Source: Roseitranquillus sediminis (GTDB taxonomy: Bacteria > Pseudomonadota > Alphaproteobacteria > Rhodobacterales > Rhodobacteraceae). Taken from it: 64,000 nucleotides of DNA. The stretch is from positions 186,001 through 250,000 of the forward strand of contig NZ_JAFFOB010000005.1 in assembly GCF_016918935.1 (NCBI RefSeq). Reading direction: 5' to 3'. The notes below the pieces were generated by a model. It was not told the DNA's origin. It saw only the letters and a list, made by a program, of their open reading frames with translations, and did not search any database. Shown piece after piece: positions 1 to 64,000 of this stretch (position 1 is its first letter; every line of letters starts with the position of its first letter). A program made the position numbers and the translations under genes.

Positions 1-512
1 AGCTCGGCATCGGTCGCGAAGGCGCGCGCGATGGAGACGCGCTGGCGCATGCCGCCCGAGAGCGCGTAGGGGTAGTCGTTCTCGTGCCCCTTGAGCCCGA
101 GTGTCTCAAGCCAGCGCAGCGCCCGCGCCCGCCGCTCGCCGGCCGAGATGCCCAGCATCTCGAGGCCGAGCTCGACATTGCGGACCGCAGTGCGCCAGGG
201 CAGCAGGCGGTCGTTCTGGAACACGATTGCCATCTTGCCGCGGAACCAGTCGAACTCGCGGAAGGGGACGCGCCCCATCACGGTGACCGCACCCTCTGTC
301 GGCTCCATCAGGCCCGCGATCATGTTGAACATGGTCGACTTGCCGCAGCCGGTCTTGCCGAGAAGCGCGACAAGCTCGCCCTTGCCGATCTCGAGGTTCA
401 GGTGGTCGACGGCCGTCAGGGTGCCGAAGCGCTTGCTGACGTTCCGAAACTGGATCTCCGGCGCGGCTTCGTCCCTTGCGGTTGCGGCCGGCTGCGAGTG
501 GCGCTCCGTCAC
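1..512 (-). CDS. ABC transporter ATP-binding protein, nitrate/sulfonate/taurine type (partial)
   Basis: This is the ATPase of an SsuB/TauB-like importer; the C-terminal part runs off the left edge. About 170 residues are visible. The Walker A motif GKTGCGKST lies near residue 55, a Q-loop (VFQND) follows, and the ABC signature LSGGMRQR is near residue 153. The chosen GTG start (512-510) overlaps the permease stop as GTGA, so the two are probably translationally coupled. It is the last visible gene of a minus-strand operon of binding protein, permease and ATPase. The substrate cannot be fixed from sequence; sulfonates, nitrate or pyrimidine precursors are all used by this family. Confidence 0.9.
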   Translation of the reverse strand, partial: MTERHSQPAATARDEAAPEIQFRNVSKRFGTLTAVDHLNLEIGKGELVALLGKTGCGKSTMFNMIAGLMEPTEGAVTVMGRVPFREFDWFRGKMAIVFQNDRLLPWRTAVRNVELGLEMLGISAGERRARALRWLETLGLKGHENDYPYALSGGMRQRVSIARAFATDAE

Positions 513-1315
513 GACCGCTCCGAAATGGCGCGGTAGCGAAATGCTACGCGCTCGACCAAGCTGAGGATCCACTGGAAGAGGAGCACGAAGAAGACAAGCT
601 GCAACGTCCAAGCGAGCGCCCCTGCCATGTCAAAGAGCTGCTGCTGCTGGAGGAGCTCGTAGCCGACGCCGCCCGAGGAGCCGACGAGCTCCGCCACGAC
701 CACAACGCGGCTGGCATTGCCGAGGTTCACCTTCCAGGCGGTGAGGATCTCAGGCAGCACTGCCGGCAGGACCATGGCGGTGAAATACTTCGGCCGCGTC
801 GGGCGGAAGCTCATCACCATCTCGAGGAGGTCCTTGTTCATTCCCCTGAGCGCGCCGACGACCTGGAAGGTGAAGGCTGGCAGCGTGGTCATGATCATGA
901 TGAAGAGAATTCGAAACTCGACGCCATGAAACCAGATGATCGCGAACACGACCCAGGAAAGCGCCGGGATGCCCTGGAAGAAGGTGAGCGTCGGGGTCAG
1001 CAGCCGGTCCGCGACGCGAAAGTTCGCGATCAGGAGGCCGAGGATCACGCCGATCGAGAACGCGCCGGCGAGGCCAGCGAGGATCCTGAGCGCAGTCGCG
1101 AGGACGCTCGAGAACTGCGACCAGGTCGTCAGGATCTGGAAGACCCGCGCGAACACATCGATGAGCGACGGGAACAGGAACGGCGGAAAGAACAGCGACG
1201 CGATCTGCCACGCGAGCGCAATCAGTACGAACGGCGCGGCGATCCAGAAGAAGCCCCGCGCCGCACCGAAGACCGGGTTCGCATAAGGATGCGCACTCGG
1301 CGTGACGTCAGTCAT
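509..1315 (-). CDS. ABC transporter permease, SsuC/TauC-like
   Basis: A 268-residue inner-membrane permease of the binding-protein-dependent transport family. Several hydrophobic segments are visible, the first around residues 18-48. The loop near residues 185-205 (ILTAWKVNLGNASRVVVVAE) matches the cytoplasmic EAA coupling loop that docks on the ATPase. Its ATG overlaps the stop of the binding-protein gene by four bases (ATGA), and its stop overlaps the GTG of the ATPase. The tight three-gene layout supports one import system. Substrate class is inferred only from family resemblance. Confidence 0.9.
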   Translation of the reverse strand: MTDVTPSAHPYANPVFGAARGFFWIAAPFVLIALAWQIASLFFPPFLFPSLIDVFARVFQILTTWSQFSSVLATALRILAGLAGAFSIGVILGLLIANFRVADRLLTPTLTFFQGIPALSWVVFAIIWFHGVEFRILFIMIMTTLPAFTFQVVGALRGMNKDLLEMVMSFRPTRPKYFTAMVLPAVLPEILTAWKVNLGNASRVVVVAELVGSSGGVGYELLQQQQLFDMAGALAWTLQLVFFVLLFQWILSLVERVAFRYRAISERS

Positions 1316-2292
1316 TCAGCACTGCCGCCCGCGTGGATCGTCGCGTCAGAGGGCATCTGCGGCAGATACTCGATCTCCAATCCGACCTCGTAGACCTTGC
1401 GAATCTCGGTCTCGAGATCGCCGGCCCAGGCCACATTCAGCCCAAGGCGATCGTTGTTGCGGATGAGGTCCGCGTAGTTCTGCACTACGTCTGTCGTCGC
1501 GTCGCCGCCGGCGATGACCGCGGCGGCCTCGTCCGGATTTGCTTTGACCCACTCGGCGGCATCCGAGTAGGCGGCGTAGAGGGCACCCACCGTGTCCGGG
1601 TTCGCCTCCACCCAGTCGCGATGCGCCGCGACGCCGAGGTAGGGGATGCTTGCGGAGCCCGCGAACTCTTCCCAGGCGCCGCCGATGTTGAGGTCGAGCG
1701 AGCGCACCTCTGCATTCTGCGACGTGAGCGAGGTGAAGGCCGGCTCCCAGAGCTGCACCGCCGCGGCGCGATCGGCCATGGCGTAGCCGACAAGACCGGG
1801 CGTCGCCGTGTTGACGGCGGTCACCTGCGACAGGTCGAGGCCCTGCCGACCCGCGAGCCAGCGGAACATCTGGTAGTTGGTCGTGCCGGTCGCCGCGGCG
1901 AGGTCCTTGCCTGCGAGGTCGGCCAGCGTCTGCACGTCATCGCGCGTGGTCACGACGGCGCCCCAGAAGTCGAAGAGGTTGAAGAGGTAGGTCGCCTCGA
2001 CGCCCCGCGCCTCCGCGAGGCCGACGGTCAGCAGCGCGGCGCTGCCGCCGACCTCGAACTCGCCGGAGTTGAACTGCGCCGCGTATGCGTCGGGCGTGCG
2101 CTCGGCGAAGGTGATATCGAGGCCGTGCACCTCGTCCAGGCCCTGGTCCTTGATGACGGGCGGCAGGAACGCGCCGAGCGACGGCGGCCCGAAGACAACG
2201 ATCGAGACCTCGGTCAGGTCCTGCGCCGGGGCTGCGTGGCCCGCGAACGCGGCGACCAGAGCGAGCGCCGAGACGGAAATGGTGCGTGACAA
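1312..2292 (-). CDS. ABC transporter substrate-binding protein, SsuA/NMT1-like
   Basis: A 326-residue periplasmic binding protein with an N-terminal signal peptide; the hydrophobic core is residues 6-22 and a plausible cleavage site is AAPA-QD. The body resembles the NMT1/SsuA/TauA group, including a domain-2 stretch on lost wild-type-like ligand loops (ATGTTNYQMFRWLA near residue 135). The start is TTG at 2292-2290, preceded by GGGAGG nine bases upstream; no in-frame ATG keeps the signal peptide intact. It is first in the operon with the permease and ATPase. Known relatives bind sulfonates, nitrate, thiamine precursors or aromatic acids, so the ligand is open. Confidence 0.88.
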   Translation of the reverse strand: MSRTISVSALALVAAFAGHAAPAQDLTEVSIVVFGPPSLGAFLPPVIKDQGLDEVHGLDITFAERTPDAYAAQFNSGEFEVGGSAALLTVGLAEARGVEATYLFNLFDFWGAVVTTRDDVQTLADLAGKDLAAATGTTNYQMFRWLAGRQGLDLSQVTAVNTATPGLVGYAMADRAAAVQLWEPAFTSLTSQNAEVRSLDLNIGGAWEEFAGSASIPYLGVAAHRDWVEANPDTVGALYAAYSDAAEWVKANPDEAAAVIAGGDATTDVVQNYADLIRNNDRLGLNVAWAGDLETEIRKVYEVGLEIEYLPQMPSDATIHAGGSAE

Positions 2293-2546
2293 CGTGTTTT
2301 TCCTCCCTTTTCCCGCGGGATCTCTGCCCGCTTATTGTTACAACCCGTTAGGACGCGGGCGGCTGAATGTCAATGCAACAGTGAGGCAATGGGGCTGGAG
2401 CTAAGGTGCGGACGATGAGACAATCGCCAGGGCGGCAGGCTCTTGGCGGGGCGAAGCGCAGGTCTGACAAGGGCTTGCGGTGACGCAGGCGGTGTCATAC
2501 GGACGAGCTCTCGAACATTGTCCTACATCCGGCTATGGGAGGCGAC

Positions 2547-3293
2547 ATGACCATCCTGGCGGCGGTAGGGCTGCTCCTCGTCGGCGCCTTCGTGAAAGGC
2601 ATTCTCGGGCTTGGCCTTCCGATGGTCGCGATCCCGGGACTTACGCTTCTCGTCGGGCTGCCGCAGGCGCTCGCCATGTGCGCCATCCCGGTCGCGGTCG
2701 CGAACGCGTGGCAGATCTGGCAGTTCAGGGGTGCCCGCAGCGCGCGCGGCCTTCTGCCGCGCTTCGTAGTTGCAGGCGGGATTGGCACGGCAGTCGGAAC
2801 CTGGATGCTCGCCTCCGTGCCGTCCGCGCTGCTCGAGGTGGCGCTCGCGGTCATGCTCGTGGTCTACCTGGTGCTCCGTCTGGCCAATCCGGGGCTTCGG
2901 CTTGGCCATCTTGTCGCGCGACGCCTTGCGCCCGGGGTCGGACTGGCCTCCGGGCTTCTCCACGGCGCAACGGGTATCTCGGGTCCAATCGCCGTCACCT
3001 TCTTCCACGCGCTGCGGCTGCCGCGGGAGGACTTCATCCTTGCCACCGGGACGATGTTCCTCGGCTTCACAGTGGTGCAGCTACCGGCCCTTGCCGCAGC
3101 CGGGATCCTCGGCTCGCAGGCAGTCGTCGTGGGCCTCCTGGGGCTGCCGGCTGTCGCCGCGGGCCTCATGCTCGGCAACATCGCGGCGCGGAAGGTGGAC
3201 ACTCGGCTCTTCGACCGGCTGGTCCTCATCGTCCTGGCCTGGACGGCGGCGACGCTGATCTGGCGCGCTGTGACCGAGGCGGGCCTGGTCTAG
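2547..3293 (+). CDS. TauE/SafE family sulfite/organosulfonate exporter-like permease
   Basis: A 248-residue membrane protein of the TauE/SafE family, built of about seven to eight hydrophobic segments with the typical first-helix motif GAFVKGILGLG and a second half repeat beginning near residue 140 (LLHGATGISGP). The family exports sulfite, sulfoacetate or related organic anions. I chose the ATG at 2547 because GGGAGG lies just upstream; an in-frame ATG four codons earlier (2535) has no good ribosome site. It is divergent from the ABC importer and convergent with another TauE-like gene, with which it shares a CTAG stop overlap. Confidence 0.88.
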   Translation: MTILAAVGLLLVGAFVKGILGLGLPMVAIPGLTLLVGLPQALAMCAIPVAVANAWQIWQFRGARSARGLLPRFVVAGGIGTAVGTWMLASVPSALLEVALAVMLVVYLVLRLANPGLRLGHLVARRLAPGVGLASGLLHGATGISGPIAVTFFHALRLPREDFILATGTMFLGFTVVQLPALAAAGILGSQAVVVGLLGLPAVAAGLMLGNIAARKVDTRLFDRLVLIVLAWTAATLIWRAVTEAGLV

Positions 3294-4078
3294 GCCGTCG
3301 TGAGGCCCCGCAGGATCAGGAGGCCGGCGCCGAGAGCGATCACGGCGCGATAGGCGGCGAAGAAGCCGCGGTCCGAGATCCGTCGCGAGACGCGGGCGCC
3401 GATCCAGCCGGCAAGGAGGCCCGGTGGCAGCAGCAGCAGCGCCTCCGCGAAGAGCGTGTGCGTCAAGTGGCCGCTGAGGGCCAGCATCGCCGTGCGCCAG
3501 ACGAGGATCACGGCGGTCACGAGTATGATGGTCGCGCGGAACCCCTGCCGGTCGGGCGCGAAGACGCGGACGTAGAGCGAGATGAACGAGATCGCGCCGG
3601 CGCCGACTATTCCGGAGATGAGGCCGGCAACGGTCCCGAAGGCGGGACCGATGGTCCTCACGTTGCGCCGCACGAAGGGCGCGAGCGGATCGAAGAGGCC
3701 GAACGCGTCGGCAAGGATCGAGAGGAGGATGATCAGCCCGGTGACGACGCTGAGCGACGCGCCGTCGATGCGCGAGAAGATCCAGACGCCGACCGCAATG
3801 GCCGGAAGCAGGAAGATCGCGAGGCGAACGACGAGCCCGCGCTGACCATGGCGCAGGCCGTCAGGCATGTACTGCACGTGCGTCATGAGGTTGGTAACGG
3901 CGGCGAGCACCACCGCCTGGTGCGGCGTGATCACGAACGACCCGGCGACGATCAGGATCGGCACTGCGCCGTAGCCGAAGATGCCCTTTACGAAGAACGA
4001 TGCGCTGTAGACCAGAACGAGCGCGACGATCCCGGTGGACGAAAGCGCCTCGAACGGCGCGGCGGCGAGGAGCTGCAT
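3290..4078 (-). CDS. TauE/SafE family permease
   Basis: A 262-residue integral membrane protein of the TauE/SafE family, distinct in sequence from the convergent neighbour. The N-terminal half has the repeat signature SFFVKGIFGYGAVPI near residue 30, and the second repeat starts near residue 145 (GTVAGLISGIVGAGA). It follows the MarR gene by 15 bases on the same strand and the aldehyde dehydrogenase beyond it, so the three may be co-transcribed. A role in exporting an acidic catabolic product or sulfite is an inference from the family and the neighbours. Confidence 0.87.
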   Translation of the reverse strand: MQLLAAAPFEALSSTGIVALVLVYSASFFVKGIFGYGAVPILIVAGSFVITPHQAVVLAAVTNLMTHVQYMPDGLRHGQRGLVVRLAIFLLPAIAVGVWIFSRIDGASLSVVTGLIILLSILADAFGLFDPLAPFVRRNVRTIGPAFGTVAGLISGIVGAGAISFISLYVRVFAPDRQGFRATIILVTAVILVWRTAMLALSGHLTHTLFAEALLLLPPGLLAGWIGARVSRRISDRGFFAAYRAVIALGAGLLILRGLTTA

Positions 4079-4093
4079 CCGGCGGCCTGCCCC

Positions 4094-4567
4094 TCAGTCC
4101 TCGCGCCCGGGACGCCACTCCGCCGAGAGACTGGCTATCATCCGTTCGAGCAGATCGAAGAGCTGCGCCCGCTCCTCAGGCGAAAGGTCGCGCGCGGCGG
4201 CGTCGTTCACCTCGACGGCGCAGGCGGCGAGCTCGCCCTGCAGCTCGCGGCCCTTGGCCGTCAGGAAGACGTTGACCCGGCGGCGGTCGGTGGCGTCGCG
4301 GTCGCGGCGGATCAGGCCCTTCGTTTCCAGCGCGTCGAGAATGGAGGTCGATGTGGCCTTCTTCACCTCGACCAGCGCCGAGAGCTCGGACGAGCTGACG
4401 CCGTCCTGCTCGTTGAGCCGTCTCAGGTGGTGAAACTGCGCGTGTGTGATCCCGACGCGTTCAAGCCGCGCCGCGAGTGCGCCGGAGAAGCTCTTGTGTG
4501 CCCGCCGCAGGAGGAGGCCGAGGCCGATCCTCCCGGGCTCCCGCTCGACGCTCTCCCGGCCCGACAT
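4094..4567 (-). CDS. MarR family transcriptional regulator
   Basis: A 157-residue winged-helix regulator. The recognition-helix region (VSSSELSALVEVKKATSTSI) sits near residues 55-75 and the wing with the usual DATDRRRVNVFLT stretch near residues 90-103. I chose the ATG at 4567 rather than an upstream start 29 codons earlier because GGAGGAG stands directly before it. MarR proteins usually respond to phenolic or carboxylic ligands; placed 83 bases after the aldehyde dehydrogenase stop and just before a TauE exporter, it probably controls this small operon. Confidence 0.9.
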   Translation of the reverse strand: MSGRESVEREPGRIGLGLLLRRAHKSFSGALAARLERVGITHAQFHHLRRLNEQDGVSSSELSALVEVKKATSTSILDALETKGLIRRDRDATDRRRVNVFLTAKGRELQGELAACAVEVNDAAARDLSPEERAQLFDLLERMIASLSAEWRPGRED

Positions 4568-4650
4568 CCCCGCTCCTCCTGCCGCGAAACCCGCGTCAAC
4601 GGTAGCAGACGCGATCGGGGATGCACCCCGGAGCGGGGTGAACGCGGCCG

Positions 4651-6078
4651 TCATGCGGCCTGGTGACCGAGGATCGCTTTCAGCTCGGTGAAGTCTTCGA
4701 GTCCGTGCACACCCTGCTCGCGGCCGTTGCCCGATTGCTTGTAGCCGCCGAAGGGGACGTCACCCTGCGCCGGCGCGTAATTGAGATAGACGCGGCCGAC
4801 GCGGATCTTGCGGGACACCCGTCGCAGCGCCTCGGGATCGGTGCCGGAGACGTAGGTCGCCAGTCCGTAGACGGAGTCGTTGGCAATCCGCACCGCGTCA
4901 TCCTCGTCGTCATAGCCCATTAGGCAGATGACCGGTCCGAAGATCTCCTCGCGCGCGATCGTCATGTCGTTCGTGACGTTGCTGAAGACGGTGGGCTTCA
5001 CGTAGTAGCCGTTCTCGAGCCCTTCCGGCTTGCCGGTGCCGCCGGTAACCAGGGTCGCGCCTTCTTCGATCCCGCTCGCAATCAGGGCCTGAACCTTTTC
5101 CCACTGCGCTTTGCTGACGAGCGGACCGAGGTCGGTGCCCTGCTGGCGCGGATCGCCCGTCTTCATTTCTTCCGCCGCAGCCTTGGCGATGGCAGCGGCC
5201 TCTCCCATCCGATGGCGTTCGACGAGCATCCGCGTCGGCGCCTGGCAAGACTGGCCGGTGTTGCGGTAGCAGAGCTTAGTTCCCGCGGCGACCGCGGCCT
5301 CGAACTCGGCCGAAGGCAGGATCAGGTTGGCCGACTTGCCGCCGAGCTCCTGGTGGACGCGCTTGACCGTGTCGGCCGCAGCCTTGGCGACCGCGATGCC
5401 GCCGCGGGTCGAGCCGGTGAAGCTGACCATGTCGACGTCCGGGTGCGAGGCGAGGTGGGCGCCGACGCCCGGCCCGTCGCCTTGAACGAGGTTGAAGACG
5501 CCCCTCGGCAGTCCTGCCGCGTCGACCGCCTCGGAAAGGATGACGGCCGAGAGCGGCGAGATCTCCGAGGGCTTCCATACCACCGTGCAGCCGGCGGCGA
5601 GCCCGTAGGCTATCTTGGAGGCGGCCTGGTTCAGTGGCCAGTTCCACGGCGTGATGAAGGCACAGACCCCGATCGGCTCGCGCACGACGAGCGAGGTGCC
5701 CACCGCCTCCTCGAACGCGTAGTCGCGCACCAGCTTGGCCGCCATCACGAAACGCTCCCGCGCCATCTTGGTCTGAACGTTGCGCGCGAACGAGAGTGGA
5801 GCACCCATCTCGCGGGTGATCGCATCGATCATCTCCTCGACGCGCGCGTCGTACTCGACCACGATCTGCTCGATGAAGTCCGCCCGGTCCGCCGGCGTGG
5901 TCTCTGCCCAGGCGTCGAATGCGGCGCGGGCCGCGGCCACGGCGGCATCCACGTCGTTTTCCGACGCGGTGCCGATCCTGGCAGTCACCGCCTCCGTCGC
6001 CGGGTCGACGACGTCGAGGGGCGCTCCGCTCGCCTCGCGCCATTCGCCAGCGACGTAGATGCAGCTCGCATGATCCAT
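4651..6078 (-). CDS. NAD(P)-dependent aldehyde dehydrogenase
   Basis: A 475-residue aldehyde dehydrogenase, full length for the family. The visible catalytic features are the cofactor-binding TPWNWPLNQ near residue 140, the general base glutamate in QELGGKSAN near residue 240, and the nucleophilic cysteine in NTGQSCQAP near residue 275. The ATG at 6078 has GGAGGG upstream; a longer reading frame back to 6234 crosses the promoter palindrome and is rejected. It is divergent from a ThDP-dependent decarboxylase, so it probably oxidises the aldehyde that enzyme releases to the acid (inference). Confidence 0.93.
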   Translation of the reverse strand: MDHASCIYVAGEWREASGAPLDVVDPATEAVTARIGTASENDVDAAVAAARAAFDAWAETTPADRADFIEQIVVEYDARVEEMIDAITREMGAPLSFARNVQTKMARERFVMAAKLVRDYAFEEAVGTSLVVREPIGVCAFITPWNWPLNQAASKIAYGLAAGCTVVWKPSEISPLSAVILSEAVDAAGLPRGVFNLVQGDGPGVGAHLASHPDVDMVSFTGSTRGGIAVAKAAADTVKRVHQELGGKSANLILPSAEFEAAVAAGTKLCYRNTGQSCQAPTRMLVERHRMGEAAAIAKAAAEEMKTGDPRQQGTDLGPLVSKAQWEKVQALIASGIEEGATLVTGGTGKPEGLENGYYVKPTVFSNVTNDMTIAREEIFGPVICLMGYDDEDDAVRIANDSVYGLATYVSGTDPEALRRVSRKIRVGRVYLNYAPAQGDVPFGGYKQSGNGREQGVHGLEDFTELKAILGHQAA

Positions 6079-6110
6079 CGGGTTTCCCTCCTCGGCTTGC
6101 GCAGTTGGCA

Positions 6111-6130
6111 TATTACGTATTACGTAATAC
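6111..6130. promoter_or_regulatory. Palindromic operator in divergent promoter region
   Basis: A perfect 14-base palindrome GTATTACGTAATAC occupies 6117-6130, with an overlapping upstream copy of ATTACGTA at 6113-6120. It lies in the 88-base gap between the divergent aldehyde dehydrogenase and ThDP decarboxylase genes. The TAC/GTA symmetry is typical of sites bound by GntR (FadR/FCD) regulators, and such a regulator is encoded two genes away (7921-8616). Binding is inferred. Confidence 0.6.
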
Positions 6131-6166
6131 GAAACGCGGCAACCGCGAAAGTGGGAGAGGGATTTC

Positions 6167-7918
6167 ATGGTGGCGAGCGACGAGATGGCGTGGGGCTCTG
6201 ACCTGATGGCGCAGGCGCTTCGCGACCTTGGCACCGACTACGTTTTCCTGAACCCGGGCTCCAGCTTCCGGGGCCTTCACGACTCGCTTGCGAATTTCCT
6301 CGGCGACGAAAAGCCGAAGATGGCGCTCTGCACCCACGAGATGATCGCGGTGGCGATGGCGCATGGTTACGCCAAGGCCACCGGCAACACCGGCGTCGCG
6401 ATCCTCCACAACCTCGTCGGCCTGATGAACGGGTCGATGAGCATCTTCAACGCCTTCTGCGACCAGACGCCGGTGCTGATCATTGGCGGCTCCGGGCCGG
6501 CCGATCCGGGGCAGCGCCGCTTCATCGACTGGGCGCATTCGGCGAACGCGCAGGGGGATCTGGTGCGGCCGTACGTGAAATGGACGGACGAGCCGGCGAC
6601 GCTTGACGGCGCAATGGACTCGCTCCTGCGCGCCGCGCGGATCGCCCAGACGGCACCGAAGGGTCCGGTCTACGTCTCGCTTGACGCGGGCCTGCAGGAG
6701 CAGCCGCTGGAGACATCGCGCACCACAGACGCCAACCTCACCCGCTATGCGCCGCCGCCGCCGGTCCATCCCGATCCGGCGGCGGTCGAGCGGGTCGCTG
6801 CCCGACTCCTCGCTGCGGAGGCGCCGCTGATCGTCTGCGGCCGGCTCGGCATCGACCGCCGCGCCACCCTTCCGCTCGTCCGCCTCGTCGAGGCGACCGG
6901 CGCCGCCTACCTAGACGACCGCTGCATCGCCTGCCTGCCGACGCGCCACCCGCAAAACCTGAACGGCGACCGCAAGGCCCGGTCCGAAGCCGACGTCATC
7001 CTCGCCCTCGACGTGCACGACCTCACGCTCGCGACCACGGGGTATGGCGTGGGGCGCAGTCACATCATGGGCGCGGGCCCCGGCAGCGCGGGTGCCCACG
7101 TCATCGACGTCTCGCTCAGCGACTGGTTCGGAAACTCGTGGTCGCGCTTCGGCGGCCCGACCCCGCCGCGGGACGACCAGATCCCGGCTGACCCGCTGGT
7201 GACGCTGGAAGCGCTGGCGGACGCGGCGGAGCGGCTCGGCGGCGACACGGCCCGCATTGCGACCCGCAGGGACCGGCTCGCAGAGCGGCACGAGGCGGTG
7301 CGCAAGCGCGCGGCCGAAACGCTGGAGAAGCGGTGGAGCGATAGCCCGATCTCGGTGGAACGCCTGACCCACGAGGTGTTCCAGGCCGTCCGCGCCGAAG
7401 ACTGGCGCCTCGTCGTGCGCAACCATCGCAGCTGGAAGGATGGCTACTGGGCCATTCCCGGTTGTGGTCACTACCTCGGCGGCGACGGCGGCGGCGGCGT
7501 GGGGTATGGCCCGGGCGCTGCGGTGGGCGCCGCCCTCGGCCTCAAGGGAACCGGCGTCCTGCCGGTCGCCATCCTCGGCGACGGCGACTTCATGATGGCG
7601 CCGGGTGCGATCTGGACGGCGGCGCATCTCGGGGTGCCGCTCCTGATGGTGCTGATGAACAACCGCTCCTGGGGCAACGACGAGCTGCACCAGCGCGAGA
7701 TTGCGCATCAGCGCGGCCGCGATGCCAGCCGCGCGCATATCGGCCAGCGAACGCACGAGCCGGATGCGGACCTCGCCACCGTCGCCCGCGGCTTCGGCGC
7801 CTGGGCGGCCGGGCCGGTCGCTGACCCCGAGGCTCTGGCGCCCGTCTTGCGCGAGGCGGTGGAGCGAGTGAAAGAGGGCGAGGTTGCGGTCGTCGAAGTC
7901 GTCGCCCAGCTGGAGTGA
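6167..7918 (+). CDS. Thiamine diphosphate-dependent decarboxylase/lyase, benzoylformate decarboxylase-like
   Basis: A 583-residue enzyme of the acetolactate synthase/benzoylformate decarboxylase superfamily. The N-terminal PYR domain carries the activating glutamate in CTHEMIAV near residue 64; the C-terminal PP domain has the metal and ThDP motif GDGDFMM near residue 470 with the downstream LMNNRSWGN. The family decarboxylates 2-oxoacids or joins acyl units. The start ATG 6167 follows GGGAGAGGG. Divergence from an aldehyde dehydrogenase suggests a 2-oxoacid to aldehyde to acid pathway. Its stop lies two bases before the GntR start, so the regulator is probably in the same transcript. The natural substrate is unknown. 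Confidence 0.88.
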   Translation: MVASDEMAWGSDLMAQALRDLGTDYVFLNPGSSFRGLHDSLANFLGDEKPKMALCTHEMIAVAMAHGYAKATGNTGVAILHNLVGLMNGSMSIFNAFCDQTPVLIIGGSGPADPGQRRFIDWAHSANAQGDLVRPYVKWTDEPATLDGAMDSLLRAARIAQTAPKGPVYVSLDAGLQEQPLETSRTTDANLTRYAPPPPVHPDPAAVERVAARLLAAEAPLIVCGRLGIDRRATLPLVRLVEATGAAYLDDRCIACLPTRHPQNLNGDRKARSEADVILALDVHDLTLATTGYGVGRSHIMGAGPGSAGAHVIDVSLSDWFGNSWSRFGGPTPPRDDQIPADPLVTLEALADAAERLGGDTARIATRRDRLAERHEAVRKRAAETLEKRWSDSPISVERLTHEVFQAVRAEDWRLVVRNHRSWKDGYWAIPGCGHYLGGDGGGGVGYGPGAAVGAALGLKGTGVLPVAILGDGDFMMAPGAIWTAAHLGVPLLMVLMNNRSWGNDELHQREIAHQRGRDASRAHIGQRTHEPDADLATVARGFGAWAAGPVADPEALAPVLREAVERVKEGEVAVVEVVAQLE

Positions 7919-7920
7919 GC

Positions 7921-8616
7921 ATGGAGCAGGATTCCAACTTCGATCTCGCGATCGAGCGGCCGTCGCTCCTCCTCCGTGACCAGGTCGTGGCGCGCTTGCG
8001 GCGGGCGATCGTCACCGGCCGCTATCGACCCGGCCAGCGCCTCCTCGAGCGCGAGCTCTGCGATGCCGTAGGCGTCAGCCGCACCTCCGTGCGCGAGGCG
8101 TTGCGCCAGCTTGAAATCGAGAAGCTCGTCGCGGTCGGCCCCCGCGGCCGCCCCTCCGTCGCCCTCATCACCAGCGCCCAGGCGCGCGAGATCTACGAGT
8201 TCCGCGAGGTGCTTGAAGCCGCCGCCATCCCGCTCTTCGTGGCTCGGGCGCCGGAGGCCGCGTTTCGACAACTGGAGGCCCTGACGGACCGTTTTGCCAA
8301 GGCGGTCGAAAGCGGCGATGTCGATGAGCGACTGCAGGTCAAGGTAGAATTCTACGAGGTGCTCTTCGGCGCCGCCTGCAACCCCTCGATGCAGACGGTC
8401 TTCATCCAGCTTTTCAACCGGATCGGCTTCCTCCGCTCCCGCTCGCTGCGCCAGCAGGACCGGGCCCAGATGCGGTCGGACGAGATGCGCGAGATCGTCG
8501 CCCGGCTCGTCGTGCGGGATGTTTCCGGCGCGCAGGCCGCCATCGTCCGGCACGTCCGCTCGGTGGGCGAGCTCGCCGTTCGCCACCTCGAGGAATTGGA
8601 GACGACGCGTGGCTGA
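7921..8616 (+). CDS. GntR family regulator (FadR/FCD subfamily)
   Basis: A 231-residue regulator. Residues about 14-75 form the winged helix, with the recognition segment VSRTSVREALRQLE. Residues about 85-215 are all-helical and fit the FCD ligand-binding domain. ATG 7921 is preferred because GGAG lies five bases upstream; a GTG two codons earlier overlaps the decarboxylase stop. FCD-type GntR proteins respond to organic acids. It most likely controls the divergent decarboxylase/dehydrogenase promoter through the palindrome at 6117-6130, and possibly the TAC/GTA-rich repeat at 15928-15963 (inference). Confidence 0.9.
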   Translation: MEQDSNFDLAIERPSLLLRDQVVARLRRAIVTGRYRPGQRLLERELCDAVGVSRTSVREALRQLEIEKLVAVGPRGRPSVALITSAQAREIYEFREVLEAAAIPLFVARAPEAAFRQLEALTDRFAKAVESGDVDERLQVKVEFYEVLFGAACNPSMQTVFIQLFNRIGFLRSRSLRQQDRAQMRSDEMREIVARLVVRDVSGAQAAIVRHVRSVGELAVRHLEELETTRG

Positions 8617-9094
8617 CGACCTTTGGAACTTCTCCCTGCGCTTCTATGCGGACGCCGACGTTCAGCGTGCCTGCCTCGCCCTCCAGGACGCGCACGGCGC
8701 CGACGTCAACATCGCGCTCTGCCTCCTCTGGCACGCTACCCGCGGCGCAATCATCGGCGACGACGACGTCGCTGCCCTCGACGCCGCGGTCCGGCCATGG
8801 CGCGAGGCGACGGTGGTGCCGCTGCGGGCACGGCGGCGCGCGCTGAAGGAGACGGTGCTCTTCCCCGATGGGGAGGCGCAGGAGGCGTTCCGCACCCGTC
8901 TCAAGAAGGTCGAGCTCGAGGCGGAGCGGCTCGAGCAGCACATCCTCTCCGCAGCGACGGTTGCGGCCTCCGCCCGGGCCGGGCCGGAGACGGCCGGCCG
9001 CGCCAACCTTGCCGCCTATGCGCGCTTCCTTCGCTCGGACTTCACGCCCGGCATCGTCGATACGCTAGCCGCCCGGCTTCTCGCCATCGCCTGA
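8609..9094 (+). CDS. TIGR02444/DUF2390 family protein
   Basis: A 161-residue, probably cytosolic, helical protein of unknown function. The N-terminal part (DLWNFSLRFYADADVQRACL, near residue 5) and the CLLWHATRG segment match the conserved core I associate with the TIGR02444/DUF2390 group. It starts with GTG at 8609, overlapping the end of the GntR gene by eight bases. Codon usage is like the neighbours. No enzymatic motif is visible. It ends 16 bases before the convergent ThDP gene. Confidence 0.7.
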   Translation: MADDLWNFSLRFYADADVQRACLALQDAHGADVNIALCLLWHATRGAIIGDDDVAALDAAVRPWREATVVPLRARRRALKETVLFPDGEAQEAFRTRLKKVELEAERLEQHILSAATVAASARAGPETAGRANLAAYARFLRSDFTPGIVDTLAARLLAIA

Positions 9095-9110
9095 CCCTCG
9101 GCGGGCTCCT

Positions 9111-10841
9111 TCAGTGGCGCGGCAGCCGCACGTGCAGGATCACGGAGGTGCCCGACCGCGCCGTCTCGACCGCCTCCGCCACCATCGGCGCCACGTCTTC
9201 CGGCTCCGTGAGCGTGAGGCCCGTGAAGCCGAACATGGCTGCCATCGCCGCGAAGTCGGTGTCCGAACGGAAGTCGGAGGCGTAGTCGCCTCCGCCCTTC
9301 GCCGCGCCGTCCGGGTAGACCCGGAGAGTCGATTCCTTCACCGCCGACCAGCCCGCGTTGTCGAGGATCACCGTCAGCATCGGCAGCCCGTATTGCCGCG
9401 AGACCGCCAGCATCGACGCGGGGCAGTTGTAGTAGAACGCCCCATCCCCCACGATCTGGACGAGCAGCGTCTCCGGCCGCGCCAGTTTGTAGCCAAGCGC
9501 CATGCCGCCGGAGGCTCCGAGCCCGCCGCCCGCCGTCCGCGTCATCGTGCCGGGAAGCGGACGCGGGATCTGCTGCACCATCGCCGGCTGGTTCCGCACC
9601 GCCTCGTGGATGATCATGTCCTCCGGCCGCAGCGCCTGCCCCAGCGCCCGCAGCACGTGCCGCGGGTTCAGCGCACCCGAGCCTCCGGGATCGGCCGCCG
9701 CCTCTTCCGCAACCCGGCGCCGTTTCGCGCCGTTCTGCTTCAGCGCCGACACCCGCCGCGCCGCGGCCGCGGCCTGCGCCTCGCTTCGCCGCGCCTCCAC
9801 CTCCGCGATGAGCTGGCGGAGGATGGTGGCACTTTTCCCCTCGATCCGCAGATCAGCCGGGAAGCTCCAGATCGGCGAGCCAGTCTTGAGCGCGTCGATG
9901 TCGATGTGCGCCCAGAAGGCATCCGGCGACGGCTCGGACTGAGACGGGATCCACGGCACGTCGCTGTCCACGATCAGACCAACATCGGCCTCGGACAGCC
10001 GCTGCCCCGGAATGCCGCCGGCAAAGCAGTCCATCTCGTGGTTCACGTTCGTGACCATGGCGTTCTCGACCACCGCCGCGCCGAGCAGCACCGCCAGCCG
10101 CTCGATCGCTTCCGACGTGCCGGGCGTTCTGCCGCCGTAGGAGGTCACGATCAGCGGCCGCTCCGCCGCGAGCAGCCGTAGCGCCAGGTCCCCCAGCGCC
10201 CCCTCCGGCGCGCCGCCCGGCGCGAGCGGGCCGTGCTTGTCTGCCGGAAATGGACGCAGCCGCGACGGACTGGCCGTTCCGGTCAGCGCCTCCCGCGGGA
10301 GCATCAGGTAGACAGGCCCCTGAGCTCCCGACTGCATAACCGTGTGCGCCCGACGGACCACCTCGCCCGCATGCGCGGCCGACTGCAGCGTATACTCCCA
10401 CTTCACGTAAGGCCGGACCACCGCACCCTGATCATAGGGCTCCTGGATGAAGTGGACGTAGTTGTCCCGCGTCCCCGGCAGCTCCCCGTGGCTGGTATAG
10501 GGCGCCTTGCCCGCCATCAGCAGCACGGGCAAGCGAGATCGGCAGGCGTTGTGCATTCCGTTTGCGGCATTGGCGGTGCCGACGTCGACATGCACCAGCA
10601 CCCCCTGCCCGCGCCCCGTCGCCATCGCATAGCCGAGCGCCATGTGAATGGCGGTGTTCTCGTGCGGGCAGAGGACCATCTTCGGCGGCTCGCGGCCTTC
10701 CGCGCGCCAGCGGGCCATTTCCTCGATCAGCGGGGCATGGTCGGTGCCGAGGTTCGAGAAGACGTACTCGATGCCGACATCGACGAGAGCCTCGAGCAAG
10801 TAGTGCGCGGCGGTATGCGTCTCGGTCACAGCTGCGTCCAT
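9111..10841 (-). CDS. Thiamine diphosphate-binding enzyme, acetolactate synthase-like
   Basis: A 576-residue ThDP enzyme paralogous to, but clearly different from, the one at 6167. The catalytic glutamate is in CPHENTAIH near residue 62 and the C-terminal GDGAFYYN motif near residue 463. A lysine/arginine-rich segment (KQNGAKRRRR-like, near residue 370) separates the central and PP domains. It is the last gene of the long minus-strand cluster, 10 bases after tctA, which suggests that it acts on the compound brought in by the TctCBA transporter or on a downstream 2-oxoacid. Carboligase and decarboxylase activities cannot be told apart by eye. Confidence 0.87.
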   Translation of the reverse strand: MDAAVTETHTAAHYLLEALVDVGIEYVFSNLGTDHAPLIEEMARWRAEGREPPKMVLCPHENTAIHMALGYAMATGRGQGVLVHVDVGTANAANGMHNACRSRLPVLLMAGKAPYTSHGELPGTRDNYVHFIQEPYDQGAVVRPYVKWEYTLQSAAHAGEVVRRAHTVMQSGAQGPVYLMLPREALTGTASPSRLRPFPADKHGPLAPGGAPEGALGDLALRLLAAERPLIVTSYGGRTPGTSEAIERLAVLLGAAVVENAMVTNVNHEMDCFAGGIPGQRLSEADVGLIVDSDVPWIPSQSEPSPDAFWAHIDIDALKTGSPIWSFPADLRIEGKSATILRQLIAEVEARRSEAQAAAAARRVSALKQNGAKRRRVAEEAAADPGGSGALNPRHVLRALGQALRPEDMIIHEAVRNQPAMVQQIPRPLPGTMTRTAGGGLGASGGMALGYKLARPETLLVQIVGDGAFYYNCPASMLAVSRQYGLPMLTVILDNAGWSAVKESTLRVYPDGAAKGGGDYASDFRSDTDFAAMAAMFGFTGLTLTEPEDVAPMVAEAVETARSGTSVILHVRLPRH

Positions 10842-10851
10842 CGCGCCATCC

Positions 10852-12369
10852 TCACATATTGGTTTCGGCGTCGCCGCCCTCGTGGGCGCCGGACTTCTTC
10901 GCGGGCTTCAGCCATACCCAGAGCAGGAGGCACATGAAGGCGAGCGTCACCGCGCTGATCGGCCGGGTGATGAAAACCGTCGGATCCATGCGGCTCGCGG
11001 TGAGCGCGTTTCTGAGGTTCTGCTCGAGGATCGGCCCGAGGACGATGCCCAGCACCGCCGGCGCCGTCGGGATCTTGAAGCGGACCATCAGGTAGCCGAG
11101 CACACCGAACATGATGACGAGCTTCAGGTAGTAGGGGTTCGAGGCTAGAGAGAAGGTCCCCGCCGCCGCCACCACGAGGATCACGGGCACCATGATCCCG
11201 TGCGGGATCGTCAGCACCTTCGCCGCGAGCCCCCGTCCCGCCAGCCCGAGCACCAGCATCAGGATGTTCGAGCAGAGGAGCAGGACAAGGATCGCATAGA
11301 AGAGCTCGGTGTTCTGCGGGATGAAGAACGGTCCGGCCTCGATGCCCTGGATCAGCAGCGCGCCGATTAGAACTGCGGTCACCGGGTCGCCGGGAATGCC
11401 GAGGGTCAAGAGCGGGACCAGCGCGCCACCCGTGACGGCGTTGTTCGAGACCTCGCAGGAAATCACGCCCTTCACATCGCCCTTGCCGTACCGGTCCTTG
11501 GGACCCGCGGTGCGCAGCGCATCGGAATAGCTGACCCAGGACGCAATGGAGGGGCCGGTGCCGGGCAGAATGCCGATCAGCGCGCCAATCGTCGCCGACT
11601 TGAACATCAACCACTTGTTGCGAAACATCTCGCCCCAGACACTGGCGACGCTGGTGCGCTCCTGCACCGGCAGGATCTCGGCATCCATGTCGCGCAGGCG
11701 CGTCAGGAGCATCATCTGCGCCACAGCGAAGAGGCCGATCAGCGCCGCGGTGGTTGGAATGCCGCCGAGGAGGTTCGGCTCGCCGAAGGTGAAGCGGCTG
11801 ACGCCTGATACAGGGTCGAGGCCGACCGTGGAGGCGAGGATGCCGATGAAGGCAGCCGTCAGCCCCTTCATCATGGAGCCCTTGGAGATGCCGGCGACGC
11901 AGACGATACCGACGAGGGCAAAGGTAAAGTATTCGACGGAAGTGAAGCTGAGGGCGACCCTCGCGAGCGACGGCGCGATCAGCGCCAGCAGCGTCAGCGA
12001 AAAGAGCCCGCCGACGAACGAGGAGGAGATCGCCGTCACGATCGCCCGGTCCCCCTGCCCAGCCTGCGCCAGCGCATAGCCGTCGAGCGCCGTCGCGGCC
12101 GAGCCCGGCGCCCCCGGCGTGTTGATCAGGATTGCCGGGATCGAGCCCGCGAAATATCCGGAGCAGTAGATGCCGAGGAGCAGCGCCATCGAGGTCACGG
12201 GCCCCATTGCGTAGGTCACCGGCAGAAAGAGCACGATCGCCGACGTGGCCGTAAGGCCCGGCGCGGCGCCGAAAACCAACCCGATAATCGCGCCGAGAAA
12301 CACGAAAAGGAGGACCCACGGGTCCGCGACGGCTTGGAGGCCGCCCAAAAGGTTTACCATCAGGTCCAT
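10852..12369 (-). CDS. tctA: Tripartite tricarboxylate transporter large permease, TctA
   Basis: A 505-residue membrane protein, the large permease of a tripartite tricarboxylate transporter. About a dozen hydrophobic segments are visible. The early GAAPGLTATSAI motif near residue 34 and the ILPGTGPSIASWVSY repeat near residue 257 are the conserved ligand-site loops of TctA. Its start overlaps the end of tctB by ten bases. Together with TctB and the periplasmic TctC it would import a carboxylate using an ion gradient. Characterised members carry citrate, phthalate or terephthalate; here the catabolic neighbours favour an aromatic carboxylate (inference). Confidence 0.95.
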   Translation of the reverse strand: MDLMVNLLGGLQAVADPWVLLFVFLGAIIGLVFGAAPGLTATSAIVLFLPVTYAMGPVTSMALLLGIYCSGYFAGSIPAILINTPGAPGSAATALDGYALAQAGQGDRAIVTAISSSFVGGLFSLTLLALIAPSLARVALSFTSVEYFTFALVGIVCVAGISKGSMMKGLTAAFIGILASTVGLDPVSGVSRFTFGEPNLLGGIPTTAALIGLFAVAQMMLLTRLRDMDAEILPVQERTSVASVWGEMFRNKWLMFKSATIGALIGILPGTGPSIASWVSYSDALRTAGPKDRYGKGDVKGVISCEVSNNAVTGGALVPLLTLGIPGDPVTAVLIGALLIQGIEAGPFFIPQNTELFYAILVLLLCSNILMLVLGLAGRGLAAKVLTIPHGIMVPVILVVAAAGTFSLASNPYYLKLVIMFGVLGYLMVRFKIPTAPAVLGIVLGPILEQNLRNALTASRMDPTVFITRPISAVTLAFMCLLLWVWLKPAKKSGAHEGGDAETNM

Positions 12370-12800
12370 ATCGGAAGCACCAGTTGGAAGCCGCGAGTGA
12401 ATGCGTAGTAGAGCCCGATGGAGAGGATCGAAGGCACCAGCACCAGCTGCATCACGCTACGAATGCCGAATGCCCACATGGTGACGACCGTCAGCGCCGC
12501 CGCGCCGACACGAAAGTCGATGTCGGCGAAGAACCAGTAGAACACGAACGCCATGCCGCCGACGACGGCCACGCGCCAGTCAACAAGCGCGGGCAAGGGT
12601 CTCGCCTCCGCCCTGAGGCCGCGTAACATGATGACCAGTCCGCAGATGACCAATCCGAGGGAGCACAGCAGCGGAAAAAAGTTCGGCGGCAGGGTGTTCG
12701 CAGTCGCCCCCGCCCGGATGTCGAGCGATAGGTACGCGACCAGCGTACCTATGGCCGCTATGAAACCGCCCGCGACTGTATCTTCGTTCTTCAAAGCCAT
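12360..12800 (-). CDS. tctB: Tripartite tricarboxylate transporter small subunit, TctB
   Basis: A 146-residue protein with four predicted membrane segments, the usual size and shape of TctB. Helices are visible near residues 12-30, 42-60, 75-92 and 100-140. It lies between tctC and tctA on the minus strand, overlapping tctA by ten bases and separated from tctC by a 73-base spacer with a GC-rich stem-loop. The small subunit has little sequence conservation, so the call rests largely on topology and on its place in the operon. Confidence 0.9.
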   Translation of the reverse strand: MALKNEDTVAGGFIAAIGTLVAYLSLDIRAGATANTLPPNFFPLLCSLGLVICGLVIMLRGLRAEARPLPALVDWRVAVVGGMAFVFYWFFADIDFRVGAAALTVVTMWAFGIRSVMQLVLVPSILSIGLYYAFTRGFQLVLPIWT

Positions 12801-12840
12801 TTTTCACCCCTCCCTGAGACGCCCGCCCGCGCGGGGGGCG

Positions 12841-12864
12841 CGGCCGGCCCCGGAGAGCCGGCCG
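12841..12864 (-). promoter_or_regulatory. Intercistronic stem-loop between tctC and tctB
   Basis: CGGCCGGC (12841-12848) pairs perfectly with GCCGGCCG (12857-12864) around an eight-base loop. It sits in the 73-base gap after tctC. Without a T run it is more likely an mRNA-stabilising or attenuating element than a full terminator. Such hairpins are common after binding-protein genes, where the protein must outnumber its permease. Confidence 0.55.
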
Positions 12865-12873
12865 GTCCGTCAT

Positions 12874-13848
12874 TTACTCAGCTAGGCCGGCTTCCTCGAG
12901 GATGGGGCGGAAGGCCTCCGCCTCCGCGTCGATGGCCGCGCGCATCTCCTCGGGCCCGAGATAGGCCGGGTCGAAGTAGAACTGGTCGAGCCTTGCCTCG
13001 AACTCCGGATCGGCGAGCGTCTCCTCGACGGCCGTGGAGATCTTGTCGATCGCTTCCTGCGGCGTGCCCTGGGGAGCAACGAGGCCGAACCACTGCGAGC
13101 GGAGGTAGTCGAGCCCCTGCTCCTGAAAGGTCGGCACGTCCGGCATGTACTTCCAGCGCTCCTCCGCGGCGAGGCCGAGCACGCGGATGTCGCCCTGACC
13201 CTGGTCGTCGAGCATCGGCGGGTAGTTGGAGCCGCCGCCCGAGAACACGTCGATCTCGCCCGAAAGGAGCTTGACCATCGCCTCCTGGCCGGAGTTCGAG
13301 TTGATGTAGGTCGCCTCGAGGTCGTTCTGCGCCAGGAATACTGCCATCGCGAGGTGCGGCCCTGAGCCGATGCCCGAGCCGGACCAATTGAGGTCCTCGC
13401 CGTTCCGCATTGCCTCGACGAGGTCCGTCAGCGACTGGTACGGGCTGTCGGCGCGCACGGCGAGGCCGGACGGGATCGACACCATCCGCGCGACCGTGTC
13501 GAAGCTGTCGGCTGTATAGGACGAGGAGTCCATGATCGGCCGCGCCGCCAGCGTTGAGTCCGACCCGACGCCGACCGTGTAGCCGTCCGCCGCCATTGTC
13601 GCGAGGTTGGCAAGGCCAACAGCGCCTCCCGCGCCAGGCTGGTTGATGATGACGATAGGCTGGCCCAGCCGCTCCTCGAGCGCCGGAGCGAACATGCGGG
13701 CGAGCTGGTCGGTCGCACCGCCCTGCCCGAACGGCACGATCATCTGGATCGGCTTCGTCGGGAAATCCTGGGCGGCCGCCGGCACCCCGGCGGCAAGCAA
13801 CACGGTAACCGCGGCTGCGGCACCTTTCAGCAAGAACTTGGGATTCAT
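12874..13848 (-). CDS. tctC: Tripartite tricarboxylate transporter substrate-binding protein, TctC/Bug family
   Basis: A 324-residue periplasmic binding protein of the Bug/TctC family with a clear signal peptide (hydrophobic residues 8-24, cleavage near AAA-QD). The conserved PIQMIVPFGQGGATDQLAR segment near residue 33 forms the first ligand loop, and the NSNSGQEAMVKLLSGEID block near residue 175 is also typical. It is first of tctCBA in transcription order. The Bug family binds carboxylates through water-mediated contacts with their carboxylate groups, which fits uptake of an aromatic or dicarboxylic acid. Confidence 0.94.
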   Translation of the reverse strand: MNPKFLLKGAAAAVTVLLAAGVPAAAQDFPTKPIQMIVPFGQGGATDQLARMFAPALEERLGQPIVIINQPGAGGAVGLANLATMAADGYTVGVGSDSTLAARPIMDSSSYTADSFDTVARMVSIPSGLAVRADSPYQSLTDLVEAMRNGEDLNWSGSGIGSGPHLAMAVFLAQNDLEATYINSNSGQEAMVKLLSGEIDVFSGGGSNYPPMLDDQGQGDIRVLGLAAEERWKYMPDVPTFQEQGLDYLRSQWFGLVAPQGTPQEAIDKISTAVEETLADPEFEARLDQFYFDPAYLGPEEMRAAIDAEAEAFRPILEEAGLAE

Positions 13849-13939
13849 TGGCTATCCTCCACCATTGTTGTTCGACATTCGACCACGGTTGGTCCCGTGC
13901 CTCTTCGTTCGCCAGCGTCTGCTGGCCGGTCGTTGCGAA

Positions 13940-13956
13940 GGCCCGGAGTCCGGGCC
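13940..13956 (-). terminator. GC stem-loop after the amidohydrolase gene
   Basis: GGCCCGG and CCGGGCC (13940-13946 and 13950-13956) form a seven-pair stem with an AGT loop. It lies in the 122-base gap between the amidohydrolase stop and the tctC start. There is no T tract, so it may pause or partially terminate transcription rather than end it. Confidence 0.4.
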
Positions 13957-13970
13957 GTCGCTCGCGCTCC

Positions 13971-15215
13971 TCAGGCCGAGGCGCGTGCCTTCTCCGCCTG
14001 CCGCGCGCGCTTGCGCTCGCTCAGCACGGGATCGAGGTTGAAGACCCGCTGGGCATTGCCGCCGAGGATGTTGCGCTTGGCGCCCTCGGTGAGGAACGGC
14101 AGGTCGTAGATGACGCTCGGCAGGTCCATGTCCCAGTGTGGGTAATCCGACGAGTAGAGAAGCTGCGTCTCCGCGCCGATCATCTCGAACGTGAGTTCGA
14201 GTGCCCGCGCGTTGTCCACCATCTCCATCGGCTGCGAGGTGTAGAACATCTCCCGCATGTACTCCGACGGCTTGCGCTTCAGCAGCGGCGCGTCCGAGTG
14301 GCGCATCATGTACTCGTTGTCGAGCCGCTGCATCAGGAACGGGAGCCATGCCAGCCCCGCCTCGATCCACATCACCTTCAACTTCGGGAACCGCTCCGGC
14401 AGGCCGTTGATGACCCAGTTCGACAGGTGCAGCATGTTGTGCCAGGCAAAGCCCAGCGCATGCAGCGTCAGGAACCGGTTGCAGGTCGAGAGCCCCGGCT
14501 CCTGCCCGCCGAGCCCGGTGTGGAAGCCGAGCGGCAGCCCCCGCTCCTCCAGCATCCGGTAGGTCCGCACATACGCGTTGTCGTAGACACCACGGTAGCG
14601 GGTCGACGTCACCATGAACCCAATCACGCCGGGCTTGTCGCCGAACATCTCGATGACCTTCAGACAGGCCTCGGGGTCGTTGAACGGAAGGTAGAGCATC
14701 GACTTCAGCCGATGGTCTTCCTGCAGCACCCGCTCGCAGAGCCAGCGGTTGTAGCCCATCGCCAGCTCCACCTCGAGGTCGACCCGCGGGCTCAGCCCGA
14801 GGTTGAGGAGTGGCGTCGGGAACATGCAGGCGATGTCGACGCCCATCGCGTCCATCCAACGACGCATCAGAGTGATGTCGCGGTGCGGCGTCTCTGGAAC
14901 CTCCTCCGACTTGCGGCGCGGGTAGCGTACGAGGCGGCCGCCGAGGTCCTGGTACTGCCCGAATCCGGTGGAGATTCCCTTGCGCGAGATGCCCTGGTAC
15001 AGGATCTCGTTCCGCATCACCTCGTTCTCGACGTAGTCGGCGATCTCCGTCGAGGCCTCGTTCTCGTAATGGTGACTGTCCACGTCCACGATCAGAAAGT
15101 CCTCGTAGCCGCGGGCGTCTGCCTGCTGCTGCGCGTGGGCGAGGTGGGTCGAGGTGTTGAAGGGTTCGGTGGTGAGGTCGCGGACCTTCGTCACCTGGCG
15201 GTCGGCGACGTTCAT
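13971..15215 (-). CDS. Amidohydrolase family protein, decarboxylase-like (ACMSD superfamily)
   Basis: A 414-residue metal-dependent amidohydrolase_2 protein. The N-terminal metal region is VDVDSHHYE near residue 42; later features are GFHTGLGG near residue 215, HNMLHL near residue 240 and the conserved SSDYPHWDMD near residue 365, which contains the catalytic aspartate. Relatives include decarboxylases and hydratases of aromatic acids. I chose the ATG at 15215 because it overlaps the stop of the upstream 118-residue gene as ATGA; a longer frame back to 15293 is a shadow. It is cotranscribed with the Rieske protein gene. The substrate is not known. Confidence 0.85.
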   Translation of the reverse strand: MNVADRQVTKVRDLTTEPFNTSTHLAHAQQQADARGYEDFLIVDVDSHHYENEASTEIADYVENEVMRNEILYQGISRKGISTGFGQYQDLGGRLVRYPRRKSEEVPETPHRDITLMRRWMDAMGVDIACMFPTPLLNLGLSPRVDLEVELAMGYNRWLCERVLQEDHRLKSMLYLPFNDPEACLKVIEMFGDKPGVIGFMVTSTRYRGVYDNAYVRTYRMLEERGLPLGFHTGLGGQEPGLSTCNRFLTLHALGFAWHNMLHLSNWVINGLPERFPKLKVMWIEAGLAWLPFLMQRLDNEYMMRHSDAPLLKRKPSEYMREMFYTSQPMEMVDNARALELTFEMIGAETQLLYSSDYPHWDMDLPSVIYDLPFLTEGAKRNILGGNAQRVFNLDPVLSERKRARQAEKARASA

Positions 15216-15568
15216 GCGGCGGCTCCGTGGCTGGACGGCACATCGGCGAGGCTGGTCTGCCGGGCGGGGCGGATGTTGGTCATCTGCTCCCAAAGGCCGA
15301 GTTCGAACACTTCCATCCGGCCGGCATCGAGCATCGCGAGAGAGGCGATGGCGATCTCGGTCGGAGTGACGGCGCTGTTGCGGCCGAACGGCATCAGCCG
15401 CGCGCCGGTCTCTGCCTTGGCGACGTAGAGGCGCACGGCAGCGGCCAGAACCTGGCCGAGCGCCTCGTCCCCGATCTCGTCGATGCGGCTTCCGACGACG
15501 GCGTCGTCGACCAGCGCCGCAATTTCACTCGCCGCATCGGCGAAGCGATCAGACGGTGATGTAGACAT
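15212..15568 (-). CDS. Unknown 118-residue protein
   Basis: An acidic, alanine-rich, probably helical cytosolic protein that I do not recognise. It lacks cysteines, a signal peptide and membrane segments. It is squeezed between the Rieske gene, whose end it overlaps by 20 bases, and the amidohydrolase, whose start overlaps its stop as ATGA. This coupling and its normal GC codon usage support a real gene. The second ATG (15568) is preferred because AGAGGG is six bases upstream. It could be a small subunit of the amidohydrolase or of a Rieske-dependent complex; both are guesses. Confidence 0.7.
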   Translation of the reverse strand: MSTSPSDRFADAASEIAALVDDAVVGSRIDEIGDEALGQVLAAAVRLYVAKAETGARLMPFGRNSAVTPTEIAIASLAMLDAGRMEVFELGLWEQMTNIRPARQTSLADVPSSHGAAA

Positions 15569-15914
15569 TTCCATCCCTCTCCGTGACCTCGTACTTCCGC
15601 AGCTTCAGCCTTGCGTCGCAGACGTTTACCCCGTCCTTCAGCCGGTACTCGTAGCCGTGCCAGGGGCAGACGATGTGCATGTCCGCCTTGTCGAACTTCT
15701 GTCCGTGAAACAGCCCCTCAGGGTCGACGTCATCGTAGACGCCCGCCATCCGAATGCCTTCGCAGACCGGCCCACCCTGGTGCGGGCAGAAGTTGCGGTA
15801 GGCGTAGAACGCGTCTTCGTGGCGGATCACGCCGATCTCAAGGTTGCCGATCTCAATGATCCGCGCCCCGCCCTCGGGAATGTCGTCACGCGCTGCGACA
15901 AGTATCTCGCTCAT
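15549..15914 (-). CDS. Rieske [2Fe-2S] ferredoxin-like protein
   Basis: A 121-residue Rieske protein. The two cluster motifs are CPHQGG near residue 43 and CPWHGYEY near residue 83, with both Cys-His pairs present. There is no catalytic oxygenase domain, signal peptide or membrane anchor, so it is a small electron carrier. A loop of about 35 residues between the motifs is longer than in the most compact ferredoxins. The ATG follows GGAGGAG, and an inverted repeat sits immediately upstream. No oxygenase or ferredoxin reductase gene is adjacent, so its partner is unclear; the molybdenum hydroxylase or an unlinked oxygenase are options. Confidence 0.9.
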   Translation of the reverse strand: MSEILVAARDDIPEGGARIIEIGNLEIGVIRHEDAFYAYRNFCPHQGGPVCEGIRMAGVYDDVDPEGLFHGQKFDKADMHIVCPWHGYEYRLKDGVNVCDARLKLRKYEVTERDGNVYITV

Positions 15915-15927
15915 TCTTCTCCTCCGT

Positions 15928-15963
15928 CAGATACCATATCGTATGGCATCATACGGTATCTGA
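15928..15963. promoter_or_regulatory. Inverted repeat between ubiD and the Rieske gene
   Basis: TCAGATACC (15928-15936) is the exact reverse complement of GGTATCTGA (15955-15963), and further TAC/GTA pairs lie between them, including CCATA/TATGG around 15934-15946. The element overlaps the last five codons of ubiD and ends 13 bases before the Rieske start. AT richness and symmetry suggest an operator, perhaps GntR type, for an internal promoter. Confidence 0.55.
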
Positions 15964-17649
15964 CCCCTCGGTGGGGTCCAAGCGAAACTCTTCGTGTTCA
16001 AGCTCCCGATCGACCGTCGCGAGGTCCGGGTCGACCCGCGTCTCCGGCTTCAGCCCCGGAACCTGCTGCCGTACGCTGATCCGCCCGTTCTCAAGGTAGT
16101 CACCCTCCGCCGCCCGCTTCGCCGCCTCGTCCCAAACGTGGTGCCAGGCGCCAAGCGAATAGCCGTGCCACGGCGACTGCGGCAGCAGCCGCGGCAGCCC
16201 CATCTCGTCCCAGATGTCTTTGGCCCGCTCCATGTACTCGCGACCCGGCAGCGCCAGCGGCGGCATCGGCGACTTCATCGTCGCATCGACGAGGAGCGAC
16301 GAATCCTCCTCGCCCTCGTGCTCGCGCTTCGGTCCGTGCCCCTGCCCCCGATGCGGCAGGAGCTGCATGTCCTTCACCGGATTGGTCCGGTACGCCATCG
16401 CCCAGAGGATGGCATCGGGGCTGTCGACGTCGATGTCCTCGTTCACCGCGATGCAAATCTTGCCACAATCGCCCTTGAAGAACGCCGCGCCGTAGAGCGC
16501 TCGCCACACCTCCGGGGTCGGCGTCCCCGCCTCCATCGTCACCACCGTCACACGCAGGAGCCCGGTCAGCGGCTCGTGGAGCGACACCTTTTTCACGCCG
16601 CGGATCGACATGGTCGACTTCAGGTGGTGAAGGAACAGCGGCTCGTAGGCAACGCGCTTGATGACCGAGCTTTCGGACGGCGCCACCTGGCTGATGTAGC
16701 TCGGGATCACCGCGTCCTTGCGCCGGGTGACGGCCGTCACCCGCATCGGCATGTTGTATTCCTCGAGAGCGACGTGGCCGTGGCTTTCACCGAACGGTCC
16801 CTCGGGTTCGACCTTGGTCACGTCGATCCAGCCCTCGATCACCACCTCGGCCTCGGCCGGCACCATCAGTGGCACCGTCCGCGCCTTGGTGATGTTGATC
16901 GGCGCCCCCGCGAGCCCGCCTGCCACGACGAACTCGTCCATGCCAATCGGCAGCTTTTGCGGCCCCATGAACGCCACGTAAGGCGGGCAGCCCAGCACGA
17001 TCGCTACCGGCATCTCCTTGTCGCCCGCCTCCTGGTGCTTGAGGTAATGCTGGTAGCCCCCTGCCCCGCCGACCCGCGTCGCCATGCGCACCACCAGCCG
17101 GTCCGGCGCCTTCAACGCGCAGCGATAGGTGCCCATGTTCTGCACCCCATCCTCGGGGTCCGCCGTGATCACGTTCGTCGCCGAAAGCGTGGGGGCGGAA
17201 TCGAAGCCGGGGGTGGAGACAGGGATCGGGAGCAGATCGACCCCGTGCCCCTCCTCCTTGAGAATGTCCCCCTCCTCGACGATTTCGTGGCAGGGCGCAT
17301 CCGCCACCTCGCATGGCTGGATCGGGTTCGCGAGCGCTCGGTCCCACTTCGCCTGGATCTCGGAGAGGTCGCAGCCCATCCCTGTCGCGTAGACGGCGCG
17401 GTTGGCCGCCATGCCGCCCACGATCACCGGGATGTCGTAGGTGCGCCCGTGGCGGTTGCGGATGTTCGTGAAGAGGAAAGCCTTGCGCTCTTCCTCCTTG
17501 ATCCCACCTACGTACTGCCAGCGCACCAGCGGGTGCATTTCGCTGTCCTTGTCGATCGGCCGGTCGACGCGCACGAGAAGACCCGCCGCGTCGAGCGCGT
17601 CGATGTGGTCGTGCAGATCGCGGTAACTCTTCGCCGTCTGGTCCTTCAT
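15949..17649 (-). CDS. UbiD family decarboxylase (prFMN-dependent)
   Basis: A 566-residue UbiD-family enzyme. UbiD enzymes use prenylated FMN to carboxylate or decarboxylate aromatic and alpha,beta-unsaturated acids. Visible conserved parts are GGMAANRAVYATG near residue 80, the prFMN and metal region NMGTYRCALK near residue 170, and the acidic EGPFGESHGH block near residue 287 containing the catalytic glutamates. It is longer than E. coli UbiD (about 500). The gene follows ubiX by 27 bases, supplying cofactor enzyme and apoenzyme together. Its position within a cluster with a molybdenum hydroxylase points to catabolism rather than ubiquinone synthesis. Confidence 0.93.
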   Translation of the reverse strand: MKDQTAKSYRDLHDHIDALDAAGLLVRVDRPIDKDSEMHPLVRWQYVGGIKEEERKAFLFTNIRNRHGRTYDIPVIVGGMAANRAVYATGMGCDLSEIQAKWDRALANPIQPCEVADAPCHEIVEEGDILKEEGHGVDLLPIPVSTPGFDSAPTLSATNVITADPEDGVQNMGTYRCALKAPDRLVVRMATRVGGAGGYQHYLKHQEAGDKEMPVAIVLGCPPYVAFMGPQKLPIGMDEFVVAGGLAGAPINITKARTVPLMVPAEAEVVIEGWIDVTKVEPEGPFGESHGHVALEEYNMPMRVTAVTRRKDAVIPSYISQVAPSESSVIKRVAYEPLFLHHLKSTMSIRGVKKVSLHEPLTGLLRVTVVTMEAGTPTPEVWRALYGAAFFKGDCGKICIAVNEDIDVDSPDAILWAMAYRTNPVKDMQLLPHRGQGHGPKREHEGEEDSSLLVDATMKSPMPPLALPGREYMERAKDIWDEMGLPRLLPQSPWHGYSLGAWHHVWDEAAKRAAEGDYLENGRISVRQQVPGLKPETRVDPDLATVDRELEHEEFRLDPTEGSDTV

Positions 17650-17676
17650 GTCGTCTCCTCCCCGACCCGCGCGCCG

Positions 17677-18273
17677 CTAGCCGACGTCGTCCGGCCGCCC
17701 CTTCTGTCCCTGCCACCGCACGACCGCGCCGCTCTCGATCCCGATCAGGTCGAGCGCCCGCCCCGCGAGGTGGTCAATCATCTCCATCACGTCCTGCGGC
17801 CGGTAGTAGAGTCCGACCACCGCCGGCATCACGATTGCGCCCGCCCGCGTCACGAGCTCCATTGCCGCGATGTGGCCCGCATGAAGCGGCGTCTCGCGAA
17901 AGAGAAGCACCACCCGACGCCGCTCCTTGAGGCACACGTCGGCGGCTCGCCCGATCAGGTCGTCGCTCAGGCAATGCGCAATCGCACCCAGCGTCTTCAC
18001 CGAGCATGGCGCGATGATCATGCCCTCGGCCTTGAACGAGCCGCTGGCGATCGACGCGCCGATGTCCTTGAAGCTGTGCACCACGTCCGCAAGCCGCGTC
18101 ACGTCGTCGGCGGTGTGATCGGTCTCGATCAGCAGCGTCCGCACGGCGGCGGGCGACATCACCAGATGCGTCTCGACGTCCGGCACGTCCCGCAGGATCT
18201 CGAGGAGCCGCACGCCGAGAATCGTCCCCGAGGCCCCCGTGATCCCGACAATGACGCGCCGCCGGTCCGCCAT
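17677..18273 (-). CDS. ubiX: UbiX family flavin prenyltransferase
   Basis: A 198-residue flavoprotein that prenylates FMN to make prFMN for UbiD. The N-terminal flavin-binding GITGASGTILGVRLLE is near residue 9, the SFKAEGMIIAPCSVKTLGAIA segment is near residue 84, and the RRVVLLFRETPLH block near residue 123 matches the family. The ATG overlaps the upstream hydrolase stop by one base (TGATG). A much longer frame upstream is only a shadow of that hydrolase. It lies directly before ubiD in the same operon. Confidence 0.94.
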   Translation of the reverse strand: MADRRRVIVGITGASGTILGVRLLEILRDVPDVETHLVMSPAAVRTLLIETDHTADDVTRLADVVHSFKDIGASIASGSFKAEGMIIAPCSVKTLGAIAHCLSDDLIGRAADVCLKERRRVVLLFRETPLHAGHIAAMELVTRAGAIVMPAVVGLYYRPQDVMEMIDHLAGRALDLIGIESGAVVRWQGQKGRPDDVG

Positions 18274-19082
18274 CAGTCCCGCTCGACCCTGGCCACGAAC
18301 CGTTCCAGCGCAGCCGCGAACTCCTCCGCCCGCTCGATCGCCGACACATGCGCCGCATCGAGCACCACCAGCTCCGCCTGCGGCACCAGCGCACTCATCT
18401 CCTCCGCCCGTGCCACGGGCGTCGACTGGTCCTGCGCGCCCGCGATGATCATCGCCGGGCCGTCCCAGGATGTCAGCGCTTGCGTCGCGTCCGCCATCGC
18501 CAGCACCGAACAGGCGGCGGCGTACCCTTCCGCGGGCATCCCCTCGAGCATCGTCCGCACCGCAGTCGCCGTCTGCGGCTCGGCGGAGCGGTACCCCTGC
18601 GTCAGCCACCGCTCCAGCGTCGGCTCCACAAGCTCGCCCCACTGGCCGCCTCGCGCCTGCGCTGCGCGCTCCTGCCACATCGTCGCCGGCGGAAAGCTCA
18701 CCGCCGTGTTCGCCAGCACCAGCCCCGCGACGCGCTCCGGCGCGTCCGCCGCCACCTGCATCGCCGTCAGCCCGCCGAGCGACAGCCCGCAGAGCACCGC
18801 CCGCTCCAGCCCCGTCGCGTCCATCACCCGCAGCACGTCCGCCGCGTAATCAGCAAGCGTCCCGTCCCCCGGCACCACGTCCGACTGCCCATGCCCGCGG
18901 GCATCGAAAGCCACCGTCCGCCGCTCGAGGCGATGCCGCACCGCCTCCCACATCGAGTGGTCCGCCGCGAGCGAGTTAAGGAACAGGACCGGAAGCCCCT
19001 CCTTCCGTGCGCTCTCCGAGACGAACATCCGCCGACCGTCCTCGAGCCGGATCCGCCGCTCGCTCATGCCTGCCTCGGCCAT
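18273..19082 (-). CDS. Alpha/beta hydrolase, 3-oxoadipate enol-lactonase-like
   Basis: A 269-residue alpha/beta hydrolase resembling PcaD. The oxyanion-hole region LNSLAADHSMW is near residue 32, the FDARGHGQSD strand near residue 57, the nucleophile serine in CGLSLGGLT near residue 101, and the catalytic histidine in DAAHVSAIE near residue 248. The start at 19082 overlaps the CoxG-like stop by one base; an ATG five codons in is an alternative. Enol-lactonases open lactones formed during ring cleavage, so a role in the same catabolic route is plausible; true substrate unknown. Confidence 0.87.
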   Translation of the reverse strand: MAEAGMSERRIRLEDGRRMFVSESARKEGLPVLFLNSLAADHSMWEAVRHRLERRTVAFDARGHGQSDVVPGDGTLADYAADVLRVMDATGLERAVLCGLSLGGLTAMQVAADAPERVAGLVLANTAVSFPPATMWQERAAQARGGQWGELVEPTLERWLTQGYRSAEPQTATAVRTMLEGMPAEGYAAACSVLAMADATQALTSWDGPAMIIAGAQDQSTPVARAEEMSALVPQAELVVLDAAHVSAIERAEEFAAALERFVARVERD

Positions 19083-19546
19083 CAGGCCGCCGCCTCGCCG
19101 CTCTCGGCGAAGTGCTTCCTGAGCGCAGTGAAGAACTGCTTCGTCAGGTGCTTCGCGACCGATCCCAGCACCCGCTGGCCGACCCCGGCCACCAGCCCGC
19201 CGATTTCGCCCGTTCCCTCGTAGTCGAGCCGCGATGTCCCCGGACCCGTCTCCTCGATCCGGAACTCGGCCGTCCCGTTGCCGGTGCCGAGACTGCCCCC
19301 GCCCGAGATGGTGATGCGGCAATGCACCGGCTCCTCCTTGTCGTGGAGCCGGACCTTGCCGTCGAAGCTGCCGCCGACAGCCGCGACCTTGAGTTGCAGC
19401 TTGACCTCGTAGGCGTCGGGTCCGGTCTCGACCATCTCCTTGCAGCCGGGGATGCACTTCGTCAGCACCGCGGGATCGTTCAGCCCCTCCCACAGCGCCT
19501 CGCGCGAGGCGGCGATCTCCTCGCTGCCCTTCAGCTCCATCTTCAT
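19082..19546 (-). CDS. CoxG-like SRPBCC protein
   Basis: A 154-residue protein of the CoxG/SRPBCC fold. The start region (LKGSEEIAASREALWEGLND) and the LTKCIPGCKEM segment near residue 30 are hallmarks of CoxG proteins. These proteins accompany molybdenum hydroxylases and are linked to membrane attachment or quinone coupling of CO dehydrogenase. The ATG at 19546 has GAGGAGGAG upstream. It is encoded 13 bases after the amidohydrolase in an operon with coxMSL-like genes. The C-terminus lacks a long hydrophobic tail, so membrane contact would be peripheral. Confidence 0.87.
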   Translation of the reverse strand: MKMELKGSEEIAASREALWEGLNDPAVLTKCIPGCKEMVETGPDAYEVKLQLKVAAVGGSFDGKVRLHDKEEPVHCRITISGGGSLGTGNGTAEFRIEETGPGTSRLDYEGTGEIGGLVAGVGQRVLGSVAKHLTKQFFTALRKHFAESGEAAA

Positions 19547-19559
19547 CGCGCTCTCCTCC

Positions 19560-20540
19560 TCATTCGCCCATGAGCCGGAGGGCAAGCCCGCCCTCGATCG
19601 ACTCTCGCGCGTCCTCATCAAGGTTCGCCTCGTCGAGGATCGTCCGCGGCGTTGGATCGCCGATCGGGAACGGCATGTCCGACCCCAGCATGATCCGGTC
19701 CGCCCCCACCGTCTCGATCAGGAGCCGCAGCGCCGCAGGGTCGTGCACCAGCGTGTCGTACCACAGCATCGACAGCGCCTTCTCCGGGTCCCCCATGTCC
19801 TCCGGGTGCAGCGAGTGGTTCCGCTTCAGCCGCCCGAGCACGTAGGGCAGTGCCGCGCCGCCGATGCCGACCAGGATCTTCGCCCGCGCATACTTTTCGA
19901 CGTGGCCCGAGTAGATGATGCGGCTTACGGCGATCAGCGAATCCGTCACCCGCCCGACCGCGTTCTCCATGCCCTTGAACTTCACCCGGTCGTCGCCCGC
20001 GTCAAAGACAGGGTGGATCGCGACGATGGCGCCGAGCGCGTCGGCTGCCTGCCAGAACGGGTCGAGCGATGCATCGTCGAGCACGCCGCCGCCATTGTCC
20101 GGCTGGGTGCCGATCATCGCGCCGCGGAAGCCCATCTCCCAAGCCTCGCGCAGCACCTCGGCGGCGAGTGCGCCGTCCTGCGTCGGCAGCACTGCGAGCG
20201 GGATGAAACGGCCGCCGCTTTCCTCCGCCGCCGCACTCAGGTGGCGGTTGATCGTCCTCGCCCACTCGGCGCCTTCCGCGGCCGGCATGTCGTTGCCGAA
20301 CATGTCGAGCCAGCCGCCGATTACCTGCCGGTCGATTCCATTCTCGTCCATCCAGCCAAGGCGCTTGTCGACACCCGTCAACCCCGGCGACACCGGCCGC
20401 GTCGGTGCCCTGCCCGCAAAGGCAAAAGACAAGCTCCCGTCCTTTGGCGTCATCGCGACGCTTCCGAACTCCGCCTTGCGGTCCTGCAGCTCCTCGAGCA
20501 GCCGCGGTGGAACGAGGTGGGCGTGCGCGTCGACGATCAT
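19560..20540 (-). CDS. Amidohydrolase 2 family protein, ACMSD-like
   Basis: A 326-residue TIM-barrel metal-dependent hydrolase or decarboxylase. The metal motif DAHAHLVPP is at residues 4-12, a further histidine lies in AIHPVFDAG near residue 176, and the catalytic aspartate in MLGSDMPFPIG near residue 290. The closest described group is the alpha-amino-beta-carboxymuconate semialdehyde decarboxylase superfamily, which removes carboxyl groups non-oxidatively. Its ATG overlaps the coxL-like stop as ATGA, so the decarboxylase may act on the hydroxylated product of that enzyme. This is a second member of the superfamily in the cluster. Confidence 0.88.
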   Translation of the reverse strand: MIVDAHAHLVPPRLLEELQDRKAEFGSVAMTPKDGSLSFAFAGRAPTRPVSPGLTGVDKRLGWMDENGIDRQVIGGWLDMFGNDMPAAEGAEWARTINRHLSAAAEESGGRFIPLAVLPTQDGALAAEVLREAWEMGFRGAMIGTQPDNGGGVLDDASLDPFWQAADALGAIVAIHPVFDAGDDRVKFKGMENAVGRVTDSLIAVSRIIYSGHVEKYARAKILVGIGGAALPYVLGRLKRNHSLHPEDMGDPEKALSMLWYDTLVHDPAALRLLIETVGADRIMLGSDMPFPIGDPTPRTILDEANLDEDARESIEGGLALRLMGE

Positions 20541-22933
20541 CTGTAACCTTTTCCTTGTTCTTCGGCGGCGGCGATCGCGTCGCTCACCGTGCTCATCCGT
20601 ATCGGCAGCTTGTCGAGGTGCACGCCCCAGGGCCGCACCGCGTCGTGGATCGCCCCCGAGATCGCCGCCGGCGCGCCGAGATAGCCCGACTCGCCAGACC
20701 CCTTCTGCCCGAACTCGGTCAGGGGCGAGGGCGTGCAGTGATGCACGATCTCCACCTCCGGCACCTCGTGCGCGGACGGCATCAGGTAGTCGAGGAAGCT
20801 CTGCGTCATGAGCTGCCCCTCCGCGTCGTAGGCAAACTCCTCGAGCAAGGCAGCACCGATCCCGTGCGCGATCCCGCCCAAGGTCATCCCCTTGACGATG
20901 TGCGGGTTGATCACCGTGCCGCAGTCATGCCCGATCACGTAGCGCCGGATCTCCGGCCGCGCGAGCACCGGGTCGAACACCATCAGGATCAGGTGGAACT
21001 CGAACGAGTAGCAGGGGTACATCTCCCCCTTCCCGTTCTCCGGCAGCCGCGCGTCCCCGGGCACCTGCTGCATGAAGCTCGCCGTCAGCCCGGGCTGGGT
21101 CCCTGGCGGCAGGTCGTCGAAGCGCCGGTGCGCCACGTCCACCACCTCGTCCCAGCTCACCGACTGCCCGGCGGGCCCGTGGATTGTCCCGCTCTCGTAG
21201 CGCAGCTGCTCCGCCGAAACGCCGAGCATCTGCCCCGCGATCGCAAGCATCTGTCGCTTCACGTCCTTCGCCGCGTTCGCCGCCGCCCCACCGAGCATGA
21301 TTGCCATCCGGCTCCCCACGGGCGAGTTGCCTGGCAGGCTCCCGAGACTGTCCGGCCGCACCACCCGGATCCGGTCCGGGTCGATCTCCAGCACCTCGCC
21401 GACCACCGTCGCCGCCAGCGTCTCGTGCCCCTGCCCGGAGCTCGTCGTGTGGATCGCCACCGTCACGTCGCCGAGACCGTCGATGTTGACCCGACTCCCC
21501 TCCATCCAGGTGGAGGTCTTGTTCTTCTCGTTGAGCAGCGGCTCGAACGAGGACCGCCCGCCCGAGGGCTCGAGGCACGAGGCGATCCCGATCCCCGCGC
21601 AGAGCCCCTCGGCCCGCAGCCGGTCCCGCTCCGCCACCAGCGCCTCGTAGTCCGCCGAAGCCAGCACCTTGTCGACCACCGTATGGTAATCCCCGGAGTC
21701 GTACTTGCTTCCCGACGGGATCTCGTAGGGAAACTCCTCCTTGCGGATGAAATTCCGCCGCCGGATCTCGATCCGGTCCATCCCAAGGTGCTCGGCGACC
21801 CGGTCCATCATCGTCTCGATGGCGTAGTTCGTCGGCGACTGGCCGAAGCCTCGCACCGCTTCCTGCACCGTCTTGTTGGTCGTCACCGACATCGCCCGGT
21901 ACTGGACCGAGCCGATCCGGTACGGTCCCACGATTGCCCCGATCGGCTTGCCGAGCTGGAACGGTGCCCGCCCCGCATAGGCGCCGGCATTGTCGAGCGC
22001 CCGCATCTTCATCGACCGCACCGTGCCGTCCCGGTCGAATGCCACCTCGATGTCGAAAATTCGCTCCGGCCCGTGCGCGTCACCCGCGCGCATGTTCTCC
22101 AGTCGGTCCTCGATCAGCCGCACCGGCCGCCCAAGCTTCCGCGCCAGGTAACCGCACAGCACCGTCTGCTTGATCCCGCGCTTCACTCCGTAGGAGCCGC
22201 CGACGTCGACGTCGTAATGCACCCGCACCGCGTTGCCCGGGATCTTCAGCGCCCGCGCGATCTGATCCGCGTATTTCGGCATCTGGATCGACGCCCAGAC
22301 GTCGAGCACCCCCTCCCAGGCGTGCCACTTCGCGATCACCCCGAAGGTCTCGATCGGCACCGTCGAGTTGCGCCCCCAAGTTACCCTGAGGCTCAGTCGA
22401 TCCTCCGCCGCCGCGAAGTCCTCCTCCACCGGACCCCAGTCAAAGGTGCGATCAAGGAGCAGGTTCGACCCATGCTCCGGATGGACCGGCGTCGCCCCCG
22501 GCTCCAGCGCCTCCTCCACGTCGACTACGTAGCCGAGCGGCTCCGTCTCGACCCGCACCTTCTCCGCCGCGTCCTCGGCCAGCGCCCGGCTCTCGGCCAC
22601 CACCGCCGCGATCCACTCGCCGGCATAGCGGTTCTGCCCGACCGCGAGCGGGAAGCGCTTCACGTTCGGGGTGTCGAGCCCGTTCATCATCGGGTTTACC
22701 GCCCCGGCGAGCTCCGCGCCGTCGATCACGGCGATCACGCCCGGCATTGCCAGCGCCTCCGACCCATCGATGCTGACGATCCGCGCCGCCGGCGCCTGCG
22801 CCGCGACCAGCGCCACATGCGCCATCTCCGGCATCTCGAGATCGGCGACGAACCTGCCGTGCCCGGCGACGAAGCGCCGGTCCTCGCGCACCCGGCGGTT
22901 GGCGGAAATGAAACGGCGGCCGGCCTCGCTCAT
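20537..22933 (-). CDS. Molybdenum hydroxylase large (Mo-cofactor) subunit, xanthine oxidase family
   Basis: A 798-residue molybdopterin-cytosine-dinucleotide-type subunit. It has the fused aldehyde oxidase a/b-hammerhead region (residues about 15-125) and the molybdenum-binding domain. GSGESGYLGAP near residue 750 contains the catalytic glutamate expected beside the Mo. The segment that carries AYxCSFR in CO dehydrogenase reads VRGFGQSPTN here, so it is not a form I CO dehydrogenase. The ATG at 22933 overlaps the small-subunit stop; the longer frame to 23257 is a shadow. It probably hydroxylates an aromatic or N-heterocyclic ring with water. Confidence 0.92.
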   Translation of the reverse strand: MSEAGRRFISANRRVREDRRFVAGHGRFVADLEMPEMAHVALVAAQAPAARIVSIDGSEALAMPGVIAVIDGAELAGAVNPMMNGLDTPNVKRFPLAVGQNRYAGEWIAAVVAESRALAEDAAEKVRVETEPLGYVVDVEEALEPGATPVHPEHGSNLLLDRTFDWGPVEEDFAAAEDRLSLRVTWGRNSTVPIETFGVIAKWHAWEGVLDVWASIQMPKYADQIARALKIPGNAVRVHYDVDVGGSYGVKRGIKQTVLCGYLARKLGRPVRLIEDRLENMRAGDAHGPERIFDIEVAFDRDGTVRSMKMRALDNAGAYAGRAPFQLGKPIGAIVGPYRIGSVQYRAMSVTTNKTVQEAVRGFGQSPTNYAIETMMDRVAEHLGMDRIEIRRRNFIRKEEFPYEIPSGSKYDSGDYHTVVDKVLASADYEALVAERDRLRAEGLCAGIGIASCLEPSGGRSSFEPLLNEKNKTSTWMEGSRVNIDGLGDVTVAIHTTSSGQGHETLAATVVGEVLEIDPDRIRVVRPDSLGSLPGNSPVGSRMAIMLGGAAANAAKDVKRQMLAIAGQMLGVSAEQLRYESGTIHGPAGQSVSWDEVVDVAHRRFDDLPPGTQPGLTASFMQQVPGDARLPENGKGEMYPCYSFEFHLILMVFDPVLARPEIRRYVIGHDCGTVINPHIVKGMTLGGIAHGIGAALLEEFAYDAEGQLMTQSFLDYLMPSAHEVPEVEIVHHCTPSPLTEFGQKGSGESGYLGAPAAISGAIHDAVRPWGVHLDKLPIRMSTVSDAIAAAEEQGKGYR

Positions 22934-23430
22934 CGCGCCGCCTCCGGGCTGCGAGCCACGTTGCTCTCCCGCAGCCGCTTTGCCGCCAGCCGGATCGCCT
23001 CGACGATCTGGCCATAGCCCGTGCAGCGGCAGATGTTGCCGGAGATCGCCTCGCGGATGTCGTGGTCCGTGGGCTCGTCGTTCTTCTCCAGCAGCGCCCG
23101 CGCCGCGATGACCATTCCGGGAGTGCAGTAGCCGCACTGGAGCCCATGCGTCTCGCAGAAGCTGTCCTGGATCATCCCCAGCTCGCCCTCTTCCGGCGCC
23201 ATCCCCTCGACCGTGGTGATCTCCATGTCGTCGCACTGCACCGCGAACATCAGGCACGAGCGCACTGCCTCACCGTCGACCAGCACGGTGCAGGCGCCGC
23301 ACACCCCATGCTCGCAGCCTGCATGAGTGCCTTTCAGTCCGCACTTGTCGCGCAGCGCGTCGAGCAGCGTCATCCGCGGCTCCACCTCGACCTCGCGCGT
23401 CCGGCCGTTGACCCTCAGTGATGTCCTCAT
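22930..23430 (-). CDS. Molybdenum hydroxylase small [2Fe-2S] subunit
   Basis: A 166-residue subunit with two [2Fe-2S] clusters. The plant-type ferredoxin cysteines occur in AGCEHGVCGACTV near residue 38 plus a later cysteine in RSCLM near residue 60; the C-terminal four-helix domain carries CGYCTPGMV near residue 100 and CRCTGYGQIVEAI near residue 134. It passes electrons between the Mo site and the FAD subunit. Its start overlaps the FAD-subunit stop and its stop overlaps the large-subunit start, both as ATGA-type junctions, so subunit production is coupled. Confidence 0.95.
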   Translation of the reverse strand: MRTSLRVNGRTREVEVEPRMTLLDALRDKCGLKGTHAGCEHGVCGACTVLVDGEAVRSCLMFAVQCDDMEITTVEGMAPEEGELGMIQDSFCETHGLQCGYCTPGMVIAARALLEKNDEPTDHDIREAISGNICRCTGYGQIVEAIRLAAKRLRESNVARSPEAAR

Positions 23431-24302
23431 TGCGCGCCCTCCTCCAGCGCCGCGTCGCGCGCCTCGGCGAGCGCCTGCTCCGCCAGCCGCGCCGCCGCCC
23501 GGCGCCGATACGTCGCCGTCGCATGGAGATCGTCGACGCAGTCGAGCCCCTCGAGCGCCTCGGCGACCGCCGCTTGGATATCCTGCTGCGACAGCGTCCC
23601 GCCCGCGAGCTCCGACACGTCCACCGCCACCGGCGCGTCTCCGACGCTGCCGATCCCGAGCCGCGCCTCCGTGCAGCTCCCGTCGCCGTCGAGCACCACC
23701 TGCGCCCCCGCCGAGGCGAAGGCGTAATCCCCGCGCCGCGAAGCGACCTCGCGGAAGCCAGCGCCGACCCTCCCCTTTGGGCGCTTCGGGAATGCCACAT
23801 GGGTCAGCAGCCCGCCCATCGGCGCCGCCGTCACCGTCGGTCCGAAGAAGAAGTCCTCCGGCGCGAACTCTTCCTCGCCCTCGTCGCTCAGGAAATGGAT
23901 CGTCGCCCCCAGCACCGTGGCCGCCAGCGAGATCTCCGCCGACGGATCGCCATGCGCGACAGACCCGCCCACCGTGCCCCGCGCCCGCGTCGGCGGATGT
24001 CCCACATGCGGCAGCGCCGCCGCCAGGAGCGGCACCTCGCGCCGGACCAGGTCCGACCGCAGCGCCTCCGCCTGCCGCGTCGCCGCGCGGATCACGACGC
24101 GCTCGCCGCTCTCCTCGATGCCCCTGAGGTCAGCCAGGCGGGACACATCGACCAGCACCGAAGGCCGCGAGAGACGCATCGCCAGCATCGGCACCAGGGT
24201 CTGCCCGCCGGCCAGCACACGCGAGTCCGGGTCCGCGCCGAGCGCCGCACGCGCCTCCTCGACCGAAGCCGGCCGGATGTATTCGAACGGTGCAGCCTTC
24301 AA
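23427..24302 (-). CDS. Molybdenum hydroxylase FAD-binding medium subunit
   Basis: A 291-residue FAD subunit of the CoxM/xanthine dehydrogenase FAD family. The pyrophosphate-binding AGGQTLVPMLAMRL near residue 32 and the second FAD motif (TRARGTVGGSVAHGDPSAE) near residue 105 are typical. Gene order is medium, small, large, then the accessory genes. It is 40 bases downstream of the NIPSNAP gene, so the operon probably begins there. The electron acceptor is unknown; a CoxG-like protein encoded downstream hints at the membrane quinone pool (inference). Confidence 0.94.
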   Translation of the reverse strand: MKAAPFEYIRPASVEEARAALGADPDSRVLAGGQTLVPMLAMRLSRPSVLVDVSRLADLRGIEESGERVVIRAATRQAEALRSDLVRREVPLLAAALPHVGHPPTRARGTVGGSVAHGDPSAEISLAATVLGATIHFLSDEGEEEFAPEDFFFGPTVTAAPMGGLLTHVAFPKRPKGRVGAGFREVASRRGDYAFASAGAQVVLDGDGSCTEARLGIGSVGDAPVAVDVSELAGGTLSQQDIQAAVAEALEGLDCVDDLHATATYRRRAAARLAEQALAEARDAALEEGAQ

Positions 24303-24342
24303 CGCCGATCCTCCTCCTCGAGCCGAGCCCTGTGCAGGGGTG

Positions 24343-24663
24343 TCAGGCGATTGGCAGTCCGGGCATCACGGGGCGGAGCACGCTCGCCCGCTGCTTGGCG
24401 ATCAGCGGCCCTTCCACCTCAGACCGAGCCTTCGCGTCCTTCCAGCCGGCATCGGCGCCGAATGACGCCCACGCCTTCTTCCGCGCCTCCTCGTCGGGAA
24501 AGCGGGTCAGGTAGGTCAGCATCTCGCTGTCCGCGTCGACAAACGCACCCACGAGCTCGATACCGTGGGAGGGGAAGCGCGGCGCCACTTCGGCCTCAAA
24601 CCGACGGCGGACGTCATCCGCCTTGCCGTCGATGTGCTCGTAGACACGCATCTCGTAGATCAT
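24343..24663 (-). CDS. NIPSNAP family protein
   Basis: A 106-residue ferredoxin-like alpha/beta-barrel protein. The start IYEMRVYEHIDGKADDVRRR and the central GAFVDADSEMLTYLTRF strand fit the NIPSNAP family, whose bacterial members are often found in catabolic operons with unclear roles. GGGAGGGG stands four bases before the ATG. As the first gene after the divergent regulator it marks the head of the long minus-strand transcript. No catalytic residues can be assigned by eye. Confidence 0.87.
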   Translation of the reverse strand: MIYEMRVYEHIDGKADDVRRRFEAEVAPRFPSHGIELVGAFVDADSEMLTYLTRFPDEEARKKAWASFGADAGWKDAKARSEVEGPLIAKQRASVLRPVMPGLPIA

Positions 24664-24852
24664 GACCCCTCCCTGGCCCTTTTCATTGCTGCCGGCTTAC
24701 CGGGACAATCTGCGCAGGTCAACGAAAAGATATGCTTTGAGTGGTTCAATTTCTGGATTTTCGACGCCGCATTGCAGCAATTTCCCTTGGCAAAGCCTTG
24801 AACTACATGCGCCGCTGCCCGGCTTCCAATCTCTGCGCAACAAGCGGGTTGC

Positions 24853-24870
24853 GACAATGGCAACATTGTC
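24853..24870. promoter_or_regulatory. Inverted repeat upstream of the MocR-type regulator
   Basis: GACAATG (24853-24859) and CATTGTC (24864-24870) are perfect arms around GCAA, 33 bases before the regulator start in the 240-base divergent intergenic region. The half-site GACAAT also occurs at 24703-24708. It is a good candidate autoregulatory operator. Confidence 0.55.
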
Positions 24871-24903
24871 CTATTCGTCCTGCATCGGCAACAAGGCGTG
24901 CTA

Positions 24904-26271
24904 ATGGTTTGGTATCCCAAGCTCCCGTTTGGCGAAGGACCGCGATACCTCCAGATCGTCGATGCTTTGCGCAGCGACATCGCAACCGGCACCGTTGCCG
25001 CGGGCGAGCAGTTGCCGACGCACCGGGAGATGGCCTCCCGTCTCGGCCTTAGCGTCGGCACCGTCTCCAAGGCCTACGCGGCCGCCGAACGGCGCGGCCT
25101 CATCTCCGGCCAAGTCGGGCGCGGCACCTTCGTCATGCCCCCCTCCCCCGAGCTCAGCGTGTCCGAGGCACCCGAAGGCCCTCGCCTCGTCAACCTCGCC
25201 CTCAATGCCCCGCCCGCCACAGGGGAGGACCAGCTCCTCGCCCGCACCCTCGCCGCCATCCTGGAGGAGAACCGCCTCCCGGGCCTTCTCGGCTATCTCC
25301 CCCACCAGGGCCGGGAAGACCACCGCGTCACCGTCGCCGACTGGATCTCCCGCCACGCCCTCCGGGTCGAGCCGGCCAACGTCTACATCACGCACGGCGC
25401 GCAGCACGCGATCTCTGTCGCCGCGCGCCTCCTCGCCCGTCAGGGCGCGTCTGTCCTGACGGAGAACCTCACCTATTCCGGAATGACCGCGCTCGCGCTG
25501 ATGGAAGGCTACGCGCTCCACGGCGTCGCGATGGACGCGCACGGCCTCGTTCCCGCCGCGCTGGACCGCGCCTTCGGGGAAAGCGGCGCGAAGGTGCTCT
25601 ACTGCACCCCCACCCTCCAGAGCGCCACCGCCATCCTCATGCCCGCCGAGCGTCGCCGCGAGATCGCCGAAGTAGTCCAGCGCCACGACGCGTGGGTGAT
25701 CGAGGACGACGCCTACGGCTTCCTCTGCTCCGACCCGCTGCCGACCCTCGCCTCGTACCTGCCGGACCGCAGTTTCTACATTGTCTCATTCGCGAAGTGC
25801 CTCTCGCCCGGCCTACGCGTCGGCGCGATGGTGGCGCCGACCGCGTTCCGCGACCGCACGGTCAACGCCATACGCTCCACCGGCTGGATGGCGACGCCGC
25901 TGATGGCCGATCTCGTCGCCCGTACCATCGGCGACGGCTCGCTCGACAAGCAGATCGAACTCAAGCGCGCCGCCGCCGCCGAGCGCACCACCATTGCGCG
26001 GGAGATGCTCGGCTCCCTTCTCGCCCCCGTCGGAGTTCCCGCCTTCCACGCTTGGCTCCAGATGCCGGCCGGCCGCACCTCGCAGGGCCTGTCCGCTCAG
26101 GCGGCGCAGGCCGGCATCACCCTCGCCGCGCCGAGTCCGCTCCGCGCCATCCCCAGCATGGGCGACGGCATCCGCCTCTGCCTCGGCGGCGCCAGCACTC
26201 CGGACGCCCTCCGCGGCGCCCTCGCCACCTTGCGAGAGATCCTTAGTGACGCCGAGATGGCTCTCGTCTGA
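24904..26271 (+). CDS. MocR/PdxR-type PLP-dependent transcriptional regulator
   Basis: A 455-residue fusion of an N-terminal GntR winged helix (residues about 12-75, LPTHREMASRLGLSVGTVSKAY) and a class I aminotransferase-like domain. The PLP lysine is in VSFAKCLSPGLRVG near residue 297, and the DDAYGFL aspartate-tyrosine motif is near residue 268. MocR proteins sense amino compounds or PLP adducts. ATG 24904 is preferred over GTG 24898 because AAGG is seven bases upstream. It is divergent from the catabolic cluster and is the likely regulator of it. This would suggest that an inducer reacts with PLP, such as an amine or amino acid (inference). Confidence 0.92.
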   Translation: MVWYPKLPFGEGPRYLQIVDALRSDIATGTVAAGEQLPTHREMASRLGLSVGTVSKAYAAAERRGLISGQVGRGTFVMPPSPELSVSEAPEGPRLVNLALNAPPATGEDQLLARTLAAILEENRLPGLLGYLPHQGREDHRVTVADWISRHALRVEPANVYITHGAQHAISVAARLLARQGASVLTENLTYSGMTALALMEGYALHGVAMDAHGLVPAALDRAFGESGAKVLYCTPTLQSATAILMPAERRREIAEVVQRHDAWVIEDDAYGFLCSDPLPTLASYLPDRSFYIVSFAKCLSPGLRVGAMVAPTAFRDRTVNAIRSTGWMATPLMADLVARTIGDGSLDKQIELKRAAAAERTTIAREMLGSLLAPVGVPAFHAWLQMPAGRTSQGLSAQAAQAGITLAAPSPLRAIPSMGDGIRLCLGGASTPDALRGALATLREILSDAEMALV

Positions 26272-26412
26272 GCCCTCTTTACCCGCTACCGCAGAGCCGC
26301 TTCGTCGCCTGCAAGGCGGCGCGAGGCTCCTCCAGCCGGGTTTGCCGCCGCGATCTCATCCAAGGCCGCATGTTCGTCTCAGGCGCAGTGCAGACCACCA
26401 CGCAGCTCCGGG

Positions 26413-26559
26413 ATGAGCCGGGATGCCACGCCGACAGGTCGGCGCGGCCGACTGCAAACCTGCAGCGATACCGCCATCCAGCCTTGCCCGACGATGAGGG
26501 TGCTGTTCGGCATGGCGTTGCGCCAGACCGCGGAGCTCATGGAGAGCCTGCTGCGGCTG
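26413..26559 (+). pseudogene. IS5-family transposase remnant
   Basis: A frame of about 49 codons carries the conserved N-terminal block of IS5-family transposases: PTGRRGR, then SDTAIQPCPTM, then MRVLFGMALRQT and ESLLRL. After 26559 the similarity stops, and the DDE catalytic region is missing; the block before it drifts into another frame. It is therefore a short dead fragment. It occupies the 373-base gap between the MocR gene and the convergent haem peroxidase gene; nothing else is seen in that gap. Confidence 0.7.
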
Positions 26560-26644
26560 TGCAACTCCGTCGCGCAGGCCCTCTACGGCAAGCTGGTCCC
26601 CCGGCGGCGCCATCTCTTCCTGTTCTTCAAGCTACAGTCGCCAG

Positions 26645-28285
26645 TCAGAAGGCCGCATGCCGTCGCTTCCAGTCGGCGCGCGTCATGCGCACGGTAGCGG
26701 CGCTGATATCGGCGGGTGACTTCGCCCCCGGGTTGCGCGCCACGATGTCCGCGAGGGCCTCGGTCCGCTCGATCACCTCCATCCCGAACTCGCTGAAGGT
26801 CCGCGCGTTGTAGACCTGCTTCGACAGAAGCGGGTTGTTGAGCGCCTGCGAGAAGGCATCGAGTGCCACCATGGCACCAAGCAGCGGTGGCATCGGAGAA
26901 TTGGGCCCGTTGTCTTCCGCGAACAGTCCGACGTAGAAGTCCACCCTGTCGGGATGGCCGTAGAGCGTCGACAATTCGGCGCGCAACGCCTCGTCCTCGG
27001 TAATGCAGTCGAAGCCGTCGACGACCTTCATCCCCATCGACTTTCGATAGGCATTGTAGCCCTGGAGGCGCTGCTCTCTGTTCTGCCGGATCGCGAGAGA
27101 CTCGACCGTCATGTCGCGCTCGAGGAAGATCGCGGTGTTGTGCAGGTCCAGCTTCGCCGCATGGGTCTGGCTGACCCACTTGAACGCATTGGCGAGCCCC
27201 GCCTGGACCAGAGAGGAATTGTCCAGCAGCAGCGTCGCCGAATCGACCAACCGCCCGTCCCAGTGCATCTCTTTCGGGATCAGAGAGTGCCATCGATAAA
27301 GCAGCGAGAATTCTACCGTCATCCAGTTTGGCCGGTTCCAGGGCGCGGGCCAGGCGACGGCCGGGTTGGCGCGAAGTCTGAAGCAGGCTGACGAGATGTG
27401 GTTGATGTACTCCTCGACGACGATCTTGATGAAGAGCACTATGACAATGTTGCGGGCGGTCTCGAAGACGCGGGTGTCGTCCCACTCCGGGTTGAGCCTC
27501 TCGAGCTCGCCGGCCAGCCGGTTGTGCTCGCGCAGGAACAGAGTGTTCATCATACCGACCAGCGCGGTGGAGTTGGCGCGGTCGCCGCCCACGGCGAACA
27601 GATAGCGCCGCGAGTGCTCTCCGAACGCCCAGTCGTCCCGCAGACCGAGCGGCGGGTCCAGCAAGTGCGCCCCGTGGTCATCAACGAAATCGGCGTGCAG
27701 CTTGCCGGTGCCTGCGTCGTAGAGCGAGGGCGGGAACTCCTCGCCCTCGATGTTCTGTGACTTCAGCCTGCCCCTGCGACCGGGCTCATCCGACTTCAGC
27801 CGCAGCGCAGACGTCTGCGTCGGCGTCCTGCCATAGAGCGGCGACAGGTCGATGTCGTGGTTCGAGGTCGTCTTGCGCCGATCCTTCATGTCCGTGCGCA
27901 GGAAACCGTCGGTGAGGTACTGCGCGAAGACCGGGAAGAGCAGCGTCGACTTCGAACATTCGCGCTGCCTGCCGTCGCGCGGAATGAAGAGCTTCGTCAC
28001 CTCCTCGACGGAGGGCAGGTCAGGGTCCGGCTCCGCCGGCGGAATGGATCGACCGAGGAACGTTCGGTCCGTCAGCGACGACCACGATGTGTAGTCCGTC
28101 CGCGTGCTCATCGGGTGCGGCCTTGCGGCAGCGGCGTTGCAAGCGGTGTTGATGATGTAGGTGTTCGCCCGCCTGGCCAAGAACGGCACTGACGCCACCA
28201 AGTGCCAGACGGGCTCGAAATTCTGGAGCAGGTAGGTGCGGAGCCGCCTGACGGTGCCGTCGCACCTCTTGCTTCGTTCCGCCAT
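26645..28285 (-). CDS. Cyclooxygenase-like haem peroxidase (animal haem peroxidase family)
   Basis: A 546-residue enzyme related to prostaglandin H synthases. DYTSWSSL near residue 64 resembles the region after the COX membrane-binding domain. FAQYLTDGFLRT (residues 120-131) aligns with FAQHFTHQFFKT of COX: Gln122 and Thr125 are kept, but the distal histidine position is Asp126. LLYRWHSLIP (328-337) matches LYHWHPLLP, giving catalytic Tyr330 and proximal haem ligand His333. Ser479 may match the aspirin serine. No EGF domain or signal peptide is present. The ATG at 28285 has GAGGG upstream; starts at 28336 or 28306 are possible. A fatty-acid dioxygenase role is inferred. Confidence 0.85.
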   Translation of the reverse strand: MAERSKRCDGTVRRLRTYLLQNFEPVWHLVASVPFLARRANTYIINTACNAAAARPHPMSTRTDYTSWSSLTDRTFLGRSIPPAEPDPDLPSVEEVTKLFIPRDGRQRECSKSTLLFPVFAQYLTDGFLRTDMKDRRKTTSNHDIDLSPLYGRTPTQTSALRLKSDEPGRRGRLKSQNIEGEEFPPSLYDAGTGKLHADFVDDHGAHLLDPPLGLRDDWAFGEHSRRYLFAVGGDRANSTALVGMMNTLFLREHNRLAGELERLNPEWDDTRVFETARNIVIVLFIKIVVEEYINHISSACFRLRANPAVAWPAPWNRPNWMTVEFSLLYRWHSLIPKEMHWDGRLVDSATLLLDNSSLVQAGLANAFKWVSQTHAAKLDLHNTAIFLERDMTVESLAIRQNREQRLQGYNAYRKSMGMKVVDGFDCITEDEALRAELSTLYGHPDRVDFYVGLFAEDNGPNSPMPPLLGAMVALDAFSQALNNPLLSKQVYNARTFSEFGMEVIERTEALADIVARNPGAKSPADISAATVRMTRADWKRRHAAF

Positions 28286-28560
28286 CAGGACCCTCGTCAG
28301 CGGCATGCGGCGCGCATTCGTCCGGACCGCCTGCATGTGGCTCTCAAAACCAGCTGCAGCGGGCTGGAGCAGATCAAGCTTCCTGCCCTCTGCATGTTGC
28401 TGGTCAAGCTGGCACAGAAGCTAGCGCCATTCCAGAGATCTGTCGCGGCCGGACCATCGCCAGCAGATCCTTTTGGGGCGAAGCGAGCAGACTTCCCGGC
28501 GAACGTCGCGCGGCAGGGTTCCGCCCCGAGAACGCTGGCAAGTCATAGCGTTCAGGTGCG

Positions 28561-29607
28561 TTACGCACCTGAAGGTGGCGCGGTCAAGACGCCTTGCGAG
28601 CCGTCGTTGCGGGTCAACCAGGCCCGAGCCGTCGGGTAGGCTGCGAGAATCCGGGGGGCGGCGGCCTCTCCACCGACATAGATCGCGGTGGAGAGTGCAT
28701 CGGCCAGGACTGCGCGCGGTGCCATCACCGCCACGTCGCGGACGCGTTGGGCGCTCCGTCCGGTGGCCGGGTCGAACAGATGGTGCGCCGTCTCGCTGAA
28801 TCGGGTTCCGTAGCCTCCTGAAACCGACAGAGCAGCATCGCTGAGGTCCACCCGCCGATTCATACGGTTCGGGTCGAACGGGTTCAGCAGTCGCACGGGG
28901 AATGGCGCGCCATCGGGGGCGGTCCCCAGCGCCCGGCTCTCCCCCATCTCGACCATCGCATGATCGAAACCCTCATTGCGGAGCAGGTCGGTGACTCGAT
29001 CAGTGATGTACCCCTGTGCAATGCCGTTGAGGCTCAGAGCCATGCCGGCTCGCGCGAGCACGACGGCTCGCGACGCCGCTTCTATACCTTCATAGCCGAT
29101 GATCGGCCGCAGCCGGTCCAGGCTGGCTGGATCAGGCCCCTCTGGCGCCGCAGCGGGCTGCGCGAAATGCCTGGCATAAGCCTTCCAGAGCGGCTGGATC
29201 GTCGGATCGAAGGCGCCACGGCTGATCGCCCCGATCTCCTGCGCCAGTTCCAGCACCGACACAAGATCCTTGGAGGGTGCGTCGAGGCGCCCGGTGGCGT
29301 TCAAGCGCGCGAGCTCGCCGTGCGGACGGTCGAGGCCAAAGATGTCGTCCAGCCGTGCGGTTTCGACCCGGATGCGGGTCAAGGCGCGCCGCACGACGCC
29401 GGAGTCTGGATGCCAAAGCGTCAGTCGCGCCGGGGCGTTCATTACCTCGCCGAACCACTCAACTGGCGCGGGTGTCGGGCTGAGCTCGCGCAGGCCGAGT
29501 ACGCCGGCCGGCAGGGCTCCGGCAACAGCGACGATCTTCAGCATCCGGCGGCGGCTCAGCCGCGCATGGCCCGGCCCGCTGGGCGACCCATGCCGGTCGC
29601 GTGTCAT
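28561..29607 (-). CDS. FAD:protein FMN transferase, ApbE family (NosX/NirX-like)
   Basis: A 348-residue ApbE-family flavin transferase. It has a twin-arginine signal (SRRRMLK, residues 18-24, followed by a hydrophobic stretch), so it is exported folded. Family features include the HGELARLNA segment near residue 100, MALSLNGIAQGY near residue 198 and GDxxx-like ADALSTAIYVGG near residue 300. It attaches FMN to threonine in partner proteins. The ATG overlaps the nirI/nosR-like stop as ATGA, and that partner has the acceptor motif, so this is almost certainly its maturase. The exported, NosR-linked form is called NosX or NirX. Confidence 0.92.
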   Translation of the reverse strand: MTRDRHGSPSGPGHARLSRRRMLKIVAVAGALPAGVLGLRELSPTPAPVEWFGEVMNAPARLTLWHPDSGVVRRALTRIRVETARLDDIFGLDRPHGELARLNATGRLDAPSKDLVSVLELAQEIGAISRGAFDPTIQPLWKAYARHFAQPAAAPEGPDPASLDRLRPIIGYEGIEAASRAVVLARAGMALSLNGIAQGYITDRVTDLLRNEGFDHAMVEMGESRALGTAPDGAPFPVRLLNPFDPNRMNRRVDLSDAALSVSGGYGTRFSETAHHLFDPATGRSAQRVRDVAVMAPRAVLADALSTAIYVGGEAAAPRILAAYPTARAWLTRNDGSQGVLTAPPSGA

Positions 29608-31757
29608 TCTGCCGGCTCGACGATTGCGGCGGCAGGCCGCGGGGCCAAAACACCTCGGTTCGGCTGCGGTGCTTGGCGGCCCGGGGCGCCCTGCGCCCGC
29701 TGACGAATCTTGCGCAGCTTGGCCAGCGGCGGGCAGCGTCGATCGTCGTGGTACTCGACCATGCAATCCAGGCACTGGAAGCACTCGGCCATCTTGATCC
29801 TGCCCGATCTCTCGATCGCCTTCACCGGACAGGCGCGCTCGCACAGTTTGCACGGACTGCCGCATTCAGGCCGGCGCTTCAGAAGATCGACCAGATGCAC
29901 CCGGCCCAAGATCGCCAAAGCCCCGCCGAGCGGGCAAAGGAAACGGCAGAACGCACGCTCCGTGAACAGGCCGATGATGAGCAGGATCACGGCATAGACG
30001 ACATAGGGCCAGCCCCGCTGGAAGATCGCGGTGATGGCGGTCTTGAAAGGTTCGATCTCTGCGGCGATCGCGCCTGCTGCGGGCGCAACAATGGCAAGCC
30101 CGACCACGATGACGAGCGAGGCATACTTGCCCCACCAGAGCTTGCGCTGCAGGCGCTCGGAGGGGTTCCACTGGGGCAGCCTGAAGAGCCGCGCCACGTG
30201 GGCCAGCAGTTCCTGAAGCGCGCCGAACGGGCAGAGCCATCCGCAGAACACGCCGCGGCCGAGAATGATCAGCGAAACGGCGGTGTAGACGCTGATCAGC
30301 ACGATCAGCGGCTCTGCCAGATAGAAGGCAAGACCGAGACCCTGAAACGGCGCCTGCAGGTAATTGATCAGATGAACGATCGAGAGCTGGGCGCTGGCGA
30401 TCCAGCCCAGCCAGACAATGGTGAACCCGAGGAAGCCGAGCCGCACCCAGCGATGAAGCGTTCTCCGACGGGTCAGCGGCCCCTGGAAGCCCAGGATCAG
30501 CGTCAGGAGCCCGAGCGCCGAGCCGAGAATGACGAGCGGAACCCGCTGCTGCACCCACGGTTCCATCCAGGCGGCCCTGGGTGCCGATGGAGGCATCAGG
30601 ACATATTGCGGAGGCAGTCGGTATTCGAGGCTGGTCAAGTGAAACGGCTCCAGCCGACCGTCGGGATGGCGCGCCTGCGCATGGATGTCGGCGCGCCAGG
30701 GCGCGAATGGATCCCATTCCGCGCTCTCCGGAAGCATCAGCGCATTGGCGACGCGGCCGAGCGAATAGTCGGTGTAAACTAGATCCGACTTGTGAAACTC
30801 GAACTCTGTTTCGCCCTGGGTGACGGTGATCCGCTCCAATCGAAACCCGTGGGTATAGTTGTTGAACTGCGTTCCTCGGAAATCGTAGGTCCCGTACGAT
30901 CCGAAGACGAGAACGTGGCGCCCGTTGCGCATCGGCTCGTAGAGCCGGTCATAGGCACCCTGGCCGACGGAGTTCCGTCCGATGGTCGAGGCGTTGGCGT
31001 ACCCCGCCCGGAGATCGAGATAGACCGCGTCCGCGCCTCGACGGGGTAGCACCTGCGGCTCCAGATGCCCGAGGCCGGCCTTCTCCATCGCCGCTTCGAG
31101 CGTCGCGTTGGTGACCACGACATTGGCGATCCCGCCATCGGCGATCAGCTCGTCGGCGCTCATCGGTCGGAAATTCAGCATGTCCACGGTGGGCTCGGTG
31201 ACGGGCACAGTCTCGTTACGATAGCGCAGCACGATCTTTGCGCCCTCGAGCACCGCGTTGCGCATGGCGCGTGCGGAGATGGTCGCGCCCGCCACGAATT
31301 CTGGCTCCATCCCGCCCGCGGCACCCAGGCGTCCCTCCATACCGGACATCGAGCCGAGGAACCGCACGAGTTGCGACGTCCGGCGCTCGTCGTTCAGCAG
31401 GTACGGTTCGTGATGGAACAGGACCGCGGCGCCCGTGACCCGTCCGCCCAAAGTCACGCCGGCTACCACGTCGAAGGGCGTGGACGAGTAGCCCGGAGCC
31501 CTCAACACGTCGAGGGTAGAAAAGATGTAGCCTACAAGCTCCTCCTCGTCTCCCTCCCCCGCATAGGCGGCCACGGCCGGAGGTCCGCCGTCATCGGCCG
31601 GCTCAATACGGCTGGCTCCGGCGAATACATGGGGCAGCACATCGACCGTCAGCCGCTCCTCGAGTGGCGGCACGTTCTCGAGGTACTCCTGCGCGACGGC
31701 GCCCCAAGCCGAGACCAGAGCGACGAACCCGATCAGCGCACCGACAAATGGTGGCAA
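29604..31757 (-). CDS. NosR/NirI family membrane flavo-iron-sulfur protein
   Basis: A 717-residue, apparently complete NosR/NirI protein. An N-terminal signal segment (residues 4-22) precedes a periplasmic FMN-binding domain whose acceptor threonine is Thr159 in AGATIS. A membrane domain of five or more helices follows (about residues 400-620) with polyferredoxin-type motifs CGWLCPFGA and CRFLCPLGG. The C-terminus has two 4Fe-4S sets (CKLCERACP and CFQCLDC). It starts with TTG at 31757, six bases after GGAGGAG. NosR and NirI serve electron transfer or expression of N2O or nitrite reductases. No such reductase is adjacent. Confidence 0.93.
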   Translation of the reverse strand: MPPFVGALIGFVALVSAWGAVAQEYLENVPPLEERLTVDVLPHVFAGASRIEPADDGGPPAVAAYAGEGDEEELVGYIFSTLDVLRAPGYSSTPFDVVAGVTLGGRVTGAAVLFHHEPYLLNDERRTSQLVRFLGSMSGMEGRLGAAGGMEPEFVAGATISARAMRNAVLEGAKIVLRYRNETVPVTEPTVDMLNFRPMSADELIADGGIANVVVTNATLEAAMEKAGLGHLEPQVLPRRGADAVYLDLRAGYANASTIGRNSVGQGAYDRLYEPMRNGRHVLVFGSYGTYDFRGTQFNNYTHGFRLERITVTQGETEFEFHKSDLVYTDYSLGRVANALMLPESAEWDPFAPWRADIHAQARHPDGRLEPFHLTSLEYRLPPQYVLMPPSAPRAAWMEPWVQQRVPLVILGSALGLLTLILGFQGPLTRRRTLHRWVRLGFLGFTIVWLGWIASAQLSIVHLINYLQAPFQGLGLAFYLAEPLIVLISVYTAVSLIILGRGVFCGWLCPFGALQELLAHVARLFRLPQWNPSERLQRKLWWGKYASLVIVVGLAIVAPAAGAIAAEIEPFKTAITAIFQRGWPYVVYAVILLIIGLFTERAFCRFLCPLGGALAILGRVHLVDLLKRRPECGSPCKLCERACPVKAIERSGRIKMAECFQCLDCMVEYHDDRRCPPLAKLRKIRQRAQGAPGRQAPQPNRGVLAPRPAAAIVEPAE

Positions 31758-32129
31758 CAGTCGCTCCTCCAGTGGCGCCGATCTGCTCCGACGCGCTGCT
31801 TCTCCGCTCCGAAATTGTCATGCCGCAGCCGCGTTTCATAGGAGTTTCGTGGACCGCGTACCCAGCTCGTGCCGTGCTAAGCGCGAAGGCTCGGGGCGGT
31901 ACCGCGGGTGTGCGGCTTACGCCTCGGAAGGTACTTCCGATCGTGCGGGCAGGAGGCGGATGAGGATGACAGGGAGCGGTGACCGGCAGCGAGGGTACAT
32001 GTACACCGGCGAATGCCTTGCATATGATAGCGCTGGATGATCGTGACGGAACGCAGCGGGTCTGACTCGTCGTTTCTCTTCGGGACGCAAGGGCCGGTGC
32101 GACGGCGAACACGGAAATTAGTGCCGTCG
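31758..32129. promoter_or_regulatory. Divergent intergenic region with two short palindromes
   Basis: This 372-base gap separates the nirI/nosR-like gene from the exported repeat protein gene. It contains CGGAAG-GTA-CTTCCG at 31925-31939 and GTACATGTAC at 31995-32004, either of which could be an operator. I find no FNR/NNR-type TTGAT-N4-ATCAA box, which would be expected for a denitrification promoter. No coding sequence is supported here. Confidence 0.4.
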
Positions 32130-33497
32130 ATGAGACTGTTGGCGGTTATCGTGTCGTCTGCAGCGACGCTTGCTTGCTCGGCCATGGCGCAGTCGCCCCG
32201 CCATTTTCCGGAATGTCACAGCTCGCCTTCCTCCTGCCTCATCGAAGAGGCGCGTATCAGCGCAGGGTCCATTGACTCAGAGCGTGAGCGCAGCCGCGCG
32301 CTCTACGCGCTGGCTACGGCACAGGCCGCGACAGGAGCCTTCGCCGAAGCCCAGATCACCGTTCGCGCGATCGCCTTTCCGCGCGATCAGGCCGAGGCGC
32401 TGATGGTGTTGGCAAAAGAGCAGGCCCGGCAGGGGCACCTTGAGGACGCGCTTCAAACCGCGGACAGCATCTCCGGCGTGCGGGAGCGCCTGAACAGGCA
32501 TGAGGCGCTGGAGGCCGTGGCGGTGGCTTATGCGCGCGCTGGTCAAGTCTCCCGCGCATTTGAGATCGTCGATGGGATTCAAGGCGACCCGCTTCGACTG
32601 TCGGAGGCCCGCGCGGCCATCGTCGCAGAACAGGCCCGGTCGGGCGATCATGCTGGCGCCCTCGAAAGCGCGGATCGGCTGGTTTCCGATTTCTGGAACT
32701 CGGAAGTCGGGAAGAAAGCCGCGACGCGCGCCGCGGACAACGTTTTGGAAGAGGCCTTTTGGTACTTCGAGGCGGTAGTTTACGTGGCTGCGGCCCAAGC
32801 GGAGGCCGGAGAGATCAAGGCCGCATTGGCCACCGCTCAGTCTCTCGAAAACACCCATGCGCGCGCTCGTGCGCTAGAGGCGGTAGCGGTGGCTCGGGTC
32901 CGTGCGGGGGACTTCGATAGGGCGCTGGAAATCGGTTCCATGATCGAGGTCGCCTTCGGCGATCTCGGAATCCTGAACGCCATCGTAGAAGAGCGTGCCA
33001 AGCGCGGCGAGTTTGACCAGGCATCGGATCTGGGCCAGCTGATTGCAGAGGCCTACGGAGACCGTTCCGCGTTGATCACGATCGCGCGCGAGCAAGCAGC
33101 AGCAGGAAACGCCGAGGACGCACTCCGGACGGCGCGCCGCATCCTTGATCACGAGGGCACCATCCAAGCCCTCAGCGCGGTAGCCGCGGCACTTGGAATG
33201 CGTGGTGATTTCGCAAGCGCGCGCGAGATAATCGATGGCCTTGGCGTGGCTCGTGCGCGAACCACCGCGCTACAATTGCTGGCACATGCGCAAGCACATG
33301 CCGGCGATTGGGCTGCGGCAGTCCAGACGGTGGAAGCCATCGACAGCGAAGAAGCAGCGGTCGCCGCCCTTTCGACGATCGCCGAAATACAGGTTCAGGC
33401 GGGCAACCTTGCGGGGGCGCTCGAGACTGCCCGCGGGATACACGACGCTTACGGCCGCACCGTAGCCCTCTCGTACATGATCCGCGGGATGCACTGA
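32130..33497 (+). CDS. Exported helical-repeat (TPR-like) protein of unknown function
   Basis: A 455-residue protein with a Sec signal peptide (MRLLAVIVSSAATLACSAMA, cleavage before QS). The rest is at least nine degenerate helix-pair repeats of roughly 30-45 residues, seen as recurring alanine-rich blocks such as AEAQ...A, GHLEDALQTA, GEIKAALATA, GDFDRALEI, GNAEDALRTA and GNLAGALETA. This is TPR-like architecture, usually for protein binding in the periplasm. Two cysteines soon after the signal could form a disulfide. GTG 32121 is an alternative start. Codon usage is less GC-biased than in flanking housekeeping genes. Function unknown; divergent from the NirI-like gene. Confidence 0.8.
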   Translation: MRLLAVIVSSAATLACSAMAQSPRHFPECHSSPSSCLIEEARISAGSIDSERERSRALYALATAQAATGAFAEAQITVRAIAFPRDQAEALMVLAKEQARQGHLEDALQTADSISGVRERLNRHEALEAVAVAYARAGQVSRAFEIVDGIQGDPLRLSEARAAIVAEQARSGDHAGALESADRLVSDFWNSEVGKKAATRAADNVLEEAFWYFEAVVYVAAAQAEAGEIKAALATAQSLENTHARARALEAVAVARVRAGDFDRALEIGSMIEVAFGDLGILNAIVEERAKRGEFDQASDLGQLIAEAYGDRSALITIAREQAAAGNAEDALRTARRILDHEGTIQALSAVAAALGMRGDFASAREIIDGLGVARARTTALQLLAHAQAHAGDWAAAVQTVEAIDSEEAAVAALSTIAEIQVQAGNLAGALETARGIHDAYGRTVALSYMIRGMH

Positions 33498-33589
33498 GGC
33501 GAGGCTACGCTGTTGTCGGCGTGCGCCAAGACGGAGGAATCCCGGTCGCGGCTTGCAGACTTTGCCTCCGCCGCAACCGCTGCATCGCC

Positions 33590-33760
33590 CAATTGCATCT
33601 CGGCGGCAAACCTTGGGCCGAGCCAGTTCCACCTGAACCGCAAAGTATCGTGGCTCACCTCGATGTCGCACAGGTGCAGCAGGTCCGGATGTTCTGTAGC
33701 GAGAGCGGGAACGGACCGCGGGTGATCTCGGGGCCGGTCTTGACGCAACGGGATGGTCTG
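33590..33760 (-). pseudogene. IS6-family transposase remnant, frameshifted
   Basis: Three short pieces in different frames reproduce the N-terminal part of IS6-family transposases: IPLR, then VKTGPEITRGPFPLSLQNIR at about 33687-33746, then DLLHLCDIEVSHDTLRFRW and LGPRFAAEMQ at about 33590-33690. At least two frameshifts and one internal deletion separate them, and the DDE domain is missing. It lies in the 406-base gap between the repeat-protein gene and the GST gene; the rest of that gap shows nothing recognisable. Confidence 0.65.
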
Positions 33761-33903
33761 CGTTGCACTGTTAGGCGTCGCCCTGCCCTGCTCATGCAGA
33801 ATAGCTCTGAAAGGCCTCCAGGGGCTGTCGCCGACTACCTCGGCATCTTCGATGACATTGCGCAGGCGCTCGGATAAGAGATGCCTCCGCCGGTGCGCGC
33901 GCG

Positions 33904-34533
33904 TTAGCCCGGCGGGATGGCATTGACGAAATGCGGGATGTGGTACCCCTTCTGCACCGCCTCGCGCTCCAGCAGCCGTCGATACCAATTCCGCACGTTG
34001 GGATAGCGCGCCAATTCCACCCCGTGCCACTCGTAGCGCGAGACCCAAGGCCAGCAGGCAATGTCGGCGATCGTGTAATCGCCGCAGAGATAAACCCGTC
34101 CCTCGAGCCGTCGGTCGAGCACGCCATAGAGGCGGTTGACCTCCTTCGAGAGCTTGGCCTCGGGATACTCGTACTTGCCGGGATTTTGATGGACGTAGTG
34201 ATGCGCTTGCCCTGCCATCGGGCCAAGTCCGCCCATCTGCCACATCAACCATTGCAGCACGTCCATCCGCGCTGCGGTATCGGCCGGCAGCAACTGCCCG
34301 TGCTTGTCCGCCAGGTACCAGAGTATTGCACCCGACTCCATCAGGCTCAGGCCGGTCTCGCGATCGACGATGACCGGGATCTTGTTGTTCGGGCCGATCT
34401 TCAGGAACTCCGGGGTCTTCTGCTCGTCTTCGCGCAGATTGACCGGATGCACCTCGTACTCCAGGCCAAGCTCTTCCAGAAGGATCGAGACCTTACGGCC
34501 ATTCGGTGTCGTCCAGGTGTAGAGGTCGATCAT
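33904..34533 (-). CDS. Glutathione S-transferase family protein, YfcG/Nu-class-like
   Basis: A 209-residue cytosolic GST. The N-terminal thioredoxin-like domain begins IDLYTWTTPNGRKVSI; the Thr-x-Asn pair there is the glutathione-activating signature of YfcG-type disulfide-bond oxidoreductases. GPNNKIPVIVD near residue 50 has the cis-proline, and LMESGAILWYLA near residue 65 binds the glutathione glycyl/glutamyl portion. The helical C-terminal domain ends with VNAIPPG. The ATG at 34533 is chosen because it starts exactly at the fold; an upstream frame to 34629 adds unsupported residues. It follows a binding-protein-like gene by 40 bases. Confidence 0.92.
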   Translation of the reverse strand: MIDLYTWTTPNGRKVSILLEELGLEYEVHPVNLREDEQKTPEFLKIGPNNKIPVIVDRETGLSLMESGAILWYLADKHGQLLPADTAARMDVLQWLMWQMGGLGPMAGQAHHYVHQNPGKYEYPEAKLSKEVNRLYGVLDRRLEGRVYLCGDYTIADIACWPWVSRYEWHGVELARYPNVRNWYRRLLEREAVQKGYHIPHFVNAIPPG

Positions 34534-34573
34534 TCCATGTTCCTGCTTGCGAATCCGTTGGCGCGCTCGTTCG

Positions 34574-35248
34574 TCAGCTGTTCGCTTCGACGAAGCCGTC
34601 CGCGATCGCTCGCTCGACAAAGGCGTCAAGCGCCGCGATCCGGTCCGCGTCGTGATAAGGCAGCACCATCGCCTGCCGCACCGCGGTGATCCGTCCGGGC
34701 AGGATCCGCACCCCGCTCCCTTCGGGGAACGCGCGCTGCAGGCTTTGCAGCACGCCCCCGACCAGATCGCCCTCGCCCCGACGAAACATCTCGAAGGATT
34801 CGCCGGGGTCGCTGGCTCGGATCAGATCGGCATGCTGCAGCGCCTTCGTCAGATAGAGGTCGTAGGCCGAGTTGAGGGCGACCAGGATCCGCGTGTCGGG
34901 CTTGTCGGCATCCTCCACCGACCGGACCGGGCTGTCGTCGCGCACCGCATACGTGGCTACGATCTCCTTGTAGGGGCGGGTGAAGGCGACGGTCTTGGCA
35001 CGCTCGGGGTCGATCGCCAGGAAACCGACATCCCAGCGGTCCTCGCCTGCGTCGTCGAAGGTCTTGCCGGCACCGCCATAAACTACGAATTCCACGGGTT
35101 TGCCGATCTCGTCGGCGAGCCGCTTCGCAAGCGCGGGCGTGATGCCACGCAGCTCGCCATCCTCCTCACGCGCCAGCGCTCGGTTGCCCAGGTTGATCGC
35201 CGCGCGAAGGGCCTCCCCGGGCGCGATGGCGCGCAATTGCTCGCTCAC
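34574..35248 (-). CDS. Periplasmic-binding-protein-like family 3 domain protein
   Basis: A 224-residue protein with the fold of amino-acid ABC binding proteins (SBP_bac_3): early ligand loop RAAINLGNRALA near residue 14, domain-1 block WDVGFLAIDPERAKTVAFTRPY near residue 70, and the second-domain strand near residue 117. No signal peptide is visible, so unless the start is wrong it would stay in the cytosol. No ABC permease or ATPase is next to it. GTG 35248 is a good start, with GGAGGAG six bases upstream. It may be transcribed with the downstream GST. Confidence 0.8.
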   Translation of the reverse strand: MSEQLRAIAPGEALRAAINLGNRALAREEDGELRGITPALAKRLADEIGKPVEFVVYGGAGKTFDDAGEDRWDVGFLAIDPERAKTVAFTRPYKEIVATYAVRDDSPVRSVEDADKPDTRILVALNSAYDLYLTKALQHADLIRASDPGESFEMFRRGEGDLVGGVLQSLQRAFPEGSGVRILPGRITAVRQAMVLPYHDADRIAALDAFVERAIADGFVEANS

Positions 35249-35811
35249 AGGCGTCTCCTCCAGTCATTCGTCATGTCGGGTGCACACGTTCCGGGCTTAC
35301 GTCGATGCGTTCGCGGAAGGTCTTGTCGAGCCGTTGGACCAAGCGCCGCTTTTCCTCGCGGTCGAAGCGCCGTGCCTCGCACAGGGCGTCGACGTGACGC
35401 CGCTGCCCCTTCGGCCATTGACGACCTGCGCCGCAGCGCCCGCCACACCAGTTGCCGGGTTCTCGAGGGGACGATGGTCGCGACAACACGACCGAAACGG
35501 TGCTGCGGAAAAAGATGCAATCGTCCCCTGCGAGGTTCACGAGACGCGGCGCAAGTTGCTCTTACAGAGCGATCCCAGCGCCAGCGGAAATTCGTCCTTA
35601 GTCATGCAACAGTCAGACGCCCGCCACCAGCATGATGTTGCGAACGCTGTAGGCGCCGATGGCCGAACTCCAGGTCCCGATCGTCTCCTGATCCCGTCAA
35701 CGAAGCTAGCCAATCAGCCTGTCCGGGAAAGAGGAACGCCGGCAATCAGCCGATCTCTGCAACAGAGCCACGCTCAGGCCGCAAGCTGAAGCCTCTGATC
35801 CAGTACGAGCC
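35249..35811. other. Gap with a possible tautomerase-like remnant
   Basis: No complete gene is supported in these 563 bases. On the minus strand at about 35271-35410 a frame reads HVDALCEARRFDREEKRRL, then VQRLDKTFRERIDVSPERVH, which resembles the first helix and following strand of tautomerase-superfamily proteins, but it lacks a clear start and the N-terminal catalytic proline. The remainder (about 35540-35811) shows nothing recognisable. Confidence 0.3.
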
Positions 35812-36300
35812 CTAGAGCACTTCGAGCATCGATTCGCCGGTCGTCAGTTCGCACACGCCGCGGCCCTGCTCGACCTGAAGGTACCGAACGACGCCATCCT
35901 CGACCAGCATCGAGTAGCGCTGGGAGCGCGCGATGAGGCCCCGCGGCGGCGCGTCGAAGCGCATCCCGATCGCCTCGGTAAAGGCGCATTCGGCGTCGGC
36001 AAGCACCGTGATCCCGGCCTCCGCGGCCCCCGCGGTCTTGCTCCAGACATCGAGAACGAACGGATCATTCACGGCGATGCACATCACCTCGTCCACACCC
36101 CTGTCGCGCATCTGGCGGCTCGTCCGGACGAGGCTCGGCATGTGCGCGGAGTCGCAGGTGGGCGTGAAGGCCCCCGGAAAGCCGAAGATCGCGACTCTGC
36201 GCCCGGCCAAGCGCTCGCTCAGGTCCACCTGTTCGGGTCCGTCTTCGCCCAGCCGCAGCAGATGCGCCCCCGGCAGCCTGTCCCCTTCCGCTATCGTCAT
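35812..36300 (-). CDS. Peroxiredoxin, Prx5/redoxin family
   Basis: A 162-residue thiol peroxidase. The peroxidatic cysteine is in PGAFTPTCDSAHMPS near residue 48, the exact Prx5 active-site motif. VDEVMCIAVNDPFV near residue 80 and the QRYSMLVEDGVVRYL strand near residue 125 are also typical. A second cysteine lies in RGVCELTTGESML near the C-terminus, where it might act in resolution. The ATG at 36300 has GGGAG upstream; a frame 13 codons longer is less likely. It reduces peroxides using glutaredoxin or thioredoxin and is divergent from rsmD. Confidence 0.93.
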   Translation of the reverse strand: MTIAEGDRLPGAHLLRLGEDGPEQVDLSERLAGRRVAIFGFPGAFTPTCDSAHMPSLVRTSRQMRDRGVDEVMCIAVNDPFVLDVWSKTAGAAEAGITVLADAECAFTEAIGMRFDAPPRGLIARSQRYSMLVEDGVVRYLQVEQGRGVCELTTGESMLEVL

Positions 36301-36439
36301 GCCGTCTCCCGTTTGCATGTTCCCGATGTCAGACCGCATATAGGCGACAGCCGGGCGGCGGCCACAAGGGGAGAGGGATGGGCGGCGACGTCATGAGGAA
36401 GGCGGGGCGCGAAGCTCTCGGGCGCCTGGAGCCGCCACT

Positions 36440-36994
36440 CTGAGGATCGTGGGCGGACGCTGGCGCGGCACCGCGCTCACGCCGCTCGGACGAGGCGACG
36501 ACAAGGCGCGCCTGCGGCCGACCGCCGACCGGGTGCGGGAGAGCCTCTTCAACATGCTGGCTTCGCGCGGCAACCCGGTCACGGACGCGCGGGTGCTTGA
36601 CCTCTTCGCCGGCACCGGCGCACTGGGACTCGAAGCGCTGAGCCGCGGCGCCAGCCACGCCGTCTTCGTCGACGACGGGCGCAAGGCACAGAACCTGATC
36701 CGCGCCAACATCGCCCGCCTCCGGGCGGATGCGGCGGCGCGCGTTCTGTCCACAGACGCGACGCGCCTGCCGCCGACGGTCGACGCGCCCTGCGACCTCG
36801 TCTTCCTCGACCCGCCCTACGGCCGCGGCATGGGCGCGCGGGCGCTGCAGAGTGCGCTCGACGGCGGCTGGATCGCCGCCGAAGCGCTCATGGTCTGGGA
36901 GGAGCGTGAGGAGCAGGCGCCTCCGCCGGGCTTCGTCCTGGTGACGGCACGGCGCTGGGGCGACACGACGGTGACGATGCTGGCGCGCGCCTGA
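36440..36994 (+). CDS. rsmD: 16S rRNA (guanine966-N2)-methyltransferase RsmD
   Basis: A 184-residue SAM-dependent methyltransferase that modifies G966 of 16S rRNA. Motif I is VLDLFAGTGALGLEALSRGA near residue 52, and the catalytic motif IV is VFLDPPYG near residue 117. Family members begin MRIVGGRWRG; here that frame reads CTG AGG ATC GTG GGC, with no ATG, and GGAG eight bases before CTG. I therefore propose a CTG start; GTG 36449 would remove three conserved residues. The gene stands alone between divergent prx and convergent map. Confidence 0.9.
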   Translation: MRIVGGRWRGTALTPLGRGDDKARLRPTADRVRESLFNMLASRGNPVTDARVLDLFAGTGALGLEALSRGASHAVFVDDGRKAQNLIRANIARLRADAAARVLSTDATRLPPTVDAPCDLVFLDPPYGRGMGARALQSALDGGWIAAEALMVWEEREEQAPPPGFVLVTARRWGDTTVTMLARA

Positions 36995-37000
36995 GGAGGT

Positions 37001-37813
37001 TCACGCCCAGGTGGGATGGAAGCGGCCGGCGGGCGAGAGCGTGAAGATCTCGCACCCGTTTTCGGTCACGCCGACCGAATGCTCGAACTGCGCCGAGAGC
37101 GACTTGTCGCGCGTCACCGCCGTCCAGTCGTCGGAGAGCACCTTGGTCTCCGGCCGGCCCAGGTTCACCATCGGCTCGATCGTGAAGAACATGCCCGGCT
37201 CCAGCCGCGGCCCAGTGCCGGCACGGCCGTAGTGCAGCACGTTCGGTGGCGCATGGAATACCCGGCCAAGCCCGTGGCCGCAGAAGTCGCGCACGACGCT
37301 CATCCGCTGCGCCTCGACGTAGGTCTGGATCGCGTGGCCTATGTCGCCGAACGTGTTGCCCGGCCGGACGGCACCGATCCCGACCATCAGCGCGTCGTGC
37401 GTGACCTGGATCAGCCGCTCCGCCTTGCGGCCCAGCTTGCCCGCCACGAACATCCGGCTCGAGTCGCCGTACCAGCCGTCGACGATCACCGTGATGTCGA
37501 CGTTCAGGATGTCGCCGTCCTTGAGCACCTTGGCTCCGGGAATGCCGTGGCAGACGACGTGGTTCACGCTGATGCAGCTCGCGTGCTGGTAGCCCTTGTA
37601 GCCGATCGTGGCCGAGATCGCCCCGGCCTCTTCCACCCGCCGCGTGATGAAGTCGTCGATCTCGCCCGTCGTGACGCCAGGCGCGATCCGCGGCGCGACC
37701 TGGTCAAGGATCCCTGCCGCCAGGCTGCCGGCGCGACGCATCCCCGCAAAGTCGCCGGACTCGTGCATGCGGATGCCGTCCCTGGTCAGCCGGCTGCTCT
37801 TGAGATCGTCCAT
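37001..37813 (-). CDS. map: Type I methionine aminopeptidase
   Basis: A 270-residue metallopeptidase that removes N-terminal methionine from nascent proteins. The catalytic histidine is in VVCHGIPG near residue 90; metal ligands are the aspartates in ILNVDITV and YGDSSRMF, the histidine in CGHGLGR near residue 177, and glutamates in FTIEPMV and QFEHSVGV. Length is normal for type Ia. It follows sfsA by four bases on the same strand, an arrangement common in alphaproteobacteria, and converges with rsmD with a six-base gap. Confidence 0.96.
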   Translation of the reverse strand: MDDLKSSRLTRDGIRMHESGDFAGMRRAGSLAAGILDQVAPRIAPGVTTGEIDDFITRRVEEAGAISATIGYKGYQHASCISVNHVVCHGIPGAKVLKDGDILNVDITVIVDGWYGDSSRMFVAGKLGRKAERLIQVTHDALMVGIGAVRPGNTFGDIGHAIQTYVEAQRMSVVRDFCGHGLGRVFHAPPNVLHYGRAGTGPRLEPGMFFTIEPMVNLGRPETKVLSDDWTAVTRDKSLSAQFEHSVGVTENGCEIFTLSPAGRFHPTWA

Positions 37814-37817
37814 ACCG

Positions 37818-38573
37818 TCACCTGAGCTCGATCGATGCCCGAAGATAGTTCCGTTCCGGCTTTTCTGCCACCCCCGGCTCGATCGGCAGCGCGAGACCGA
37901 GCGTCACACCCGCACGGTCGATGCTTGTCCCGTAGGACAGGAACTCCACTCCGGCACGCTCCGCTGCCAGGGCGGCGGCCGCGTAGGCCGGATCGAGATC
38001 GGCCGCGAGGCGCATCCGCGCGCAGTCGGTCCGCTGCACGAGATAGAGCATCACGGCTCGCTGGCCCGCCCGTGCGACTTCCGCAAGCTCGGCGAGGTGC
38101 CGGGCGCCGCGCGCCGTCACGCAGTCGGGAAACTCCGCCAGATCGCCCTCGCGCCGCAGATGCACGTTCTTCACCTCGACATAGGCGTCGGGCAGGCCCG
38201 GCTCTCGCAGCAGGAAGTCGACGCGGCTCGCCCGGCCGTAGCGCTGCTCGGGCAGGACGGTGCGATAGGCGGCGAGCTCGGGCAGCTGTCCGGCGCGCAG
38301 GGCCTCGCCCACCACGCGGTTCGGCACCGCCGTGTCGATGCCGGCCCAATGCCCGCCGGACAGCTCGGCCAGCCGCCACGCGTAGGGCAGCTTGCGCCCC
38401 GGCAGGCCCGGCTCGACCCAGATCCGCAGGCCGGGCTCCGCCAGCCCGATCATGCTGCCGGGGTTCGGGCAGTGCGCCGTCACCTCGCGCCCGTCGTCCA
38501 GCCGCACGTCCGCGAGGAAACGCTTGTAGCGCCGGATCAGCCGGCCGGGCACGAGAGGGGATGGAAAGCGCAT
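37818..38573 (-). CDS. sfsA: SfsA family DNA-binding/sugar fermentation stimulation protein
   Basis: A 251-residue SfsA protein. Conserved blocks are RFLADVRLDDGREVTAHCPN near residue 20, the MIGLAEPG turn near residue 44, the nuclease-like core YVEVKNVHL near residue 140 and FPDCVTARGARHL near residue 157. The EVK lysine-glutamate resembles a PD-(D/E)xK catalytic centre. SfsA was described as a DNA-binding regulator of maltose metabolism in E. coli, but its biochemical role is poorly known. ATG 38573 is chosen; the much longer frame upstream is a shadow of the divergent CinA-like gene. Confidence 0.95.
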   Translation of the reverse strand: MRFPSPLVPGRLIRRYKRFLADVRLDDGREVTAHCPNPGSMIGLAEPGLRIWVEPGLPGRKLPYAWRLAELSGGHWAGIDTAVPNRVVGEALRAGQLPELAAYRTVLPEQRYGRASRVDFLLREPGLPDAYVEVKNVHLRREGDLAEFPDCVTARGARHLAELAEVARAGQRAVMLYLVQRTDCARMRLAADLDPAYAAAALAAERAGVEFLSYGTSIDRAGVTLGLALPIEPGVAEKPERNYLRASIELR

Positions 38574-38621
38574 CGCGCCGGGCCTATACCGCCTGACGAG
38601 CCCAGGACAAGGAGGGACCGC

Positions 38622-39347
38622 GTGCCCAATCCCACCGCCGCGATGCTGGTGATCGGCGACGAGATCCTGTCCGGCCGCACTCGCGACGCCAACATGCACC
38701 ACCTGGCGCAGGAGCTCGTCGCGGTCGGGATCGACCTGCGGGAGGTGCGGATCGTCAAGGACGTGCCGCAGGCGATCGTCCAGGCTGTCCGCGACCTCTC
38801 GGGCACCTACGACCACGTCTTCACCTCCGGCGGGATCGGCCCCACGCACGACGACATCACCTCCGACTGCGTGGCCGAGGCCATGGGCGCAGGCATCGAC
38901 GTACGCGACGACGCCCGCGCCCTGCTCGAGGCGCACTACGAGCGTTCGGGCCGGGAGCTGAACGAAGCGCGGCTGCGGATGGCGCGGGTGCCGGAGGGCG
39001 CGACGCTGATCGCCAATCCGATCTCGGCCGCGCCGGGCTTCACCATCGGCAACGTCCACGTGATGGCGGGTGTGCCCGAGATCTTCCGCGCGATGGTGGC
39101 CTCTGTGCTGCCGACGCTCACCGGTGGTGCGCCGATGCTGAGCCAGTCGCTCCGGGTGGAGCGCGGTGAGGGTGACGTGGCCAAGCCGCTGCGGGAACTG
39201 GCGCAGGCGTTTCCGGACCTCTCGATCGGCAGCTACCCCTTCCTGCGCGACGGAATGCAGGGCACGCACCTCGTCGTGCGCGGCACCGACCCGGCGCGGC
39301 TCGACGAGGCGATGAACCGTCTATCGGCGATGGTCGTCGACGGGTGA
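38622..39347 (+). CDS. Competence/damage-inducible CinA N-terminal (MoaB/Mog-like) protein
   Basis: A 241-residue protein made only of the CinA/molybdopterin-binding domain. LVIGDEILSGRTRDAN at residue 9 and FTSGGIGPTHDDITSD near residue 68 are the family signatures. It lacks the C-terminal PncC deamidase domain of full CinA. Related stand-alone domains act as ADP-ribose or CoA pyrophosphatases, but this cannot be confirmed here. The GTG at 38622 has GGAGGG five bases upstream. Its stop overlaps the GNAT start as GTGA, forming a three-gene plus-strand operon. Confidence 0.92.
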   Translation: MPNPTAAMLVIGDEILSGRTRDANMHHLAQELVAVGIDLREVRIVKDVPQAIVQAVRDLSGTYDHVFTSGGIGPTHDDITSDCVAEAMGAGIDVRDDARALLEAHYERSGRELNEARLRMARVPEGATLIANPISAAPGFTIGNVHVMAGVPEIFRAMVASVLPTLTGGAPMLSQSLRVERGEGDVAKPLRELAQAFPDLSIGSYPFLRDGMQGTHLVVRGTDPARLDEAMNRLSAMVVDG

Positions 39348-40036
39348 CGCCGCCGGATTTCGCGACGCTGATGCGCGTGACGGCGGCGACGTGGCCGCCG
39401 GTCCGCACCTGGCACGACGGCGGCTGGACCCGCCGCGACGGGGGCGGCGGTGGCGGTCGCGTCTCGTCGGCCACCGCAGATGGCGCGGTGGAGGTCCGGC
39501 CCGACAGTCCGCCCCTCGTGATGGTGCGCCCGGGCGAGGAGGCGCTCGACACGGCGCTTGCGGCGGCAGGCTACGCAGTGAAGGACCCGACGCGGATGAT
39601 GGTGGGCGAGGCGCGCGCGCTCGCAGCGCGGATCAAGCCCGCCACCGGCTGGACCGCGAGCCACCGCATTGGCGCGATGGAGGAGATATGGCGCACCGGC
39701 GGCCTCTCGCCCGCCCGCTGGGCCGTCATGGACCGCGCGGCGGATCCTCGGGCGTGGATGCTGGCCCGCCTCGGCGAGCGGCCCGCCGGCGCTGCCTTCG
39801 CGTCGGTCGCCGAGGGCGTCGCGATGCTCCACGCGATCGAGGTGCTTCCCGACGCCCGCCGCGCCGGCGTCGGCCTTCGCCTCCTGCACCTCGCCGCGAA
39901 CTGGGCGCTGAGACATGACGCTCGCTGGATCGCGCTCGCCGTCACCCGCGCCAACGTCGCTGCGAACGCGCTCTACGAGCAAGCGGGCCTGGTAGAGACG
40001 GCCGGCTACCACTACCGCATCAGGGAGGCCCCATGA
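39344..40036 (+). CDS. GNAT family N-acetyltransferase
   Basis: A 230-residue protein. The C-terminal half is a GNAT acetyltransferase domain: HAIEVLPDARRAGVGLRLL near residue 167 supplies the acetyl-CoA pyrophosphate loop (RRAGVG), and VTRANVAANALYEQAGLVE near residue 200 is motif B. The N-terminal 100 residues, including a glycine-rich stretch (GGGGGGR), are poorly conserved. Its GTG start overlaps the CinA-like stop and its stop overlaps the next gene. The acceptor substrate is unknown. Confidence 0.88.
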   Translation: MTPPDFATLMRVTAATWPPVRTWHDGGWTRRDGGGGGGRVSSATADGAVEVRPDSPPLVMVRPGEEALDTALAAAGYAVKDPTRMMVGEARALAARIKPATGWTASHRIGAMEEIWRTGGLSPARWAVMDRAADPRAWMLARLGERPAGAAFASVAEGVAMLHAIEVLPDARRAGVGLRLLHLAANWALRHDARWIALAVTRANVAANALYEQAGLVETAGYHYRIREAP

Positions 40037-40599
40037 CCGAACGCGTGACCGCTCTCGACCTGCCGCCGGTCGATCCGCTGCCGGAGGCGACGCAGCGCTA
40101 CTTCGACATCTGCGAGGAAAAGCTTGGCCTCGTGCCGAACGTGCTGCGCGCCCACGCCTTCGACATCGCCAAGCTCGACGCCTTCACCGCGCTCTACAAC
40201 GAGATGATGCTGGGCGAAAGCGGCCTGTCGAAGCTCGAGCGCGAGATGATCGCGGTCGTAGTCTCGGCGGTGAACCGCTGCCACTACTGCCTCGTCGCCC
40301 ATGGCGCGGCGGTACGGGCGCTGTCGGGCGACCCGGTGCTGGGCGAGCAGCTGGTGACGAACTGGCGCGTTGCAGACCTCGACCCGCGCCGGCGGGCGAT
40401 GCTGGCCTTTGCCGAGAAGGTGACGAAGGCGAGCGCAGAGATCAACGTAGGCGACCGCCAGGCGCTGCGCGACGCGGGCTTCTCCGACCGCGACATCTGG
40501 GACATCGCCTCGGTTGCCGGGATGTTCGCGATGTCGAACCGCGTCGCCTCGGCCACCGCGATGCAGCCGAACCGCGAGTACTACGGGATGGCGCGCTGA
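40033..40599 (+). CDS. AhpD-like peroxidase-related protein (carboxymuconolactone decarboxylase fold)
   Basis: A 188-residue all-helical protein of the uncharacterised peroxidase-related subgroup of the CMD/AhpD family. The redox motif is CHYCLVAHG near residue 77, with a glutamate and a histidine nearby that relay protons in AhpD. KLERE and NAR-like helix segments before it fit the fold. It probably reduces peroxides or serves as a thiol relay. Its start overlaps the GNAT stop (ATGA), and it converges with the LysR gene with a four-base gap. Confidence 0.9.
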   Translation: MTERVTALDLPPVDPLPEATQRYFDICEEKLGLVPNVLRAHAFDIAKLDAFTALYNEMMLGESGLSKLEREMIAVVVSAVNRCHYCLVAHGAAVRALSGDPVLGEQLVTNWRVADLDPRRRAMLAFAEKVTKASAEINVGDRQALRDAGFSDRDIWDIASVAGMFAMSNRVASATAMQPNREYYGMAR

Positions 40600-40603
40600 C
40601 GCG

Positions 40604-41509
40604 TTACCAGCCGTCGACGCCGCGGTCGCGGAACACGTCGACCAGATAATCGATGAAGGCCCGCACCTTCGGCTGCGTGAAGCGTCCCGGCGGGTATACG
40701 GCATGAATGCCGAGCGGCTCGACCGGCAGGTCGGGGATGGCCTCCTCCACCAGCCCCTCGCGCATCGCGCGAGCGTAGAGATAGTTCGGCAGGTAGGCGA
40801 TCCCGAGACCGCCGATCGCCGCGTTGAGCAGCGTCTGTCCGTCGTTAACGGTGAGCCAGCCGGCGCTGCGCACCTGCCGCGCCTCGCCCGAGGGGGCCGT
40901 CAGCCGCCAGACGCATCCCGCGCTCTGATTCGAGTAGTGCAAGAGCTTGTGCGCGTTCAGGTCGTCGATCCGCGCCGGCCGGCCGAAGGCGGCGAAATAG
41001 CTGGGGGCGCCCACCATCCGCTTCTTGGTCTCGGCCAGCTTGCGCGCGCGCAGGCTGCTGTCCTCGAGGTCGCCAACGCGGATCGCGATGTCGAACCCCT
41101 CCGAGATCAGCTCGACGTAGCGGTTGCTCATGACCATGTTGACGGTGATGTCGGGGTAGCTTCGCAGGAAGTCGCCCAGCACCGGCGACAGGTGGTTGGT
41201 GCCGAAGTCGGTGGCGACCGAGATCCGCAGCATTCCCGTCGGCGCCGCCTGCATCGAGGTGACCAGCGCATCGGCCTCGCCCGCGTCGTTCAGCACCCGC
41301 CGCGCCCGGTCGTAGTAGGCAAGCCCGATCTCGGTCGGGCTGACCCGCCGGGTGGTGCGGTTCAGCAGTCGCGCCCCGAGCCGCGCCTCGAGCGACGAGA
41401 CGTGCTTGGAGACGGCGGACTTCGAGATCCCCATCTTGCGCGCCGCGTCGGTGAAGCCGCCCTGGTCGACGACCGTCGCGAACGCTTCCATCTCCGTCAG
41501 TCGGTCCAT
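40604..41509 (-). CDS. LysR family transcriptional regulator
   Basis: A 301-residue LysR regulator. The winged helix is residues 1-60 (MDRLTEMEAFATVVDQGGFT, then MGISKSAVSKHVSSLEARLG), followed by a linker and the two-subdomain effector region starting near residue 90 (TGMLRISVATDFG). It resembles the DsdC/AaeR-like group with ARxL...NRTTRRVSPTE. ATG 41509 is the natural start at the helix. It lies 139 bases after the 2,4-dienoyl-CoA reductase on the same strand, so it may regulate that gene. Confidence 0.94.
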   Translation of the reverse strand: MDRLTEMEAFATVVDQGGFTDAARKMGISKSAVSKHVSSLEARLGARLLNRTTRRVSPTEIGLAYYDRARRVLNDAGEADALVTSMQAAPTGMLRISVATDFGTNHLSPVLGDFLRSYPDITVNMVMSNRYVELISEGFDIAIRVGDLEDSSLRARKLAETKKRMVGAPSYFAAFGRPARIDDLNAHKLLHYSNQSAGCVWRLTAPSGEARQVRSAGWLTVNDGQTLLNAAIGGLGIAYLPNYLYARAMREGLVEEAIPDLPVEPLGIHAVYPPGRFTQPKVRAFIDYLVDVFRDRGVDGW

Positions 41510-41648
41510 CTGCCGTCCCTCGCCAGCTACGGCGCGCGTGGTCGCACGGGAGTGTGGCGAGATCGTGCCCGCACCGCGACAATGCTCGGACCGGCCGCGA
41601 GACCGTGCCCGGCCGCGAAACAGCGGAATTTTAGCGGAATGCGTCGCT

Positions 41649-43724
<2,076 letters not shown>

Positions 43725-43887
43725 TCATGCGGTGAGGGGGCGCGGCCGACGAGGCATCGATCCCCCGCCGGCCGCCACGATCCTTGCGGATCGTGAGGCC
43801 GAACTCGCCCGCCGCAATTCATGAACGCGCCGGCGCAAACCGCGCCGGGCGCGAGGGGGGTTCGATGCTCCCTCGTGCCCGCGCCCC

Positions 43888-45621
43888 TTAGAGGTCCATG
43901 TAGACGTGGCGCTCCGCCTTGCCGCCGGGATGAGTGACCGCGCCCTTGACCGTGGCCCCGACCTGCTGCGCGTACTTCCAGAGGGCGCCGCTGGCATAAA
44001 GCGTCTCGCGAGGACCGGTCCACGCCGACCGGCGCGCAGCCAATTCTTCGTCAGGCAGATCAACGCTGAGCTCACCCCGGATCGCGTCGATGGTGATCAC
44101 GTCGCCGTTGCGCACTAGGGCGATCGTCCCGCCGTGCGCCGCCTCCGGCCCGACGTGGCCGACGCAGAAGCCGCGCGTCGCACCCGAGAACCGGCCGTCG
44201 GTGATGAGCGCCACCTTCTTGCCCATTCCCTGCCCCGAAAGGGCGGCAGTGGTCGACAGCATCTCGCGCATCCCTGGCCCGCCCGCCGGTCCCTCGTTGC
44301 GGATGACGATGACCTCGCCCTCCTCGTAGGCGCGCTTCTGCACCGCCTCGAAGGCGTCCTCCTCGCACTCGAAGACGCGGGCAGGCCCGGTGAAGACCTG
44401 CTCCTCCACCTTCATCCCGGCCACCTTCACGATGGCCCCCTCGGGCGCGAGGTTGCCCTTCAGCCCGACGACGCCACCGGTCTTCGAGAGCGGTGCCGAG
44501 ACCGGGTGGATCACCCGGCCGTCCGCCTCGCGGTCGATGCGGTCGAGTTCCTCGCCGAGCGAGCGGCCGGTCGCCGTCATGCAATCCTCGTGCAACAGCT
44601 TGGCCTTGCGCAGCTCCTTCATCACCACCGGCACGCCGCCCGCCTCGTATAGGTCCTTGGCGACGAACTGCCCGCCGGGCTTGAGATCGACGAAGTAGGG
44701 CGTGTCGTGGAAGATGTCGCAGACCGCGAAGAGGTCGAAGTCGATCCCCGCCTCGTGCGCGATGGCGGGCAGGTGCAGCCCTGCATTGGTGGAGCCGCCG
44801 GTACAGGCCACCACGCGTGCCGCGTTCTCCAGGCTCTGCCGGGAGACGATGTCCCGCGCCCGGATGTTCTTCTCCAGCAGGTTCATCACCGCCGCGCCGG
44901 AGGCCTCTGCGTACTGGTCGCGGCTCTCGTAGGGCGCGGGCGCGCCCGAGGACATCGGCAGCGCGAGCCCGATCGCCTCGCTGACGCAGGCCATCGTGTT
45001 TGCGGTGAACTGGCCGCCGCAGGCGCCGGCAGAGGGACAGGCGACGCGCTCGAGGATCGCCAGCTCGGCGTCGGAATAGTCGCCGGCCTGGTGCCGGCCG
45101 ACGGCCTCGAACACGTCCTGCACGGTGACGTCGCGCCCGTCGAGGCGACCCGGCAGGATCGAGCCGCCATAGAGGAAGACCGACGGCACGTTGAGCCGCA
45201 CCATCGCCATCATCATGCCCGGCAGCGACTTGTCGCAACCAGCGAGGCCCACGATGGCATCGTAGCAGTGCCCGCGCATCGTCAGCTCCACCGTGTCGGC
45301 AATGGCCTCTCGGCTGGCGAGCGACGAGCGCATGCCCTCGTGCCCCATCGCGATGCCGTCGGTCACGGTGATGGTGGTGAACTCGCGCGGCGTGCCAGAG
45401 GCCGCCTTGACGCCCAACTTCACCGCCTGCGCTTGGCGGCTCAGCGCGATGTTGCAGGGCGCGGCCTCGTTCCAGCAGGTGGCGACGCCCACGAAGGGCT
45501 GGTGGATCTCCTCCTCGCTGAGGCCCATCGCGTAGTAGTAGCTGCGGTGTGGCGCCCGCGACGGCCCCTCCGTCACGTGGCGGCTCGGCAGCCGCGACTT
45601 GTCGAACTTGCGCTTCAGCAT
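43888..45621 (-). CDS. ilvD: Dihydroxy-acid dehydratase
   Basis: A 577-residue IlvD, converting 2,3-dihydroxy acids to 2-oxoacids in valine, leucine and isoleucine synthesis. Cluster and metal motifs include [10 protein letters not shown] near residue 46, GCDKSLPG near residue 120 and PSAGACGG near residue 192; the C-terminal [13 protein letters not shown] is near residue 480. The ATG at 45621 gives the usual N-terminus; the frame continuing to 46482 is a shadow of the divergent protease gene. About 220 bases downstream, before fadH, hold no gene. Confidence 0.95.
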
Positions 45622-45777
45622 GGCCCTGCCCCATCCTCCGGTCCCGTTCGCGCTCCGGCATAGGCGAGCCGAGATGGCGAGACAAGCGTCGCGCCCCGGC
45701 CTTGCATCCCGTGCCGCGGCCGACTTCATGGTCGGGTGACTTGCCGCACCCGTGCGGCGCCCATCGGAGAGACGATC

Positions 45778-46662
45778 GTGCACCGACCCGCCTTCGAGGC
45801 CTTCGTGGCGCCTGCGCGCCGGCAGCCACAGCTCTGGCGGCTTCTCCTCGGCTTCGTGGCGATGCTGGCCGTCTATGCACTCTCGCTCGCCGGGTTCTTC
45901 GGCGGTCTGGCGTTCCTGCACGGACGCGAGCGGGCGCTGGAGCTCGCGAGTCGTCTCGTCGAGCCCGATGCGCCGGCGCTGGCGCTCCTGCTGCTGGCCA
46001 CCTTTGCAGGGATGGCGGCGGCGCCCGTGGTCGTGGCGCGGGTGCTGCATGGCCGGGGCGCTGGCACGCTCTTCGGCCGCGCGCCCCGCGTACTGCGCGA
46101 CTTCGTTGGCGCCGCCGCCGTCGTCTTCGCCTTTTACGGGCTGATGATCGGGCTTTGGGCGCTGCTGCACGACGCGCGGCCCAACCTTGCGCCGGAGCGC
46201 TGGCTTGCGCTCCTGCCGCTGACCGTGCTGGGGCTCATCGTGCAGACGGGCGCCGAGGAGCTGATCTTCCGCGGCTACCTGACCCAGCAGCTGGCGGCAC
46301 GCTTTCGCACTCCGCTCGCCTGGATGCTGCTCCCCGCGCTCCTCTTCGGCGTGGCGCACTACGACCCGACGGTGAGTGGCGCGACCGCGCTCATCCTGAT
46401 CGGCGGCGCCACGCTTTTCGGCCTCGCTGCGGCGGACCTCACCGCCGTCACCGGCAGCCTCGGCGCGGCGTGGGGCTTCCACTTCGCCAACAATTTCGTC
46501 GCGATCGCGCTCCTCGCGACGGAGGGAACGATCACCGGCCTCTCGCTCTACACGACGCCCTACGGCATCGACACGGGCGGGCCTGTGGTCTGGCTGCTGG
46601 TGGCGGACCTCGCGCTGATCGTGCTTGCGTGGGCGCTCTGTCGGACCGTGCTGAGGCGCTGA
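45778..46662 (+). CDS. CPBP family intramembrane metalloprotease
   Basis: A 294-residue polytopic membrane protein with about seven helices. The CPBP (Rce1/CAAX-like) signature motifs are present in order: EELIFRGYL near residue 161, FGVAHYDPT near residue 190 and [10 protein letters not shown] near residue 237, giving the two glutamates and two histidines of the metal site. Bacterial members act in peptide processing and self-immunity, but many are uncharacterised. GTG 45778 is preferred over an earlier GTG at 45736 because GGAG lies upstream. It is divergent from ilvD. Confidence 0.9.
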
Positions 46663-46715
46663 TTTGCATTCGTCGCGGCGGCGGATTACCTGTCGGCCGG
46701 CGCGAGGAGAAGCCC

Positions 46716-47669
46716 ATGAACTGGATCACGAACTACGTTCGGCCGAGGATCAACTCGCTCTTTACCCGCCGCGAGGTGCCCGAGAACCTCTGGACCAAGT
46801 GCGACGAGTGCGGGACGATGCTCTTCCACCGCGAGCTGCGCGAGAACCTCAACGTCTGCACGAGCTGCGACCACCACATGCAGATCTCGCCGCGACTTCG
46901 GTTCGAGGCGCTGTTCGACAACGGCGCGTATGCCGAGATCGACGTGCCGGCGCCGGTGCAGGACCCGCTGCACTTCCGCGACCAGAAGCCCTATCCCCAG
47001 CGCCTCCGCACCGCGCAGAAGGCGACCGGCGAGAAGGAGGCGATGCTGGTGGCCGAGGGCGAAATCGGCCGCACGCCCGTGGTGGCCGCGGCACAGGACT
47101 TCTCGTTCATGGCGGGCTCGATGGGAATGTATGTGGGCAACGCCATCATCGCCGCGGCCGAGCGGGCGGTGGCCTCGCGGCGGCCGCTGATCCTGTTCTC
47201 GGCGGCGGGCGGCGCGCGTATGCAGGAGGGCATCCTCAGCCTGATGCAGATGCCCCGCACGACGGTCGCGATCGAGATGCTGCGCGAGGCGCGGCTGCCC
47301 TACATCGTGGTCCTGACCCACCCGACCACCGGCGGCGTCACGGCGAGCTACGCGATGCTGGGCGATATCCAGATCGCCGAGCCCGGGGCGCTGATCTGCT
47401 TCGCGGGTCCGCGGGTGATCGAGCAGACCATCCGCGAAAAGCTGCCCGAGGGCTTCCAGCGCGCCGAGTACCTGCTCGAGCATGGCATGCTCGACCGGGT
47501 GACGGACCGCAGGCGGATGCGCGACGAGCTGATCGTGATCCTGCGCATCCTCCAGCACATGCCGCCCGCGGTGAAGGGCGAACTGCCGCCCCCGGCGGAG
47601 GGCCCCGAGGCGGCACCGCAGCCGGACGCCGCAGCGAAGAAGGTCGCCGCGCAGGAAAGCGGCGCGTGA
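46716..47669 (+). CDS. accD: Acetyl-CoA carboxylase carboxyltransferase beta subunit
   Basis: A 317-residue AccD, which with AccA transfers CO2 from biotin to acetyl-CoA in fatty-acid synthesis. The N-terminal zinc finger cysteines are in [10 protein letters not shown] and NVCTSCDHH (residues about 28-50). The crotonase-like core includes [12 protein letters not shown] near residue 164 and [12 protein letters not shown] near residue 202. The ATG has GAGGAG upstream. The C-terminal 35 residues are a Pro/Ala-rich tail, common in this lineage. It overlaps folC by GTGA, the standard accD-folC operon. Confidence 0.96.
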
Positions 47670-48931
47670 CCGAAGGCTCCGACGTCATCCTGCAGAGGAT
47701 GATGTCGCTGCACCCGAAGATCATCGACCTGACGCTCGACCGGGTCTGGCGCCTGCTCGAGCGCCTGGGCAATCCGCAGGACCGCCTGCCGCCGGTGATC
47801 CACATCGCCGGGACCAACGGCAAGGGCTCCACCCTGGCGATGATCCGGGCGGGGTTGGAAGCGCGGGGCGAGCGGTGCCACGCCTACACGTCGCCCCATC
47901 TCGCCCGCTTCCACGAGCGCATCCGCCTGGCCGGCGACCTCATTTCCGAGCCCGACCTGACGGCGCTGCTCGACGAGGTCGAGGCGGCGAACGGCGGCGA
48001 GCCGATCACCTACTTCGAGATCACCACCTGCGCCGCGCTCTTGGCGATGGCCCGGACGCCGGCGGACTGGACGCTGCTCGAGGTCGGCCTCGGCGGCCGG
48101 CTCGACGCGACGAACGTGGTCGTGCCGCGCCTCTCGGTGATCACGCCGGTCGCGCTCGACCACCAGCAATACCTGGGCGAGACGCTGGCCGAGATCGCGA
48201 GCGAGAAGGCAGGCATCCTCAAGCGGCAGGTGCCCTGCGTCGTCGCCCCGCAGGAGGATGCGGCGCTGGAGGCGATCGAGGCGGCCGCGGCCCGGCTGGG
48301 CGCGCCCCTCATCGCGCACGGCCAGCACTGGCATGTGTGGGAGGAGCGGAGCCGTCTGCTTTTCCCGGACGAGCACGGCCTCCTGGACTTGCCGATGCCG
48401 CGGCTCAAGGGGCCGCATCAGGTAATCAATGCCGGCACCGCGCTCGCGGCGCTGCGCCACCTCGGCGCAGATGAGGCCGCCTGCGAGGCAGCGGTTGATG
48501 CCGACTGGCCGGCGCGGATGCAGAGGCTGACGACGGGCCCGCTCGTCCAGGCGGCGGGGCAGGCGCGGCTCTGGCTCGATGGCGGGCACAATCCGGCGGC
48601 CGGGGAGGCGCTGGCGGCGACGCTGGCCGGGATGGGCGGCAACGGGTGGCACCTGATCTGTGGGATGCTCAACACCAAGGACGTCGCGGGCTACCTCCGC
48701 CCCCTCGCGCCGCACGTCGCCACGCTGCACGCCGTCGCGGTGCCGGACAGCGACGCCACCCTGTTGCCCGACCAGACCGCCGCCGCCGCCACCGCCTGCG
48801 GCATCGGCGCCACCACCGCGCCCCAGGTCGCAGCCGCGCTTGCCGCCATCGTCGCGGCCGAACCCGACGCGCGCATCCTGATCTGCGGCTCCCTCTACCT
48901 TGCTGGATACGTCCTGCGCGAGAATGGATAG
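47666..48931 (+). CDS. folC: Bifunctional folylpolyglutamate synthase/dihydrofolate synthase
   Basis: A 421-residue Mur-ligase-family enzyme that adds glutamate to dihydropteroate and folates. The P-loop is [10 protein letters not shown] near residue 47; [13 protein letters not shown] near residue 74 and the [15 protein letters not shown] block near residue 138 are diagnostic. The C-terminal ligase domain has [11 protein letters not shown] near residue 309. It begins with GTG overlapping the accD stop, so the two are translationally coupled. Confidence 0.95.
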
Positions 48932-48948
48932 CAGGAGCAGGCTGCGTC

Positions 48949-49095
48949 TCAGCGGCGCTGGTCGCACCGCAGCGTGACCTGGCGAAAGAGCCACCGCGCC
49001 TGGTCCGCCCTGCGCCGCCGGCCGATCATGCTGTAATGGGCGGTGTCTATCGACCCGTCCGGGCGGCGCCTGATCTCGTCGTGGGGCTGTCGCAT
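48949..49095 (-). CDS. Small basic protein, 48 residues, unknown
   Basis: A short minus-strand frame starts at ATG 49095, with GGAG eight bases upstream, and ends at TGA 48949. It encodes an arginine-rich peptide beginning MRQPHDEIRRRPDGSIDTAH with a later GRRRRADQARWLF. The phrase PDGSIDTAHY followed by basic residues resembles small conserved hypothetical proteins I know from alphaproteobacteria, but I cannot name a family. It fits exactly into the gap between folC and the winged-helix hydrolase gene. Confidence 0.55.
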   Translation of the reverse strand: MRQPHDEIRRRPDGSIDTAHYSMIGRRRRADQARWLFRQVTLRCDQRR

Positions 49096-49252
49096 CGTCT
49101 CGGCTCCTGTCCTCGAATTCCATGCAGGATGCCGTGAAGCGTGGCGCCGCGCTTCCGGGAGATCTTCGGAAACCCTCGCTGAACCCTTGTCACGCGTCCA
49201 GACGGCGCGCTCGCGCTTGCCGGCCCGCTGCCGCCGTCGCTACGCTTGGGCG

Positions 49253-50422
49253 ATGATCTACCGCTTCGGCATGTTCGAGCTGGACCTCTCGCGGCACGAA
49301 CTGCGCCGCGAGGGAGCGCCCGTCGCCATCGAGCCGCAGGTGTTCGACCTCCTGGCCCTCTTTGTGCGTCGGCCGGGCGAACTCGTCACCCATGACGAGA
49401 TGCTGGCCGAGGTCTGGGGCGGGCGCATCGTCTCGGACTCGGCGATAGCCTCGCGCGTGAGCGAACTGCGCCATGCCCTCGGCGACGACGGACGGCGGCA
49501 GGAGATCCTGCGCACCGTGCCCCGCCGCGGGTTCCGCTTCCTGCCTGAGGTCCGGGCGACGAATGCGCGCCAGTCGGGCGCCGTTTCGCGGCAACACGTG
49601 CGGATGGCCCGCTCGCGCGACGGCACCGCCATCGCCTACGCCACGACCGGCAGCGGCGCGCCGTTGCTCCGGGCCGGCCATTTCCTGACCCATCTGGAGG
49701 CCGACTGGCGAAGCCCGGTCTGGCGGCCGCTTCTCGACCGGCTCGGCGCCCGCTTTTCCGTCACGCGCTACGACCAGCGCGGCACCGGGCTCTCCGGTGC
49801 GTCCGCGTCGCCGCTGGAGCTCGACCGATTCGTCGAGGACCTCCGGGCTGTGGCCGACGCAGCGGGGCTGGACCGCTTCCCGATCTTCGCTGCCTCGCAG
49901 GGCGTTCCAGTCGCCGTCGCCTTTGCCGCGCTCCACCCCGAGCGGGTCTCGCGGCTCGTGCTCTACGGCGGCTACGTCCAGGGCCGGAGCCGGCGCGGCA
50001 CGGCGGAGGATGCCGAGCGCGCGCAGGCGATCCTGACCATCATCCGCGACGGCTGGGGACGATCCGGCGCGGCCTTCGCCGTGGGCTTCGCGGCGATCTA
50101 CATGCCCGACGCCAGCCACGAGGAGCTCGAGAGCATGGTCGGGATGCAGCTCGCCTCGGCCACGCCGGAGATGGCGGTCGCCCTGCGCCGGGCGATCGAC
50201 GCGTTCGACGTGTCGGACCTGCTCGAGCGGGTGCGGGCGCCCGCGCTGGTGATCCACGCGCGCGACGACGCGGTGCATCCGGTCGAGCAGGCGCGGCTGC
50301 TGGCGGCGGGGCTGCCCGACGCGCGCCTTGTCATCACGGGCAGCCGCAACCACGTGCCGATGCCGCTGGACCCGGCGTGGGAGACGCTGATGTCGGCGGC
50401 GGAGGATTTCCTCGGCGACTGA
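49253..50422 (+). CDS. Winged-helix regulator fused to alpha/beta hydrolase
   Basis: A 389-residue fusion. Residues 1-100 are an OmpR/CadC-type winged helix (YRFGMFELDLSRHELRREG through RTVPRRGFRFLPEV). Residues about 120-389 are an alpha/beta hydrolase: the DQRGTGLSG strand near residue 169, nucleophile serine in FAASQGVPVAVA near residue 220, acid in HARDDAVHP near residue 340 and histidine in SRNHVPMPL near residue 365. No membrane segment separates the two, so it is cytosolic, unlike CadC. The hydrolase may sense or cleave a ligand that controls DNA binding (inference). ATG 49253 is the natural start at the fold. Confidence 0.88.
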   Translation: MIYRFGMFELDLSRHELRREGAPVAIEPQVFDLLALFVRRPGELVTHDEMLAEVWGGRIVSDSAIASRVSELRHALGDDGRRQEILRTVPRRGFRFLPEVRATNARQSGAVSRQHVRMARSRDGTAIAYATTGSGAPLLRAGHFLTHLEADWRSPVWRPLLDRLGARFSVTRYDQRGTGLSGASASPLELDRFVEDLRAVADAAGLDRFPIFAASQGVPVAVAFAALHPERVSRLVLYGGYVQGRSRRGTAEDAERAQAILTIIRDGWGRSGAAFAVGFAAIYMPDASHEELESMVGMQLASATPEMAVALRRAIDAFDVSDLLERVRAPALVIHARDDAVHPVEQARLLAAGLPDARLVITGSRNHVPMPLDPAWETLMSAAEDFLGD

Positions 50423-50424
50423 CG

Positions 50425-51048
50425 TCAGCCCCTGCGCTTCGCCAGGTTCTGCCGCAGCTGGCGCCGCAGCCGGCGGCGCTGGAAGATCGAGCGGATCTGC
50501 TCGGTGGAGAGCGTCTGCGGCTCGAGGAGTTGCTGCCCCCGCACGTCGATCATGTCATAGCGGCGCCGTGCGGCGAACAGCATCGCGCTCGACGCGTTCA
50601 TCGCGACCACCGTCAGCTCGAGCCGCACCATCGGCGTGTCCTCGTCAAGCGAGTTAGCGCGGAGAACCTGCCGCGTCAGCTCGCGAAAGCTGCCGGCGTC
50701 GAAGCTCTTGCCGGAACTAAGCGGACCTTGGTTGGTGGCGTTCTTCGGATCCTTCATCTGCTCCTCCGTCATGTCCTGACGGTCAGTCGTTGCCGCCTCG
50801 TGCTCGCCGTCCTCGGTCGAGACTCGCATCAGGAGCTGCGAGATGTAGATCGGCTCGAGGCCGAGATTCGCGATGAAGCACCGCGCGTCGAGGCCTATGC
50901 CTGCGCCCATGCTGATGAGCATCTCCGGCCGCCGCTGGCGCACGTAGCTCAGCAGAAAGATCTGCAGGTAGACGAGCCAGATCAGTGCCGAGACCAACGC
51001 CATGATCACCTGCAGCGCGCCGGAATGCTCGTTGAGCCAGCTCAGCAT
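50425..51048 (-). CDS. Membrane-anchored protein of unknown function
   Basis: A 207-residue protein. Residues about 12-35 are a single clear transmembrane helix (VIMALVSALIWLVYLQIFLL); the following part is soluble, with a variable acidic linker near residues 85-115 and a highly basic C-terminus (RRRLRRQLRQNLAKRR). I do not recognise a family. It is encoded directly after zapE with overlap (ATG 51048 lies inside the last codons of zapE), so they are coupled. TTG 51063 is an alternative start. Confidence 0.75.
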   Translation of the reverse strand: MLSWLNEHSGALQVIMALVSALIWLVYLQIFLLSYVRQRRPEMLISMGAGIGLDARCFIANLGLEPIYISQLLMRVSTEDGEHEAATTDRQDMTEEQMKDPKNATNQGPLSSGKSFDAGSFRELTRQVLRANSLDEDTPMVRLELTVVAMNASSAMLFAARRRYDMIDVRGQQLLEPQTLSTEQIRSIFQRRRLRRQLRQNLAKRRG

Positions 51049-52112
51049 CTCCTCTCGCCCCAACCTGCGGACTGCATCTCATGCAGGCGGCTTGCGGTGC
51101 GCGCGAACTCGAACGCGCCCTCGCCCTCGATGTAGAGGTTGTCGGGCGTGTCCGCCGCACTGACGTAGAGCACCACCTTCGCCTCGTAGAGTGCGTCGAT
51201 CAGGGTCACGAAACGCTTCGCTTCGTTGTAATTCTCGCTCGAGAGGCGCGGCACCCCCTCGAGGATCAGGGCTCGGCACGCCTCCGCCACGGCAAGATAG
51301 TCCGCCGGGCCAAGCGGGCGGCCACAGAGTGCCCAGAACGGCGCCCGCGCGACACGGTCGTGGAAGAGCGGCAGCTCGACCTCACGGCCATGGACCCTGA
51401 GCCGGTGCGGCGTGCCCTCGCCGCCGGCCAGTTCCTCCCAGACCGCGTCGAGCGCGGCGCGCGCCTCGGCGTCCGCGGGCGCGAAGTAGCGGCGCTCGCC
51501 GGAGCCGCGGCCCTGCCGGTAGTCCGTCGCGGCGGCGAGATGCGCGACCTCCATCCGCCGCTCGATGAGCTCGATGAACGGCACGAAAAGCTGGCGGTTG
51601 AGCCCGTCCTTGTAGAGATCCCGCGGCGGCCGGTTCGATGTCGCGACCGCGACGACACCGGCGTCGAACAGGCGCTGGAAGAGGCGGCCCACGATCATCG
51701 CGTCGGCGATGTCGGTGATCTGCATCTCGTCAAAGAGCAGGAGGCGCAGCCCTTCGGCAATGTCGGCGGCGACGGGCGCGATGGCGTCGTCGACGCCGGT
51801 CTTGCGCGCCTCGTGCAGAGCCGCCTGCACCTCCTGCATGAAGGCGTGGAAGTGGACGCGCCGCGTCGCCGTGCCGCCCGCCGCCTCGTGCAGCAGGTCC
51901 ATCAGCATCGACTTGCCGCGCCCGACTCCACCCCAGAGGTAGAGGCCGCGCGGCGGGTCCGGCGGCCGGCGGAACCACGACCGCCGCGGCGGCGCCGTCT
52001 CGATCCACTCGCGCAGCTTCTCCAGCCGGTCCAGCACCGCCCGCTGCGCCGGGTCGTCGGCCAGGCCCTGCGCCACCCGCGCGTCGTAGAGGTCGTGCAC
52101 GCTTCTGCCCAT
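51042..52112 (-). CDS. zapE: Cell division protein ZapE / AFG1-like ATPase
   Basis: A 356-residue AAA-type ATPase of the AFG1/ZapE family. The Walker A is GGVGRGKSMLMD near residue 60, the histidine-rich HFHAFM follows near residue 86, and Walker B is LLLFDEMQ near residue 123 with the TSNRPP sensor near residue 157. ZapE associates with the division ring in E. coli. ATG 52112 gives the typical start; an upstream extension to 52190 is unsupported. It overlaps the unknown membrane protein gene downstream. Confidence 0.94.
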   Translation of the reverse strand: MGRSVHDLYDARVAQGLADDPAQRAVLDRLEKLREWIETAPPRRSWFRRPPDPPRGLYLWGGVGRGKSMLMDLLHEAAGGTATRRVHFHAFMQEVQAALHEARKTGVDDAIAPVAADIAEGLRLLLFDEMQITDIADAMIVGRLFQRLFDAGVVAVATSNRPPRDLYKDGLNRQLFVPFIELIERRMEVAHLAAATDYRQGRGSGERRYFAPADAEARAALDAVWEELAGGEGTPHRLRVHGREVELPLFHDRVARAPFWALCGRPLGPADYLAVAEACRALILEGVPRLSSENYNEAKRFVTLIDALYEAKVVLYVSAADTPDNLYIEGEGAFEFARTASRLHEMQSAGWGERRC

Positions 52113-52245
52113 CCGCCTCCGACTACTTGTTCTTCGGGCTGTACGGAAGCCGCAGCCATGACGATCCGTGATGCCAAAACGCTCGAACATTCGCTTGACG
52201 CCGCGCGCGCGCCGGAGAGAACGTCCGGCTCAAAGGAGAGCACCC

Positions 52246-53487
52246 ATGGCGCGAACACCGCTCGTCACGCCCGTCCTGTTGGCCGGCTGCGTCGTGATCC
52301 TGCTCAGCTTTGCCGTCCGCGCCTCGTTCGGCGTCTTCCAGATCCCCATCGGCGAAGAGTTCGGCTGGCCGCGGGCCGAGTTCAGCCTGGCGATCGCGAT
52401 CCAGAATCTCGCCTGGGGCATCGGACAGCCGATCTTCGCCGCCTTCGCCGAGCGCTTCGGCGACCGCAAGGCCATCGTCGCGGGCGCGCTGACCTACGCG
52501 GCCGGTCTGATCCTGTCCTCGATGGCCGTGACGCCCGAGGCGCATCAGCTGCTGGAGATCATGGTGGGCTTCGGCGTCGCCGGCACCGGCTTCGGCGTCA
52601 TCCTCGCCGTGGTCGGCCGGGCGGCGAGCGACGACAACCGCTCCATGGCGCTCGCCATCGCCACCGCGGCCGGGTCCGCCGGGCAGGTGGTCGGCGCGCC
52701 CGCGGCCGAATGGCTGCTGGGCTTCCTGTCGTGGCAGGCCGTGTTCCTGGTCTTCGCCGGGGTGATCCTCGCCTCGCTCCTCATGCTGCCGATGATGCGG
52801 GCACCCGCTCGCCCGGTTCCCGTGGGGCCGGAGGCGAGCATGGGCGAGATCCTGGGCCGCGCCCTGCGGGATCCGTCCTACACGATGATCTTCCTCGGCT
52901 TTTTCTCGTGCGGCTATCAGCTCGGCTTCATCACCGCGCACTTCCCGGCCTTCGTCACCGAGATGTGCGGCGCAATCGACCCGTCGGGCACGCTGGCCTC
53001 GCTTGGAGTGACAACGACGTCGGCGCTCGGTGCGCTCTCGATCTCGCTGATCGGGCTGGCGAACATCGCCGGCACCCTGACCGCCGGCTGGCTCGGCAAG
53101 CGCTTCACCAGGAAGTACCTGCTTGCCGGCATCTACGCCGGCCGGACGATCATCGCCGCGCTCTTCATCCTGATGCCGATCACGCCGACCAGCGTCATCG
53201 TCTTTTCGGTGGCGATGGGGGCGCTGTGGCTGGCGACGGTGCCGCTGACCTCGGGCCTCGTCGCGCACATCTACGGTCTGCGCTACATGGGCACGCTCTA
53301 TTCCATCGTGTTCCTCAGCCACCAGATCGGCTCGTTCCTCGGCGTATGGCTCGGCGGCTGGCTCTACGACCTCCAAGGCGACTACACGCTCGTCTGGTGG
53401 GTCGGCGTCGGCGTCGGCGCCTTCTCGGCCATCGTTCACCTGCCCGTGCGCGAGCGCCCGCTGGAGCCGCGCGGCCTGCCCGCCTAG
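52246..53487 (+). CDS. Major facilitator superfamily transporter
   Basis: A 413-residue, twelve-helix MFS carrier. The loop 2-3 signature appears as FAERFGDRKAIVAGA near residue 65, and the second half starts after a cytoplasmic loop near residue 195. It resembles the monocarboxylate/oxalate-formate antiporter group (FGVFQIPIGEEFGWPRAE near residue 24 and the C-terminal domain with GWLGKRFTRKYLL). AGGAG is seven bases before ATG 52246. It probably moves an organic acid. It converges with the cyclodeaminase-like pseudogene, sharing a CTAG stop overlap. Confidence 0.92.
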   Translation: MARTPLVTPVLLAGCVVILLSFAVRASFGVFQIPIGEEFGWPRAEFSLAIAIQNLAWGIGQPIFAAFAERFGDRKAIVAGALTYAAGLILSSMAVTPEAHQLLEIMVGFGVAGTGFGVILAVVGRAASDDNRSMALAIATAAGSAGQVVGAPAAEWLLGFLSWQAVFLVFAGVILASLLMLPMMRAPARPVPVGPEASMGEILGRALRDPSYTMIFLGFFSCGYQLGFITAHFPAFVTEMCGAIDPSGTLASLGVTTTSALGALSISLIGLANIAGTLTAGWLGKRFTRKYLLAGIYAGRTIIAALFILMPITPTSVIVFSVAMGALWLATVPLTSGLVAHIYGLRYMGTLYSIVFLSHQIGSFLGVWLGGWLYDLQGDYTLVWWVGVGVGAFSAIVHLPVRERPLEPRGLPA

Positions 53488-54387
53488 CCCCGCCAGGCGC
53501 CGAGGATGTAGCGTGCCGTCATCAGGTCGAGATGCGCGCCGCCTCCGTTCTTGAGGAGCGTCAGGTCATCCGGCGCATGGCGGAACGCGGGCAGGTCGTA
53601 GAAGTCGGCGATGATGTCACCTCGGGCGATCAAACCGCGCGCCAGCGGGTCGCGGAGCTCGCCGATATGGTCGAGCACCGTCTCGCGGCTGTCGACGAAG
53701 ATGCGGGCCCGGCGCAGCGCCTCGTCGTCGGCCTCGCGCATGTCGGCTCGGAACGCGCCGATCAGGTCAAGGTGCTGGCCCGGTCGCAGCCATGCGCCCC
53801 GGATCAGCGGCGCGGCGGACATGGTGGCGCAGGTGACGATGTCGGCGGCACCTACCGCGGCCTCGAGGTCGCGTGCCACCTCAGTGCCCGGATGCGCCGC
53901 CGCCAGCCGCTCCGCCGCCTCGGGCGTCCGGTTCCAGATCGCGAACCGCGCATCCGGGAAACCCGCCGCGTAGGCCCGCCGCAGCGTGGCGGCGATGTTG
54001 CCCGCGCCGACGATCAGAATCCGGCGCGGGTGGGGCGGCGCCAGGCGGAGCGCGGCGAGCAGGCTGTCGGCTGCCGTCTTCCACCGGGTCACGAGGTCGA
54101 AGTCAACGAGCGCCTCAAGCGTCCCGTCCGCGTCCGAGAGCAGCGCGACCGCCCCGTTGACGCTCGCCAGCCCGGCGCGCCGGGTTGCCGGGGAAGATCG
54201 TCGCCACCTTCGCCGCCGCGCCGAGTCCGTCGATCATAGCCGAGCGCGTCAGCAGCGTGTCCTCGCCGCGCCGCAGGAAGGTGTCGGCCAGCGCCGCCCG
54301 TGGCCGCGCGTGCCCCCGCTCCAGAGCCGCCACGAGGTCGAGCCAGTCGAGCCGCGCCTCGGCCTCGGCCGGCACCACCAGGGTCAC
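53484..54387 (-). pseudogene. Ornithine cyclodeaminase family protein, frameshifted
   Basis: Two adjacent frames together encode one member of the ornithine cyclodeaminase/mu-crystallin family. The first (54387 down to about 54175) starts TLVVPAEAEARLDWLDLV and ends KVATIFPGNPAR; the second resumes LASVNGAVALL and continues to GAWRG at 53484, including TRWKTAADSLLAALR and the NAD motif ILIVGAGNIAATL. One extra base in the run CGCGCCGGGC (about 54176-54183) joins them out of frame. Everything else is intact, so it is either a recent inactivation or a sequencing error. It is last in a minus-strand operon and overlaps the HAD gene stop. Confidence 0.8.
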
Positions 54388-55007
54388 GGCGCGCGCGCCT
54401 CGTCCTCGGTCAGCAGGCCTTCGGCGACGAGCCGCTCGGCCAGCCCCTCCGGCCCATCGAAGCGGTGCGTCTGCCAGCCGCGCGTGCGGGCGACGGCGAT
54501 GTTGTCCTCGCGGTCGTCGGTCAGGAACAGCCGCTCCGGCGGCACCCCGCCCTCGCGCTCGACCTCCTCGAAGATGCCCATGTCGGGCTTGGCCATTTTC
54601 AGGTGGCCGGAGATGAAGCGGCGGTCGAACTCGCCCAGCACCGGGTAGAGCGTCTCCGCCATGGCGAAGGTCTCGACGCCGAAGTTCGACAGCGCCCAGA
54701 CCGGCACGCCCTTGGACCTCAACGCGCGGAGCAGCGCCACCGAGTGCGGGATCAGCGGCGCGGCGAGCTCGGCCCAGTTGTCATGCCACTCCAGGATCTC
54801 CTCCCGCCACTCGGGATGCGCCTCGGCCAGCGCGTGCACCTCCGCGCGAAAGGCCTCGCCTCGATCGACGCGGTCGTTCATGCCGTGCAGGTCGACCTCG
54901 GCGAACATACGCGACCGCCGCTCGGCACCGATGCGGCCGTCGTAGTAGCGCTCAGGCTGCCACTCGACCAGAACGTTGCCGATGTCGAAGACCACCACGT
55001 CGATCAC
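54384..55007 (-). CDS. HAD superfamily hydrolase
   Basis: A 207-residue HAD-like hydrolase. Motif I is VVFDIGNVLVEW at residue 4, which has Asp then Gly-Asn (the YihX/epoxide-hydrolase-N-terminal type with DxG rather than DxD). Motif II is the serine in WALSNFGVE near residue 110, the lysine is in GHLKMAKPD near residue 137, and motif IV is FLTDDREDN near residue 163. Members act as sugar phosphatases or dehalogenases. GTG 55007 overlaps the YaiI-like stop, and its stop overlaps the cyclodeaminase start. Confidence 0.92.
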   Translation of the reverse strand: MIDVVVFDIGNVLVEWQPERYYDGRIGAERRSRMFAEVDLHGMNDRVDRGEAFRAEVHALAEAHPEWREEILEWHDNWAELAAPLIPHSVALLRALRSKGVPVWALSNFGVETFAMAETLYPVLGEFDRRFISGHLKMAKPDMGIFEEVEREGGVPPERLFLTDDREDNIAVARTRGWQTHRFDGPEGLAERLVAEGLLTEDEARAP

Positions 55008-55444
55008 GAGACCGCCCTCACCAGCCGCTCCAGCGCCTCGAGGAATCGCGAACGGTCGGCGCGGGAGAATGTCCGCCCGCCGCCCTGCCGGAACGGGTCC
55101 GCCGCGCGTAGGTCCGACATCAAATCGCGCGTCGCCAGCACGTTTCCGATGTTCCTCGCCGTCAGCTCCTGCCCGTCCGGCTTGAGCACCCGCGCCCCGT
55201 TCTCGACCGCCCGCGCCGCGAGCGGGATGTCGGCCGTGACGACAATGGTGCCGGGCGCGGCGCGCTCGGCGATCCACTTGTCGGCCTCGTCCGGCCCCTC
55301 GGCCACGAAGACCATCTCGACAAGCGGGTTGTCAGAGGGACGCAGGCCGCCGTTCGAGACCATCTTGACCTCGACCCCGTGCCGCGTCGCGACCCGTTCC
55401 ACCTCGGCCTTGACCGGGCAGGCGTCGGCGTCGACCAGGATCAT
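55004..55444 (-). CDS. UPF0178 (YaiI/YqxD) family protein
   Basis: A 146-residue protein of the YaiI/YqxD DUF188 family, related to PIN/NYN-like nucleases. The conserved N-terminus ILVDADACPVKAEVERVA and IVVTADIPLAARAVENGA near residue 68 carry the acidic residues, and VLKPDGQELTARNIGNVLATRD follows. The function is not established. The ATG at 55444 overlaps the upstream esterase stop as ATGA; a TTG two codons earlier is possible. Confidence 0.92.
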   Translation of the reverse strand: MILVDADACPVKAEVERVATRHGVEVKMVSNGGLRPSDNPLVEMVFVAEGPDEADKWIAERAAPGTIVVTADIPLAARAVENGARVLKPDGQELTARNIGNVLATRDLMSDLRAADPFRQGGGRTFSRADRSRFLEALERLVRAVS

Positions 55445-56271
55445 CGCCAAAGCGCCTCCGCGTGAAAGGCCACGTGCTCCGCCATCAGGCTCGCCATGAA
55501 GAAGTAGCTGTGGTCGTAGCCGCGCTGCAGGCGGAATGCGCCTTCCTGGCGCCGCTCGGCCATCGCGTGGGCCAGCGCCTCCGGGCGCAGCCGGTCGAGG
55601 AACTGGTCATCGGTCCCCTGGTCGATCAGCACCGGACCCGGAAAGCCCCGGTCGCGCATCAGGGCGGTCGCGTCGTGCGCCTGCCACGCCGCCTCGTCCT
55701 CACCCAGGTAGGCCGCGAACTGCTTGCGGCCCCACTCGGAGCGCGTCGGCTCGGCGATGGGGGCGAAGGCGCTGACGCTGCGGAACCGCTCCGGGTTCCG
55801 CATCGCGACGATCAGCGCGCCGTGCCCGCCCATGGAATGGCCGGTGATCGCCTGCCGCTCCTCGTCCAGCGGGAACGCGTTCAAGAGGAGGCGCGGCAGT
55901 TCCTCCGTGAGATAGCTCCACATGGCGAAATGCGGCGCCCACGGCTCGCGCGTGGCATCGACGTAGAAGCCGGCGCCCTGCCCGAGGTCGAAGGCATCGT
56001 CGTCCGCCACGTCCGCGCCCCGAGGCGAGGTGTCGGGAAAGACGAGCGCGATCCCGTGCTCCGCCGCCCAGCCCTGCGCCCCAGCCTTGGTCATGGCGTT
56101 CTCGTGCGTGCACGTCAGGCCGGAGAGGTACCAGAGCAGCGGGACCGGGCCCGTCTCCGCCTCCTCCGGCAGGAAGAGGCCGAAGGTCATGTCGCAGCCG
56201 CAGACCTTCGACCGGTGGGTATGGACCCCCTGCATGCCGCCGAAGCACCTCATCTGCGCCACCGTCTCCAT
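55441..56271 (-). CDS. fghA: S-formylglutathione hydrolase
   Basis: A 276-residue esterase of glutathione-dependent formaldehyde detoxification, releasing formate from S-formylglutathione. The oxyanion region YLSGLTCTHENAM near residue 52 is diagnostic, the nucleophile serine is in GHSMGGHGA near residue 146, the acid in DQGTDDQFL near residue 223 and the histidine in GYDHSYFF near residue 256. The ATG has GGGAG six bases upstream. It is first in a coupled operon with YaiI, HAD and cyclodeaminase genes and follows an AEC transporter by 11 bases. Confidence 0.95.
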   Translation of the reverse strand: METVAQMRCFGGMQGVHTHRSKVCGCDMTFGLFLPEEAETGPVPLLWYLSGLTCTHENAMTKAGAQGWAAEHGIALVFPDTSPRGADVADDDAFDLGQGAGFYVDATREPWAPHFAMWSYLTEELPRLLLNAFPLDEERQAITGHSMGGHGALIVAMRNPERFRSVSAFAPIAEPTRSEWGRKQFAAYLGEDEAAWQAHDATALMRDRGFPGPVLIDQGTDDQFLDRLRPEALAHAMAERRQEGAFRLQRGYDHSYFFMASLMAEHVAFHAEALWR

Positions 56272-56282
56272 ACCGCTCTCCC

Positions 56283-57206
56283 TCATGTTCCGATCCATGC
56301 GATCCAGGCCGCGACCGTCACCACGCTGAGCGCGGTCGAGACGAGGATCGCGGCCGACGCCCGCTGCGGCGCCACCATGTAATGCTGCGCCAGGATGTAG
56401 ACGTTTCCCGCGACGGGCAACGCGGCGCAAGCCACCATCACCCCCGCGGCGAATGGCTCGACCGCTAGCCAGACCGCCGAGATCGCCACCGCCGCCGGGT
56501 GCAGGAGCAGCTTCGCCGACGAGAGCCATAGCGCGACCGACAGCCGCTCGGCCGACTTCGAAGCCAGCGATGCGCCGATGGCAAAGAGCGCGCCGGGCGT
56601 CGCCGCAGAGCCGAGCAGCACCAGGAACTGCTGCAGCGGGCCCGGCACCGGCAGCCTCAGCGCCGACCACGCGAGTCCGGCGGCGATCGAGACGATCATC
56701 GGATTCTTCAGGAGCCCCAGCAGCACGTTGCCGACGATGGCGGGCCTGAACCGCCCGCCGCGCGAGCCGGTGACGAGGATCACGATCAGGCTGCCGAAGA
56801 CGATGAGATCCACCGCCAGCACCAGCATCAGCGGCCCGATCGCCCGCTCGCCCAGCAGGAGCGCCAGCATCGGGATGCCGAGGAAGCCCACATTGCCGAT
56901 CACCGCGCACTGCGCCTCGACCGCCGCCTCGGCCACCGGGCGGCGGCGCAGCGCCGCCACAAGCGTCGCCAGCAGGTAGACCGACGCAGTCCCGGCGAGG
57001 TAGGCCAGCACCAGTTGCCAGTCGAGAACCTGCGCCAGGCTGAGGTTCGCCGAGAAGCGGAACAGCATCGCCGACAGCGCGAAGTAGAAGACGAAGCGCG
57101 TCAGCCAGGCCGTCGCCTCCTCGGGGAAGAACCCACTGCGACCCGCGCCGTAGCCGGCACCGATCAGGCCAAAGAACGGCAGCGTCTGCAGGAAGATGGC
57201 CCACAC
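56283..57206 (-). CDS. AEC (auxin efflux carrier) family transporter
   Basis: A 307-residue protein with about ten hydrophobic helices. The family pattern shows in LTRFVFYFALSAMLF near residue 36, the IGNVGFLGIPM motif near residue 103, and the second repeat NPMIVSIAAGL near residue 167. AEC carriers export or import malonate, malate or auxin-like acids. It starts at ATG 57206 and is divergent from the NYN gene. Eleven bases separate it from fghA, so both may be one transcript although no functional link is obvious. Confidence 0.9.
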   Translation of the reverse strand: MWAIFLQTLPFFGLIGAGYGAGRSGFFPEEATAWLTRFVFYFALSAMLFRFSANLSLAQVLDWQLVLAYLAGTASVYLLATLVAALRRRPVAEAAVEAQCAVIGNVGFLGIPMLALLLGERAIGPLMLVLAVDLIVFGSLIVILVTGSRGGRFRPAIVGNVLLGLLKNPMIVSIAAGLAWSALRLPVPGPLQQFLVLLGSAATPGALFAIGASLASKSAERLSVALWLSSAKLLLHPAAVAISAVWLAVEPFAAGVMVACAALPVAGNVYILAQHYMVAPQRASAAILVSTALSVVTVAAWIAWIGT

Positions 57207-57313
57207 GACGGTCCGCCTAGCACGACGCCGCGGCGGGCGAAATGCGCGTTCGGGCCGCGCAGGGTCAGCCGAGGAGGCTGGCGCCCGCGGCGGCGAGGGA
57301 ATATAGGCGGCCC

Positions 57314-58033
57314 ATGCCAGCAGATCGACGCGAACGCCCGCTCTATGCCGTCCTGATCGACGCCGACAACATCCCGGCGAAGTATGCCGGCGCGATCATG
57401 AAGGAAATCACCTCGTTCGGCGAGCCGGCGCTGAGGCGGGTCTACGCGGACTGGTCGCGACAGGGGCTGAACGCGTGGGCCGACCGGATCCTCGACCTCG
57501 GCCTTGTGGCACACCAGGAGACGGCGAATACCAAGGGCAAGAACGCCAGCGACATAGGCCTCGTCATCGACGCCATGGACATCCTGCACTCCGGGCGGTT
57601 CGACGGATTCGTCCTCGTCTCGTCCGACAGCGATTTCACCCGCCTCGCCAGCCGGATCAGGGAGTCGGGGCTCGACGTCATCGGCATCGGCGAGGAAAAG
57701 ACGCCGAAGTCGCTGCAGAACGTCTGCAACCGCTTCGTGACGCTCGAGAACATCGTCGAGGAAGAGCCGACCCGCGCCGGTGCCCCACGACAACTCTCGA
57801 AAAAGCAGCCGCCGACCGAGGCAATTCCCCTGATCCTCAAGGCGATGGACAAGATCGGCGCCGACGACGAGTGGTACCCGCTCGGGCCTCTCGGCCAGTA
57901 CATCACAGCCGACGATCCGGCCTTCGACGTGCGCACCTATGGCAAGACCAAGCTTTCGGATCTGGTGAAGGATCTCAAGCGCTTCGAGACCCGCAAGCAG
58001 GGCGGCCAGCTCGAGGTCCGCCGCGTCGACTGA
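57314..58033 (+). CDS. NYN domain/OST-HTH protein, LabA-like
   Basis: A 239-residue protein. Residues about 12-150 form a NYN (PIN-like) nuclease domain with acidic residues in VLIDADNIPAKY, SDIGLVIDAMD near residue 80 and VSSDSDFTRLA near residue 102. Residues about 165-239 fit an OST-HTH/LOTUS RNA-binding domain (ILKAMDKIGADDEWYPLGPLG). Bacterial relatives are thought to act on RNA. ATG 57314 is the start of the conserved fold. It appears to be monocistronic. Confidence 0.92.
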   Translation: MPADRRERPLYAVLIDADNIPAKYAGAIMKEITSFGEPALRRVYADWSRQGLNAWADRILDLGLVAHQETANTKGKNASDIGLVIDAMDILHSGRFDGFVLVSSDSDFTRLASRIRESGLDVIGIGEEKTPKSLQNVCNRFVTLENIVEEEPTRAGAPRQLSKKQPPTEAIPLILKAMDKIGADDEWYPLGPLGQYITADDPAFDVRTYGKTKLSDLVKDLKRFETRKQGGQLEVRRVD

Positions 58034-58811
58034 TGTCGTGACGGCGGCTGTAGACCCGGAACGATCGGATTTCATCGGCACCGTGTGGCGCTGACCTGCT
58101 GCACAGCTGAGAGAGAGTTCCCATGCGGACAGCTCTCGCGCACAGCGCAGTCATCGTAAGCGCCGACTGCTGGCGAGCGAGCACGGACCGTCCTCGACGG
58201 AACGTTTCGGGCATGCACATGTCTGCGACCCGGCGGAAGCCGAACCTGCCCCAGTGCTCGGCTAAGCGGATCTGGAAGACGACGGACGGGTAACGGAGGA
58301 GGAACTCCTGCGCCTCCGCAACCAGATGGACACGGTCGAGTACGTGGCAGTACTTGACCGCAGCACCCGGAAGCCGGTGCGTCCGGCTACAACTTCCAGC
58401 CGGGCAATCCCGTCGCCCTGTACTGAACTTCAAGAACCCGTCCATCAACCCTGCCGATCTGCAGTTCGGGCAGCGCCTGCCATCCAACGGGTGCACGGCG
58501 CGGACGCCGGGATGGAAGCGAGCCGGGCTGGGTCCCCGCTTTCACATGAACCACGCTTGGCTCTACGAATCACACCCGTGCGGAACCTTCGCAGGAGCGG
58601 ACCCGCTGCTCGAGCCCGAAGGGCCGACTCCGGCGGCAGTGGTGCACCCGGACGTGACGTTGGACAGGCCGCAGCCGGACTTCGACTGCGAGGGCGGCAC
58701 GATGTGCGCGTGGGTGAGCGAGGCCCGCGGTCTGTCGCAACAGTCGGGAAGGGGCCGCCGCAGAGTAGCGGGCGGCACCCGCGGGGTAGAGCGGCGCAGA
58801 GGCTTGACGAA
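58034..58811. other. Long gap without recognisable gene
   Basis: These 778 bases lie between the NYN gene and the convergent TetR gene. Frames in all directions are short or have no recognisable domain. A plus-strand patch near 58289-58375 (TEEELLRLRNQMDTVEYVAV) looks protein-like, as does a minus-strand patch near 58205-58350, but neither has a start context or family I know. It could be decayed coding DNA. I see no tRNA or terminator here. Confidence 0.35.
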
Positions 58812-59441
58812 TCAGGCGCGCGAGGCGCCGTAGCGGGCCATGAAGGTTTCCACGGCGCCGTCGACGACGCGGCCGATCTCGGCCTCTCCGGGACGGCAGG
58901 CGCCGCAGAACAGGATGCGAGGAAAGATGTCTGCCTTGCAGAGCTCGGCGAACTGGTCGGCAGCGAGCTCGACATCGTCGATGACGAGCTCTCCCCGCGC
59001 CATCGCGCTTTCGAAATAGCCGATCAGCCGGTCCCGCACCATCGCCGGACCCGAGCGGTAGAACTGCTGCCCAAGCTCGGGGAACCGGTCGCTCTCAGCG
59101 ACGCAGATGCGGAACACGCTGAGGCCGAATTCCGACGTCAGGAACCGTAGCAGGTCGTGTCCGGCCGAGCGAAGAGCCTCGGGGGCGCTGCGCGCCGTGC
59201 CGATCATCTTGACGCATTCGTCCGCCTGGCGATGACACTCGGCGCGCGCGACCTCGAAGAACATCGCGCGCTTGTCGGCGAAATAGCTGTAGAGCGTCGC
59301 CTTCGAGACCCGGCTGACGCGCGCGATCTCGTCGACGCTCGCGCCCTCGAACCCGTCGCGCATGAAGACGGCCCGCGCACCCTCGACCACCTGCTCGAAC
59401 TTGCGACCCGTCCGGGCCGTCTGAGCGACGATCATATCCAT
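58812..59441 (-). CDS. TetR family transcriptional regulator
   Basis: A 209-residue TetR regulator. The helix-turn-helix covers residues about 15-60 (FMRDGFEGASVDEIARVSRV, then SKATLYSYFADKRAMFFEV). The C-terminal ligand domain resembles the AcrR/TetR_C_7 type (FRICVAESDRFPELGQQFY near residue 118). ATG 59441 is used; GGAGG lies about ten bases upstream. It is divergent from the MbfA gene with 136 bases between starts and may regulate it. Confidence 0.92.
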   Translation of the reverse strand: MDMIVAQTARTGRKFEQVVEGARAVFMRDGFEGASVDEIARVSRVSKATLYSYFADKRAMFFEVARAECHRQADECVKMIGTARSAPEALRSAGHDLLRFLTSEFGLSVFRICVAESDRFPELGQQFYRSGPAMVRDRLIGYFESAMARGELVIDDVELAADQFAELCKADIFPRILFCGACRPGEAEIGRVVDGAVETFMARYGASRA

Positions 59442-59577
59442 GCTGGCGTATCCTCCGGGCGAGCATATCACATTAAGCGGCGCCACCTTCGATCTTCAAG
59501 GCTTGCGGGGAAGCGGGGCGCGGCTAGGCTGAGGCCGCCGCTGCGCGAAAGGTCGCTTCGAGATGATTCCGGGCATC

Positions 59578-60540
59578 ATGAGCCGACGCCGCTTCTCTGA
59601 GCTTTCGGAGCAGGATATCCTGGCGCTGGCTATCTCCTCCGAGGAAGACGACGCGCGGATCTACCGGACCTACGCGCAACGTCTCAGAGGCGACTATCCT
59701 GCGACCGCGGCGATGTTCGACGGCATGGCACTGGAGGAGGACGAGCACCGCCGCCGCCTGATCGACCTGCACACGAAGCGCTTCGGCGATGTCATCCCGC
59801 TGATCCGGCGCGAGCACGTCTCGGGCTACTACGCCCGCCGCCCGGTCTGGCTGGTGGAGAACCTGGGGCTCGAGCGAATCCGCGACGAGGCGGAGCTGAT
59901 GGAGCGGGACGCCGAGCGCTTCTACCGTCAGGCGACCGAGCGGGCGACGGACGCCGAGACGCGGCGCCTCCTGGGCGATCTCGCCGCCGCCGAAGCGGGA
60001 CACTCGGACCAGGCCGAGGCGCTGTCGGCAGAGCATCTGGGCGGCGAGGCGCGCGGCCACGAGGAGCGGACGCGCCACCGGCAGTTCGTGCTGACATGGG
60101 TGCAGCCGGGGCTGGCGGGGCTGATGGACGGCTCGGTCTCGACGCTCGCGCCGATCTTCGCGGCGGCCTTCGCCACGGGCGACACGTGGAACACGTTCCT
60201 CGTTGGGCTCGCGGCGTCGGTCGGCGCCGGCATCTCGATGGGCTTCACCGAGGCCGCGTCGGACGACGGCGCGATCTCGGGCCGCGGCTCGCCGATCAAG
60301 CGCGGCTTCGCCACCGGGACCATGACCACGATCGGCGGGCTCGGGCACGCGCTGCCTTACCTGATCCCGGACTTTTGGACCGCCACGACGATCGCCGTGA
60401 TCGTGGTCTTCGTCGAGCTCTGGGCGATCGCCTGGATCCAGAACCGCTTCATGGAGACGCCGTTCTGGCGCGCGACCCTCCAGGTGGTCGCCGGCGGAGC
60501 GCTGGTGCTGGCGGCGGGGATCCTGATCGGGTCGGGCTGA
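59578..60540 (+). CDS. mbfA: Membrane-bound ferritin-like iron exporter, MbfA
   Basis: A 320-residue protein. Residues about 10-155 form a ferritin-like four-helix domain (SEEDDARIYRTYA, EEDEHRRRL, ELMERDAERFY, AEAGHSDQAE) with the diiron ligands. Residues about 170-320 are a VIT1/CCC1-type membrane domain with five helices (GLMDGSVSTLAPIFAAA; SVGAGISMGFTEAASDDG). MbfA exports iron and protects against iron and peroxide stress in rhizobia. I prefer ATG 59578 (MSRRRF, as in homologues) over 59563. No obvious Irr box is seen, so the divergent TetR protein may control it. Confidence 0.92.
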   Translation: MSRRRFSELSEQDILALAISSEEDDARIYRTYAQRLRGDYPATAAMFDGMALEEDEHRRRLIDLHTKRFGDVIPLIRREHVSGYYARRPVWLVENLGLERIRDEAELMERDAERFYRQATERATDAETRRLLGDLAAAEAGHSDQAEALSAEHLGGEARGHEERTRHRQFVLTWVQPGLAGLMDGSVSTLAPIFAAAFATGDTWNTFLVGLAASVGAGISMGFTEAASDDGAISGRGSPIKRGFATGTMTTIGGLGHALPYLIPDFWTATTIAVIVVFVELWAIAWIQNRFMETPFWRATLQVVAGGALVLAAGILIGSG

Positions 60541-60798
60541 CAGGCCGGCCCCGGAGCGCTCCCGCCCGTCTTCGGCGCCGATGGCGCCTCATCCCGTTGG
60601 GCCGCGCAGGCGCTGGCGCGCCTGCGGTCGCGCATGGGTGGAAGCGCGCGAGTGGAGCGACAACGCCGCATCGGGGAGGCGCGCGGACTAGGCGCCTGCA
60701 CCTTCCAGGAGCCGGGCTCACCGCGCGCACTGCGGTCGACGGAGGCAGCGCCTCCCGAGACCGCCGCGCCCCCTCGACTCGGCTCCACGTCGAAACTA

Positions 60799-60813
60799 GA
60801 ACATTGACAGAAC
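60799..60813. promoter_or_regulatory. LexA (SOS) box upstream of imuB
   Basis: GAAC-ATTGACA-GAAC (60799-60813) is an exact match to the alphaproteobacterial LexA site GAAC-N7-GAAC (reverse complement GTTC-N7-GTTC). It ends 19 bases before the imuB start. This places imuB under SOS control. Confidence 0.8.
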
Positions 60814-60832
60814 ATCAGGTGCTGCCACACCA

Positions 60833-62470
60833 ATGTCCCACCGTCGGATCCTCTCGCTGTGGTTCCCGCGGCTGGGGGCCGAACGCGTCCTGCGAGTCCA
60901 TCGGGGCCTGGGCGACGGTCCCCTTGCCGTGGTCGCCGAGCGCGGCAACGTCCCTGTCCTCGTCTCGCTCACCCAGGCGGCCGAGGCCGAGGGGCTGCGC
61001 CCAGGCCAGCCGGTGCGCGACGCCCAGGCGATGTGTCCCGGCCTCGTCACCCGCCCCGCCGACCCGGAGGCCGAGGCCGACTTCCTCTTCGCGCTGCGGC
61101 GCTGGGCCGGCAAGTTCTCCCCCTGGATCGCCGAGGAGCCGCAGGACGGCCTCATCGTCGACCTCACCGGCTGCGCCCATCTCTTCGGCGGCGAAGCGCC
61201 CCTGCTGGCCCAGGTCGAGGAGGATTGCGCCGGCCTCGGCCTGACCGTCCGCTCTGGCATCGCCGACACGGTGGGCGCCGCCTGGGCGCTCGCGCGCTTC
61301 GCCGGCCGGAGGCCGCAGGCGGCCCGCACCGGCGACGCGATCGACAGCGAATCGCCCGCCACCCGCTCGCGCGCCGCCCGCCGGCGGCCGTGGGAGCGGG
61401 GCGCCGCCGGCTTCTCCGGCCACGGCGCGATCGCCCCTCCGGGGCAGACCCGCGCCGCCATCGGGCCGTTGCCGGTGGCCGCGCTGCGGCTCGCGGACGA
61501 GACAGTGACCGAACTTGCCCGCCTCGGCCTCCGGCGGATCGACGAGCTTTCGGGCCAGCCACGCGCCGCCCTCGCCCGCCGGTTCGGCACCGGCCTCGTG
61601 CGCCGCCTCGACCAGGCGCTGGGGGTCGAACCCGAGCCGGTGTCGCCCGCCCGGCCGCCCGCGCACTTCGCGGTCCGCCTGACGCTGCCCGAGCCGATCG
61701 GGCTCGAGGACGACCTCCGCGCCGCGATCGACCGCCTGTTGCCGCAGCTCTGCCGCCGCCTCGCTGAGAAGGGCCGCGGCGCCCGGCGGGTGCGGCTGCA
61801 CTGCGTCCGCGCCGACCGCGGGGTCGAGAGGGTCGAGGTCGGTCTCGCCCGCCCCTCCGCCGACCCGGAGCGCCTGCGACCGCTGCTGGCGATGAAGCTC
61901 GCCGACATCGACGCGGGCTTCGGCATCGACGCCATCCGTCTCGAGGCCCACGTGACCGAGCCGGTGCATCCCGTCCAGCACAAGGGCGGACACGCCGTCA
62001 GCGGTGAGATGGCCCAAAGTCGCGGCGCCGGCCCGGCGATGGACGACCTCGTCGGCCGGCTCGGCGCCCGGATCGGGCTCGAGGCGATCACCCGCCTGCA
62101 TCCCGCCGACAGCCACATCCCCGAGAAGACCGCCACCGTCCTCGCCGCCGCCTGGTCCGAGCCGGCCGAGCGCTGGCCCGAGCCGCCCGTCCCGCGCCCG
62201 CTGACCCTCTGGCGCCCCGAGCCAGTGACGGCCCCCGACTGCCCCGACGTCCCCGGCGCCTTCCGCTGGCGCGGCCGCCTCCACGCCACCGGCGCCACCA
62301 CTGGACCCGAACGCATCGCCCCCGAATGGTGGCTCGACGAGCCGGACTGGCGCTCGGGCGTGCGCGACTACTGGCGAGTGACCACCGCAGAGGGCGACCG
62401 GCTCTGGCTCTTCTACGCCCACGGCGCCGGCCTCTCGCCCGGCTGGTTCTGCCACGGCCGCTTCGCCTGA
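60833..62470 (+). CDS. imuB: ImuB-like Y-family polymerase homologue
   Basis: A 545-residue ImuB protein, a catalytically inactive Y-family polymerase relative of the mutasome that helps DnaE2 copy damaged DNA. The N-terminus RILSLWFPRLGAERVLR and QAAEAEGLRPGQPVRDAQAM near residue 45 are characteristic. It lacks the catalytic acidic pairs of DinB. C-terminal residues about 440-545 (PVPRPLTLWRPEPV; WWLDEPDWRSGVRDYWRV; GDRLWLFY) match ImuB C-terminal regions. An exact SOS box precedes it. Unusually, neither imuA nor dnaE2 is adjacent. Confidence 0.93.
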   Translation: MSHRRILSLWFPRLGAERVLRVHRGLGDGPLAVVAERGNVPVLVSLTQAAEAEGLRPGQPVRDAQAMCPGLVTRPADPEAEADFLFALRRWAGKFSPWIAEEPQDGLIVDLTGCAHLFGGEAPLLAQVEEDCAGLGLTVRSGIADTVGAAWALARFAGRRPQAARTGDAIDSESPATRSRAARRRPWERGAAGFSGHGAIAPPGQTRAAIGPLPVAALRLADETVTELARLGLRRIDELSGQPRAALARRFGTGLVRRLDQALGVEPEPVSPARPPAHFAVRLTLPEPIGLEDDLRAAIDRLLPQLCRRLAEKGRGARRVRLHCVRADRGVERVEVGLARPSADPERLRPLLAMKLADIDAGFGIDAIRLEAHVTEPVHPVQHKGGHAVSGEMAQSRGAGPAMDDLVGRLGARIGLEAITRLHPADSHIPEKTATVLAAAWSEPAERWPEPPVPRPLTLWRPEPVTAPDCPDVPGAFRWRGRLHATGATTGPERIAPEWWLDEPDWRSGVRDYWRVTTAEGDRLWLFYAHGAGLSPGWFCHGRFA

Positions 62471-62504
62471 CCCCGCTCTGGTCATCGGCCGGCCCAGCGC
62501 AACC

Positions 62505-62527
62505 GCGCCGCTCCGCAGGAGCGGCGC
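62505..62527 (+). terminator. Strong hairpin after imuB
   Basis: GCGCCGCTCC (62505-62514) and GGAGCGGCGC (62518-62527) pair perfectly over ten bases around a GCA loop. It lies 35 bases after imuB. A second stem, CGCATCCG/CGGATGCG at 62547-62568, follows. There is no T run, so termination would be imperfect or Rho-assisted. Confidence 0.55.
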
Positions 62528-62645
62528 CCGGCCCAACGGGAGGGGTCGCATCCGTCTCGGCGGATGCGGGCCCCGACGGGCGGGAGCGCACCCGAAGCGG
62601 ACAGTACGCTTGATTCCCGCCCGCCGAGCGCCCACTCTCGCCCCG

Positions 62646-62984
62646 ATGACGGTCACGCCGCCGATCCCGTTCCGCCCCGAGCCCGAGACGGTCGCGTTCG
62701 ACCGCGCCGAACTGGGCGCGATCCTGACCCTCTACGGCCGCATGGTGGCGGCAGGCGAATGGCGGGACTACGGCATGTCCTTCCTGCGCGACGTCGCGAT
62801 CTTCTCCGTCTTCCGCCGCACCGCCGAGCATCCGATCTACCGGATCGAGAAGCGGCCCCGCCTGCGCAACCGACAAGGCATGTACGCCGTCGTCGCGATG
62901 GACGGCCAGATCCTCAAGCGCGGGCACGACCTGCGAACCGTGCTGCGCGTCCTCGAACGCAAGCTGATCCGCTCCGTCGATTGA
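62646..62984 (+). CDS. DUF2794 family protein
   Basis: A 112-residue conserved alphaproteobacterial protein of unknown function. The core VAFDRAELGAILTLYGRMV near residue 17, WRDYGMSFLRDVAIFSVFRR near residue 41 and YRIEKRPRLRNRQGMYAVV near residue 68 are recognisable DUF2794 sequence. ATG 62646 is the best start. It lies after the imuB hairpins and converges with the NlpC gene with a six-base gap. Confidence 0.9.
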   Translation: MTVTPPIPFRPEPETVAFDRAELGAILTLYGRMVAAGEWRDYGMSFLRDVAIFSVFRRTAEHPIYRIEKRPRLRNRQGMYAVVAMDGQILKRGHDLRTVLRVLERKLIRSVD

Positions 62985-62990
62985 GGCTGT

Positions 62991-63839
62991 CTAGTTCCGC
63001 CCGCCGTCTCCCGTCGCGAGGCGGCGGAGCGAGGTCACGGGGCCGTCTCCCTGCGCCTCGATCCGCGCCAGCGCCTCGGCGAGGGGTTCGAAGGTCACCG
63101 CCATCGCGTGCGCGTTGGCGTGGAGCAGGCGATTCGTGTCGGCCAACCAGCCGACATGGCCGCGCCAGAAGATCAGGTCGCCGCGACGGAGCGGCGCACC
63201 GTCTGGCAGGCGCGTGCCCAGCGCCTGCTCCTGCTGGTCGCTGTCACCCGGGCAGGCGATGCCGCAGGCGAGGCAGGCGACCTGCACCAGGCCCGAGCAG
63301 TCGATCCCGTCGCCGGTGTTCCCCGCCCAGAGATAGGGCGTGCCGAGGAACATCTCCGCCACGCTCAAGGGGTCCGTCATCGGCGCGTCGATCCGGCGAA
63401 GATGGGCGTCCGGGAGAAAGCCGCCTGCCGTGCGCGCCCACCGCCCCTCGACTGCCTCGACCGCGACGCGCCCGCCGAACGGCAGGCGCGCGACCGGCGG
63501 CAGCTTCAGGTCGGGCTCAGGATAGAGGTGCGTATGCCGCCGTGTCACCGCATGGGTGGCGCTCGTTCTAGGCGCGAGGTCGGCGGTAGCGACGTAGCCT
63601 ACGTAGCCGTCCTTCGCGACGCGGGCGAAGCTCCAGCCCTCCCGCTCCTCGATGACCTCGACCTGGTCGCCGAGCAGGATCTGCCGGTCGCGCGCCCCGT
63701 CCGGCCTCGCGTGCAGGAACGTGGCAAAGACGGCGACCTGCCGCGGCTCCGGCCGAACGAGGCGCGCGGACTCCACCTGCCCGGCCAGAGCCTCCGCCGC
63801 GACCCGCTCGTTCGCGAAGAGCAGCCGCCTGTCGCCCAC
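62991..63839 (-). CDS. NlpC/P60 family peptidoglycan endopeptidase
   Basis: A 282-residue protein. Two SH3-like modules precede the catalytic domain (residues about 30-95, with YVGYVATADL, and about 100-145). The NlpC/P60 domain covers residues about 155-265: catalytic cysteine in GIDCSGLVQ near residue 180, histidine in RGHVGWL near residue 229, and third residue in HANAHAM near residue 242. It cuts gamma-D-glutamyl linkages in muropeptides. No signal peptide is seen, so it may act on recycled wall fragments in the cytosol. It follows the leucyl aminopeptidase gene by six bases. Confidence 0.93.
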   Translation of the reverse strand: MGDRRLLFANERVAAEALAGQVESARLVRPEPRQVAVFATFLHARPDGARDRQILLGDQVEVIEEREGWSFARVAKDGYVGYVATADLAPRTSATHAVTRRHTHLYPEPDLKLPPVARLPFGGRVAVEAVEGRWARTAGGFLPDAHLRRIDAPMTDPLSVAEMFLGTPYLWAGNTGDGIDCSGLVQVACLACGIACPGDSDQQEQALGTRLPDGAPLRRGDLIFWRGHVGWLADTNRLLHANAHAMAVTFEPLAEALARIEAQGDGPVTSLRRLATGDGGRN

Positions 63840-63845
63840 TGCCCC

Positions 63846-64000
63846 TCAGCTCTCCCGATCGAGCGGGACCAGCGCCGGGAGCGCCTGCAGAAGCGCGCGC
63901 GCCCCCTGCCCGACGCCACCCTTTGCCCGCGCCGGCGCCGCCGCGGGCTGCCAGCCATAGATGTCGAAGTGCATGTAGCGCCCCGGTCCGGCAAAGCGGC
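63846..64000 (-). CDS. Leucyl aminopeptidase family protein, C-terminus (partial)
   Basis: Only the last 51 codons are in the window. The frame ends RFAGPGRYMHFDIYGWQPAA and then an Ala/Lys-rich helix and LDRES before TGA at 63846. The HFDIYGW block near the C-terminus is typical of M17 leucyl aminopeptidases. The zinc ligands lie outside the window. Being directly upstream of the NlpC/P60 gene it may serve the same peptidoglycan peptide turnover. Confidence 0.85.
   Translation of the reverse strand, partial: RFAGPGRYMHFDIYGWQPAAAPARAKGGVGQGARALLQALPALVPLDRES

Follow-up and report, generated by a model that had tools for sequence, protein, structure and literature searches.

A 16-gene operon of Roseitranquillus sediminis with a possible role in the uptake and catabolism of a carboxylated heteroaromatic compound

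Amidohydrolase-related dinuclear oxygenases (AROs) include AibH2, SfbO and PtmU3. The dinuclear ligands of AibH2 are Asp25, His27, His211, Glu265, Asp337 and His340, and an acidic residue at the position of its Asp342 is kept only in binuclear enzymes (PMC7782822). In the portions of the ARO literature found, native reactions are reported for AibH2 and PtmU3, to which the lyngbyapeptin work may add one. The hmf furan pathway (HmfABCDEFG) uses CoA esters, and the furan specificity of its decarboxylase HmfF is assigned to a His (PMC7976604). The lumichrome (riboflavin) operon of Nocardioides simplex has a xanthine-oxidase-type hydroxylase, a ThDP heterocycle decarboxylase and hydrolases, together with a P450, a Rieske dioxygenase and an extradiol dioxygenase, and no UbiD is among its named genes. 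Megaplasmid clusters of Sinorhizobium and Neorhizobium (L127, L203) carry a UbiD, and a search of the literature found no characterisation of them.

In the window, the whole stretch of 64,000 nucleotides analysed here, we found 16 consecutive minus-strand genes at 9111-24663, with adjacent genes overlapping or separated by gaps of 10-122 bp. The genes which the initial annotation had listed on one strand are all there (Pfam, NCBIfam), and two further ones, a NIPSNAP-family gene and a gene that we call sml, complete the unit. Genes were called with a codon-likelihood caller, an earlier caller having chosen antisense ORFs in this high-GC sequence. Pfam identifies TctC, TctB and TctA, a complete tripartite tricarboxylate transporter, and family scans of the 16 genes found neither a ring-cleavage dioxygenase nor a CoA ligase. 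The promoter and terminator scan gave nothing firm (1 promoter-like site versus 1.2 expected; 9 terminator-like sites versus 5.8 expected). The operon genes, followed by the flanking genes, are:

24343-24663, minus: NIPSNAP-family protein, operon gene 1 (PF07978, E 8.7e-16)
23427-24302, minus: CoxM-type FAD subunit of a molybdenum hydroxylase, TTG start (PF00941, PF03450)
22930-23430, minus: CoxS-type [2Fe-2S] subunit (Fer2 and Fer2_2 over a partial stretch; translation)
20537-22933, minus: CoxL-type Mo-cofactor subunit (PF02738, PF20256)
19560-20540, minus: AH1, ACMSD-like mononuclear-type amidohydrolase-superfamily protein (PF04909)
19082-19546, minus: CoxG-like protein (PF06240, E 4.6e-27)
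18273-19082, minus: PcaD-like alpha/beta hydrolase (TIGR02427, 224.6 bits, cut-off 255.85)
17677-18273, minus: UbiX flavin prenyltransferase (TIGR00421, 215.1 bits, above cut-off)
15949-17649, minus: UbiD prFMN decarboxylase, 566 aa (PF01977, PF20695, PF20696)
15549-15914, minus: small Rieske ferredoxin, proposed electron donor of AH2 (PF00355)
15212-15574, minus: sml, 120 aa, proposed extra component of the ARO system (no Pfam match)
13971-15215, minus: AH2, probable ARO (PF04909, E 2.9e-24)
12874-13848, minus: TctC solute-binding protein (PF03401)
12360-12800, minus: TctB small membrane protein (PF07331)
10852-12369, minus: TctA permease (PF01970, E 2.4e-132)
9111-10841, minus: ThDP enzyme, 576 aa, proposed 2-oxo-acid decarboxylase, last operon gene (NF006203, 609 bits, cut-off 456)
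24904-26271, plus: MocR-type regulator (GntR and aminotransferase domains), divergent (PF00392, PF00155)
8609-9094, plus: TIGR02444/DUF2390 protein, convergent with the operon end (PF09523)
7921-8616, plus: GntR-FCD regulator, flank kept in L047 and L048 (PF00392, PF07729)
6167-7918, plus: second ThDP enzyme, flank kept in L047 and L048
4651-6078, minus: aldehyde dehydrogenase (PF00171)
3-2295, minus: three-gene ABC importer of NMT1 type, with one gene truncated at the window edge

No characterised pathway or operon with this gene set appeared in the literature searches made here, in line with the earlier statement that no named pathway with exactly this set is known. Like hmf, the operon brings together UbiD, UbiX, a Mo hydroxylase and a hydrolase for the ring product, but it lacks a furoyl-CoA synthetase (none of the 16 genes encodes an AMP-binding enzyme), has Ser in place of the HmfF recognition His, and adds an ARO, AH1, a ThDP enzyme and TctCBA; the missing His and CoA ligase rule out hmf as its identity. 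The lumichrome pathway is ruled out by its different gene set, and its LumK and LumL are small subunits, whereas the ThDP enzyme in the window has 576 aa. The clusters L127 and L203 share a UbiD that is 55-56% identical, CoxL-type genes, CoxG, UbiX, TIGR02444, TctC and a ThDP enzyme, but their CoxL is only distantly related (31-32% in L203), and AH1, AH2, sml and the small Rieske gene are absent from the stretches examined. AH2 shares with the AROs the six ligands, the second-sphere Asp and an adjoining small Rieske ferredoxin; in contrast, the operon has neither an AibH1-type partner nor an AibF-equivalent oxidoreductase for the ferredoxin, and sml has no counterpart in the parts of the ARO literature found.

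The five PDB sequences nearest to AH2 are 8sm7, 8sm9, AibH2 (6m1w/8ful), SfbO (8sm6) and 8sm8, all described as proven or candidate AROs with dinuclear centres. The equivalents of the AibH2 ligands are D46, H48, H232, E285, D357 and H360, all six retained in 31/31 aligned sequences, the window's included, and D362, the second-sphere Asp matching AibH2 Asp342, is Asp in 30 of the 31. We compared 20 AH2-type loci, which comprise 25 of the 33 hits outside the window with at least 45% identity. A Rieske gene accompanies the AH2-type gene in 18 of them, and in 17 the two are less than 1 kb apart. Given these ligands, the ARO-like nearest PDB sequences and the Rieske neighbour, AH2 is most likely a monooxygenase, presumably with a dinuclear centre and dependent on O2. 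Of 19 homologues of sml elsewhere, 18 have an AH2-type gene no more than 1 kb away, and we therefore propose sml as a further component of the ARO system, judging from gene neighbourhood; its predicted structure is too poor for use (pLDDT 52.6). One locus (L093) has sml and the Rieske gene without AH2. More tentatively, with the chances somewhat below even, AH2, the ferredoxin and sml could represent a distinct class of three-component dinuclear oxygenases, with sml as an undescribed effector or coupling subunit, feeding a hybrid pathway in which prFMN decarboxylation and two hydroxylations, an O2-dependent one of a C-H bond and a Mo-dependent one with water-derived oxygen, would lead to the opening of a heteroaromatic acid without a ring-cleavage dioxygenase. 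The core of this pathway would be distributed among Proteobacteria of marine, freshwater and soil habitats, going by record titles. AH2 offers an ARO in a tight metabolic context with a conserved small neighbour, making its substrate and the role of that neighbour testable, and a PF04909 gene next to a small Rieske ferredoxin should have its ligands checked before being annotated as a decarboxylase.

This bears on the claim of the initial annotation that three unrelated decarboxylase types are combined in the unit, under which AH1, AH2, UbiD and the ThDP enzyme would all strip a multiply carboxylated aromatic acid. PF04909 does include ACMSD and 5-carboxyvanillate decarboxylase, AH1 aligns to ACMSD over almost its full length, and its metal ligands (HxH, His and Asp; H6, H8, H176 and D288) are retained in 36-37 of 37 sequences. 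However, the position matching His224 of human ACMSD, which we take to be the catalytic His, is Ile226 in the window's AH1 and Ile in nine relatives, with His in 27 of the 37. Decarboxylation by AH1 is doubtful because of this Ile, and the protein may be inactive or act in another role. With the full dinuclear ligand set and Rieske neighbour of AH2 also speaking against it, the assignment of AH1 and AH2 as decarboxylases was rejected, and we consider the all-decarboxylase scheme very improbable. UbiD is the operon's one clear predicted decarboxylase and the ThDP enzyme a plausible one. Since the premise of three decarboxylases fails, so does the multiple carboxylation deduced from it, whereas a carboxylated and probably heterocyclic substrate stands.

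We next consider the remaining enzymes. The nearest solved structure to CoxL is quinoline 2-oxidoreductase (1t3q), with 6-hydroxypseudooxynicotine dehydrogenase as third match, and Glu748, by analogy presumably the catalytic residue, is present in 55/55 aligned sequences; two CoxL-like genes are found in the host genome at E 1e-40 or better. Since aldehydes and CO are further substrates of CoxL-like enzymes, a heteroaromatic substrate is something that we infer. UbiD and UbiX are each the sole copy found in the host genome. The nearest solved structure to UbiD is the furan-dicarboxylate decarboxylase HmfF. Both Glu residues of its EGPFGE motif (E283, E288) are present in 115/115 aligned members, and R188, the candidate catalytic Arg, is Arg in 96 and Asn in 15 of the 115. 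The position of the HmfF furan-recognition His is Ser327, and a profile alignment places Ser there in all 115 aligned clade members. In the PcaD-like hydrolase the nucleophile Ser (21/21 aligned sequences) and the His (20/21) are conserved, and its score under the TIGR02427 cut-off marks it as related to PcaD rather than an equivalog.

Among the best 80 of 560 relatives, all 16 genes are colinear in two (L047, L048). Two more (L049, L050) lack the ARO trio and the ThDP gene but have all the others in unchanged order, and the missing genes may therefore be peripheral. Several of these 80 loci are broken by contig ends, and for this reason we tallied apart the 53 in which the UbiD gene lies at least 8 kb from the locus start and at least 3 kb from its end; by gene clustering, CoxL is found in 40 of them and AH1 in 28. 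Over the best 80 of 560, gene clustering places the NIPSNAP gene in eight loci, and tblastn, which differs slightly and also admits distant paralogues, gives CoxL in 54, the PcaD-like gene in 20, NIPSNAP in 9 and Rieske in 5. CoxMSL and AH1 are thus the recurrent core of the operon, a pair also found without UbiD nearby. Among 385 genomes drawn evenly from the class, the CoxL clade occurs in 14 and the UbiD clade (at least 62% identity) in 7, the window's genome included. All seven UbiD-bearing genomes have the CoxL clade, a count uncorrected for relatedness with four of the seven from one family, while this UbiD is present in only 7 of the 14 CoxL-clade genomes. The two genes are physically linked in 6/7 genomes; in the other (G381) they are ~265 kb apart, with UbiD unlinked to CoxMSL-AH1. 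Six of the seven CoxL-clade genomes without this UbiD were examined (G281 was left out). G205 (L195) shows a second arrangement that combines the ARO trio with CoxMSL-AH1. The colinearity in L047 and L048 and the co-occurrence of UbiD with CoxL, for which the initial annotation had suggested a search, are more than chance. Its description of the composition as novel holds in that no characterised equivalent was found, but the set is not unique, its core recurring in many loci. The CoxMSL-AH1-UbiD core is found in many, mostly uncultured, Proteobacteria, and its substrate may therefore be a common environmental compound. TctC, TRAP and ABC importers alternate beside the same core among the loci compared, and reading the substrate from the transporter type was dropped on this ground. 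In several Burkholderiales loci an enoyl-CoA-hydratase-type gene adjoins CoxMSL in the place of AH1.

Overall, we give about an even chance to the operon serving to import and degrade a substituted heteroaromatic carboxylate, either an N- or an O-heterocycle. The operon, its families, the ARO ligand set of AH2, the absence of the His from AH1 and the recurrence of the modules are seen in the sequence, and from them we infer the substrate class, the order of the steps and every activity. TctCBA would import the acid, and AH2 with the ferredoxin and sml would carry out an O2-dependent C-H hydroxylation at a dinuclear (Mn/Fe or diiron) centre, for example on a side substituent and possibly with dealkylation. 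Assisted by CoxG, CoxMSL would place water-derived oxygen onto the ring to give a lactam or lactone tautomer, and UbiD, with prFMN from UbiX, would take off a ring carboxylate. Opening or trimming of the ring product, with no dioxygenase involved, may then fall to the PcaD-like hydrolase and AH1 and leave a 2-oxo acid for the ThDP enzyme to decarboxylate, after which the nearby aldehyde dehydrogenase possibly acts.

Narrower versions of this reading specify the ring, and their probabilities therefore overlap with its own. A pathway for an N-heterocycle (a pyridine, pyrazine, pyrimidine or pteridine carboxylate), in which CoxMSL would make a lactam beside the ring N and AH1, the PcaD-like hydrolase or both would hydrolyse the ring, is a real possibility that we hold with some doubt. 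It is consistent with the first and third structural matches of CoxL and with genes of related loci, namely Amidohydro_1-family amidohydrolases (f161, f163), an isochorismatase and an amidase (L093, L052), and the nucleobase symporter of a distinct Caballeronia UbiD-UbiX-Mo hydroxylase-double amidohydrolase cluster; all these extra genes, however, are absent from the window's operon, and the published lumichrome/quinoxaline pathway (xanthine oxidase and ThDP) names no UbiD and uses a Rieske dioxygenase. With an O-heterocycle, a CoA-independent relative of hmf might have UbiD act on a furan carboxylate, CoxMSL hydroxylate C5, the PcaD-like enzyme hydrolyse the enol-lactone to a 2-oxo acid and the ThDP enzyme decarboxylate it. 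HmfF is the closest solved structure to UbiD, and the hmf gene list likewise combines a Mo-dependent oxidase with UbiD, a UbiX-type accessory and a hydrolase. That 3-oxoadipate enol-lactone, on which PcaD acts, is a 2-substituted butenolide also counts in favour of this route, as does the hydratase-type gene of the Burkholderiales loci, presumably of the same type as hmfE. The Ser aligned with the HmfF specificity His throughout the clade, and the CoA esters of hmf against an operon with no CoA ligase, make this furan route unlikely.

Outside the heterocycles, CoxMSL could be an aromatic-aldehyde oxidase in an operon for a methoxylated or lignin-derived benzenoid acid, with the ARO performing O-demethylation. 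Enzymes of the xanthine oxidase family include aldehyde oxidoreductases, AROs can initiate dealkylation (SfbO on PIPES), and several of the records bear titles that point to soils, lakes and groundwater. Nevertheless, the nearest CoxL structures are of enzymes for N-heterocycles or CO rather than aldehydes, and the lack of a ring-cleavage dioxygenase in the family scans also weighs against a benzenoid acid, which we regard as improbable.

Regarding the flanks, the divergent MocR-type gene, which has the same position in L047, L048 and L050, probably regulates the operon, and the aldehyde dehydrogenase possibly catalyses a downstream step of its pathway. The TIGR02444/DUF2390 gene is a repeated neighbour of UbiX/UbiD across loci; its predicted structure (pLDDT 94.1) had no match among solved folds at E <=0.001. 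Additionally, homologues of the NMT1-type importer occur near this UbiD clade elsewhere, and 10 of the best 80 of 560 loci encode its binding protein.

We found that the window, which spans G000:C34:186001-250000 of a host genome of 3.73 Mb in 37 contigs, carries a probable catabolic unit in which known enzyme families are brought together in a new combination. Genes were called with a codon-likelihood caller and families were assigned by Pfam and NCBIfam scans, giving the following features.

24663 down to 9111, minus strand: operon of 16 genes (codon-likelihood calls with Pfam/NCBIfam), in the order NIPSNAP, CoxM, CoxS, CoxL (molybdenum hydroxylase subunits, CoxMSL), AH1 (ACMSD-like amidohydrolase-superfamily protein), CoxG, PcaD-like hydrolase, UbiX, and then UbiD, Rieske ferredoxin, sml (120-aa protein), AH2 (second amidohydrolase-superfamily protein), TctC, TctB, TctA, ThDP enzyme
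24904-26271, divergent from the operon: MocR-type regulator
8609-9094, plus strand: TIGR02444/DUF2390 protein, which lies past the ThDP gene on the opposite strand together with a GntR-FCD regulator and a second ThDP enzyme

Adjacent genes of the 16 overlap by up to 26 bp or are separated by no more than 122 bp. Next to the operon's regulator, at 26648-31817 on the minus strand, we also observe an animal-haem-peroxidase-type gene, ApbE and an FMN-binding/4Fe-4S protein. The hmf genes as listed in PMC12064950 and the lumichrome pathway as described in PMC12746152 have some parts in common with the operon but not the full set, and a search of the open-access literature found no characterised cluster of this kind.

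Next, we investigated the recurrence of the operon, using one contig scan with a nine-sequence UbiD alignment and taking the best 80 of at least 560 encoded relatives. Within these best 80 of at least 560, all 16 genes occur in the same order in Rhodobacterales bacterium HKCCE2091 (L047) and an Oricola MAG (L048), in both of which the position of the TIGR02444/DUF2390 gene, the GntR-FCD regulator and the second ThDP enzyme is also conserved. Two further loci, L049 and L050 (Lutibaculum baratangense AMV1), keep the gene order of the window without Rieske-sml-AH2 and without the ThDP gene, which marks these as insertable modules. Besides HKCCE2091 and L. baratangense AMV1, the carriers recorded under a strain name rather than as a MAG include Propylenella binzhouense L72 (L052). 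When the genes of the best 80 of at least 560 loci were grouped by clustering, CoxL was present in 51 loci, AH1 in 36, UbiX in 30 and the PcaD-like gene in 18, whereas NIPSNAP occurred in 8 and Rieske and AH2 each in 4; in the 53 of these best 80 with ample flanks, CoxL was found in 40/53 and AH1 in 28/53.

We also drew 385 genomes evenly from the class. With limits of E 1e-60 or better for the UbiD clade and 1e-200 or better for the CoxL clade, the former was present in 12 genomes, the latter in 14 and both in seven, counts that ignore kinship, four of the seven being from one family. These seven are exactly the genomes whose best UbiD is at least 62% identical. Two observations speak against a tight coupling: UbiD and CoxMSL-AH1 are about 265 kb apart in G381, and the CoxL clade also occurs in seven genomes that lack this UbiD. 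When the loci of six of these seven were examined (G281 was left out), CoxMSL was found together with AH1 in L195, L208, L209 and L210, AH1 was absent from L207, and in L206 the contig ends after UbiX-CoxL-CoxS. The most recurrent core is therefore CoxMSL-AH1. None of UbiD, CoxL and AH2 was found at the set limits in the four genomes sampled from the family of the host itself (G022, G154, G252, G331), which suggests that the operon was acquired by transfer.

Of the 326 residues of AH1, 2-325 align with human ACMSD. At the position of the ACMSD His that we take to be catalytic, the window and nine relatives carry Ile and 27/37 sequences carry His, so that AH1 function may differ between two clades. 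Additionally, Phe291 of an SDMPFP motif replaces, in 37/37 sequences, the His of the DYPH motif of AH2 and AibH2, and AH1 thus looks mononuclear.

The five PDB sequences nearest to AH2 are 8sm7, 8sm9, 6m1w/8ful, 8sm6 and 8sm8, followed by more chains of the same AibH1H2 entries and then by 5-carboxyvanillate decarboxylase. 8SM6 (SfbO) and 8SM7-8SM9 are described as candidate amidohydrolase-related dinuclear oxygenases (AROs), identified via neighbouring small Rieske proteins, with redox-active diiron centres in all four and C-H oxidation demonstrated for SfbO (PMC10811679). 8FUM and 8FUN, which have the same sequence as 6m1w, are assigned to AibH1H2, a Mn/Fe hydroxylase (PMC10401708). All seven AibH2 residues reported in PMC7782822 are present in AH2, namely the ligands Asp25, His27, His211, Glu265, Asp337 and His340 and the second-sphere Asp342; the six ligands are kept in 31/31 aligned sequences and the seventh residue in 30/31, the window counted. 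Judged by these residues, its nearest structures and the adjacent Rieske gene, AH2 is probably a monooxygenase, and it may represent a new oxygenase subtype inside the operon; an open-access search for more recent ARO publications returned none recognisable as giving a native substrate for its subfamily.

The sml protein has no Pfam match, and its predicted structure is mainly helical with low confidence. Besides the window's copy, the 385 genomes hold 19 homologues, 18 of them less than 1 kb from an AH2-type gene, and 23/33 AH2-type genes have sml inside 3 kb. A Rieske gene is present in 18/20 AH2-type loci examined, in 17 at less than 1 kb from AH2. The same Rieske-sml-AH2 trio occurs on Phaeobacter and Thioclava plasmids, where sml is annotated as hypothetical, and in G205 the trio is joined to the core in another layout, Rieske-sml-AH2-CoxM-CoxS-CoxL-AH1. 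L093 (sml-Rieske-CoxMSL-AH1-UbiD) has no AH2, which is evidence against a strictly obligate sml-AH2 bond. We propose that sml is a further component beside AH2 and the Rieske ferredoxin. On the two plasmids (L204, L205) the trio lies within a common conserved region that also holds a large Rieske-domain protein, a VanB-type reductase and an alpha-hydroxy-acid oxidase, and the Thioclava record starts with a predicted BKC-1 beta-lactamase stretch.

The solved structure nearest to the window's UbiD is HmfF (6h6v/6h6x; 6H6V is given as HmfF in PMC8988006), whose furan specificity is attributed to one key His (PMC7976604). By profile alignment, this His corresponds to Ser327, which is Ser in 115/115 members, and on this alignment-based residue test the clade is ruled out as HmfF. 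The clade may act on a five-membered heteroaromatic ring.

In the order of steps that we infer, TctCBA would import the substrate, AH2 would hydroxylate a C-H bond, CoxMSL, whose CoxL has quinoline 2-oxidoreductase as its nearest structure, would hydroxylate the ring, UbiD would decarboxylate, the PcaD-like enzyme and AH1 would hydrolyse, and the ThDP enzyme would decarboxylate a 2-oxo acid. Family scans found neither a ring-cleavage dioxygenase nor a CoA ligase among the operon genes; this speaks for a lactam or lactone that is opened by hydrolysis. As to the substrate class, our guess ranks an N-heterocycle above a furan or methoxylated benzenoid acid.

Finally, TIGR02444/DUF2390 is a candidate accessory of prFMN/UbiD enzymes. 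It also occurs in the relative loci L041, L047-L050, L056, L059, L064, L065, L071, L127 and L131, and across 190 genomes it was found in 61, UbiX over the cut-off in 80 and both in 59 (counts that ignore kinship); 24 of its 63 copies lie <1 kb and 32 <10 kb from UbiX. Its structure is confidently predicted as mainly helical, and a comparison of the model with the PDB found no match. A Bosea vestrisii plasmid (L131) carries an hmf-like cluster that encodes an AMP-binding enzyme, a Mo hydroxylase, an enoyl-CoA hydratase and a thioesterase; UbiD-TIGR02444-UbiX, TctC and an aldehyde dehydrogenase lie close by. A separate cluster on Caballeronia sp. NK8 plasmid pNK83 (L132) combines UbiD-UbiX, a Mo hydroxylase and two adjacent 310-aa amidohydrolases with a nucleobase symporter and an Asp/Glu racemase, and is possibly an N-heterocycle-carboxylate pathway. 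In G300, G378, G210 and G104, genomes of one family, molybdenum hydroxylases are much expanded: each genome has 20-36 CoxL-type genes within its 2.5-4.1 Mb, and several of these genes adjoin UbiD paralogues.
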